Virus record (IMG/VR): IMGVR_UViG_3300005732_000007
Location: 1-33,195 of that record
Reading direction: 5' to 3' (one strand)
Source of the DNA: a virus
Length of the DNA stretch: 33,195 bases
Both the position numbers and the translations under genes were made by a program. The notes beneath the pieces are model-generated. The model worked only from the letters and a program-made list of their open reading frames with translations. It did not search any database and was not told the origin of the DNA. This document shows, in pieces, positions 1 to 33,195 of the stretch. Position 1 is the first letter of the stretch. The number at the start of each line of letters is the position of its first letter.

Positions 1-68
1 TTTTTATATTGCTCTTTAATGCTACTGACTTGTTCTGCTTGCGCGTTTTCTGGGAGCTTTATATTAAT
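1..68. repeat. Direct terminal repeat, left copy
   Basis: These 68 bases are identical to the last 68 of the window (33128-33195). The portal reading frame continues in register through the overlap, which shows that the window is one circular unit of about 33,127 bp with 68 bases read twice. It may be only an assembly overlap of a circular or circularly permuted genome. A repeat this short inside the portal gene is not a typical packaging-defined terminus. Confidence 0.95.
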
Positions 69-737
69 GTCAGAGGCACCGCGATTTTCTAAGCTGACCT
101 TTTGCCAAATACCGGATTCTCTATCTATGTCGGTCGGCTTTGCTGCCGCCATTAAAATGGGCATACCCCAAACGCTAGAATTTGGATTAGGCTTTTTCAG
201 ATTAATCATGTCATCAGCTTTAATCTTTTCGTTGCGCTGCGTGTGTTCAAAATAATCTATAAGCCTTTTCGATCCTGGCTTGATTTTGATGTACTGCGAC
301 GGCAAAACCCAAAGTTCCTGTGGTAGATCTTTGACGCCTGCCCTAATCTCAGACATGAACGCGCTACCCGCTAAATCAAGATTCTGACTTGCTGAATAGA
401 TAAGCTCGTACCAAGATTGATCGAGATTAGGCTTATTAATTAAAAGCTGCAAAGGATGCTGTGGTGTATCCTCCCATTCACCGCTCTTTAATGTCTGCAC
501 CTTCCATGGTACTGAGGCGATCAATTGAGCGCGCTTTTCTACGCAAGCATATACAATAGTTGAAGCGTCGTAACCCTCCCAAATTGCTTTTTTCACGTCC
601 CAGTCTTTATTGTGGTGTGCATACAATGCCCAGCTAGGTTGTGACTCTGGCAAAGTCAAAGACTTTACAGCCATTTGCACTTGCGCCGCCACATTTAAAT
701 TGGGGTTTTCTAATAGCTTTTTCTTAAAAGGCCACAT
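1..737 (-). CDS. Portal protein, N-terminal part (continues across the junction)
   Basis: HK97/lambda-type portal protein (Phage_portal family), the dodecameric ring at the capsid vertex through which DNA enters and leaves. The ATG at 737-735 opens MWPFKKKLLENPNLN, and the frame stays open to the left edge. Joined to 33127-32578 it gives 429 codons (428 aa), a normal length for this family. Visible features include an early segment reading YACVEKRAQLIASVPWKV, typical of the portal N-terminal domain. The gene follows the terminase and a small basic protein and precedes a MuF-like gene, the standard order. Its start overlaps the end of the upstream small gene by 14 nt. The split is only where the circle was opened, not a biological truncation. 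Confidence 0.93.
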   Translation of the reverse strand, partial: MWPFKKKLLENPNLNVAAQVQMAVKSLTLPESQPSWALYAHHNKDWDVKKAIWEGYDASTIVYACVEKRAQLIASVPWKVQTLKSGEWEDTPQHPLQLLINKPNLDQSWYELIYSASQNLDLAGSAFMSEIRAGVKDLPQELWVLPSQYIKIKPGSKRLIDYFEHTQRNEKIKADDMINLKKPNPNSSVWGMPILMAAAKPTDIDRESGIWQKVSLENRGASDINIKLPENAQAEQVSSIKEQYK

Positions 738-903
738 TCACACGCCCCTTTTTAATTGCTTTATACGCTCCGCGCTGACACTCACCTAAGACGCTTTGCT
801 TAGTGTATCTATTACTTTCAATGTCGCGCCTTTCTAGCTCTGGTAAATGCGCCGTTAACTCTCGCGCTTTTCTTCTCATCTTTTTTGCTTTCTTGGCATT
901 CAT
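724..903 (-). CDS. Small basic protein between terminase and portal
   Basis: A 59-residue protein beginning MNAKKAKKMRRKARELTAHL, very rich in Lys and Arg at its N-terminus and with no membrane segment. The start shares its A with the TAA stop of terL (TAATG), and GAGG lies 7 nt upstream, so translation is probably coupled. The last 14 nt overlap the portal start. Small genes between large terminase and portal are common in siphophages and often encode head-joining or unknown structural factors. This one has no family I can name, so its function is unknown. The charge could suit contact with DNA or the packaging motor, but that is inference. Confidence 0.75.
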   Translation of the reverse strand: MNAKKAKKMRRKARELTAHLPELERRDIESNRYTKQSVLGECQRGAYKAIKKGRVNVAF

Positions 904-2147
904 TATAAGGCCTCAAAAATAATATCTTTAACTCTGATTAGCGGGTTTAATGCGTATCTTATCGCATCGATATAATGATTGTTAGCATCAATTATAGTAG
1001 TAAGAACGTCGCCCGTGTTTCTATCTGTTTTATATGAATAAAGTCTAAACTCTGTTTGTATCTCTTCACACCGCTCATGTATCACTATTTCAGAATAAGA
1101 CCTCATGTGAGTTATGCCATCCTCAACCGATCCAGCCCACTTCGTCACACCGACAATTTGACTCATTCCTTTGCGTTTTAAGTGTGATATCGATTCAGGT
1201 CTTGCACAATCAGCCCTTACAACATGCCTTGATATTTCTGGAATATCCGCCTCTAAATACGCCCTAGTATCATCAAGCTCTAGGCCGACTTTTCCCGATT
1301 CTCTCTCAATCATCAGACTACTGCCATTAATCCACACCTTAACTGCTGCTGTTGGGTCTTGAGAAAAACCAAAATCAAGGCCGTGATACGGACCATCCCA
1401 TGATGATTGTGGCTCAAATGCTGCGACTCTAAATTTACCATTGAATATTTGTGCGTCTGAATTTTTTTTATATGCCCCGTTCCATATCCACGCATAAGTA
1501 TTTGGATCAAGTATTTTTTGTTGTGTTCGCCTAAGCCTATCAAGAACTTTAGTAAACCACGGATTATCTTTGTAATTTAATTCTACTATTTTAGCTACCT
1601 CTCCATCTTCCTCATCAAGAGCTAATCCGCCTTTTCTAAAATACTTGTCAGTTGCGCTACCTTCTGTTTCTGGGTTCCATGTCACCCACACTTCGGAATC
1701 TTCTGCCCTCACTGTGGGTAATAGTTTTTCCCATGCAACTGCGCTAACGCTTTCGGCCTCATCAACCCATGCAATTAAAATCCTTGCTTTAGATTTGATG
1801 CTGTCAAGATTATGGCGCAACCCACCGAACACATAAGACACTCGTTTGTTTTTGGTTCTTATGTAGTTTTCGCCAATATCAAAATAAGCATTAAGCCAAC
1901 CCACACTGCGTATAGCAGACTTAACTTCTTCCATTGATGAGTCTGAAAGCGAGTTCATAAACTCACGGCCGCAAAATATAATGCCTTCTATTCCTGCCTC
2001 TGCGTACATGTAAGCCCTAACAGCTGTCATCTTGGCAAAGGTAACGGTTTTGCCCGAACCCCTGCCACCATGCGCACCTCTGTATCTAGCTTCACCAGAA
2101 AACACAGGTATCAATTTTGGCGGTATTTCTATTTCGGCTGTCGTCAA
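903..2147 (-). CDS. terL: Terminase large subunit
   Basis: The ATP-driven DNA packaging motor and genome nuclease, acting at the portal vertex. The 414 aa show an N-terminal ATPase with Walker A GRGSGKT at residues 28-34 and a Walker B ending in D129-E130 (LIAWVDEAE). A coupling-like motif reads TWNPETEG (156-163). The C-terminal RNase H-like nuclease has candidate metal-binding aspartates D258 (GLDFGFSQD), D313 (RADCARPE) and D394 (HYIDAIRYAL). The pattern fits the Terminase_3/Terminase_3C (PBSX-like) group. The gene overlaps terS by 4 nt (ATGA). Family identity is secure; the packaging type (pac or cos) cannot be read here. Confidence 0.97.
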   Translation of the reverse strand: MTTAEIEIPPKLIPVFSGEARYRGAHGGRGSGKTVTFAKMTAVRAYMYAEAGIEGIIFCGREFMNSLSDSSMEEVKSAIRSVGWLNAYFDIGENYIRTKNKRVSYVFGGLRHNLDSIKSKARILIAWVDEAESVSAVAWEKLLPTVRAEDSEVWVTWNPETEGSATDKYFRKGGLALDEEDGEVAKIVELNYKDNPWFTKVLDRLRRTQQKILDPNTYAWIWNGAYKKNSDAQIFNGKFRVAAFEPQSSWDGPYHGLDFGFSQDPTAAVKVWINGSSLMIERESGKVGLELDDTRAYLEADIPEISRHVVRADCARPESISHLKRKGMSQIVGVTKWAGSVEDGITHMRSYSEIVIHERCEEIQTEFRLYSYKTDRNTGDVLTTIIDANNHYIDAIRYALNPLIRVKDIIFEAL

Positions 2148-2734
2148 TCTTTAGGCTCTTTTGTTTCTGGTGCCACTAATTGAATAATACTAGGTTTTTG
2201 CTGCATAGAACCGTCCGAGTTTGTTAAATCTATCTCGGTTTTTTCATTCCATCCTAACAAATCAGACAATTGTTTTATTGAGTTAATGGAGTCGTAAAGC
2301 TCTAGTTTCGGCCCTTGCTTTGTCATGGTCACTGATTTGATTGCAGAAGATACATGCTCCGGTATATCGCCTGAATCTTTCATAGTCCAAACTGTTTGCA
2401 TTATTGGGTTATCTTCGTCATCTTTCCCTACTTCCACATTTTCAAAATCACACACATCACTTATCTTAACCATCGCCATTTGTGACAGCCTAATAAGCGC
2501 CTGTTCTTTTGTTAAGACTGCATTAGTAGCCGCCTCTTTCATTAGCTTTTCATAATAGGCCTTTACAATGGGCTTGTTAAACATCACTGATGCGGTCTTC
2601 TCTAGGCTTTTGCCTGTCGCTTTGCTGCCTGCCTCTTTAAGCGCTTCTTTCTGCTTCATGCCTGCAATAACATTATGAACAAACTTTCTTTGCAGGTCTG
2701 TGCACTCTCTTACTGGCCCTCTTTTACCTGCCAT
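2144..2734 (-). CDS. terS: Terminase small subunit
   Basis: DNA-recognition subunit of the packaging terminase, of the Terminase_2 type. It carries an N-terminal helix-turn-helix-like region (LQRKFVHNVIAGMKQKEALK, then KSLEKTASVMFNKPIVKAYYEKLM) and a longer C-terminal part for oligomerisation and TerL contact. I place the start at the ATG at 2734 (MAGKRGPVREC, 196 aa) because GGTGA sits 5 nt upstream. A TTG at 2746 would add four residues. It overlaps the upstream gene by 11 nt and terL by 4 nt. The terminase binding site on the genome is not recognisable by eye. Confidence 0.93.
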   Translation of the reverse strand: MAGKRGPVRECTDLQRKFVHNVIAGMKQKEALKEAGSKATGKSLEKTASVMFNKPIVKAYYEKLMKEAATNAVLTKEQALIRLSQMAMVKISDVCDFENVEVGKDDEDNPIMQTVWTMKDSGDIPEHVSSAIKSVTMTKQGPKLELYDSINSIKQLSDLLGWNEKTEIDLTNSDGSMQQKPSIIQLVAPETKEPKD

Positions 2735-2966
2735 CACTTTCACCAACCATTAAATCTAATGCCTGCTGTATTTCTTTATCTGTTTTTAATGTTGACTCAA
2801 TATCTTGCGAATATTCAAATACACGATCATCAGCAACAATTAAAAAGTCGCTAGCTCCATTGTCAGGGTTTCTAGTTGCCGCTATCCCGTGTTTATGCAA
2901 AACTTTTCTGTTTATTTCTTCTAGCAAACCAAGCTCCGAAAGCTGATTCCAGTTTATTTTATTCAT
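2724..2966 (-). CDS. Small conserved-type phage protein, unknown function
   Basis: An 80-residue soluble protein starting MNKINWNQLSELGLLEEINR, followed by VLHKHGIAATRNPDNGASDF and then LIVADDRVFEYS. The layout (a helix with 'LLxxINRxxLHxxG', then a short beta segment with 'Dxx(V/W)EY') resembles small uncharacterised proteins I associate with tailed-phage genomes. I cannot name a role. It overlaps its upstream neighbour by 8 nt and terS by 11 nt, so it belongs to the same late transcript. No signal peptide or membrane segment is present. Confidence 0.7.
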   Translation of the reverse strand: MNKINWNQLSELGLLEEINRKVLHKHGIAATRNPDNGASDFLIVADDRVFEYSQDIESTLKTDKEIQQALDLMVGESDGR

Positions 2967-3438
2967 AATAAAGCGCCTCTATATTTGCCTGCCTTCCATA
3001 ATCAATATAGCGGCCCGTTTCATCGATATATGAAACGGCATCGCTTTTAGTTCTAAATGTGTCTGCACCAAGATCGAAGGAGTTACCACCAAAAACAGCC
3101 GTTCTTGTGGCTACCCACGCCTTACCATCAGACGCTTTAGCAATCATATAAACAATGGTGGCGTTACCTTGAGTATTGAATAAGGTTAAAGGCTGAATAA
3201 CTCTAGCCTCATATAGTCCCGATCTAATCTTTTTGGTCTTTAGCGCTGGTTTTGGTTTGTAAGTTTCTCGCTTGTATCTGTTTTGATATGGCGTTACCTG
3301 CTCAACTTTCTGTTGTGCTTGCGGCTCTGGATTGGTTGAATAAACCTTGTTTACTGCAACACCAAACCAAGCACTTACAGCCATAATTAAAGCAAACACA
3401 AACCAATTACTATTTTTACCAAATATGTGACGTGTCAT
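2959..3438 (-). CDS. Single-pass membrane protein with large exported domain, unknown
   Basis: 159 aa. A short basic N-terminus (MTRHIFGKNSN) precedes one hydrophobic helix at about residues 12-30 (WFVFALIMAVSAWFGVAV). Then come a Pro/Gln/Lys-rich linker (about 36-70) and a soluble domain ending KSDAVSYIDETGRYIDYG. The predicted topology is N-in with the domain in the periplasm. It lies downstream of the lysis genes and before the terminase. A spanin-like or superinfection role is conceivable, but the domain lacks the long coiled coil expected of an i-spanin. Function unknown. Confidence 0.75.
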   Translation of the reverse strand: MTRHIFGKNSNWFVFALIMAVSAWFGVAVNKVYSTNPEPQAQQKVEQVTPYQNRYKRETYKPKPALKTKKIRSGLYEARVIQPLTLFNTQGNATIVYMIAKASDGKAWVATRTAVFGGNSFDLGADTFRTKSDAVSYIDETGRYIDYGRQANIEALYYE

Positions 3439-3445
3439 ATTAAGC

Positions 3446-3628
3446 CTACTTTGTTTTAAAAATTGCTTCGAATATCAATATAGCAAAACCAGAAGCCGCG
3501 GCAATCCATGTACACCACAATCGAATGCTTGCCCATAGCCATTTCGCTCGCTTATCCTGCTCTATTGTTTCGCGTATTGCTTTAAGCTCATCATCGGTTA
3601 ATGGTGGCTCGTGCTTCTCGTCTGCCAT
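3446..3628 (-). CDS. Small tail-anchored membrane protein, unknown
   Basis: 60 aa: an acidic then charged N-terminal helix (ADEKHEPPLTDDELKAIRE), then a motif RAKWLWASIRLWCTWIAA leading into one membrane helix at about residues 37-56, and a short basic tail. Its position beside lysis genes makes an accessory holin or pinholin partner possible, but nothing proves it. It ends in TAG, one of several genes here using amber as an ordinary stop. It is the first gene after the terminator at 3671-3696, so it is either read through that terminator or has its own promoter, which I could not identify. Confidence 0.72.
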   Translation of the reverse strand: MADEKHEPPLTDDELKAIRETIEQDKRAKWLWASIRLWCTWIAAASGFAILIFEAIFKTK

Positions 3629-3670
3629 AGCGACCTCAAAAAATGTTTTAGTGAGTATACATCAGGCACA

Positions 3671-3696
3671 AAAAAACCCCAACTAGTGGGGTTTTC
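3671..3696 (-). terminator. Rho-independent terminator after the SPFH gene
   Basis: Stem AAAACCCCA / TGGGGTTTT around a 5-base loop. Read on the minus strand it ends GGGGTTTTTT. The symmetry lets it work weakly on the plus strand too, but only minus-strand genes lie nearby. It separates the SPFH unit from the terminase/structural genes. Confidence 0.85.
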
Positions 3697-3727
3697 TTGC
3701 GTGATTGTTGCTTTATGTTGGGTGCTT

Positions 3728-4687
3728 TTACTTAACTGTGGCAATTGGTACACCAATTGCTCTAAGGTCGGTGTCACCTATAATTGTTGTCGGCACATTA
3801 CCTTTAGACTTGCTATATAAAATAGCTTCATTATCTAGTCTTTGCTTTTCAAGAATCTGCTTAGTTAATGATTTTGTGAGTTCTAAGTTTGCGTCAGCAA
3901 TGAGCTTTATACCTTCTGCTTGGCCTTGCGCTTGAGCAATTGCCGCATCTTTTTTTGCGGTTGCAACAGCATTAATTTTATATGCCTCTGCGTCTGCCTC
4001 TTCGCGCTTTTTGTCAGCCTCACCTTTTGCTTTCTCCTTAATAGTTAGAGCCTGTGTTGTTGCTATTCTCTTTTTAGAAAGCTCCTCTTCTTCTTGCTGA
4101 ATTCGTTCTTGTGTTTTCAGAATTTGATTTGCGATTCTAGGGTCAAATTCAATATCTTGAACAAGAGCCTCCTGAATACTAATCCCTGTACCGTCTAATG
4201 TGCTGGTTAGTCGTTGAGTTGTTGATGCTTGCATGGTTGTTACGTTATCAGATTGAGCTAATGATCGACTATCAAGAAGCTTTCTACCTTCATCGCGAAC
4301 AATAGACCTAAGCTGCTGCCTTAATGTTTTATCAATGTACTCTTCTGCTGTTCCATAGTTCTGCTTAATATAAGGCGTTTTTGCTCCATCTATTCGATAT
4401 AAAACAGTTACATTTGCTGTGCTGTTAAACCTGTCTTGAGTAGGAATATTCAGACCTTCAACCTCGTATCTAGCGTTTCGAGTATCAAATACATCAAAAC
4501 CTGAAAGCGGATTAACAGGAAAGTGAACACCTTCGCCGAACGCCTGCGGGTTTACTGTGCCAAACGTTGTCTAAACTTTAGTTGTACCCGCCCCCACAAT
4601 AGTAAATGAGTTAAGCGCAATCACAAATGATACGAACGCACACAAAGCCCATAAAACATATTTTTTTACATTTATTTCTTGTTCCAT
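3728..4687 (-). pseudogene. SPFH/band-7 (prohibitin-like) membrane protein interrupted by one in-frame TAG
   Basis: From the ATG at 4687 the frame encodes a membrane helix (about residues 10-31, YVLWALCAFVSFVIAL), then TAG at codon 39 (4573-4571). It then continues without a break as TTFGTVNPQAFGEGVHFPVN, which is the classic start of an SPFH/prohibitin domain. The domain leads into a long Glu/Lys/Ala-rich coiled coil (EERIQQEEE...KEKAKGEADKKREEADAEAY) and ends ...VPIATVK, 319 codons in all. The amber replaces what is plausibly a glutamine codon (CAG). Bacterial SPFH proteins such as HflK/HflC form membrane cages around FtsH; a phage copy might modulate host proteolysis or envelope stress (inference). 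The gene has its own candidate promoter/operator and a terminator. It may be a nonsense mutant, a sequencing error or a readthrough gene. Confidence 0.85.
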
Positions 4688-4718
4688 TTCTCTTTCCTTT
4701 CATTGGTTTGTTTTCGCA

Positions 4719-4747
4719 ATACTAGTTAATCCAAATTAACTAGTAAA
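4719..4747 (-). promoter_or_regulatory. Promoter with operator palindrome for the SPFH unit
   Basis: On the minus strand: -35 TTTACT (4747-4742), exactly 17 nt, -10 TAGTAT (4724-4719). The spacer holds the operator-type palindrome TTAAT-CCAA-ATTAA (4726-4739), here extended to 10-bp perfect arms (4721-4744). It lies between the holin gene and the SPFH start, followed by a good ribosome-binding site (AAAGGAAAG). Binding to it would block RNA polymerase directly. Confidence 0.6.
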
Positions 4748-4760
4748 GCGTTTTATTAAT

Positions 4761-5186
4761 TTATTTTTTCAATAGCCCAAAGCCCTTGATGCTAACAGCA
4801 GCAAGCACAACGATTTCAAGCAACTTACCCAAGTCAACACCAAGCCCATTTAAGCTTTGTATGCCCATGTTTACTGAATCCACGTAGCGCATGTCGCCAG
4901 TGTATCCGCTCACAATAGAAGCAACAAACAGAAGCACAAAAGGCGAGGTGATGATTATAGTTACATACTCATCTTTCCACGATTCTTTCTCATTTTGCTT
5001 TGATAAAGCCTCCCACTCTGCCGCCTTTAAATCCAGCTTATAAGACGAATCTTGAGCGGCCATAGCCAGCTTATTTTTGCCTGACTCTAGCGCCTGCTTT
5101 CGATCCTGTCTTGATTTGTATGCGGTTGCTACTGGCTTAGCTACCGCCCCAAAAAAGCTTGTTAATCCAGAGATTATGTTAATCAT
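4761..5186 (-). CDS. Holin (GTA_holin_3TM-like)
   Basis: 141 aa. A weakly hydrophobic N-terminus (INIISGLTSFFGAVAKPVAT) is followed by a charged coil with the motif EWEALSKQNEKESWKDEYVT. Hydrophobic segments lie at about residues 76-95 (IIITSPFVLLFVASIVSG) and 113-138. The 'SWKDE(Y/W)VT' step before the first strong membrane helix is characteristic of the gene-transfer-agent-type 3TM holin family. Holins oligomerise in the inner membrane at a set time and release or activate the endolysin. The gene starts one base after the stop of the amidase gene (TGACATG), confirming a lysis cassette. No separate antiholin start is obvious. Confidence 0.82.
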   Translation of the reverse strand: MINIISGLTSFFGAVAKPVATAYKSRQDRKQALESGKNKLAMAAQDSSYKLDLKAAEWEALSKQNEKESWKDEYVTIIITSPFVLLFVASIVSGYTGDMRYVDSVNMGIQSLNGLGVDLGKLLEIVVLAAVSIKGFGLLKK

Positions 5187-5187
5187 G

Positions 5188-5592
5188 TCAATCTAGCCTT
5201 TTTCTTAATTTGCGTTCCCACCACGCCACAACATCAAAGTTAGGGCATGTTTTGTTCTTGTCCAAGTCGCAATGGCCAACAACACTAACACCCACTCCCA
5301 AATCGAGCGTTAGACTCCACACCAAACTTTCTAAGCTGTTCCACTGGGCTTTGCTAAATGAGTCTTTGCCCATTAAGCAAATGCCTAAAGAGTCACCATT
5401 GTGGCCGCTAACGTGCGACCCCTGCCAATAGTTAGGGCGACCCTTCTGAACATCACCATCAACACAAATAACATAGTGGTAGCCTATACCGTCCCATCCG
5501 TTTTCCTTATGCCACCTATGGATATCTTCGGCGGTATCAGGTCGCCCGTTTGGGGTGTCAGAACAATGAATTACTATTTTATTTGTTTTCAT
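5188..5592 (-). CDS. Endolysin: N-acetylmuramoyl-L-alanine amidase (T7 lysozyme-like)
   Basis: Cuts the bond between MurNAc and the stem peptide of peptidoglycan. The 134 aa from the ATG at 5592 form one Amidase_2/PGRP domain. Likely zinc ligands are H9 (VIHCSDTP), H107 (VVGHCDL) and C116 (NKTCPNFD); Y38 (GYHYV) and K114 match the catalytic Tyr and Lys of T7 lysozyme, with the same 29-residue H-to-Y spacing. There is no signal peptide or cell-wall-binding domain, so release depends on the holin next door. The frame is open further upstream, but that segment lies inside the preceding gene. The ATG two bases after that gene's TAA gives the correct domain start. Confidence 0.93.
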   Translation of the reverse strand: MKTNKIVIHCSDTPNGRPDTAEDIHRWHKENGWDGIGYHYVICVDGDVQKGRPNYWQGSHVSGHNGDSLGICLMGKDSFSKAQWNSLESLVWSLTLDLGVGVSVVGHCDLDKNKTCPNFDVVAWWERKLRKRLD

Positions 5593-5593
5593 A

Positions 5594-6313
5594 TTAAAAG
5601 GACTCATCTTGGCTTGTTGGCAGTCTAAGCATTCCCTGAGAAAGAAGCTTTTCATATAAATCTTTGCAATCGTTCGCTTTAAAATAAGTATCTTTGAATT
5701 TTTCCTGCATTTTTTCCATTGCTGTTTTTTTAACTGGCTTAAGCATTGACTTTCTAAAGCAATAAACTTGGCCTTTATACTCAACCGCCGCAAGCTCAAT
5801 GTCATTTTTGCTAAAGAACTTAACTATCTCGACATCACGCCCGATCAACTCGCCGCCACAATGCAAAATAAAACCTTGGTCGTTATTTAAAATAGCTATA
5901 TCACCTTCTTTCAATTCCGCGTTACTGTCACGCATTTTCTTTTCCTCTTGTTCTGTTTTTAGTTTGGTAAATGTGTTGTCTTCTTTTGCTTTAATTTTAA
6001 GCTTTGAAGCCTCTATAAAATCATAAAAACTAATTCCCGATTGCCTCCAGTCATTAGCTAAAAATTCAATACTGTGCTCTTCTTCGTATTGCTCTATTCC
6101 TGTTACCTTTGATGCATTGGCAGCAAATAACTTTTTAAACGCCTCTGAATTGGTTTCACCTTTCATCTTTTCGCTTAGCACCTTGTTTAAAAAAGGCCTT
6201 TGCAATATGCAGTTAGATGATCCTCTTTCTGGCTGTGGATCATAAAGTTTAGAGATAAGGTTGGGCGCAAGCTTTACCACTAGCCGCTCTTGTTTTTCCT
6301 GTGGCACGGTCAT
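5594..6313 (-). CDS. Hypothetical protein with central SH3-like segment
   Basis: 239 aa. The N-terminal third is mixed (VVKLAPNLISKLYDP). The middle is a charged helix (EASKLKIKAKEDNTFTKLK), followed by a beta-rich stretch (LKEGDIAILNNDQGFILHCG ... VEYKGQVYCFRKSML) that looks like a small SH3-type barrel, then a basic helical C-terminus. I do not recognise a family. Its start overlaps the stop of the upstream gene (ATGA), and its stop lies one base before the amidase ATG, so it is read with the lysis genes. Confidence 0.7.
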   Translation of the reverse strand: MTVPQEKQERLVVKLAPNLISKLYDPQPERGSSNCILQRPFLNKVLSEKMKGETNSEAFKKLFAANASKVTGIEQYEEEHSIEFLANDWRQSGISFYDFIEASKLKIKAKEDNTFTKLKTEQEEKKMRDSNAELKEGDIAILNNDQGFILHCGGELIGRDVEIVKFFSKNDIELAAVEYKGQVYCFRKSMLKPVKKTAMEKMQEKFKDTYFKANDCKDLYEKLLSQGMLRLPTSQDESF

Positions 6314-6603
6314 ATGATATGCTTTGGCATCATGTCAGCACGCACCTTCTCACGACGCTTAATTTCATTCTTAGCCCAGACCATGCGGCCAAATTCGCGA
6401 CGAGTGAAGCCGTTAAGGGCGTATGCCTTGTCGCCTTTTGCCGTAACCTTTTTAATTCCAGCTTTAAGCGCTGAGGCTGTGCTAGGCCATTTATTATCTA
6501 GCCATCTTACAACTATATAAAGATGATAAATTCTTTGCATTCTTGGAGTCATTTCACCGTACTCGCCTAAAAACTCCAAGCATTCCGCTTTTGTGATTTT
6601 CAT
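6310..6603 (-). CDS. Hypothetical basic helical protein
   Basis: 97 aa beginning MKITKAECLEFLGEYGEMTP, with segments RMQRIYHLYIVVRWLDNKWP and a very basic C-terminal half (KNEIKRREKVRADMM). AAAAGGA upstream of the ATG is a clear ribosome-binding site. No membrane helix or catalytic motif is seen. The charge suggests a nucleic-acid-binding role, but this is weak. It overlaps the next gene by 4 nt. Confidence 0.68.
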   Translation of the reverse strand: MKITKAECLEFLGEYGEMTPRMQRIYHLYIVVRWLDNKWPSTASALKAGIKKVTAKGDKAYALNGFTRREFGRMVWAKNEIKRREKVRADMMPKHII

Positions 6604-6628
6604 TTATTTAGTCCTTTTGTTAGTTAAA

Positions 6629-6808
6629 TTACCAAGCGCCAAACCAAGAGCCCACGCCATGAACAATTCCAATAGGGAAAAACAAAGCCCCCGCAATCAA
6701 AAAACCCCATGATGCCGTTTTAAGGCACACAAAAATATGAGTTGCCCACCCACCAAATACTCCAATAATAAAAGCAAGCGATGTAATAACTTTTAAAAAT
6801 TCTTTCAT
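6629..6808 (-). CDS. Small two-helix membrane protein
   Basis: 59 aa starting MKEFLKVITSLAFIIGVFGG. Two hydrophobic helices (about residues 5-29 and 36-52, ASWGFLIAGALFFPIGIVHG) are joined by a short turn with a lysine, followed by a small Gly/Trp tail. AAAGGAAA precedes the ATG, part of a leader shared with the SPFH and beta-clamp-like genes. It is the first gene after the operators at 6824-6870, so it is probably under the same repressor. Function unknown; a membrane-acting early protein or a second holin-like protein is possible. Confidence 0.72.
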   Translation of the reverse strand: MKEFLKVITSLAFIIGVFGGWATHIFVCLKTASWGFLIAGALFFPIGIVHGVGSWFGAW

Positions 6809-6823
6809 AACACTTTCCTTTCG

Positions 6824-6870
6824 TTAATTTAGATTAAACCTTAATTTATTATTTTGTTAACGTCAATTAA
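6824..6870 (-). promoter_or_regulatory. Promoter region with two operator palindromes
   Basis: Two TTAAY-N4-RTTAA sites: TTAATTTAGATTAA (6824-6837) and TTAACGTCAATTAA (6857-6870). A minus-strand promoter fits between them: -35 TTGACG (6866-6861), 17 nt, -10 TAAGGT (6843-6838), so one operator covers the -35 and the other abuts the -10. The same -10/operator arrangement recurs at 12343-12361. It drives the small membrane gene at 6808 and onward. Confidence 0.55.
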
Positions 6871-6872
6871 TT

Positions 6873-7307
6873 TTATCCATACAAGGCAATTAATGCCGCG
6901 TCCCGCTTGTCTTCGTTCGTGCGGCCTTCCCACTTTGTCATAGACTTGAACAAATCAGCGTTCTTTTTGGCCTTCTTGATTGTGCCTTTTAGGGGTTTGA
7001 CCATGATCACCTTTATATCTTTGGCCTCCAAGCTTTCACGAATTAACCTGGCGACCGCTTTAACCATGCCCACGTTTTGGGCAATCTTCATTTTTGCCGC
7101 TGCTGGCATAGGCCCACGCGCAAACATGGCCTTATTACTTTCCACATCTTCAAGCTTTACCACAACATCCACGCAGCCTTTTTTATACTCTGCAATAGTC
7201 TCTATTAGATCAACAAAACAAAGCGCCTCCAAGCGCTCCATTCTGCCAGCCACCACAAAAGCAACGCCGCTTTTATTTATATCTGGGTCGATTCCGATTG
7301 TTAACAT
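6873..7307 (-). CDS. RuvC-like Holliday-junction resolvase (RNase H fold)
   Basis: 144 aa. The first strand carries the catalytic Asp in LTIGIDPDINKSGVAF (D7); an acidic residue follows on strand 4 (VVVKLEDVES, E53). The C-terminus ends DKRDAALIALYG with D133/D136, the usual last metal ligands of the RuvC family. Phage RuvC-like enzymes debranch recombination and replication intermediates before packaging, which fits with the RecE/RecT pair elsewhere in this genome. GAGGCGAAA precedes the ATG. It is separated from the upstream gene by a terminator and ends just before the operator pair at 6.8 kb. The family assignment rests on motif order; the substrate is not shown. Confidence 0.85.
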   Translation of the reverse strand: MLTIGIDPDINKSGVAFVVAGRMERLEALCFVDLIETIAEYKKGCVDVVVKLEDVESNKAMFARGPMPAAAKMKIAQNVGMVKAVARLIRESLEAKDIKVIMVKPLKGTIKKAKKNADLFKSMTKWEGRTNEDKRDAALIALYG

Positions 7308-7318
7308 TTTCGCCTCTT

Positions 7319-7342
7319 AAAAACCCCTCTTATGAGGGGGTT
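7319..7342 (-). terminator. Rho-independent terminator upstream of the resolvase gene
   Basis: CCCCTC-TTAT-GAGGGG hairpin with an A/T flank. On the minus strand it reads GAGGGGTTTTT. The other side is also T-rich (GGGGGTTGTTT), so it may be bidirectional. It ends the unit that finishes with the 33-residue membrane peptide at 7345-7446. Confidence 0.8.
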
Positions 7343-7344
7343 GT

Positions 7345-7446
7345 TTATTTGCGTTTCTGTATTTTGTTTAGCGACCAAACTACAATTTTGTACGCTACAT
7401 ATCCAGAGCCTACGAATGTCAGTGCAAACACTCCAGCTTCAAGCAT
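7345..7446 (-). CDS. 33-residue single-pass membrane peptide
   Basis: A very small gene: MLEAGVFALTFVGSGYVAYK begins it, and IVVWSLNKIQKRK ends it. That is one membrane helix (about residues 4-25) with a positively charged C-terminal tail, as expected for N-out insertion. The ATG lies three bases after the TAG stop of the upstream gene, with GGAG 5 nt before it, which argues for coupled translation. A longer in-frame version starting inside the previous gene is unlikely. It is directly followed by a terminator. Role unknown. Confidence 0.6.
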   Translation of the reverse strand: MLEAGVFALTFVGSGYVAYKIVVWSLNKIQKRK

Positions 7447-7448
7447 AC

Positions 7449-8111
7449 CTACTCCACCCCATACTTTGCGGCTTGTGCGGGGGTTAGAGGTTTGCACCAT
7501 TCCACAGGGTAAACATTTCCACCACAAGTGTTTATTTTAAAATTACCGAATTCACCAGTAACCGATTCAACTACTCTAGTAGTTGTCGGTTTAGAGTTAT
7601 TAATAATTGGAAGATTAACAACAACCAAACAAGGAAAAACCCCCTCAACCTCGTACCACGGTAGGGGTTGGCGGGTTGTTATTTCACCTCTTTTAAGTTG
7701 CATTGCTATGTGGGCCTGCTCACTTTCACTGCTTTGGATAGTGCAATTGCAAGTGTGAATAAACAATATGCAACCTTCATCATCATAAAACTCACCACCA
7801 TCAGCAACAGCCTTTCCCAAATCCCAAATATCCATGTCAGTTACAGGTACTGATTTAAACTTAACTTCTTTCATATTTATTTCCTTTACGTAGTCTTCGA
7901 ATTGTTGCTTTGTGCATATTGGGTTAAAGTATGTGTCGCTAAACCCGATCCATACTGATGTTATATCTCCAACTTTGCAGTATCCTTCTAGCGAGTCACC
8001 ATCTTTTATGCACTCCGCTATAAAAGATGGCTCTCCGTCTCTAAGTATGCCGCCGACAGGCCAAACACCTCCGAAATGCTCCACCGCGTCTTTAATTGTT
8101 TTGTTTGTCAT
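7449..8111 (-). CDS. Hypothetical phage protein, two-part, unknown function
   Basis: 220 aa. The first 80 residues (MTNKTIKDAVEHFGGVWPVG ... FIAECIKDGDSLEGYCKVGD) resemble short phage proteins that start with a helix and carry 'FIAECxKDG'. A related phrase (VIAECVKDGEFV) occurs in the 82-aa protein at 11470-11718. The second part holds Cys/His residues (FIHTCNCTIQ) and ends in CKPLTPAQAAKYGVE. No catalytic motif is evident. It ends with TAG, followed closely by the small membrane peptide gene, and overlaps its upstream neighbour by 4 nt. Confidence 0.7.
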   Translation of the reverse strand: MTNKTIKDAVEHFGGVWPVGGILRDGEPSFIAECIKDGDSLEGYCKVGDITSVWIGFSDTYFNPICTKQQFEDYVKEINMKEVKFKSVPVTDMDIWDLGKAVADGGEFYDDEGCILFIHTCNCTIQSSESEQAHIAMQLKRGEITTRQPLPWYEVEGVFPCLVVVNLPIINNSKPTTTRVVESVTGEFGNFKINTCGGNVYPVEWCKPLTPAQAAKYGVE

Positions 8112-8431
8112 TGTTGGTCCTTTTTTTGTCGGTTATACTCAACTCTGTAATCTTCAATAGCTCTATCGAAAGTATATGCTGCCCAGATCAAAGGGCATAT
8201 AGGCGCAAGAAATAAAAGTAATGGAAACTGAATAAACCAAACAACAGGAGTTTCAAGCCCATTAAAACAAGAGATTTCACATTTGATCCTGCTTGGGCAT
8301 TTTTTATACTGCCATAAAATCTCTTTTAAAAACCCCCTTCCCACAATAGCTTTAGGGGAGTTGCCATTTGGGTCAAACCATTCCGACCTAGGTTTATTTA
8401 TCTCATTTTTTAAAAACTCATTAAAGCTCAT
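8108..8431 (-). CDS. Membrane protein, unknown
   Basis: 107 aa from the ATG at 8431 (MSFNEFLKNEINKPRSEWFD), placed there because GGGGGTG lies at good distance. A GTG one codon earlier is possible. A long hydrophobic stretch at about residues 63-86 (VVWFIQFPLLLFLAPICPLI) is flanked by a soluble N-terminal part with CPSRIKCEISC and a basic C-terminus (DYRVEYNRQKKDQQ). The hydrophobic region could be one long or two short helices. The ATG overlaps the TGA of the upstream gene. Function unknown. Confidence 0.68.
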   Translation of the reverse strand: MSFNEFLKNEINKPRSEWFDPNGNSPKAIVGRGFLKEILWQYKKCPSRIKCEISCFNGLETPVVWFIQFPLLLFLAPICPLIWAAYTFDRAIEDYRVEYNRQKKDQQ

Positions 8432-8703
8432 CACTCACCCCCTTTTAGTGGTTTATCTGTTCTGATGGTTCTGATGGGTTTGATGACTTCAACCTCAAAC
8501 CCAAACCTACCTACCTGTTTTCCGTGAATTCCACAGTAAAAAAACTGATGGCCGTTTCTTTTTATTTTTCTATTCGCCTTTCTGCTACACCTTTTATCAA
8601 CACCAAGAAAGCCACAACTATAGTTTTCACACCTTACAAATCCGTTTGCATCTCGTTCATTTTCTTTGTTTAGTTCTCTAATTTTATCCTCAATGCCCAC
8701 CAT
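8431..8703 (-). CDS. Cys/His-containing small protein, unknown
   Basis: 90 aa from the ATG at 8703 (MVGIEDKIRELNKENERDAN); a GTG at 8700 or 8721 is also possible, because GGAGG sits very close to the ATG. C25, C30, C39, H52, C57 and H60 could form a zinc site (VRCENYSC, RCS, NGHQFFYCGIHG). The C-terminus ends PLKGGE, and its last 21 nt, including the stop and the next ribosome-binding site, are almost identical to the end of the gene at 15348-15725. It overlaps the upstream gene by 14 nt. Confidence 0.65.
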   Translation of the reverse strand: MVGIEDKIRELNKENERDANGFVRCENYSCGFLGVDKRCSRKANRKIKRNGHQFFYCGIHGKQVGRFGFEVEVIKPIRTIRTDKPLKGGE

Positions 8704-8905
8704 CCACCTCCAAATGCTCACCCAGTGTGTAGGCTATAACATCAACAACGCCTGAATCAGGATACTTCATCCAGTAGTTTGCAACCGCAAGCCTTCTGTG
8801 GCTTTTCTTATTTAACATCATAATTTCACCGTCAGAAAATTTAACCCCCAAAATCAAGGCTGGCACATCATTTCGGAAATCCCAGTCGTACCATTTAAGT
8901 TTCAT
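8690..8905 (-). CDS. Small 'KLKWYDWD' protein, paralogue of the gene at 15348
   Basis: 71 aa: MKLKWYDWDFRNDVPALILG opens the protein, VDVIAYTLGEHLEVDGGH closes it. The first nine residues, and the phrase (D)(V/I)IAYTLGE, are shared with the plus-strand protein at 15348-15725. The first 27 nt of the two genes are identical. Function unknown; no membrane helix or metal site is present in this copy. The start overlaps the stop of the upstream gene (ATGA). Confidence 0.7.
   Translation of the reverse strand: MKLKWYDWDFRNDVPALILGVKFSDGEIMMLNKKSHRRLAVANYWMKYPDSGVVDVIAYTLGEHLEVDGGH
8879..8905. repeat. 27-bp inverted repeat, left copy
   Basis: The first 27 coding bases of the gene ending at 8905 match exactly, in inverted orientation, the first 27 coding bases of the plus-strand gene at 15348. 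It marks a recent duplication or cassette exchange between the two arms. Confidence 0.9.
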
Positions 8906-9105
8906 TGCTTGATCCTTGGTTTTGTTAGTTGTTTTATCTGCTCATATGTCTCTTTTACCTTAATGCAAACATAATCATCTTGAGCAAAAAGAAGAAAAGA
9001 GATAGTTGTATTGCCATCACTATCTACAATTATGTCGCTCACCACATCTAAATTGATTAAGGTTTTACCAACCTTAATGCATGTAACCTCTATAAAATTT
9101 GACAT
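8902..9105 (-). CDS. FlbD-like small beta protein, unknown function
   Basis: 67 aa reading MSNFIEVTCIKVGKTLINLD, then VVSDIIVDSDGNTTISFLLF and IKVKETYEQIKQL. The order (F-I-E-V-T, 'G-K-x-x-I-N', a hydrophobic strand, then 'I-x-V-K-E-T-Y-E-Q-I') resembles FlbD-type small proteins that recur in phages without known role. I assign only the fold-level resemblance. It overlaps the next gene by 4 nt. Confidence 0.62.
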   Translation of the reverse strand: MSNFIEVTCIKVGKTLINLDVVSDIIVDSDGNTTISFLLFAQDDYVCIKVKETYEQIKQLTKPRIKQ

Positions 9106-9119
9106 AACCCTTCCTCTAA

Positions 9120-9572
9120 TTAGTTTTGTATTTTTGACAAAAATGACTTAAGCGATTCCTCTTCTTTTTTTGCAACTTTTTTTGCAAGAATTTTGCCGGC
9201 GCTACTTACATCTAAACCCTTGATTTTACACTCCTCTATACTTTCTAGTAGAAGCTTATTCATAAATTCTTTACTACGCTTTTCATCTTCTTTGCGTCCT
9301 TCCTCGTATTTTTTATCTCTTTGCTCTTCAAACTGTGATATTAAATCAATCCTTCTAGCTTCTATCATTGATAGATCGCTTTCGCAAAACCATGCTTGAT
9401 GGGTTCCGTACTCCCTTATAAGCAAGCCATAACTTGCTTCTGTTTTAGACTCATTTCCATGCTCAGTATCGTCATACAGGACAATAGCCTTTTTGCCACT
9501 GCATGGACTGTCACCCATATCACTAGATAGCTGAACCAAATCACCCTTTACAAACTTAGGAATTATTCTCAT
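9120..9572 (-). CDS. Hypothetical protein: small beta barrel plus coiled coil
   Basis: 150 aa. The N-terminal half (FVKGDLVQLSSDMGDSPCSG, KKAIVLYDD, SYGLLIREYGTHQAWFCESD) looks like an SH3/KOW-type barrel, with the recurrent phage phrase 'YGLLIREYGTHQAWFxExDL'. The C-terminal half is a charged helical coil (QFEEQRDKKYEEGRKEDEKR). It is the first gene after the operator pair at 9614-9649, so it is probably directly repressed. Function unknown. Confidence 0.68.
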   Translation of the reverse strand: MRIIPKFVKGDLVQLSSDMGDSPCSGKKAIVLYDDTEHGNESKTEASYGLLIREYGTHQAWFCESDLSMIEARRIDLISQFEEQRDKKYEEGRKEDEKRSKEFMNKLLLESIEECKIKGLDVSSAGKILAKKVAKKEEESLKSFLSKIQN

Positions 9573-9613
9573 GTTCTCGCGCCTTTTAAGTTTTTCGTTT
9601 CAATAAACAGATA

Positions 9614-9656
9614 TTAACTCTAATTAATTATCTTATTAATTTAGATTAACACACAA
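9614..9656 (-). promoter_or_regulatory. Promoter region with two operator palindromes
   Basis: TTAACTCTAATTAA (9614-9627) and TTAATTTAGATTAA (9636-9649); the second is identical to the copy at 6824. A minus-strand promoter reads -35 TTGTGT (9656-9651), 18 nt containing the operator, then -10 GATAAT (9632-9627). It lies just downstream of a terminator and in front of the gene starting at 9572. Confidence 0.58.
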
Positions 9657-9660
9657 GACC

Positions 9661-9691
9661 AAAAAAAACACCCTTAATTTAGAGTGTTTTT
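9661..9691 (-). terminator. Rho-independent terminator
   Basis: Imperfect stem (AACACCCT / AGAGTGTT, one mismatch) with loop TAATTT. On the minus strand it is followed by eight T. It ends the transcript whose last gene is at 9698-10066 and insulates the operator-controlled promoter immediately beyond. Confidence 0.8.
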
Positions 9692-9697
9692 ATTCGA

Positions 9698-10066
9698 CTA
9701 CCATGAGAGGTTTTTAGGCTCTAGCGAATGCTTTTTCGCTTCGGTTGTATGGTAACACTCCCGACGGCCCGCCCATTTCCCCCTGCACCCCTTAGGGTAT
9801 GGCTCAAGGCAGAACTTGCAATTCTCAGTTACACCGCGCTCGTTTTCGATCCTGATAGAGTCACGTCTAATTAGAGTTAAAATATATTCCTCTTTAGATA
9901 TGCCCACAAGCCCACCACGAAATTCACAGTTAAGTTCTATTTGCCTTAGCTCTGACTCGCTAGGAATGAACGTAATAGGCTTACCTCTAGCTTTGTCTCT
10001 TTCTCGCTTTCTAGCCTGCCTAATAGCCCCTTGTTTGCGCTGTCTTTCCTTTTTATCTTCACTCAT
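9698..10066 (-). CDS. Basic protein with C-terminal Cys/His cluster
   Basis: 122 aa. The N-terminus is extremely basic (RQRKQGAIRQARKRERDKAR). A short segment then reads ITFIPSESELRQIELNCEFR and SKEEYILTLIRRD, like a small helix-loop-helix DNA-binding unit. The C-terminus carries C83, C86, C94, C104, H106 and H113 (CKFCLEPYPKGC ... ECYHTTEAKKH), a likely zinc knuckle. A nucleic-acid-binding regulator is plausible but unproven. It overlaps the upstream gene by 8 nt and is the last gene before a terminator. Confidence 0.68.
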   Translation of the reverse strand: MSEDKKERQRKQGAIRQARKRERDKARGKPITFIPSESELRQIELNCEFRGGLVGISKEEYILTLIRRDSIRIENERGVTENCKFCLEPYPKGCRGKWAGRRECYHTTEAKKHSLEPKNLSW

Positions 10067-10346
10067 TTTTCACGCACTCCATTGCATATTTATTAGCAAA
10101 CCATTGTTTAATTTTTTGTCTTTCTGTGATTGTTTTGCCTGGTCGTCTTTCGTAGGCATCAAGTAAAACTCTCTTAGCAAAGATGCGCTCTTTTTTAGTA
10201 AAGCTTTGCGTATCTTCATACACCTCTAAAAAAGGCTTTCCAAGCTGCACACTAGACATAGCGGCACCTGCAAATCTTGCTTGATCTTCACAGGACAAAG
10301 CAAAAGCCATGCTAGGCAACATAAGCAAAACAATTAATAGTTTCAT
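10059..10346 (-). CDS. Small secreted (periplasmic) protein
   Basis: 95 aa from the ATG at 10346 (GGAG 9 nt upstream; six earlier in-frame codons are unlikely). A signal peptide is clear: MKLLIVLLMLPSMAFA, with an A-F-A cleavage site giving a mature protein starting LSCEDQARFAGAAM. The mature part has only two cysteines, one near each end (SCEDQ and MECVKNE), suited to one disulfide. An exported protein inside an early operon suggests action on the envelope, for example exclusion of other phages, but this is inference. The start overlaps the previous stop (ATGA). Confidence 0.72.
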   Translation of the reverse strand: MKLLIVLLMLPSMAFALSCEDQARFAGAAMSSVQLGKPFLEVYEDTQSFTKKERIFAKRVLLDAYERRPGKTITERQKIKQWFANKYAMECVKNE

Positions 10347-10537
10347 TTTGTGCGCTCCAAACACTGCTTAGGGTCGGCTATGGCTATCGATGAAATTACG
10401 GCGGCCTTAGATATGCCAACACCATCATTGAAGGCTCTATCAAATCCAGTTACAAGCTCTTGCTTAAACTCATTGGCACCTAGGTAATAAGCTTCATCAA
10501 GCATAAGCTCTAATATATCACGACTAATTCTAATCAT
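10343..10537 (-). CDS. Hypothetical small protein
   Basis: 64 aa from the ATG at 10537: MIRISRDILELMLDEAYYLG, then ANEFKQELVTGFDRAFNDGV and a short Ala/Ile-rich end. It looks helical and soluble. GGGTGA lies 5 nt upstream of this ATG, which favours it over a TTG four codons earlier. It overlaps the secreted-protein gene by 4 nt, so the two are probably translationally coupled. Function unknown. Confidence 0.62.
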   Translation of the reverse strand: MIRISRDILELMLDEAYYLGANEFKQELVTGFDRAFNDGVGISKAAVISSIAIADPKQCLERTK

Positions 10538-10541
10538 TTGA

Positions 10542-10829
10542 TCACCCAAAACACACCCCCAAAATCACCAAAATACTAACCAAGGTTAACACCCCTATAT
10601 AACCTACCCTTATGTTTTTCTGAGGTTCAAAAGGTTCAGCCCATACTAAAACACCATTTGGTTTTTCACTTGTCATCAAATCACACTCAACACCAAATCC
10701 AGCCCAAAACCAGTGACCCTTAATTTCATGCTTTGTATATCCTTGAATTAAAACAGGTTTTCCGCCTTCGTCTATTTCTTCGAGCTTACTTATAAGCCAT
10801 GCGCTATCGTTTTTAGACGCCTTTACCAT
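10542..10829 (-). CDS. Tail-anchored membrane protein, unknown
   Basis: 95 aa. The soluble N-terminal part includes GGKPVLIQGYTKHEIKGHWF and WAGFGVECDLMTSEKPNGVL. One membrane helix occupies about residues 75-94 (VGYIGVLTLVSILVILGVCF) at the very C-terminus, preceded by KNIR. This is the pattern of a cytoplasmic domain anchored by its tail. It overlaps the upstream small gene by 17 nt. No family is recognised. Confidence 0.66.
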   Translation of the reverse strand: MVKASKNDSAWLISKLEEIDEGGKPVLIQGYTKHEIKGHWFWAGFGVECDLMTSEKPNGVLVWAEPFEPQKNIRVGYIGVLTLVSILVILGVCFG

Positions 10830-10998
10830 GATTGCGATTCCTTTTTATTTTGATTGCGTTATGCGTGGCCCTTGCGTAGTCTCGCGCCTCTTTTTGACAA
10901 TACATTTTTTCGCCTCCAAGCTTAATCCACGCTTGATTTACTTCACAAAAAACCACTTCTACCAACTCAATACCACTAATAATAATATTTTTGCTCAT
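10813..10998 (-). CDS. Hypothetical small protein
   Basis: 61 aa: MSKNIIISGIELVEVVFCEV, then QAWIKLGGEKMYCQKEARDY and a basic end (IKIKRNRNHGKG). Two cysteines but no clear metal site. The ribosome-binding signal before 10998 is weak (TTAAGGATTA). Function unknown; it is retained because it fits the compact, overlapping leftward gene series. Confidence 0.55.
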   Translation of the reverse strand: MSKNIIISGIELVEVVFCEVNQAWIKLGGEKMYCQKEARDYARATHNAIKIKRNRNHGKGV

Positions 10999-11008
10999 AG
11001 ATTAATCC

Positions 11009-11473
11009 TTAATCAAACCTGTAGTTTTCTGAGACAAATTCTTGCGTACCATCGATTATCACTGACCCATATCTATCTTTTGTCAAATCAGAAAATCGCT
11101 TTCCGCTTAACAAATTAAGGGAAAGATCTAGTTCCTCTAGCTTTCGCTTAAGATGACTCATATGTCTTTGTTTAATAAATATTAAATGATTAAACGCTTT
11201 TTCCTCTGAATCAAAAGCGACTCTACTTCCAGTTTTTAAAATCCTTTTAATGTCGATTTTTGATCTTTTTGCTTTCTGAAATTGTGTTTCTTTGTCTATT
11301 TTTGGGTAGCGATTCATTCTATTTAAATTGAACTCATCAGCACAAAAATAAAAACAAGGCGTTTCGTGAAATGCAAACAGTGTTGTTTTATATATTTCCA
11401 TGCCATATTCGGTAGGAATTAACTTCATCGCATAAAACTTATTGGCAACATCTTTATCTATATAATTACTCAC
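11009..11473 (-). CDS. Hypothetical protein (GTG start)
   Basis: 154 aa. The GTG at 11473 overlaps the upstream TGA (GTGA) and has AGGAG 7 nt before it. The protein is mixed alpha/beta with a basic middle (QKAKRSKIDIKRILKTGSRV) and a helix KRKLEELDLSLNLLSGKRFS. It carries FAFHETPCFYFCADEFNLNR near the N-terminus, a segment of the kind seen when a protein handles a translated 'activity code' residue string in phage anti-restriction families, but the resemblance is too weak to name. Function unknown. Confidence 0.6.
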   Translation of the reverse strand: MSNYIDKDVANKFYAMKLIPTEYGMEIYKTTLFAFHETPCFYFCADEFNLNRMNRYPKIDKETQFQKAKRSKIDIKRILKTGSRVAFDSEEKAFNHLIFIKQRHMSHLKRKLEELDLSLNLLSGKRFSDLTKDRYGSVIIDGTQEFVSENYRFD

Positions 11474-11718
11474 GAATTAACTCCTATATGCTGCCCTAAA
11501 AGCATTTCATGAGCTTTTTTATTAAGCAGTTCTGCTTGTTTTTCGCTGTCTTTACAGCTCCATGAGCGAATAACGGCCATCACAAATTCGCCATCTTTTA
11601 CGCACTCAGCTATAACAAGATCATTGCTTATTGAGCCAATTACAGAACCTTGTCTAACCTGCTCAACTTGCTCCCAGATAAAAACGTCTAATTCATTTGC
11701 TTTTTGTAGTGATTCCAT
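11470..11718 (-). CDS. Hypothetical small protein
   Basis: 82 aa: MESLQKANELDVFIWEQVEQ ... DLVIAECVKDGEFVMAVIRS, ending in a helix (QAELLNKKAHEMLLGQHIG). The phrase IAECVKDGEF resembles the IAECIKDGDS of the 220-aa protein at 7449-8111, so the two may share a small domain. Function unknown. It overlaps the next gene by 4 nt. Confidence 0.6.
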   Translation of the reverse strand: MESLQKANELDVFIWEQVEQVRQGSVIGSISNDLVIAECVKDGEFVMAVIRSWSCKDSEKQAELLNKKAHEMLLGQHIGVNS

Positions 11719-11749
11719 ATTTTTATAGCCTTTTTAATGTTTTTCATAA

Positions 11750-12313
11750 TTAAAGTCTCATTGGCATAACAACGGCAATAGCATTGTATTCTGGTGATCT
11801 GAATTTAATCTGTATTGCATTAGATTGACCTTGAAAACGCATTTCAACGCCAGCATGAATAATACCTAATTCGTTTTGAGCTTGCGCCACAACGTCCATG
11901 TAATGAGGATTAATGCCTATCCTATCTATCGGAAGTAGCTCATTTTCTTTTGTTACGCTTTCATAATTTGTATATTTTTTATCAATTAAATCGAAACTTC
12001 TAACATCAGCCATGATAGAGCCATGACCGTTATACATACGCACAAAACCACACTTATCATCAAAAAACACAAACTCAACTTCATAAGCTTTTTTAGGCAA
12101 TTTTGTGCCGTTGATTCGAACAATCAAAGATTCTTCAAGATCCTTAAATGGATCGTGATCGACCTTGATTAAAACATGACCATTAGACGCAACCACACAG
12201 CCCTTTTTATCAAACAAGATACCTGTAAGCTGTTCCCTTACATCACGCCTTGAACAGAACAAGCGCGCTGCTTTCACTATTGCCGCAGGCAATTTAATCG
12301 TTTTGTTTTGCAT
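11750..12313 (-). CDS. Beta sliding-clamp-like protein (short)
   Basis: 187 aa, about half of bacterial DnaN. Residues 25-51 (VREQLTGILF ... GCVVASNGHVLIKV) parallel the clamp phrase 'hMLtGvLle...lraVATDGHRLA'. The final residues AVVMPMRL reproduce the C-terminus of bacterial beta clamp (VVMPMRL), which forms part of the partner-binding cleft. The middle has the strand/helix rhythm of a clamp domain, but only one to one-and-a-half domains fit. It could be a processivity or decoy clamp that captures or displaces host polymerase partners (inference). The gene is the first after an operator-overlapped promoter and has a strong AAGGAAAG ribosome-binding site. Confidence 0.78.
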   Translation of the reverse strand: MQNKTIKLPAAIVKAARLFCSRRDVREQLTGILFDKKGCVVASNGHVLIKVDHDPFKDLEESLIVRINGTKLPKKAYEVEFVFFDDKCGFVRMYNGHGSIMADVRSFDLIDKKYTNYESVTKENELLPIDRIGINPHYMDVVAQAQNELGIIHAGVEMRFQGQSNAIQIKFRSPEYNAIAVVMPMRL

Positions 12314-12342
12314 TTCACTTTCCTTTTTTTTAGTGTTTTTAA

Positions 12343-12384
12343 TTAATCTGGATTAACCTTAACCCACCTAATCAAGATTGTAAA
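12343..12384 (-). promoter_or_regulatory. Promoter with operator for the clamp-like gene
   Basis: Minus-strand -35 TTTACA (12384-12379), 17 nt, -10 TAAGGT (12361-12356), immediately followed by the palindrome TTAATCTGGATTAA (12343-12356). This is nearly the same geometry as the unit at 6.8 kb, including the unusual -10 TAAGGT. The -10 is a weak match to consensus, so the exact start site is uncertain. Confidence 0.55.
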
Positions 12385-12398
12385 CCTAGATTAATAAA

Positions 12399-12412
12399 TT
12401 AATTTGAATTAA
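12399..12412. promoter_or_regulatory. Second operator palindrome, overlapping the stop of the 12590 gene
   Basis: TTAATTTGAATTAA is a perfect TTAAY-N4-RTTAA site; a further partial copy (TTAATCCTGATTA) overlaps it to the right at about 12409. It lies 43 nt upstream of the site nearest the clamp-like gene and could give cooperative binding. Confidence 0.5.
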
Positions 12413-12590
12413 TCCTGATTATTGGTTTAACCATGATTTCAGAATCGAACTTTAAATATTTATCAAATTGCGGAACCGTTGCGCATAGTAAAAAATTTGA
12501 ATTAGGTTTTTTTGGCACTACGGACAACTGATATTTTTTTCCGGCCCACTGGAATTTATCACCAGGTTTAAGCGTGTTTAGTTTTTGCAT
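12399..12590 (-). CDS. Small beta-rich hypothetical protein
   Basis: 63 aa: MQKLNTLKPGDKFQWAGKKY, then QLSVVPKKPNSNFLLCATVP and VKPIIRINSN. 'L-K-P-G-D-K-F-x-W-x-G-K-x-Y' is a common opening of small SH3-like phage proteins with unknown function. The stop codon lies in an operator-type palindrome. It overlaps the upstream gene by 13 nt. Confidence 0.65.
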   Translation of the reverse strand: MQKLNTLKPGDKFQWAGKKYQLSVVPKKPNSNFLLCATVPQFDKYLKFDSEIMVKPIIRINSN

Positions 12591-12775
12591 TTCTCACCTT
12601 CCCATAAAGCCTCTCTGAGCTTCTCTATGTTTGATTTGTGCTTACCCGCTGTGTAGCTATTCTTTTTTGGTGTATAAGGCTTAATGATAGGCCTCTCGCA
12701 ATCCTGCGTCGTGTTTTGCCTTTCACTCTCAGGATAAATTATCTTTTTGCCGTCTAGGTCGTCCCATAAGCTCAA
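12578..12775 (-). CDS. Small hypothetical protein (TTG start)
   Basis: 65 aa reading MSLWDDLDGKKIIYPESERQ from a TTG at 12775 that overlaps the upstream stop (TTGA), with AAGGAG 8 nt before it. A longer form from a TTG at 12805 would overlap the previous gene by 34 nt and is less likely. The C-terminal half is basic (KPYTPKKNSYTAGKHKSNIE). The coupling and ribosome-binding site decide the start; function unknown. Confidence 0.6.
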   Translation of the reverse strand: MSLWDDLDGKKIIYPESERQNTTQDCERPIIKPYTPKKNSYTAGKHKSNIEKLREALWEGEKCKN

Positions 12776-13041
12776 AACTTGTACTCCTTTTTTGTGTCCT
12801 GCCAATCAATACCATTTAAATTCACTTTTGCCAGTTGCAAAATGTTTTGTATGCAATCCTTGGATGAGAATCCATTTTCTAAATGATTAAATCTTGGCTC
12901 ATATTCATAAAACCAAACATCTCCATTTTTATCTGCTGCCAACCAAAACGTTGATAGGTTTTCGTGGGCAATCTGAATCGTTGCCCCGTGGAAATCCACC
13001 TCGATAATTTTTTGGGGTTCTCGTAATTCTGCTGTGTTCAT
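12772..13041 (-). CDS. Hypothetical protein
   Basis: 89 aa from the ATG at 13041 (MNTAELREPQKIIEVDFHGA). The rest includes TIQIAHENLSTFWLAADKNG and DVWFYEYEPRFNHLENGFSS, which looks like a small beta-rich domain, then a short helix. The ATG follows two bases after the TAG stop of the replication gene, so it is probably co-translated. The ribosome-binding site is weak. Function unknown. Confidence 0.62.
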   Translation of the reverse strand: MNTAELREPQKIIEVDFHGATIQIAHENLSTFWLAADKNGDVWFYEYEPRFNHLENGFSSKDCIQNILQLAKVNLNGIDWQDTKKEYKF

Positions 13042-13043
13042 AA

Positions 13044-13799
13044 CTACCAATCCGTATCATTAATATTTGTTAGTGCGTCGCTTACTGCATCCTTAGCCGC
13101 CTTTGCAGGCTGCTGACTAATTTGCGGTTGTTGCGTCGCGTTTTGGTTTATCCTGGATATCCAGCCATTTACCGCTGAATGCCAATCCTTCATTTTATTT
13201 TTGCCAACCATCCACCCGTTTGACTCGTAGTGACTAAAAAACTTATCCGGTTCACTTCGATCTATCAGGATGTTTTTTGCAATGGCTCTTTCCTCAAAAT
13301 AATCGACCACCTCTTGATTGGAGGGTGAAACAAATCTCTTTTTCGGGGATTTATCCCCATTATCTTTATTAGTTGGTTTATGGTTATTGGTTATTGGTTT
13401 ATGGTTATTGGTTAGTTGCTCATTTGTTGACTCTGTGTTCAACGCCTGTTCAACACCTGTGTCACCCTTCAAAGCCTTCTCACGCCTAGCTTTTGCCGAT
13501 GCTTTCCCCGCCTTACTTTTATTTTTTGCATTGGATTTGAATTTTTTTATTTCAGAATCAATTCTTTTTTGTTTAAAAACATTTTCAGAAAACGTAAAAA
13601 ATTTACCTAAAACGTATTCAACAGCAGACACATGTTCAACGAGTCCAATTTCCCGTGCAACGTTTGTTACACATCCGTCCAACGGCTGTTCATTTAAATA
13701 GTAAAGGTCAAGCAAGCGCCTATATGCCAAATCTTCCATGGGCGATAGCCTGCTAGTGTGGCTAGCATAGTCCCCTATATTGAATTGGTAATAGTGCAT
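13044..13799 (-). CDS. Replication-initiation-type protein (DUF1376/YdaU-like)
   Basis: 251 aa. Residues 1 to about 90 (MHYYQFNIGDYASHTSRLSP, EDLAYRRLLDLYYLNEQPLD) are diagnostic of DUF1376, the YdaU group found in the replication block of lambdoid prophages. A basic linker (KAGKASAKARREKALKGD) and a repeated hydrophilic stretch (TNNHKPITNNHKPT) follow. The C-terminal domain includes FVSPSNQEVVDYFEERAI and ESNGWMVGKNKMKDWHSAVN, like the DNA-binding half of lambda-O-type initiators. It probably binds the phage origin, perhaps inside its own gene. No helicase or helicase loader follows, so host helicase recruitment is presumably direct. It ends in TAG. Confidence 0.85.
   Translation of the reverse strand: MHYYQFNIGDYASHTSRLSPMEDLAYRRLLDLYYLNEQPLDGCVTNVAREIGLVEHVSAVEYVLGKFFTFSENVFKQKRIDSEIKKFKSNAKNKSKAGKASAKARREKALKGDTGVEQALNTESTNEQLTNNHKPITNNHKPTNKDNGDKSPKKRFVSPSNQEVVDYFEERAIAKNILIDRSEPDKFFSHYESNGWMVGKNKMKDWHSAVNGWISRINQNATQQPQISQQPAKAAKDAVSDALTNINDTDW
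13375..13416. repeat. Two tandem 21-bp repeats inside the replication gene, candidate origin iterons
   Basis: Plus-strand units at 13375-13395 and 13396-13416 share their first 19 bases exactly (GGTTTATGGTTATTGGTTA) and are rich in one-strand purine/T asymmetry. Direct repeats inside the initiator gene are how lambda-type origins are built. Here they encode the TNNHKP repeat of the protein linker. Only two full units are present, so origin function is a hypothesis. Confidence 0.5.
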
Positions 13800-13801
13800 A
13801 T

Positions 13802-14008
13802 TTAGACCTCAACCTCACCAAGCGCGATAAATTCGCTCAACTTCATGTCGAAAAAATCAGCAAGCTTAACCAAGTTATTCATAGTTATGCCGTCACCATT
13901 GCACCACTTAGAAACCTGCTGATAACCAACACCTAAAGCGCTCGCTATTTCTGCTGGCTTTTTGTCTTTTTCTAGCATTGCCTTTCTTAATGATTTTTTT
14001 AAATTCAT
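13802..14008 (-). CDS. Small XRE-family HTH regulator
   Basis: 68 aa; a single helix-turn-helix domain of the Xre/Cro-C1 type: KPAEIASALGVGYQQVSKWC is the HTH core, then NNLVKLADFFDMKLSEFIAL. There is no C-terminal peptidase or dimerisation domain as in S24 repressors. It is the first gene of the leftward operon, directly before the replication gene, i.e. the position of cro/cII in lambda-like phages. It probably binds the divergent promoter region next to it. AGGGG precedes the ATG. Whether it represses or activates cannot be told from sequence. Confidence 0.85.
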   Translation of the reverse strand: MNLKKSLRKAMLEKDKKPAEIASALGVGYQQVSKWCNGDGITMNNLVKLADFFDMKLSEFIALGEVEV

Positions 14009-14034
14009 AATTTACCCCTTGATTGGAATGTTGA

Positions 14035-14063
14035 AATATATTGCACCCAAGACCAAAAGTAAA
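14035..14063 (-). promoter_or_regulatory. Leftward early promoter
   Basis: Minus-strand -35 TTTACT (14063-14058), exactly 17 nt, -10 TATATT (14040-14035), placing the transcript start near 14028, 20 nt before the HTH gene. It is divergent from the rightward promoter, with -35 boxes about 22 bp apart. No TTAAY-N4-RTTAA operator lies here, so this promoter is probably controlled by another protein. Confidence 0.65.
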
Positions 14064-14085
14064 GGAAAATTGTATAAAAATGCAT

Positions 14086-14114
14086 TTGACAAATTATTGC
14101 GCTTGCCTTACATT
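14086..14114 (+). promoter_or_regulatory. Rightward early promoter
   Basis: Perfect -35 TTGACA (14086-14091), 17-nt spacer, -10 TACATT (14109-14114). The expected start near 14121 leaves a short leader before the ribosome-binding site (AAAAGGA) and the ATG at 14148. This is the strongest-looking sigma70 promoter in the window. Confidence 0.75.
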
Positions 14115-14147
14115 CTAACCATCAAAACAAAACAAAAGGACATAGCA

Positions 14148-14738
14148 ATGCATTATGACGAGTTAATGAAGCGCTTAAACTTGGATAGAGATAGAGCTAA
14201 GCTAGAAGCAAAGAAAATCAGCTACTCAGTAACGCAAATTGAAAAAGACAAATGGCAAGAAATGCGTAATAGCGGTATGTCACTAAACAAAATATCTGAA
14301 CAAGAAGGCAAACCAGCAGCTTTAATTTCAGCACATACAAAGCGCCCTATGAAAAGTGAGTTGTCTTATCAGTGGCAAGACCTAAGAAATTATGGCTTTA
14401 CTGGTGCATGGATAGCCGATCAATACCAGGTTAGCCCCGCAACTATTGCCCGCTCCACTTTAGACCCTAAAAGACGTCGAGAAGAATTGGCGCTATGGCG
14501 TGAAGAGTGGGTAAAACTTCGTCAGGCTGGTGTTCCTGCAAAATGGATAGCAAAAGAATATGGGGTGCATATTTCATACATCTACAAAATAGCGCCAACT
14601 AAAAAAACAACGGTTTCAGCAAGTCAAATGTATAAGGCTGATTTAACAAAAGAATTATTAATAACGCTTGAGGGTGATTTGATTGGCAAGTTTGTGCCAC
14701 TAAAGCGTGACAGTAACGCAGAAGAAAAGGAGTCGTAG
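14148..14738 (+). CDS. Protein with three tandem helix-turn-helix-like repeats
   Basis: 196 aa from the ATG at 14148 (AAAAGGA upstream; further upstream the frame is open but lies in the promoter). Three repeats share the pattern W-x2-(L/M)R-x2-G-x5-I-x9-12-I: W36 (KWQEMRNSGMSLNKISEQEG), W76 (QWQDLRNYGFTGAWIADQYQ) and W121 (EWVKLRQAGVPAKWIAKEYG). Each looks like a homeodomain/resolvase-type HTH with recognition helices around residues 57, 97 and 142. A DNA-binding regulator or origin/partition protein is likely. It is the first product of the rightward promoter, so it is probably a control protein. No named family is recognised. Confidence 0.75.
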   Translation: MHYDELMKRLNLDRDRAKLEAKKISYSVTQIEKDKWQEMRNSGMSLNKISEQEGKPAALISAHTKRPMKSELSYQWQDLRNYGFTGAWIADQYQVSPATIARSTLDPKRRREELALWREEWVKLRQAGVPAKWIAKEYGVHISYIYKIAPTKKTTVSASQMYKADLTKELLITLEGDLIGKFVPLKRDSNAEEKES

Positions 14739-14740
14739 CA

Positions 14741-15133
14741 ATGACATATGAAGTTTTTGAGTACCTATTATCACTTAAGACTTGGCCGGATTGTGAAATT
14801 AACCGCCATGACGCAGTGCTGCCAGCCGAGCCAGACGATATGATTTGGTGCCACTCTGTTGAGCACTACTCTTGGGTTTTGAGCTATTTAAATCCTTGCG
14901 ATGGTGATATGACAATAGATATGGATACATGGGTTAAAACTGTAAATATAAATAAATCAAAGTCAATAACTTTAGGTAATATGACAATAAGAAAAAGCCT
15001 TATTGATGCGTTTCAAGATACAGGCTCAGGTATCACGGTTCTTGTAAAAGGAATATGGATAGAAAACAAAATTATCTCTAGTGGCATTAGAAATAACCTA
15101 ACTAATGTACTTAAAAAAGAACTAGGAAGCTAA
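14741..15133 (+). CDS. Hypothetical protein
   Basis: 130 aa: MTYEVFEYLLSLKTWPDCEI, then a middle with MIWCHSVEHYSWVLSYLNPC and a C-terminal helix (RNNLTNVLKKELGS). It looks soluble. AAAAGGAG lies upstream, and the gene starts 2 nt after the previous stop, so it is operon-linked to the HTH protein. No family or catalytic motif is recognised. Confidence 0.68.
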   Translation: MTYEVFEYLLSLKTWPDCEINRHDAVLPAEPDDMIWCHSVEHYSWVLSYLNPCDGDMTIDMDTWVKTVNINKSKSITLGNMTIRKSLIDAFQDTGSGITVLVKGIWIENKIISSGIRNNLTNVLKKELGS

Positions 15134-15137
15134 GTTA

Positions 15138-15347
15138 ATGAAAAACGAACCACTCTACAGCATAGCCGACTACGCCGAATTGGTCGGCCAAAACTACGAC
15201 ACGCTGCGCAAGAAGATAACGCGCCTTAAGATTAGTCTAAACCCTGTTGCCATTGAAAAAGACACGAACGTCAAGCCTGCCACTTTTAGAGGCAAGGCTA
15301 AGCACTATAAATTGAGTGAATTAAAACGAAAATTGAAGGGGGTTTGA
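15138..15347 (+). CDS. Small helix-turn-helix-like protein
   Basis: 69 aa: YSIADYAELVGQNYDTLRKK resembles the first two helices of MerR/excisionase-type winged HTH proteins. A basic wing (KPATFRGKAKHYKLSELKRK) and a very basic end follow. It may be an excisionase-like or architectural DNA-binding protein, although no integrase is present to pair with it. A good ribosome-binding site (AGGAAG) precedes the ATG, and the stop TGA abuts the next ATG. Confidence 0.68.
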   Translation: MKNEPLYSIADYAELVGQNYDTLRKKITRLKISLNPVAIEKDTNVKPATFRGKAKHYKLSELKRKLKGV

Positions 15348-15374
15348 ATGAAACTTAAATGGTACGACTGGGAT
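15348..15374. repeat. 27-bp inverted repeat, right copy
   Basis: Identical, in inverted orientation, to 8879-8905; both are the first nine codons of a KLKWYDWD protein. The sequences upstream of the two ATGs are unrelated, so the homology begins at the start codon. Confidence 0.9.
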
Positions 15375-15725
15375 GGTGAGGGTGAGATTCCGCCATACGT
15401 TAAAGGTGTTAGACTTAGGGGCGGAATAGAAAGGATTCCTGTCAGCTCGATTTACTCTCTTGGATGCATGTGGAAAATAAACAAAGATGATTTTGACATT
15501 ATCGCCTACACACTGGGCGAGCAGGTGGAGTATTGTGATGGCTGCCATGGCGATAACTTTGTCGCTGTTACGTGTTGTGGTGGTCATGAATGTGGATGTA
15601 TGGGTCAGCCTATCGATTTTGAACCTTGCGGAAAATGCAATAGTGACGGAAGTAAAGATGCTGATACTGATCTTAAAAAAGCGTTTCCGTTTTTCTTTGG
15701 CGAGCCATTAGAAGGGGGTGAGTGA
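15348..15725 (+). CDS. Cysteine-rich zinc-ribbon-like protein, 'KLKWYDWD' family
   Basis: 125 aa. The N-terminus MKLKWYDWDGEGEIPPYVKG and the phrase DIIAYTLGEQVEYCDGCHGD relate it to the minus-strand protein at 8690-8905. It then has an extra cysteine module: C63, C66, C76, C77, C82, C84, C94 and C97 (CDGCH, CCGGHECGC, CGKC), like a DnaJ-type zinc ribbon. The C-terminus (EPLEGGE) and its DNA match the end of the gene at 8431-8703. It is thus a mosaic of two neighbouring genes of the other arm plus a zinc domain. Function unknown; GGGGGTTTG is the ribosome-binding site. Confidence 0.75.
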   Translation: MKLKWYDWDGEGEIPPYVKGVRLRGGIERIPVSSIYSLGCMWKINKDDFDIIAYTLGEQVEYCDGCHGDNFVAVTCCGGHECGCMGQPIDFEPCGKCNSDGSKDADTDLKKAFPFFFGEPLEGGE

Positions 15726-15726
15726 A

Positions 15727-15975
15727 ATGGAATGGATAAACATAAAAAAGGATGGTTACCCGCCAAAGCAGAACTTTAAAAAAGAAAGAAGGCGTTACAT
15801 GGTTTATTCTCCAAGGTATCAAGGCTGGATAGTTCGATGCTGGTATAACGGTGGTAAAAATTTTGGATGTGATCTTGTCGGGTCTATGGTATCAGGTGCA
15901 ACTCATTATCGAGTTGCTAAAAGATCTGAACACCAAGGAGATTTAACGTCTCAAGAAATTAAGGACTTACCATGA
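15727..15975 (+). CDS. DUF551-like small protein
   Basis: 82 aa from the ATG at 15727 (MEWINIKKDGYPPKQNFKKE), chosen because AGGGGGTG is 8 nt away; a GTG at 15718 would add three residues. The W-I-x-I-x-x-D-x-x-P opening, a strand (RYMVYSPRYQGWIVRCWYNG) and the ending phrase VSGATHYRVAKRSEHQ resemble DUF551, a small domain common in phages with no known role. The stop overlaps the next ATG (ATGA). Confidence 0.65.
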   Translation: MEWINIKKDGYPPKQNFKKERRRYMVYSPRYQGWIVRCWYNGGKNFGCDLVGSMVSGATHYRVAKRSEHQGDLTSQEIKDLP

Positions 15976-16262
15976 CCCTCGACCAATACCTAGGAACCGT
16001 GGCGTGGTTGTACATATTAATGATCTTGTGGATTATTTTTAACCGTATCACAGCGCCTTTACATGTTCAGAAACAAAAAAAGAAACATTGGCTTATCTTT
16101 ATAACGCCTTTTTTTCTTCCCACAATATTTGTGGATCTTAAACTAGTTAATTTTGGGCCGTTGGTAGCTTGGATTATGACAATTTCAATATGGTCTGCCT
16201 ACCCACTTTACCTATGGGTGTCAACCAGTTTTGCGTTAAACATTAATTACATATGGGGTTAA
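15972..16262 (+). CDS. Multi-pass membrane protein, unknown
   Basis: 96 aa with three hydrophobic segments: about residues 9-25 (VAWLYILMILWIIFN), 39-58 (HWLIFITPFFLPTIFVDLKL) and 63-88 (GPLVAWIMTISIWSAYPLYL), and a basic loop (QKQKKKHW) between the first two. A membrane location is clear. It is the last gene of the rightward accessory operon, before a terminator. A role in superinfection exclusion is possible; nothing specific supports it. Confidence 0.68.
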   Translation: MTLDQYLGTVAWLYILMILWIIFNRITAPLHVQKQKKKHWLIFITPFFLPTIFVDLKLVNFGPLVAWIMTISIWSAYPLYLWVSTSFALNINYIWG

Positions 16263-16308
16263 GGTGTATTAGCTTATATCATCAAAAAAATATGGGGGCC
16301 GTTTTAAA

Positions 16309-16345
16309 TAAAAAAGCCATCAAACCTAAAAAAGGAATGATGGCT
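16309..16345 (-). terminator. Terminator for the cro-like gene
   Basis: AGCCATC (16315-16321) pairs with GATGGCT (16339-16345) around a 17-base loop. On the minus strand it is followed by TTTTTTATTT. It lies just downstream of the minus-strand cro-like gene and inside the leader of nothing else. Confidence 0.68.
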
Positions 16346-16386
16346 AAAAACAGACTCTAACAAAAGGAAGCAATCACAAAATGACT

Positions 16387-16413
16387 ACGCGCTTAAACTT
16401 AGCGCGTTTTTTT
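16387..16413 (+). terminator. Terminator of the rightward accessory operon
   Basis: Perfect stem ACGCGCT / AGCGCGT with 7-base loop TAAACTT, then seven T on the plus strand. It lies across the 3' end of the cro-like gene on the opposite strand. It stops rightward transcription before it runs antisense through cro. Confidence 0.88.
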
Positions 16414-16590
16414 GTTTGTGTAAAGCGATTCATCAATTTTAAGTTTGCCCCTTGTCTTCACTTGGATTTGATATGCTCGCAACTTTGGCACCAATTTCCC
16501 CCAATTGCAGAAAGCGACAGGCGTAATGTTAAGCGCCTTGCAAACATTGTTAGGTGTTCCGTAATAGTTTAATACATCTTCTTTATACAT
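16399..16590 (-). CDS. cro: Cro-like repressor
   Basis: 63 aa: the helix-turn-helix is GTPNNVCKALNITPVAFCNW, followed by GKLVPKLRAYQIQVKTRGKL and a C-terminus LYTNKKTR that recalls the NKKT tail of lambda Cro. The size and the layout (helix, HTH, 'P-x-x-R-A-Y-x-x-x-x-x-T-x-G-x-L') fit Cro/YdaS-type repressors. The gene is alone on its strand, flanked by terminators. It is preceded by at least three copies of the TTAAY-N4-RTTAA palindrome within 100 bp, which suggests autoregulation and control of the divergent recombination operon. Family assignment good; operator assignment is inference. Confidence 0.82.
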   Translation of the reverse strand: MYKEDVLNYYGTPNNVCKALNITPVAFCNWGKLVPKLRAYQIQVKTRGKLKIDESLYTNKKTR

Positions 16591-16593
16591 AAT

Positions 16594-16645
16594 TTAATCC
16601 CCGTTAATTTCTTGTAAATCTACATTAATAAGTTTATTTAGTCAA
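16594..16645 (-). promoter_or_regulatory. cro promoter with two operators
   Basis: Minus strand: -35 TTGACT (16645-16640), 17 nt, -10 TAGATT (16622-16617). One palindrome with a single mismatch (TAAATCTACATTAA, 16615-16628) overlaps the -10. A perfect one (TTAATCCCCGTTAA, 16594-16607) lies at the expected start site. Occupation of either would shut off the gene. Confidence 0.65.
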
Positions 16646-16649
16646 TTTG

Positions 16650-16689
16650 TTAATTTAGGTTTGCGTTGTTAGTTAATCTAAATTAATAT
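16650..16689 (+). promoter_or_regulatory. Promoter of the recombination operon with operators
   Basis: Plus strand: -35 TTGCGT (16661-16666), 17 nt, -10 TAATAT (16684-16689). The palindrome TTAATCTAAATTAA (16673-16686) covers the spacer and -10. A half-degenerate copy (TTAATTTAGGTTTG, 16650-16663) covers the -35. It drives the RecE-like gene at 16716. Confidence 0.62.
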
Positions 16690-16715
16690 GTCTAAAAACA
16701 CAAAAGGTTAGCACA

Positions 16716-17639
16716 ATGGATTTTTTCGAAGAAATGGAGCTAGAACAGTTAGACGAATTTGATTTTATCTGGACTGTTGAAAGCTTAAATAAAACGCTTG
16801 ACGGCTTAAAGGTTGGCGAAAGGTTTGTTATTGATGATCTACCAAATGACATTTACCACCGATGCGGAGGTGTCTCATGTAGCAAGCTAAAGTTGTTCAT
16901 AGAATGCCCAGCAAAATACAAAGCTAAGTACATTGATAAAATCATTCCCGACAGAGAGAAGGACTATTTTAATTTTGGCAATGCTGCGCATACCTTGGTA
17001 CTTGAGCCGCACTTGTTTGACTCGACATACATTAAGCAGCCTGAGCACATAGGAACAAGGCGCGGCAAAAAGTGGGACAAGTGCAAATCAGAGGCAGATA
17101 GCAAAGGGCAAGTAGTCTTAACCGCGGCACAGTGGGAAGACATGCCAATCTTAAAGCAATCTATTTCTAACACGCCGAACGCCCTAAGACTGACACGTGG
17201 CGGCATTGCTGAGCGCTCTATCTTTGTAAGAGATAAAGAAACGGGATTGATTTTAAAATGCCGTCCTGACTACATGATTAAAGATTTAATAGTTGATGTT
17301 AAAACAACAAAATCAGCGAACCCAAAATGGATAGGTCACGACTTTAAAAAGCTTGGCTATCATGTTCAGGATGCAATGTATTCTGATATTGCAAAGGCTA
17401 GCGAGTTTGTATTTTTGGCCATCGAATCAGAAAGGCCATTTTTAATAACTGCGCCTTTGCGCATGTCAGACCGTACAAAGCGCCTAGGTTTTTTGAAGTA
17501 TCGAACAGCATTAAGAGATTTAAAAGAGTGCATAGATTCTGGGGTGTGGCATGGTTACGCAGACGAATTGGTAAGCGTAGATTTAAATAAATTTGAGCAA
17601 GAAGAATTAAATAAACTGGAGAGTAATTTTTATGAGTGA
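16716..17639 (+). CDS. RecE-like exonuclease (PD-(D/E)XK, PF12684 type)
   Basis: 5'-3' double-strand exonuclease of a phage recombination system. In the 307 aa, after an acidic N-terminus, YHRCGGVSCSKLKLFIECPA is the typical opening ('xSxSxLxxxxxCPAxY'). FGNAAHTLVLEP gives H92, CRPDYM gives D185, and VDVKTT gives D194-x-K196, the PD-(D/E)XK core. GYHVQDAMYSD follows as the Q-x3-Y motif. Resected ends would be loaded with the RecT-like protein encoded next; the genes overlap by 8 nt. AAAAGG precedes the ATG. Family assignment is firm; RecE-type versus YqaJ-type is less so. Confidence 0.88.
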   Translation: MDFFEEMELEQLDEFDFIWTVESLNKTLDGLKVGERFVIDDLPNDIYHRCGGVSCSKLKLFIECPAKYKAKYIDKIIPDREKDYFNFGNAAHTLVLEPHLFDSTYIKQPEHIGTRRGKKWDKCKSEADSKGQVVLTAAQWEDMPILKQSISNTPNALRLTRGGIAERSIFVRDKETGLILKCRPDYMIKDLIVDVKTTKSANPKWIGHDFKKLGYHVQDAMYSDIAKASEFVFLAIESERPFLITAPLRMSDRTKRLGFLKYRTALRDLKECIDSGVWHGYADELVSVDLNKFEQEELNKLESNFYE

Positions 17640-18474
17640 GTTAATGCAAAAGCAAGTTAATACTTTTTTAACGCCTAAAGATTCAGCAGAGGCCTTTACT
17701 ATTGCTGAGGGCTTGGCTAAATCTAGCATGGTGCCAAAGCAGTTTATTAATAAGCCCATGGATATCGTGGTGTGTATGGCTATGGGTGCCGAGCTTGGTT
17801 TTCAGCCGTTACAGTCACTACAAAATATTGCCGTTATCAATGGTCGCCCTTCCGTGTGGGGGGATGCGTTCCGCGCCTTGATTATGGGCGCGCCTGACCT
17901 TGTGGGGTTTCGTGAGTGGTTCGACGAACAGGGGGCGGCGCATTGCTATATTAGCCGAAAACTTGCTTCTGGTGCCGTTATTGAGTCCACACAATCCTTT
18001 AGCCAGCAAGATGCTAAAACGGCAGGGCTATGGGGCAAACAGGGACCTTGGACGCAATACCCGCGCCGTATGATGCAATGGCGCGCCCTTGGCTTTGCTG
18101 GTCGTGACATGTACGCCGATAGATTGCGTGGCATCTGGATCGATCATGAAGCGCGAGACATGCCCGAAGAGAAAGATGTAACGCCACAGCAAACAGCACA
18201 ACAAGCCGAACAAACCGACACACTAAGTCAAGTTTTAGGCGGCGAATTGATGGAAGAAAAAGCGCCTGACGATTTGTTTTTTAATCAAGCATCTAAAGCT
18301 ATATCAGATTGTAAAGACATGGATTCTCTGGCAGAAGTTAGCAACTTAATTAATGAAGGGAAAAGCGAATTAACAGATAAGCAAAACGAACAATTGCGCG
18401 AGCAATGGAAAGCGAAAAAAGAATGGGTTTTAAGCGGTGCAAATCTTGAGACTGACGACGTACCTTTTGAATAA
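17632..18474 (+). CDS. recT: RecT-like single-strand annealing protein
   Basis: 280 aa. The segment MAMGAELGFQPLQSLQNIAV, INGRPSVWGDAFRALIMGAP and GPWTQYPRRMMQWRALGFAG match the conserved core of the RecT/Redbeta-type annealases, which pair complementary single strands and form rings on DNA. The last 100 residues are a charged, helical, low-conservation tail, ending ETDDVPFE, which looks like the acidic tip of bacterial SSB (DDIPF) with one extra residue. It is overlapped with the exonuclease gene, the expected recET-type pair. RecT is the best label, though related SSAP families cannot be excluded. Confidence 0.85.
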   Translation: MSELMQKQVNTFLTPKDSAEAFTIAEGLAKSSMVPKQFINKPMDIVVCMAMGAELGFQPLQSLQNIAVINGRPSVWGDAFRALIMGAPDLVGFREWFDEQGAAHCYISRKLASGAVIESTQSFSQQDAKTAGLWGKQGPWTQYPRRMMQWRALGFAGRDMYADRLRGIWIDHEARDMPEEKDVTPQQTAQQAEQTDTLSQVLGGELMEEKAPDDLFFNQASKAISDCKDMDSLAEVSNLINEGKSELTDKQNEQLREQWKAKKEWVLSGANLETDDVPFE

Positions 18475-18478
18475 ATAG

Positions 18479-18507
18479 TTGTAAGTGGCGTTAACTTGGG
18501 TTAACTT
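18479..18507 (+). promoter_or_regulatory. Operator palindrome and weak promoter before the coiled-coil gene
   Basis: TTAACTTGGGTTAA (18491-18504) is a TTAAY-N4-RTTAA site. A weak promoter can be drawn around it: TTGTAA (18479-18484), 17 nt, TAACTT (18502-18507). The site sits directly after recT and may separate the third gene of the operon for independent control. Confidence 0.45.
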
Positions 18508-18542
18508 CACACCCTCAAAACAAATAATTTAAGGAAATAAAA

Positions 18543-19661
18543 ATGACTACCAAAACTGATAAAAAAGAAATTAACGTTTTCGCCGATCAATCAAAACTAC
18601 CTTTGCCAGTTGAGGCGCTAGAGGTGCCAGAATCTCAAGAGTTTATTTATCTTGATTCTAAGAAGCTGAGCATGTACCTAGATCACATAAAAGAACAGCT
18701 AGGCAATGAGGTGCCAGACGTTGAAACGGACGCAGGGCGTAAGCGCATTAAGAAATTGGGGCAATTAATTAACCAATCTGGGCAAGCGATTGAAAACCCT
18801 GGTCGTGCATACTTAAAAAGATTAAAGGCATCTGTAAAGCCTGCCGAAAATAACATAAAAGAGTTCACTGATAGTTATAAAGAATTAAGGCAAACCGTTT
18901 TAAAGCCTGTTGTGGATTGGCAGGCAGAGCAAGATCGCATAGCCGCTGAAATTGAGGCTAAGGTTGTTCGGTTTCCTGCCATTATACAAAGATGTCGTGA
19001 AACCTTAGAGGGAATGGATATTGATTATCGTGTAACTCATTTGGCCGACTTAATCTCAGAAGTACAAGAGATTCAAATCGATGATAGCTATGGCAAGCGA
19101 AAAGAAGAAGCCGAGGAAAACAAAAATCTTTGTCTTGATGAATTGGCGCGCTATCACGAACACGCAGAGCTAAAACAAAATCAAGCCAAGATTGAGGCAG
19201 AAAAAGCCGCAATTGAACAAGCAAAACGCGAAAAGAAACTACAAGAAGAAGCGGCACAAAAAGCCATTGAAGAAGAAAGAAAGAGAAATGAACAGGCTTT
19301 AAAAGATGCCGCCGCAAGAGAACAAAAAGCAAAAGATGATGCGTTTTTAGCAGAAAAGCGAGCAAAGGAAGCGGCACAGGCTGAGATAGATCAAGCCAAA
19401 GCCAAAGCTGCTAAAGATGCTGAGGACTTACAAATTCGATTACAGGCAGAAGCAAAAGCAACCGCGGATAATTACGCAAAAGAACAGGCAGAACTAAAAT
19501 CCGCTGAACAAGCAAGAGCGCTAGATAAAGCTTATCGCTCAAGAATAAATCAAGATATTTTAGGAAAGGTTATGGCCTTGGGATTCACGAAAGACGACGG
19601 CATAAAGATTATAACCGCCGCCGTTCGTGGTGAGCTTGGAGCAATGATTGTTAAGTATTAG
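18543..19661 (+). CDS. Coiled-coil protein downstream of recT
   Basis: 372 aa. The N-terminal third is mixed, including LDSKKLSMYLDHIKEQLGNE and KRIKKLGQLINQSGQAIENP. The central part has ADLISEVQEIQIDDSYGKRK. Residues about 200-340 are an uninterrupted Ala/Lys/Glu coil (EQAKREKKLQEEAAQKAIEE). The C-terminus is globular (KAYRSRINQDILGKVMALGF, KIITAAVRGELGAM). Proteins of this build (a DUF1351-like N-terminus plus coil) are often encoded beside RecE/RecT pairs, but their function is not established. A nuclease inhibitor or recombination mediator is a guess. It ends in TAG, 12 nt from the convergent fibre gene. Confidence 0.75.
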   Translation: MTTKTDKKEINVFADQSKLPLPVEALEVPESQEFIYLDSKKLSMYLDHIKEQLGNEVPDVETDAGRKRIKKLGQLINQSGQAIENPGRAYLKRLKASVKPAENNIKEFTDSYKELRQTVLKPVVDWQAEQDRIAAEIEAKVVRFPAIIQRCRETLEGMDIDYRVTHLADLISEVQEIQIDDSYGKRKEEAEENKNLCLDELARYHEHAELKQNQAKIEAEKAAIEQAKREKKLQEEAAQKAIEEERKRNEQALKDAAAREQKAKDDAFLAEKRAKEAAQAEIDQAKAKAAKDAEDLQIRLQAEAKATADNYAKEQAELKSAEQARALDKAYRSRINQDILGKVMALGFTKDDGIKIITAAVRGELGAMIVKY

Positions 19662-19673
19662 TTAATAATGAAA

Positions 19674-20090
19674 TTATAGCGAGAAAATTTCGTACAAAAC
19701 ATTATTATAGCCACCCTTTATTTCGGCCAATCCATTTTTCCCAGGTGCGGCCGTTGATGCACTCCTTCCCCATACTGAAACCTCATATTCTCCGGCAGGT
19801 ATTTCTTTATATGCTGAAACCGGCAAAACCCCATAATGGTCTTCTGTTCCAACTATATTGCATCCAGTTGTGGAGCCGTCAACCCAACTTCCATTTATCC
19901 TAACTTTTAGCGCAATCATTATTGCTTTGTTTTCAGTCCCATAAACTCCTCTATGATGGCAATCTACATGCCCAGACACTTTAATATATGATTTTTCAGA
20001 CACGGAAAAACTCCATGTATATCCTGAAATTTCAGACATTTTCTCCTGTAAATTTGGTGAGCTATATATTATTTTTTGCTTCGTCTTCAT
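19674..20090 (-). CDS. Tail-fibre-associated beta-rich protein, unknown
   Basis: 138 aa. After a helical lead (KIIYSSPNLQEKMSEISGYT), it is beta-rich, with WSFSVSEKSYIKVSGHVDCH and MIALKVRINGSWVDGSTTGC, then VSVWGRSASTAAPGKNGLAE. It looks like a beta-sandwich of the kind found as trimming or capsule-binding modules in tail fibres. As the last gene of the leftward late unit, it is probably a fibre tip or accessory receptor-binding protein. The start could be the ATG at 20090 or the later M18. Role is by position only. Confidence 0.65.
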   Translation of the reverse strand: MKTKQKIIYSSPNLQEKMSEISGYTWSFSVSEKSYIKVSGHVDCHHRGVYGTENKAIMIALKVRINGSWVDGSTTGCNIVGTEDHYGVLPVSAYKEIPAGEYEVSVWGRSASTAAPGKNGLAEIKGGYNNVLYEIFSL

Positions 20091-20247
20091 TGTCTTCTAA
20101 GTCTTCCTTTTTTTTAGTCCACTCTCCGTCTTCATTTATTATCATTCCAAGTGATAATGTCTTTTCTGTTTCAATTATATCTGTTTTTGTTAGTGGTTTG
20201 TTTTTAGACTTCCCAACAATCTCGCCATCAATTATTACATAAAACAT
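20062..20247 (-). CDS. Small acidic protein next to fibre gene
   Basis: 61 aa from the ATG at 20247 (MFYVIIDGEIVGKSKNKPLT); GGGG is at suitable distance. It has a compact beta start followed by a very acidic/basic charged tail (EDGEWTKKKEDLEDNEDEAK). Small proteins between fibre genes are often fibre assembly chaperones, and this is a possible role. It overlaps the next gene by 29 nt. The upstream stop TAA is adjacent, so translation is coupled. Confidence 0.6.
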   Translation of the reverse strand: MFYVIIDGEIVGKSKNKPLTKTDIIETEKTLSLGMIINEDGEWTKKKEDLEDNEDEAKNNI

Positions 20248-20248
20248 T

Positions 20249-21139
20249 TTAAACCCCATCCTTTAGTGTTCCTATGACCTGCTTAATTACGGCCCCTCCA
20301 ATATTTGACACCGTAAAAGAGCTATTTGTAGCTCTAGATATTGTAGCCCTAAAAGATGAGGATGGGGTATCCATAAAACCGGTAACACTCCATGAGCTTA
20401 AATTATCACTTATTATTTCTTGTGTAATTTCTGAGGAGCTGTCGACGGTACTACTAATGGCAGTGTAGATTTTTATGCTTTCGTAGTCGTTTTGTGTGTG
20501 TGAATTAGGGAAAAAATAGGTTCCGCTTAAATAGCTTCCTGAATCTAGAATTACCTCTCTTTTTGACCTGTTGTTTTTGTTTCTCAAGGGGCCACTAAGT
20601 CCGCTATCAATCCCAGTGTCAGGATCAAAATTCAAGGGACTTGAAAAAGTGCCAGTAACTCCGTTTACGCTGTAAGATCGCCCGTCCTCTTTATATATTA
20701 CATACTCAAGTCCATCAACAACAAGATTTTCAGCAATAACAGCAACTTTGCTAGAGTCGCCGTTTGCTAGTTGAGAAATCACATAATCAAATATATCCAA
20801 ATTATATTTTGCTTGTGTTTTGCTGTCTCCAGAAGTCCCGCCGTTTTCAATTGGCACCACATCATTTAAAGCCGATTCACCTACGAGAGCTACATAGCGC
20901 CACGTAACAGTGCCAGAAACGCCAGAGGCTGTTATCCTGTATTCTCCTGGGTCTGCGTAAAATTGAGCAAGCCCATCACCTGCAGTAAAAAAAGGATTTG
21001 TTTCTGTTGTTGTTCCTGCTCTATCGCTGTAAATAGTGGCGTTTAATCCTGTTGCTTCATTTACAACCGTCACCTCTGCGCCACTTATTACGTCGCCAGA
21101 GTCGTTTACTACTGTTCTTTGAAAAATTGGTAAAGCCAT
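20249..21139 (-). CDS. Tail fibre protein with N-terminal carboxypeptidase-like beta-sandwich
   Basis: 296 aa from the ATG at 21139 (MALPIFQRTVVNDSGDVISG), with GGGG upstream. Residues 1-85 form the common fibre head domain (AEVTVVNEATGLNATIYSDR, then DGLAQFYADPGEYRITASG). A linker ENGGTSGDSKTQAKYNLDIF follows, a known signature of phage fibre necks. The distal part has GRSYSVNGVTGTFSSPLNFD and further short beta repeats with no named fold. It binds near the tail tip and contacts the host. It directly follows the tail-tip gene and shares its late transcript. Confidence 0.82.
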   Translation of the reverse strand: MALPIFQRTVVNDSGDVISGAEVTVVNEATGLNATIYSDRAGTTTETNPFFTAGDGLAQFYADPGEYRITASGVSGTVTWRYVALVGESALNDVVPIENGGTSGDSKTQAKYNLDIFDYVISQLANGDSSKVAVIAENLVVDGLEYVIYKEDGRSYSVNGVTGTFSSPLNFDPDTGIDSGLSGPLRNKNNRSKREVILDSGSYLSGTYFFPNSHTQNDYESIKIYTAISSTVDSSSEITQEIISDNLSSWSVTGFMDTPSSSFRATISRATNSSFTVSNIGGAVIKQVIGTLKDGV

Positions 21140-21155
21140 TTTAGACCCCTGTTTG

Positions 21156-23456
21156 TTAATTAATTCTATTTCCGCGCACGTCGCCAAGCACAGTCCATGT
21201 AACAAGGCTCTCGCCGTTAACTGCGTCGCCTGCTTTGGCGCCCGACTGTTTAACCTCCCCTATTTGGCCGTCTTGACCGTCTTGACCTAAGTTTCCGCCA
21301 TTTCCTGCAAGCTGTCCTTGCGCTGAGTTTCTGCCACCTAAACCGCCGTTTTCTAGCGTTCCTGGCTCGCCATAAAATTTATCAAAAGCAACTATAGGCC
21401 TGTATGGTTGACCAACTATTGAACCAGCACCGCCGCCACCACCCGCGTAAAATGCTGGTGACGCAAATAAATTTAGCGAGTTCCCGCCACCACCACCACC
21501 ACCACCAATAACGCCGTTATTTGTTATCTCTATTGCTTCGTTGGCAAGTATAGCTGTTCCGCCAATTGACGCAGAGCCAGGACTCACCGCTCCACTTTCT
21601 GAAAATATATTTTGGCCGCCATTACCACCAGCCCCAACAATAAAAGCGCCTGACTGTATGTTTAATTGAAGCGTAACACCCGCAGGCCAACCAGTACCCA
21701 CCGTAAAGGCGTACAGGTTGTTTTGATTGCTACCCACCACAACGCCGCCGCGTATCTCGCAAATAACTGTATCACCGCTAACTGCCTCACTGTAAATTGT
21801 AAGAAAAGTGTTTCTTAAATTAAAATTAAATGTATCGCTATCAATTGCAACAGTTTTAATTGTTGGGTCTATCGGTTCAACTGTATCAGAAATAATTATT
21901 TCTTCTGCTGTCACTGCCCACTTTGAGTCGTCAACATTTATTTTTGTAATCTGGGTTTTTAATTGCTCAATTTCACCAATGTCATTTTGATTAATAAAGC
22001 TCTCAACATTATAGCCATTGCCTAAAGACGGAATTTGGATCCCCGAATCCCTAAGCAAATTAAAAGTGACCAACTTAGGCGGCTCAGAATACCTTCCCAG
22101 CAATAGGTTGTTTAGCCTTTCCGCTGTTGTTCTTCCGAATTGCGGTATCCATCTACAAAAGATTGTTTTAATAGATGGGGAGCCATGGTTTTCTTCTGAC
22201 TCTAAATTTACGGTTGCCAGCGTTGAACGGTAATTTTTTGCATCCTCTTGATCTTCTAGCGGGTTTATTTGTCCAAAGTAAGTCCAGACTTGTGAGACCC
22301 GTTTAGATGGTTGGTCTTTCTGGGTAAATGATCCGGCTAGCATTAAATCATCACTAATCGTTAATGATTCTTGTGAGATATCGCGCAACACTTGAAGCCT
22401 GACCAATTGCGCCAACTCATCCCACCAAATCGACATGGCAGATTGCTGTAAAATTTCATTAACTAGATCAACTACGGCTGTAGGTTCTGCGATGTATCCG
22501 GTATAAACTCGCCCCAAATAATCCGAGGTTTCATTTTGCCAGTTGCTTAAATTAATATAGCTAGCAGGAAGCGCTCCGTAATTTGTCATGAGGTCGTTAA
22601 TAATAATGGCGGGGTCAATTCCATTGTAATCTAATACAACTTGCACCCTATCATCTTCGTCATGCCATTGAGCCTCTGTGTTAAGTTGCGCTCTAACTAT
22701 TGTCATAACGTCACTAGAGCGCGTATAGCTTACAATCTCATTGCCGCCAATTGACGCAAAGCCGCTGGTCGGATATTCTGCATCACCAATGCCAGTTGGT
22801 GAAAGCGTTAAAGATCCCGCGGCGCTTGATATCGCCGCACTTAAAAGTCCATTTGAAAGCGTGGGCGCTTGCGCTTGCTCATCATCAATAAGTTTTAGCG
22901 GGTCTTTTGCTATTATCTTAAATTGACCGTTAACGTTCGGACCCTCAACGCTATCAATTATAAATGTTCTGGCCTCCATTGTTTCTATAGTGTCACCAAC
23001 TTGGCCGTTATACCACCGCAAAACACGACCCTTTAAATAGGGCTGCCTAGCCTTGAACTTGCCCCAAAACGTCCCCTGATCATACGCAATATAAGGGCGG
23101 CTTTCTGGGTATGGGTCGCCCGCTGGCCCTGTGTCGGGTGTTGGGTGGTCTCCAAATGTGATAACTAATTTAGACCGTGCACCGATAGACTCCCCCAAAC
23201 TAATAATTGAAGGCGTATAGCTGACCGACTTAATATTTTGTATAGATTCGATTTCAAAGGGTTGGTACTGAGTGCCAACACTAAAGCGCACCGTTTCAAC
23301 CGCATCAGAATAATTTGCAATGTCTTGGCATGTCTTGCGAGTGTTAAAGCACTTTCTATCACCTGTCACGCCTATGGCTGCCGTGCACGGGGCAACACCA
23401 TAAACCCTTGTGCATTTTAATAAATCTATTTCAATGTATGTTAAGCGCTGCGTCAC
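21156..23456 (-). CDS. Tail-tip hub/receptor-binding protein with Cys4 motif and polyglycine end
   Basis: 766 aa from a GTG at 23456 (GGAGGGG upstream, GTGA overlap with the previous gene). Four cysteines in the first 43 residues (C15, C24, C36, C43) have spacing x8, x11, x6; the outer pairs match the Fe-S-binding spacing of lambda tail-tip gpL. Then come a tail-hub-like middle (FWGKFKARQPYLKGRVLRWY, ARTFIIDSVEGPNVNGQFKI, YNGIDPAIIINDLMTNYGAL) and a C-terminus from about residue 590 that is extremely glycine-rich (VGAGGNGG, GGGGGGGG, AGGGGGAGS, GGLGGRNS, GNGGNLGQDGQDG). The latter resembles polyglycine-II adhesin tips. It probably joins the tube end to host recognition. Family inferred from order and motifs. 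Confidence 0.82.
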   Translation of the reverse strand: MTQRLTYIEIDLLKCTRVYGVAPCTAAIGVTGDRKCFNTRKTCQDIANYSDAVETVRFSVGTQYQPFEIESIQNIKSVSYTPSIISLGESIGARSKLVITFGDHPTPDTGPAGDPYPESRPYIAYDQGTFWGKFKARQPYLKGRVLRWYNGQVGDTIETMEARTFIIDSVEGPNVNGQFKIIAKDPLKLIDDEQAQAPTLSNGLLSAAISSAAGSLTLSPTGIGDAEYPTSGFASIGGNEIVSYTRSSDVMTIVRAQLNTEAQWHDEDDRVQVVLDYNGIDPAIIINDLMTNYGALPASYINLSNWQNETSDYLGRVYTGYIAEPTAVVDLVNEILQQSAMSIWWDELAQLVRLQVLRDISQESLTISDDLMLAGSFTQKDQPSKRVSQVWTYFGQINPLEDQEDAKNYRSTLATVNLESEENHGSPSIKTIFCRWIPQFGRTTAERLNNLLLGRYSEPPKLVTFNLLRDSGIQIPSLGNGYNVESFINQNDIGEIEQLKTQITKINVDDSKWAVTAEEIIISDTVEPIDPTIKTVAIDSDTFNFNLRNTFLTIYSEAVSGDTVICEIRGGVVVGSNQNNLYAFTVGTGWPAGVTLQLNIQSGAFIVGAGGNGGQNIFSESGAVSPGSASIGGTAILANEAIEITNNGVIGGGGGGGGNSLNLFASPAFYAGGGGGAGSIVGQPYRPIVAFDKFYGEPGTLENGGLGGRNSAQGQLAGNGGNLGQDGQDGQIGEVKQSGAKAGDAVNGESLVTWTVLGDVRGNRIN

Positions 23457-24247
23457 ACTATCCCCTCCATATTGAGTGTGATTTGCATCATACCATTAGC
23501 GCGCTGATTTTGGGGGGTCGGGTTACCTGTAATCCAAATATAACCCACCTCAAGCGGGTAAGACTCAGGCCGCCATGAAAAGAACGCTGGTGTTCTGTTG
23601 CTGCGATTAATGAAGGGGTCAAGGCTTGCCCTGTAATAAGTCGGCGTCAAATTCTTTAAATCAATTGAATTAGAAAAAGATTCTCGCCTTGTTACTGTGC
23701 CTAGATACTGTCCTGACTCACTAAAGCCGCCAACTGAAATCGTATTTCTACCCATGACTATTGGTGTGTGACCAACATAGATGTTCCGTTCAAACCTTGT
23801 TGCGACACCAACATACACAACCGCCAAGCGTGGCGGGTTTGGGTTGTTTCTAATTGATATCCTGACCGATTCAGGGGACGCAGTGCTGAATAAAAACAAT
23901 ATTGATTGTGCCGTACTAGCGCTGGACCAATCAAACAGGGTTGAATAAATCCCGTTAGAGAAAACCTGAATTCTAATTTCTGCGGTAGTCTCTAGGTTGT
24001 GTCTAGCAATGCCCACATAATCAATCTCTAGACTGCCTATATCAATGTCTATATCTTGCTGACTTATGCTGTCAGCTTGCCAAGCGAAGGCCGTCGAGGG
24101 ATTCCCTAGGTTGCTTGCTGGCTCGATATCTAGCTCGCTTGTTGCTGTTATATTTGTTGGTAGTGCGTAATTGATCCAGCACAAACGAGGTGCATTAGGG
24201 TCTTCTAGTGCTTGCTGAGTTAATACTAAAGAAGGTGAAAAAGGCAT
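23453..24247 (-). CDS. Tail protein downstream of tape measure (distal tail/minor tail)
   Basis: 264 aa, almost all beta: LCWINYALPTNITATSELDI, FAWQADSISQQDIDIDIGSL, a carbohydrate-binding-like sandwich, then YVGVATRFERNIYVGHTPIV and a final domain with SWRPESYPLEVGYIWITGNP. The position immediately after the tape measure and before the tip hub corresponds to lambda gpM/Dit-type proteins that cap the tube end. The start shares its A with the tape-measure TAA (TAATG). I would not assign a named family without a search. Confidence 0.75.
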   Translation of the reverse strand: MPFSPSLVLTQQALEDPNAPRLCWINYALPTNITATSELDIEPASNLGNPSTAFAWQADSISQQDIDIDIGSLEIDYVGIARHNLETTAEIRIQVFSNGIYSTLFDWSSASTAQSILFLFSTASPESVRISIRNNPNPPRLAVVYVGVATRFERNIYVGHTPIVMGRNTISVGGFSESGQYLGTVTRRESFSNSIDLKNLTPTYYRASLDPFINRSNRTPAFFSWRPESYPLEVGYIWITGNPTPQNQRANGMMQITLNMEGIV

Positions 24248-26214
24248 TATATTACCACCTTGTAGCCGTCTGCTTGTTGCTCTGCTATTTGTTCCATTAG
24301 GTTTCTAACCGCGTCACCCGTAAACAATTGATCACTTGAAAAGTCACCTTGAATAATTAGACTTCTCGATGTGTCGTTACTTCCTGCGCCGCCGCTTGTC
24401 GCTTGCTCAGACGTGCTAGGCGTACCGCCGCTAGGTGCTGAAATTGAGCCGCCACCACTACCAAAACTGGTTGATGCTATGCCACTTATCTGCACCGCTG
24501 TTGCCACTGCTGCTGTGGCTGCAAATGCCGCGCCCAATACAGGGCCACCAGCCGCCGCACCTTTAGCGTAACTTGATTGAATAGCTGAATAACCGTCTAT
24601 TGTCGCCTGCGCCAATGCTGCCACCTTGCCGATTTCAAAAAGCTTTTTGTTTTCAGTATTCATTAAGCTAGAAAGATTTCCAAACGCGCTAGACGCAACA
24701 TTTAATTTTGCCTTAGCTGCTGCTGTTTCTATTGCGATTTGCTTGTCTGCTGCTGCCTTTGCTTGCGCTTCTGCATCATCATCAAAGCGCTTTTGAAGGC
24801 TCATCTTTTGTGATAAGTATTCTTCATCTGTTAATAGTTTTAATTGGTTTCCTTCAGCTAAAGCCACTAGATCCTGCTCAAGCTTTTCTGTTGCAATTTC
24901 TTGCTCTGTCAAATTTGCAAGCCTTATTCTTTCTAGCCTGCTTTCTAATTCTTTTTGCTGTTTGTCTGCTAAGTCTTGCTCATCTTTTGTTAAGCCTTGA
25001 GTTTCTGGAATGATTACACTTCCACTAGTTGCTTTTCTTGCTTCTACTGCAACTTTTGCCGCCTGCTCTGCTGCCTCTTTTGCGTCTTTTATAAATTGCT
25101 CAAAAGCAATTGATGGGCGATCCTCACTAATTAAAGAATTTAGCTCTTTCCTAGTTTCTCTAAAAGAGATCATAGCAAGCTGGCTTTGTATTGATATTTC
25201 CCTTAAAGCGTCAGATTCACCGTAAACAACCTCGTTTAAATCAACACCTGGGATGTTATTTAATCCCTTTATGGTTTCATTAACGATTGTATTAATGTCT
25301 CTTCCTACATCGTCCCAAGCCTCTATGACAAACTTAGCCGCCGCAACCGCTGTTATTTTCAGTTGGTCATAAGCAAGTTCAACCGCTTTGGCTCCAATTT
25401 TTATGATGTGGAAAGAGTCAGCCAAAGCTCCAGCACCAGCAACGGAAAAATCAAAAGCGTCTTGGGCTGCTGTTTCAAAGCCTTTCATACTAATAGCTGA
25501 ATCAACTATTTTTTCTGACACCTGATCTATCACAGGTGCAAATTGCAAGGCTAGTTGCTGAGTAACGCCACTAACCACGTCGCCCATTTCAGAGATACTA
25601 TCCCTTGCTCTACTTATTGTTTCCGCGTCAATGTCAGACAGAGAAAGCCCTAGAGCGTCCGCTCGCTCCGACATAATTTGAAGTTGCTTGCCGTTTTCTG
25701 TTAGTAGCGGGATTAAGCGCGTGCTATCTGAAGCCATGGTCTCCATAAAGAAAACCATATCAGCTTGGGATAAGTTGGCTTTTTCAAGGGTTGAAACGTA
25801 GAGCTGTAAGGCTTCTGCGCCTGACAACTCTTTAAAGCTATCTGCTGTAATTCCAACTTTTGGCGCTATCTGTTCGAAAAAATCAACCATAGGACCGGCG
25901 CCAGTTGCATTAAAGTCGCCTATTCTATCGTTAAAATCTTGGAGTATTCCGCCTAACTTGTCTTGCTCGATGCCAAATCTTCTAGCCGCAAAAGCCATTT
26001 GCTGAAAGTCAGAAACGGTTGTATTTGCTGCTGTAGATAGTATTGATAGCTCTTTAGCTTGGCTTGACGCTGAGGCAAATATAGCGGCGCTGGCTGCTGC
26101 TGCTGCCGCAACCATTGCCGCCGACCATTTGGCCGCTTTCTTTGCTGATTCATTGAAGGTTTTTTGAAGGTCTGAGTCATCACCAAGCAACCTAACTTTT
26201 AAATCTTTAGCCAT
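24247..26214 (-). CDS. Tail tape measure protein
   Basis: 655 aa, the ruler around which the tube polymerises. N-terminal Ala-rich stretch (AAMVAAAAAASAAIFASASS), then a region TTVSDFQQMAFAARRFGIEQ typical of lambda-type TMPs, long helical segments (about 380-520), a hydrophobic Gly/Ala stretch near residues 545-590 (AAAGGPVLGAAFAATAAVAT) and a Ser/Gly-rich C-terminus. At about 0.15 nm per residue, a tail near 100 nm would be expected, consistent with a siphovirus. The start overlaps the chaperone frameshift product by 8 nt. It shows no lytic transglycosylase motif. Confidence 0.9.
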   Translation of the reverse strand: MAKDLKVRLLGDDSDLQKTFNESAKKAAKWSAAMVAAAAAASAAIFASASSQAKELSILSTAANTTVSDFQQMAFAARRFGIEQDKLGGILQDFNDRIGDFNATGAGPMVDFFEQIAPKVGITADSFKELSGAEALQLYVSTLEKANLSQADMVFFMETMASDSTRLIPLLTENGKQLQIMSERADALGLSLSDIDAETISRARDSISEMGDVVSGVTQQLALQFAPVIDQVSEKIVDSAISMKGFETAAQDAFDFSVAGAGALADSFHIIKIGAKAVELAYDQLKITAVAAAKFVIEAWDDVGRDINTIVNETIKGLNNIPGVDLNEVVYGESDALREISIQSQLAMISFRETRKELNSLISEDRPSIAFEQFIKDAKEAAEQAAKVAVEARKATSGSVIIPETQGLTKDEQDLADKQQKELESRLERIRLANLTEQEIATEKLEQDLVALAEGNQLKLLTDEEYLSQKMSLQKRFDDDAEAQAKAAADKQIAIETAAAKAKLNVASSAFGNLSSLMNTENKKLFEIGKVAALAQATIDGYSAIQSSYAKGAAAGGPVLGAAFAATAAVATAVQISGIASTSFGSGGGSISAPSGGTPSTSEQATSGGAGSNDTSRSLIIQGDFSSDQLFTGDAVRNLMEQIAEQQADGYKVVI

Positions 26215-26443
26215 TTTTAGCCGCCTGTAAATCGTCGTAAAGTTCTTTTAAATTGCTTTCACTTAAGTTACCGCTTGCGCCGTCTTCTGCTTTTACCTTA
26301 GCCCTTACGACTGCATTAATTTCACCAATGGTCATTTTCCTAACTTCACTCGGGGCTAAGTCAAGATTTAAAACAGCCGCCCCGTAGATATCGCCCCAGT
26401 CCACATCTATTAATCCGCCTCGTCCTTGGGCTGTGTCACTTCC
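26207..26443 (-). CDS. Second half of the tail assembly chaperone, reached by -1 frameshift
   Basis: This 78-residue segment reads GSDTAQGRGGLIDVDWGDIY after the slip and ends LYDDLQAAKNG. It has no convincing start of its own; an in-frame start near 26479 would lie inside the upstream gene and lacks a ribosome-binding site. The frame is entered from the upstream chaperone at the heptamer 26449-26443, giving a 185-aa fusion. In lambda gpG/gpGT and many siphophages such fusions bind the tape measure and tube. WGDIYGAAVLNLDLAPSEVR has the feel of the GT/T domain. It ends 8 nt inside the TMP start. Confidence 0.85.
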   Translation of the reverse strand, partial: GSDTAQGRGGLIDVDWGDIYGAAVLNLDLAPSEVRKMTIGEINAVVRAKVKAEDGASGNLSESNLKELYDDLQAAKNG

Positions 26444-26763
26444 TTTTTTTCTTCTGCATCCTTGGGCGCTGGCAAGCAAGCAATCAAAATACCAGATGCC
26501 GCAACAATTACGCCTTGACCAATGCCGCCCGACTTTTCAAATACATCTTCTGGCGTTACTGTAACGCCAGCGTTACCTAATGTTTTTGCTACAATTTCCG
26601 CGGCTATTCCGCTCGGCAAATCATTGTTACTCATGCGCACGATTAAAGACGAAAGCGAACAGCCGCGCCCCTGCTCAAGAGTATTGATTAATTCTAATGT
26701 TGGTCTGATTTTGTAAATCTCATCATTCCAAGTTAATTCGATATCCTGCCAAATTTTAGCCAT
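26410..26763 (-). CDS. Tail assembly chaperone (short form)
   Basis: 117 aa: MAKIWQDIELTWNDEIYKIR, then PTLELINTLEQGRGCSLSSL and GIAAEIVAKTLGNAGVTVTP. This matches the GTA/HK97-type phage tail assembly chaperone (GTA_TAC-like) that precedes the tape measure. The last part is charged and holds the slippery run (EEKKEVTQPKDEAD), after which 0-frame translation stops. A minority of ribosomes should shift to -1. It follows the tail tube gene by 22 nt. The short form is expected in excess over the fusion. Confidence 0.87.
   Translation of the reverse strand: MAKIWQDIELTWNDEIYKIRPTLELINTLEQGRGCSLSSLIVRMSNNDLPSGIAAEIVAKTLGNAGVTVTPEDVFEKSGGIGQGVIVAASGILIACLPAPKDAEEKKEVTQPKDEAD
26443..26449 (-). promoter_or_regulatory. 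-1 ribosomal frameshift site A-AAA-AAG
   Basis: In the 0 frame of the short chaperone the codons are GAA-AAA-AAG, i.e. the heptamer A-AAA-AAG that drives the efficient dnaX shift in E. coli. A -1 slip puts GGA next and enters the long frame that runs to 26207. A purine-rich stretch (GGATG) lies upstream and could act as a Shine-Dalgarno-like stimulator; no strong hairpin is obvious downstream. Confidence 0.88.
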
Positions 26764-26785
26764 TTAATGATTGCCTTTTGTTGGT

Positions 26786-27187
26786 TTAAGGGGTTGCTGC
26801 TTTGACTACTGCGCCGCTAGATGAGTATGAAGCGCTAAATGTAACGGCTTCATTGTATGGCAAACCTTCACTGTATGTTGATTGTGCGAACTGACCTGTT
26901 AGGGTGAATGTTCCGTAATCAAGAATAAGCTCATCAATTAAAGAGTTTCCTAGGGCTATATCCATTAGAGCTGTGGTTGCTGTGCTTGCCGCAATATCTG
27001 CAAGACCGTCAAGCGTAACCTCTACAGACTTTTCGCCCATTTCATCAAGAAAGCGCTGAATGCCGTCATCGCCGTCTGAGGTGACATTAATAAGACTGTT
27101 ATTAATAGTTAGTGATTTTGTTCTGGCTGTTGCCACAACAGTTCCAGCAATTGATATTGTGACCTTGCGGCCTAACATTTCAGCCAT
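26786..27187 (-). CDS. Major tail protein (tail tube, TP901-1 family)
   Basis: 133 aa, the hexameric tube subunit. MLGRKVTISIAGTVVATART, LTINNSLINVTSDGDDGIQR, FLDEMGEKSVEVTLDGLADI and FTLTGQFAQSTYSEGLPYNE form the beta-sandwich of the Phage_tail_2 (TP901-1) group, with the typical 'I-N-x-x-x-I-x-V-T-S-x-x-D-x-G' signature. The length is normal. It lies between the tail-completion protein and the chaperones. The short spacing to neighbours indicates shared late transcription. Confidence 0.92.
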   Translation of the reverse strand: MAEMLGRKVTISIAGTVVATARTKSLTINNSLINVTSDGDDGIQRFLDEMGEKSVEVTLDGLADIAASTATTALMDIALGNSLIDELILDYGTFTLTGQFAQSTYSEGLPYNEAVTFSASYSSSGAVVKAATP

Positions 27188-27190
27188 TTT

Positions 27191-27586
27191 TTATACCTCT
27201 ATTAAATAAATTCTAAATTGTTGAACGCCATGCCTTGTTATCCCATCCGGATCAACGAAAGAATCAAGGCTTTCTTGATCAATACCTAGGCAATTATAGC
27301 CCAAAACAGCTAGCTCTTGTCTATGTAATGCTTGGTATATTGAATCTTGTATTTCGTTTATTTCCTTGTTGCCTCGATATTCACTCCAAGAGTGAACGGT
27401 TGCTAGGATATTGAATCCTTTTTTACCGTCAGTTTCCCACCCTGTAAAAACATCACTTTGACCGACAACCACATAAGGTGGCGGCGTGTATGGGTCTGTT
27501 TGTGGGATATGGTTATAAACATCATAAGAAATAGCATCATTTAGCTTTGTGTAAAATGCTTGAGGAAATAAAACAATAGCACTCAT
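27191..27586 (-). CDS. Tail completion protein (DUF3168)
   Basis: 131 aa: PQAFYTKLNDAISYDVYNHI, then PYVVVGQSDVFTGWETDGKK, VHSWSEYRGNKEINEIQDSI and DGITRHGVQQFRIYLIE. This is the order of DUF3168, a member of the tail-terminator class (lambda gpU, HK97 gp11-like fold) that stops the tube at the right length. It overlaps the HK97-gp10-like gene by 4 nt and precedes the tail tube. Confidence 0.88.
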   Translation of the reverse strand: MSAIVLFPQAFYTKLNDAISYDVYNHIPQTDPYTPPPYVVVGQSDVFTGWETDGKKGFNILATVHSWSEYRGNKEINEIQDSIYQALHRQELAVLGYNCLGIDQESLDSFVDPDGITRHGVQQFRIYLIEV

Positions 27587-28047
27587 TTATTAAAATCCTC
27601 TGTCACTTTGTCGGCTTCTGATTCTGTTATCTTATCAAAAGCGGCGCGGTTTTTCTCTACCGCAGGATTCAGCCACGGTCTCGCATAATTTGGCGAGCCT
27701 GTAGCCTCTGTTTTGCCGCCATATTCTAAGTACCTGCCATAGTCTAGCGACGTACCAACCGTGATCAAATCTGGCTTAATATCAACTTGAATAGATGCGA
27801 CTAAGCGCCCCGTGTCAGTGTTTGGCGCTGCACCTGGTTTAGATGCAATATGTTGATAAGCTGCGCCGCCTGCTCTGTACCTAGTCACATAGGTTCCCAT
27901 GGTTTGATCTTGAATTGATTTTATTGCATCAGTTCTTATCATTTGCCCGACTTCAATAGCGGCCTTAGTTGCTGCCTTGCCGTATCTATCAGCAAGTGTA
28001 GCAAGGTCTTTTTCAAGCTCTTCTAAGCCGTCAATTTCAAGCTTCAT
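27583..28047 (-). CDS. HK97-gp10-like tail/neck component
   Basis: 154 aa. LEIDGLEELEKDLATLADRY (first helix), ATKAAIEVGQMIRTDAIKSI, then PNTDTGRLVASIQVD and TVGTSLDYGRYLEYGGKTEA with PNYARPWLNPAVEKNRAAFD: these are the signature phrases of the HK97 gp10 family. Such proteins sit in the neck or stabilise the tail-head joint. It starts overlapping the head-closure gene (4 nt) and ends overlapping the tail-completion gene. Confidence 0.92.
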   Translation of the reverse strand: MKLEIDGLEELEKDLATLADRYGKAATKAAIEVGQMIRTDAIKSIQDQTMGTYVTRYRAGGAAYQHIASKPGAAPNTDTGRLVASIQVDIKPDLITVGTSLDYGRYLEYGGKTEATGSPNYARPWLNPAVEKNRAAFDKITESEADKVTEDFNK

Positions 28048-28382
28048 TGAGCAACGCCCTCTTCACAGTGAAGTTCTAGCCACCTATTGCGCTCTTCAAG
28101 GTTCAGTGGTAAGTGTATTTGAAACAACCTATCACCAAACTTAACGCGCATATTAGCCTCAATACCTGCAATGTATCTTAAAAACACGCGATGGGTGATG
28201 GTTGCGTTTAGCTGCATTGCTCGCATCCTTTCACCGCCTGATACGGGCTTTATCATGGCGTTAGGCGTGTGAATGGTAGTCCATGCAGTAGAGAACCCAC
28301 CTTGACCATCCGGTGTATTTGTAAGCTCTTGAATCTCAATTGAGTTCCTTAGCTTGCCAGCACTCAAATCACAGCATTTCAT
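28044..28382 (-). CDS. Head-closure (head-tail joining) protein, SPP1 gp16-like
   Basis: 112 aa: LRNSIEIQELTNTPDGQGGF, STAWTTIHTPNAMIKPVSGG, HRVFLRYIAGIEANMRVKFG, DRLFQIHLPLN. This is the Phage_H_T_join (SPP1 gp16 / HK97 gp7) beta barrel that plugs the connector after packaging. CCD at the N-terminus is unusual but not at a functional site known to me. The start overlaps the previous TAA (TAATG). Confidence 0.9.
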   Translation of the reverse strand: MKCCDLSAGKLRNSIEIQELTNTPDGQGGFSTAWTTIHTPNAMIKPVSGGERMRAMQLNATITHRVFLRYIAGIEANMRVKFGDRLFQIHLPLNLEERNRWLELHCEEGVAQ

Positions 28383-28939
28383 TATTCAACCTCTTCCCAT
28401 GTAAGAGCAAAAACACCTTCACTTGTTCCACTTCCTGTAAACCTATCAATAACCAAGTAATATATCCCAGCAGCCAATGATCTCTCCTCACCAATTCCGC
28501 CCGACACTGTTGATTGCTGGGCCGTTGACGACGCAGTTTTAGCACGTATAAATTCAACCGCCTTTCCAAGCGGCAAAGCTGCTGGCGTAAAGGTTCCGCC
28601 TGTGGTTATATTTGTCGCTGTTGGCACGTCCGGCGTAGTGCTAGCAAAGTTTACTTTATATATTGCAACATCATCACTAAAGGTTCCGCTTTCTGCCCCT
28701 TGCAAGTCCCTATAGGCTCTTAGCCTTAATGCCCCTTCATCGACGACTAAAGATTGTTTTCTTAATGTAAAGTCTTTGGCGCATTCAAATCTAAAAACTA
28801 AGGGCGTAGCCGCTATTGCAATCTCTTCACTTATTCTGTATTCACGCCCCGCTTTAAATGCTTCAGTTGAAGGCTCAATTCTAACTCTCGCTGTATCTGG
28901 GTCTCTGCTAGTTGCTAGTGTTGGGCTTGGGTTTGACAT
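28382..28939 (-). CDS. Beta-rich structural protein between connectors, unknown
   Basis: 185 aa: ARVRIEPSTEAFKAGREYRI, then FRFECAKDFTLRKQSLVVDE, VNFASTTPDVPTATNITTGG and GIYYLVIDRFTGSGTSEGVF. It is almost all beta, with no cysteines beyond one, and looks like a bacterial-Ig or jelly-roll module. It is inserted between the head-tail connector and head-closure genes, a place where decoration or capsid-surface proteins often lie. A capsid decoration or neck fibre is possible. No family named; the ATG directly follows the upstream TAA. Confidence 0.7.
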   Translation of the reverse strand: MSNPSPTLATSRDPDTARVRIEPSTEAFKAGREYRISEEIAIAATPLVFRFECAKDFTLRKQSLVVDEGALRLRAYRDLQGAESGTFSDDVAIYKVNFASTTPDVPTATNITTGGTFTPAALPLGKAVEFIRAKTASSTAQQSTVSGGIGEERSLAAGIYYLVIDRFTGSGTSEGVFALTWEEVE

Positions 28940-29527
28940 TTACATCACCACTAAATTAGTTTTATAACTAGCGACCATATCAGCCGCCCCGCTTTTATAT
29001 AAAGCCTGTGCCGCGTCACATTCGCCCCTGTGCTCGTACATGTAAGCAGCAAGATTTAACACGGCCATTTTAATATTAATCGGCACATCATTAATAGTTC
29101 CATATCCTGTGGTATATGTTACATCTAGCGCCAATTCATCACCATCAAAACTTATAGTCGGGAAGGTGTCAAAGCGAATAATAAACGGCTTACCCTTTAG
29201 TAAATCTGGTGTAACCGCTTCGCCATAGGCTAGTGATATATCAACCGTTGTCGCTGTATGCGAATAGGGCAGCTTAATATCTTCATTCAGCTTTGCGTCA
29301 GGTCGAGATAAGCTATGGCTTGTATCAGTCCCGTGATAAGGCCAAAAAATGGAAGTCATGCGCCTTTGTCTATTAATTAACTCTAGTTCTAAATAGCGTG
29401 AAATAGAATCCGTAGCGCTGCCAGACAATATGCTTATTAATGGATCGGTTTCAGACGTACCAACAAAGGCAGCAAACTCAGCCGCGGTAATAACACTTTC
29501 AATAGCGGTTAAGGGCTGGCTAATCAT
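28940..29527 (-). CDS. Head-tail connector (adaptor) protein
   Basis: 195 aa. LTAIESVITAAEFAAFVGTS, DPLISILSGSATDSISRYLE, ELINRQRRMTSIFWPYHGTD, then a beta insert (TVDISLAYGEAVTPDLLK) and the helix NDVPINIKMAVLNLAAYMYE with HRGECD. This is the gp6/gp15-like adaptor family (Phage_connect_1 / HK97 gp6) that forms the ring under the portal. The insert makes it longer than HK97 gp6. It overlaps the Lys-rich gene upstream by 4 nt. Confidence 0.85.
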   Translation of the reverse strand: MISQPLTAIESVITAAEFAAFVGTSETDPLISILSGSATDSISRYLELELINRQRRMTSIFWPYHGTDTSHSLSRPDAKLNEDIKLPYSHTATTVDISLAYGEAVTPDLLKGKPFIIRFDTFPTISFDGDELALDVTYTTGYGTINDVPINIKMAVLNLAAYMYEHRGECDAAQALYKSGAADMVASYKTNLVVM

Positions 29528-29817
29528 TTTTTATCACTCTGCTTTTTTGTTTTCTTGGTCTTTTTAGTTTCTTCTGGGCCAGTTACTTTTGTCTCTTTCG
29601 GGCCAGTTACTTTGGTTTCTTCATTCATAACCCTTAAAAAGCCTTTTTCTTTTAACTGTCTGTGATTTAAAAGACCTTCATCATAATCAATCACATCACC
29701 CTTTTTGTGTGACTGAGTGGTTTTTAGATAAGCCGCCTTTACGCCTGTTTCTTTTGTTTGGTCGCCTGCGATTTCTTGCGATTTCAGGCCGCCGCTTAAT
29801 GAAATTGTTTTAGACAT
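29524..29817 (-). CDS. Small Lys-rich protein with repeated tail, structural?
   Basis: 97 aa. The first 60 residues (MSKTISLSGGLKSQEIAGDQ ... HKKGDVIDYDEGLLNHRQLK) look folded. The last 35 are low-complexity (EETKVTGPKETKVTGPEETK, then KKTKKTKKQSDKK) with a duplicated TKVTGP(K/E)ET unit, also seen at DNA level. Similar small proteins sit after the capsid gene in many siphophages, sometimes as decoration or connector-adjacent proteins. It is the first gene after the capsid terminator. Function unknown. Confidence 0.7.
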   Translation of the reverse strand: MSKTISLSGGLKSQEIAGDQTKETGVKAAYLKTTQSHKKGDVIDYDEGLLNHRQLKEKGFLRVMNEETKVTGPKETKVTGPEETKKTKKTKKQSDKK

Positions 29818-29852
29818 GTCTCGCCCCTGTTTGGTTTTGATTAGTTTAGCAT

Positions 29853-29885
29853 AAAAAAAAGGGAGCTATTAAGCCCCCTTTTTTT
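29853..29885 (-). terminator. Rho-independent terminator after the capsid gene
   Basis: Minus strand: GGGGGCT-TAAT-AGCTCCC hairpin (one G.T pair) flanked by AAAAAAA and eight T. It follows the capsid gene by about 20 nt and precedes the connector genes. This allows a high level of capsid mRNA with partial readthrough. It is nearly symmetrical and could also act on the plus strand. Confidence 0.85.
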
Positions 29886-29904
29886 ATTTACCGATCACAG
29901 CCTA

Positions 29905-31146
29905 TTAAGGTGCAACCGTAAAGTCACCTTTAGCGAATGCTAGCGGGCGATTGACTGCAATTGTGTAGCGCTCTTCACCAAGAATAGCGACGGCGTTTTT
30001 AACAAAGTAATCAGTATGTGATTCGCTTACACGAATAGACACTGATTCGCGGTCATACACTTTAGCGCCCATAGTCCAGTCACCAATCAAGAATTCACCA
30101 ACCGTCATAGCGTTAGTGATTACAACCGGAATACGCCAAACCTCGGACGGCTCCGCACTTGTCGCTGCATTAGAAACAAGCAAGTAATGCCCGTCGGTGG
30201 CTTTTGCTGTTTCCAGTGTTTGCCAATCAACCGGATTCATTACAAGGCCGTTAACGTTGTAATACTCGTTAACTTGCAATTGAGTTTTAGCTGCTCGAAT
30301 ATGGTCAATCATGGCACCTGGCAAATCTGCCGCAGTTGTGCCCGATGCAATCTGGCCGATATCATTAATGGCCGCGTCATTCATGATTCCGGTCATATTC
30401 TGACCTGTACCATCACCAAATAACAATTGATCATCAGACTCTAGCTGTAAGCCGTATGTCAACTCGCTATCAATCAAGCCCTGCAACATAGGCGCATCAG
30501 ATAACACTTGGCGCGACGCTGGTACCCAATGGGCAATAGTCGAGATATTAACGACAACAAGCTCCCATGTAAGGTCTGATTGCTTTTTGGCTACAAACTC
30601 ACCTTCACCAATGCCAGCAACCGTGCCTTGTGGCGCCGCATTACCAGTGCCCGCAGTTTGTCGCATGATTTCAACGCTGTTTGACGTGGTCGGCACAGAC
30701 GGAATTAAGTCACGGATTCGAAGCTGACGCATCCCGCCGATTGAGCGGTATACTTCTGGGTCACGATCCGCACGAACCAGCGCACCTGCTGACGCTGCCA
30801 AAGATGAAATATCTTTGATTTCAACATCATTTACAGTGCGCCCATTATTTGACTTGTAGTTTTCTGACTCTACAAACTTCGCACCTAAAGTTTTGCGCTC
30901 AATAGGCACTTGACCGCCATAGTTTCGCTTTTGCTCTAGCTGCATTTCGATCAATTTAGCTTCTAGTTGCTTCCAAGATTTAACTTGCTCAGCCTGTGCC
31001 GCTAAAGCTTCTTCAAGTGCGGCTTTTGTTTCTGCGTTAGCTTCGCCTAGCTCTTTAACTTCGGCTTCGTGCTTGGCTTTAAACTCAACAATGCTTGCGC
31101 CTGACTGTTTTAGCTCTTCAAGCAATTCTAATAATTTAGGGTCCAT
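29905..31146 (-). CDS. Major capsid protein (HK97 fold)
   Basis: 413 aa. Residues 1 to about 75 are a coiled delta/scaffolding segment (LLELLEELKQSGASIVEFKA, EALAAQAEQVKSWKQLEAKL), likely removed by the protease encoded upstream. The capsid domain opens near ALVRADRDPEVYRSIGGMRQ and LRIRDLIPSVPTTSNSVEIM, then AHWVPASRQVLSDAPMLQGL, and GDGTGQNMTGIMNDA ends the A/P-domain stretch. The C-terminal part VRVSESHTDYFVKNAVAILG-like (SIRVSESHTDYFVKNAVAIL) and EERYTIAVNRPLAFAKGDFT are the standard HK97-type ending. No separate scaffold gene is present, as in HK97. Confidence 0.95.
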   Translation of the reverse strand: MDPKLLELLEELKQSGASIVEFKAKHEAEVKELGEANAETKAALEEALAAQAEQVKSWKQLEAKLIEMQLEQKRNYGGQVPIERKTLGAKFVESENYKSNNGRTVNDVEIKDISSLAASAGALVRADRDPEVYRSIGGMRQLRIRDLIPSVPTTSNSVEIMRQTAGTGNAAPQGTVAGIGEGEFVAKKQSDLTWELVVVNISTIAHWVPASRQVLSDAPMLQGLIDSELTYGLQLESDDQLLFGDGTGQNMTGIMNDAAINDIGQIASGTTAADLPGAMIDHIRAAKTQLQVNEYYNVNGLVMNPVDWQTLETAKATDGHYLLVSNAATSAEPSEVWRIPVVITNAMTVGEFLIGDWTMGAKVYDRESVSIRVSESHTDYFVKNAVAILGEERYTIAVNRPLAFAKGDFTVAP

Positions 31147-31149
31147 GAT

Positions 31150-31779
31150 TTACACCTTTAATGCGTCATTTAGATTTAATAATACTGATTTAATTTCGTC
31201 TAACTCGTTGCTATTATCTGCATCACGCAAACATTTAAAGCCGCCACTTATTAAGCTTTTAGCTTCTTTTCTTGAAAGGCCCGCATCACGCAAGGCACTT
31301 TCTATAACTCTTTTTAATTCTGCCGAATCCATAGATTTAACAGAAGTAATTAATGCTTTCTCATTCATTGGGAACGAGACAAGCGAAACCTCGAATAAAT
31401 CAAGGTCTTTGATAATTCGTATGCCGTCGTCGTTATAGTCGGCTTCTTTTGTAGAGTAGCCAATTGACATCGAGTCAATAACGCCATCACCAAGTAAAAT
31501 AGTCGCATCTTTGCCCATGGTTGTCTCTGACAATTGAGCCTCAATATAAAGGCCGCTTTCACGCTCCTCTAATAGCGTAGGTCGTCCGATTGGCATATGC
31601 ATGTCGTGCTGCCACAATACCTTTACTTTGTCGCCACGATCCGCAAGCGTTCGACCAAAAGCGCCTTTTACAATAATATCGCCGCCTCTGTCTAAGTCGG
31701 TAGTGCTAGCAAAGCCAGTAAAGATGCCTTTTGAAGCGTCCACTTTATCAGCCTTAAATTGTAATTGCTTATGTTCCAT
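31150..31779 (-). CDS. Prohead maturation protease (HK97 gp4-like, S78)
   Basis: 209 aa. GIFTGFASTTDLDRGGDIIV is the typical opening; H58 in VLWQHDMHMPIGRP is the likely catalytic His, S104 or S106 in VIDSMSIGYST the Ser, and E131 in LFEVSLVSFPMN the acid. After about residue 150 comes a helical tail, presumably autoproteolysed. It cleaves the delta domain of the capsid protein encoded directly downstream (3-nt gap). It lacks fusion to the capsid protein. Confidence 0.93.
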   Translation of the reverse strand: MEHKQLQFKADKVDASKGIFTGFASTTDLDRGGDIIVKGAFGRTLADRGDKVKVLWQHDMHMPIGRPTLLEERESGLYIEAQLSETTMGKDATILLGDGVIDSMSIGYSTKEADYNDDGIRIIKDLDLFEVSLVSFPMNEKALITSVKSMDSAELKRVIESALRDAGLSRKEAKSLISGGFKCLRDADNSNELDEIKSVLLNLNDALKV

Positions 31780-31811
31780 TGGTTAGCCTCAAATCATTTT
31801 AAAAAATTATA

Positions 31812-32591
31812 CTACAAAATAAATACAACTGCACAACGGCAATTAATCACGTTTTTTGCGCTGCCTGCGGGGTCACCTGGATACATTAAGTTTTCACCGC
31901 CAACTTTAAAAGGTTCGTGCATATCAACGATTTGCCCGTTGGCCTCTCTGTGATCTTTCCTTGTTCGCTCTCCACTAGCAGAAACCCATTGTCGCCTCAT
32001 GGTTAAGCCTGCAGCATTTGCTGTGCCTTGTGCTGTTACGTTGGCTGCTTGGTGGCTTTCTGTTCTTGCTATGGTTTGCGCTCTGCTTGCGCTCTTTGTG
32101 GGGGCAACTAAATAAACCAACCTGCCTATTTCTAATTCTGATAGCCCATCAGTAACGCCCTGACTGATAACATTGTTTATATCATCAAGCGTAGTGCCTG
32201 TTATCTGAGTTATTTTCAAGCCGCCGTACTGCCTTAAAAAATCAACCATTATAGCGTCTGCGGTTGGTGTGCCTTCCACCTCTACCAACTTCAGCTCCAT
32301 TATAAGGCGGCTGTGCTTGGCTGTATCGATTAGCGTGTCTTGTGTTGCTTGGCCGCTTTCGTTCCAAAGCTGCAAAAGAATTCGGCTCATTCGTTTTTCG
32401 TGTTCAGGCCTTATTGAATCGACAGGAAGAAACGCGCCCTTCTCCACATTTCGCGCCGCCTGCCTCATGGCTCTGGCGATTTCCTTGCCTATTCTGCGCT
32501 GATATTTAGCAACCATACGATCAAGAATAATCTCTTGTAGTCGCTGTTGCTGGCGCGGGCTTCTGCCGTTTATTGTTTTAGGCTTTGCCAT
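31812..32591 (-). CDS. Head morphogenesis protein (Mu gpF / SPP1 gp7-like)
   Basis: 259 aa from the ATG at 32591 (MAKPKTINGRSPRQQQRLQE), because AAGGGCG lies upstream and a longer form would lie deep in the portal gene. A basic helical N-terminus precedes VYLVAPTKSASRAQTIARTE, which begins the MuF domain; then SHQAANVTAQGTANAAG, QWVSASGERTRKDHREANGQ, MHEPFKVGGENLMYPGDPAG and the final NVINCRCAV are signature MuF phrases. This minor capsid protein helps portal incorporation. It overlaps the portal gene by 14 nt. Confidence 0.9.
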   Translation of the reverse strand: MAKPKTINGRSPRQQQRLQEIILDRMVAKYQRRIGKEIARAMRQAARNVEKGAFLPVDSIRPEHEKRMSRILLQLWNESGQATQDTLIDTAKHSRLIMELKLVEVEGTPTADAIMVDFLRQYGGLKITQITGTTLDDINNVISQGVTDGLSELEIGRLVYLVAPTKSASRAQTIARTESHQAANVTAQGTANAAGLTMRRQWVSASGERTRKDHREANGQIVDMHEPFKVGGENLMYPGDPAGSAKNVINCRCAVVFIL

Positions 32592-33195
32592 AAGCGCCCT
32601 TGCTTTCGTCTTCTGGACTTCCTTGTGGTTCATCCAAGTCAAAGCTAGACGGCACCAGACCGGACGCAATATAGCCTACTGCGTATTCTGGGCGGTCATC
32701 TAACCCCAATTCTAATTTTTTATTTATATCAGACATTGGCACACCTAGCGCGTGAAGCTTTCCAGCCGCTTCTAGCTTTTCTGTAATCTTGGTTTGTAGC
32801 GCTTTAACATTGGTAATGTCATAAACCATGCGAACGCCGTCGCCATAGTCTGAGGCTAACTGCCTGTTAAACTGAGGCTGCAACAAATCAAGCTGTGGAA
32901 TAATTGTATTTTCCCACAAAGCTTTATTCATTGCGTCAGCATTGGCTAGGTTAACGTCTTCGGTCATACCAAGGTTAGCAAGCGACATACCGAAGGCCGC
33001 GCAAATCTCTGTCCAGACCGCACGACGCGACGCGACGAAATCAAGCTCTACGGCAGTTTGGTTTAGCTGCTGAATATCGGCGTTTGTAATTAATGCTTTT
33101 CTTGCGTTTTTCGGGCCTTCCTGCTGTTTTTTATATTGCTCTTTAATGCTACTGACTTGTTCTGCTTGCGCGTTTTCTGGGAGCTTTATATTAAT
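32578..33195 (-). CDS. Portal protein, C-terminal part (continues across the junction)
   Basis: The frame enters from the right edge, is in register with the copy at 1-68, and reads on through RRAVWTEICAAFGMSLANLG, a typical portal stem/clip segment, to YAVGYIASGLVPSSFDLDEP and the stop at 32578. It has no real start in this piece; the ATG at 32988 is internal. Together with 1-737, it makes a 428-aa HK97-type portal. See the left part for the role. Confidence 0.93.
   Translation of the reverse strand: MNIKLPENAQAEQVSSIKEQYKKQQEGPKNARKALITNADIQQLNQTAVELDFVASRRAVWTEICAAFGMSLANLGMTEDVNLANADAMNKALWENTIIPQLDLLQPQFNRQLASDYGDGVRMVYDITNVKALQTKITEKLEAAGKLHALGVPMSDINKKLELGLDDRPEYAVGYIASGLVPSSFDLDEPQGSPEDESKGAYGKA
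33128..33195. repeat. Direct terminal repeat, right copy
   Basis: Exact copy of bases 1-68. It lies inside the portal coding frame, and the codon phase is the same in both copies, which supports joining the two ends. Confidence 0.95.

Follow-up and report, generated by a model that had tools for sequence, protein, structure and literature searches.

The analyzed window is the entire 33,195-base IMG/VR record IMGVR_UViG_3300005732_000007, which carries a 68-base end repeat and, therefore, is probably complete. Because its capsid protein is 79% identical to the counterpart of Marinomonas phage P12026 and 57–65% identical to those of Pseudoalteromonas, Alteromonas and Idiomarinaceae phages, we assign the phage, on this sequence basis, to the small marine tailed phages of gammaproteobacteria. 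Almost every gene points leftward, the exceptions lying at 14149–16262 and 16716–19661, and intergenic DNA totals 1,220 bases (3.7% of the genome). The rightward genes include those for a RecE/exonuclease VIII-like PD-(D/E)XK nuclease (16716–17639; Pfam DUF3799, phrog_412), a RecT-like annealing protein (17632–18474; phrog_561) and a phrog_1376 family protein (18543–19661). The leftward genes comprise a cro-like gene (16399–16590), the first genes of operons extending from 12313 to about 9698 (11750–12313; phrog_3007) and from 9572 to about 6873 (9120–9572), a gene for a small membrane protein-like product that is the first of a further operon (6629–6808; phrog_7319), and an SPFH/prohibitin-like gene with one in-frame stop (3728–4684). 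A second helix-turn-helix (HTH) protein of 68 aa, assigned to Pfam HTH_3, is encoded at 13802–14008. Among the early and lysis genes scanned, we found no CI/S24 repressor, integrase or partition genes, a scan that could miss distant forms of the last two. No CI or C2 gene divergent from cro was found, the exonuclease gene occupying this position; because no CI partner was found there, the locus falls outside the definition of a lambdoid CI/Cro switch.

The 63-aa product of the cro-like gene matches Pfam P22_Cro (PF14549) over residues 3–59 with 67.2 bits (1.1e-18), well above the cutoff of 30.2, and is also assigned to phrog_409. Its nearest PDB sequence is P22 Cro (1rzs; phmmer 3.7e-11). An AlphaFold2 model (pLDDT 84.7) contains four helices and no strand of three or more residues, in keeping with the all-helical fold of P22-type Cro proteins, and a Foldseek search with this model ranked P22 Cro first (TM 0.82), followed by N15 Cro. 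Sequence and model, thus, clearly point to a P22-type Cro, with a predicted recognition helix of ITPVAFCNWGK.

Six gaps, each preceding the first gene of an operon, contain palindromes of the type TTAAYNNNNRTTAA (TTAAY-N4-RTTAA) that we predict to be operators: one at 4.7 kb, two each at 6.8 kb and 9.6 kb, four each at 12.34–12.42 kb and 16.6 kb, and one at 18.5 kb. They span 14 kb ahead of separate operons. Before the SPFH/prohibitin-like gene, an exact copy (TTAATCCAAATTAA, 4726–4739) forms the center of a longer dyad, ACTAGTTAAT-N4-ATTAACTAGT. The gap upstream of 6629–6808 holds exact copies at 6824–6837 (TTAATTTAGATTAA) and 6857–6870 (TTAACGTCAATTAA), the latter overlapping candidate −35 elements, and the gap upstream of 9120–9572 holds exact copies at 9614–9627 (TTAACTCTAATTAA) and 9636–9649 (TTAATTTAGATTAA again), the second immediately downstream of a terminator-like hairpin in leftward orientation (9691–9664). 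Ahead of the operon starting with 11750–12313 are an exact copy at 12343–12356 (TTAATCTGGATTAA), a one-mismatch copy at 12381–12394 (TAAACCTAGATTAA, score 14.4) that overlaps a candidate −35 element, an exact copy at 12399–12412 (TTAATTTGAATTAA) that overlaps the stop codon of gene 12399–12590, and a one-mismatch copy at 12409–12422 (TTAATCCTGATTAT, score 12.0) that overlaps the 12399 site. At cro, an exact copy lies in the leader (16594–16607, TTAATCCCCGTTAA), a one-mismatch copy on the −10 element of the candidate cro promoter (16615–16628, TAAATCTACATTAA, score 13.7), a weak partial copy just upstream of its −35 element (16650–16663, TTAATTTAGGTTTG, score 8.9) and an exact copy on the spacer and −10 element of a candidate rightward exonuclease/recT promoter (16673–16686, TTAATCTAAATTAA). 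Half-sites 4 bp apart, a feature of P22-type Cro operators, are, thus, present at the gene's own promoter region at 16594, 16615 and 16673. The remaining exact copy (18491–18504, TTAACTTGGGTTAA) precedes the rightward gene at 18543–19661. Site-free gaps include 14009–14148, before the second HTH gene, and gaps that hold terminators.

A previous sequence-only reading had graded nine of these copies as good, and all nine proved to be exact; the two it called imperfect, at 16615 and 16650, have one mismatch and a weak partial match, respectively. Its site at 18491 is present but is a full exact match through the half-sites TTAAC/GTTAA rather than a variant, and its list missed two one-mismatch copies, at 12381 and 12409, as well as the exact in-gene copy at 11172. 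Nor does the cluster at cro stand out as the densest, as had been suggested, since the four sites there with scores of at least 8 are equaled by four at 12.34–12.42 kb.

Genome-wide, 11 exact matches contrast with 0.59 ± 0.79 in shuffled sequences (shuffle maximum of 4). The anticipated concentration in gaps was evident: nine exact copies fall entirely within intergenic bases, with the tenth (12399) extending into the adjacent gene end, and the ten observed gap copies compare with 0.10 expected (maximum of 2 in 2,000 shuffles), an approximately 100-fold intergenic excess. In-gene copies fit chance, with two observed versus 0.56 expected under synonymous-codon shuffling; given this expectation, an exact match at 11172–11185 inside gene 11009–11473 was left out of the network. 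A full-genome matrix scan comparing genes and gaps, which had been proposed as a check, was run in leave-one-out mode and placed all ten gap sites among the top 12 positions of the genome, these consisting of 11 in gaps and the 12399 site. It also contributed the one-mismatch copies at 12381, 12409 and 16615 and the weak copy at 16650. In an unbiased search over all 4–6-base arms and spacings, TTAAT-N4-ATTAA ranked first in the genome, and a gap-only search located it in five separate gaps versus two at most for shuffled gaps. Seven of the ten sites have a YYRR center. When up to one mismatch was allowed, noise from AT-rich genes left the genome-wide counts with only modest significance; we, therefore, used exact and gap-restricted tests.

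In all six gaps, the highest-scoring promoter-like pair shares bases with one or more sites, which agrees with the overlap described initially, but these pairs mostly score no better than those of shuffled gaps and the promoter positions are, therefore, provisional. Only two gaps, those at cro (P = 0.06) and 6.8 kb (P = 0.04), scored near or above shuffled gaps, and a consensus promoter scan was uninformative, with fewer promoter-like pairs than in shuffles. The candidate cro promoter is a leftward TTGACT-17-TAGATT pair at 16617–16645, assigned by consensus match only. At 4.7 kb, the reported placement of a site in a 17-nt spacer was reproduced by a leftward TTTACT-17-TAGTAT pair (4719–4747) that encloses the palindrome at 4726–4739.

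For information about operator geometry across the P22_Cro family, we recorded 5-base-arm inverted repeats in the 130-base regions preceding 43 distinct P22_Cro genes, which come from related phages and, therefore, perhaps represent seven independent operator types. Repeats with a spacing of 4 were seen 43 times versus 6.2 expected. Spacings of 11 (35) and 6 (13) likewise exceeded shuffles, probably as by-products of these recurring operators. Examples include TTAAG-N4-CTTAA in P22, GTAGG-N4-CCTAC in mEp390 and GTAAG-N4-CTTAC in a Morganella phage. TTAAY-N4-RTTAA, thus, has the 5-N4-5 layout of the family but different half-site letters.

A prophage of Fangia hongkongensis (IMGVR 2515154119_000001 / NZ_KB902270.1) was reached independently from the palindrome and from the recognition helix. 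Scanning 2.9 million IMG/VR viral contigs with a requirement for two nearby palindromes returned nine stretches, one of which, the Fangia prophage, carries P22_Cro; the others were AT-rich or simple-repeat sequences without P22_Cro. Searching for PVAxxNWGxx[IV]P returned four viral and 33 genome stretches, in which the sole P22_Cro was again that of the Fangia prophage. Overall identity between the two Cro proteins is 33%, and their helices (SPVAITNWG in Fangia, TPVAFCNWG in the phage) share PVAxxNWG. In the prophage, one exact palindrome and additional one-mismatch copies occupy the cro promoter between cro and a CI-like gene, a further exact copy follows the CI-like gene, and two exact copies are located 12 kb away before an operon encoding a YqaJ nuclease and a RecT-like protein, the latter 47% identical over 184 aa to the RecT-like protein of the phage. 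These four exact gap copies compare with 0.24 expected (0 of 1,000 shuffles). The exact palindrome was absent from all 88 other cro upstream regions examined. At the position occupied by N in the phage and Fangia, all other Cro helices for which an operator could be read carry Q or G, and the corresponding half-sites end in G as opposed to Y; the N residue may cause this change from G to Y. Hall et al. (2005) reportedly relate Cro helices to half-sites. The Fangia prophage differs from the phage in having a CI-like S24 repressor and fewer gaps with sites, namely three.

Searches of viral contigs with Cro, RecT, the exonuclease and the 11750–12313 protein retrieved no true relatives. A single Cro match covered 17 residues in a contig without P22_Cro and was rejected as a relative. 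The TTAAY network was also absent from the capsid relatives, which comprise P12026, Pq0, SL25, PHS21, 1N2-2, PB15 and several metagenome contigs. Several points count against assigning the sites to Cro: Marinomonas phage P12026, the nearest relative by capsid, lacks such sites and carries a different Cro-like gene; helix and site were found together in just one independent relative; the phage also encodes a second HTH protein; most promoter calls in the gaps are no better than in shuffles; and the family geometry is drawn from related phages.

On sequence grounds, we consider it very probable that the palindromes serve the phage's own P22-type Cro as operators, through which Cro would repress, besides itself, six or more early operons. 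A Cro-like protein had already been named as the probable binder, and family membership, the 5-N4-5 geometry and the pairing of helix and palindrome in Fangia now support this assignment. We infer binding, timing and repression rather than activation, the last because the sites lie on spacers, −10 regions and leaders. According to this model, cro and the other early operons would be transcribed early after infection; Cro would accumulate, bind its own promoter region and the five other gaps and turn them down, with one recognition helix of a Cro dimer per TTAAY half-site, as the P22/N15 Cro fold suggests. Since sites lie on or beside all these promoters, rising Cro levels would repress the full set, namely cro, the rightward exonuclease/recT operon, the gene after it and four leftward operons. 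In this way, early and middle transcription may be brought to a halt as Cro accumulates. The annotated function of P22 Cro is to turn off early genes during lytic growth.

The sites might instead be bound by the second HTH protein, with the Cro-like protein having other targets. The 13802–14008 product is indeed a Cro/C1-type DNA-binding protein encoded beside a divergent promoter region; however, its own gap (14009–14148) contains no exact or one-mismatch copy, while the cro gap has several, and in Fangia the palindrome adjoins a P22_Cro gene with the same recognition helix. We, therefore, regard this assignment as unlikely. Binding by a host FNR/CRP-type regulator with similar half-sites, through which the phage would follow host physiology, appears very unlikely. 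The FNR consensus is TTGAT-N4-ATCAA and has the 5-N4-5 spacing in common with the palindrome, but its letters differ in each half-site. In addition, the Fangia genome contains 47 palindromes versus 38 of a reversed control and is, thus, not enriched, and a 12.1-kb prophage stretch around cro accounts for six of the 47, which makes a host regulator unlikely there; the pairing of helix and operator also favors Cro.

A role of the palindromes as termination sites (stoperators) or as sites for DNA partition or replication would fit the multiple copies that this small genome contains, one of which overlaps a stop codon and another of which follows a terminator-like hairpin. The sites are palindromic, though, and all ten are at gaps before genes, which argues against stoperators. 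Unlike iterons, they are not clustered but distributed along 14 kb, ahead of separate operons, and no ParA/ParB match was found among the proteins scanned. Such functions, therefore, seem highly improbable, and we retain Cro operators as the preferred explanation.

A broader proposal is that, in a phage without a CI-type repressor or integrase, the 63-residue P22-type Cro alone regulates nearly all early operons through a new PVAxxNWG/TTAAY-N4-RTTAA specificity class; here, we see the chances as evenly balanced. Cro is usually one half of a local switch, with few operators flanking cI. In this phage, it seems to govern a regulon of six or more operons with no recognized partner, which would exemplify a Cro role freed from the lysis–lysogeny decision. 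The occurrence of one helix together with one operator in two distant phages is also a testable datum for predicting Cro operators, and such prediction from sequence could help to read early-gene control in uncultured phages.

The component parts of this system are known, while their wide spread without a recognizable lysogeny repressor is unusual. The P22/N15-like Cro proteins known so far use either two clusters of sites or one site. The phage and P22 share the Pfam family, the fold, the 14-bp operator layout and the presence of operators on the cro promoter. P22 operators, however, occur only at OL and OR around c2, in contrast to at least six operons over 14 kb in the phage, which also lacks a recognized c2/CI-like repressor. 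Half-site position 5 is G in P22 and Y in the phage, and the P22 recognition helix reads SDAAVSQWK as compared to TPVAFCNWG. The Cro proteins of PY54 and phiKO2 are likewise all-alpha and of the P22/N15 type but recognize a single operator each with high specificity (PMC4488713, PMC4997575), in direct contrast to dispersed control. The stoperators of L5, to which the sites had been likened, similarly represent binding sites of one phage repressor repeated across a genome. They are asymmetric, number about 30, lie mostly inside transcription units and off promoters in one orientation, and stop elongation (PMC6550527, PMC9283540). The comparison with L5 was, thus, the weaker part of the initial reading, as the sites described here are palindromic and confined to gaps rather than asymmetric, off-promoter and oriented. 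Closer in layout is P1 C1, a single repressor that represses lytic genes through 22 operators scattered over the genome (PMC8546580). Sites in the phage precede at least six operons, for which repression is predicted; P1 C1, by contrast, uses asymmetric 17-mers and is a different, immunity repressor that maintains lysogeny. The new feature of the system is, thus, a combination of P22-like parts with a P1 C1-like dispersal that is distinct from stoperators.

The window contains a second divergent control region (14009-14148), located between the gene for its second helix-turn-helix protein, HTH_3 (13802-14008), and a rightward operon (14149-16262). Its top promoter match is TTGACA-17-TACATT, and the region holds none of the TTAAY sites (TTAAY-N4-RTTAA), the putative operators of the P22-type Cro. 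This region may constitute a second switch. At the SPFH/prohibitin-like gene (3728-4684, minus strand), which follows the 4.7 kb operator site, the frame is fully open except for a single in-frame TAG near the gene start (4571-4573), reflecting either a sequencing error or a real break.

In the Fangia hongkongensis prophage, which carries the same palindrome, a CsrA-like gene (43322-43495), called by eye from its translation, immediately precedes the palindrome-bearing gap at 43.5 kb. Repeats of other types were observed in Pseudoalteromonas phages. Within the replication protein O gene of vB_Pun_Y3, a palindromic unit forms a tandem array (46194-46299) of TACCC/GGGTA repeats with a period of 22-26 bases, probably representing origin iterons. 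The capsid relatives SL25, PHS21 and Pq0 feature a dispersed inverted repeat of ~40 bases, roughly AATACCGTTTWGTTATANNNNTATAACWAAACGGTATT, that is distinct from the TTAAY palindrome, occupies three to six gaps per phage and frequently lies in the structural region, adjoining short genes of opposite orientation.
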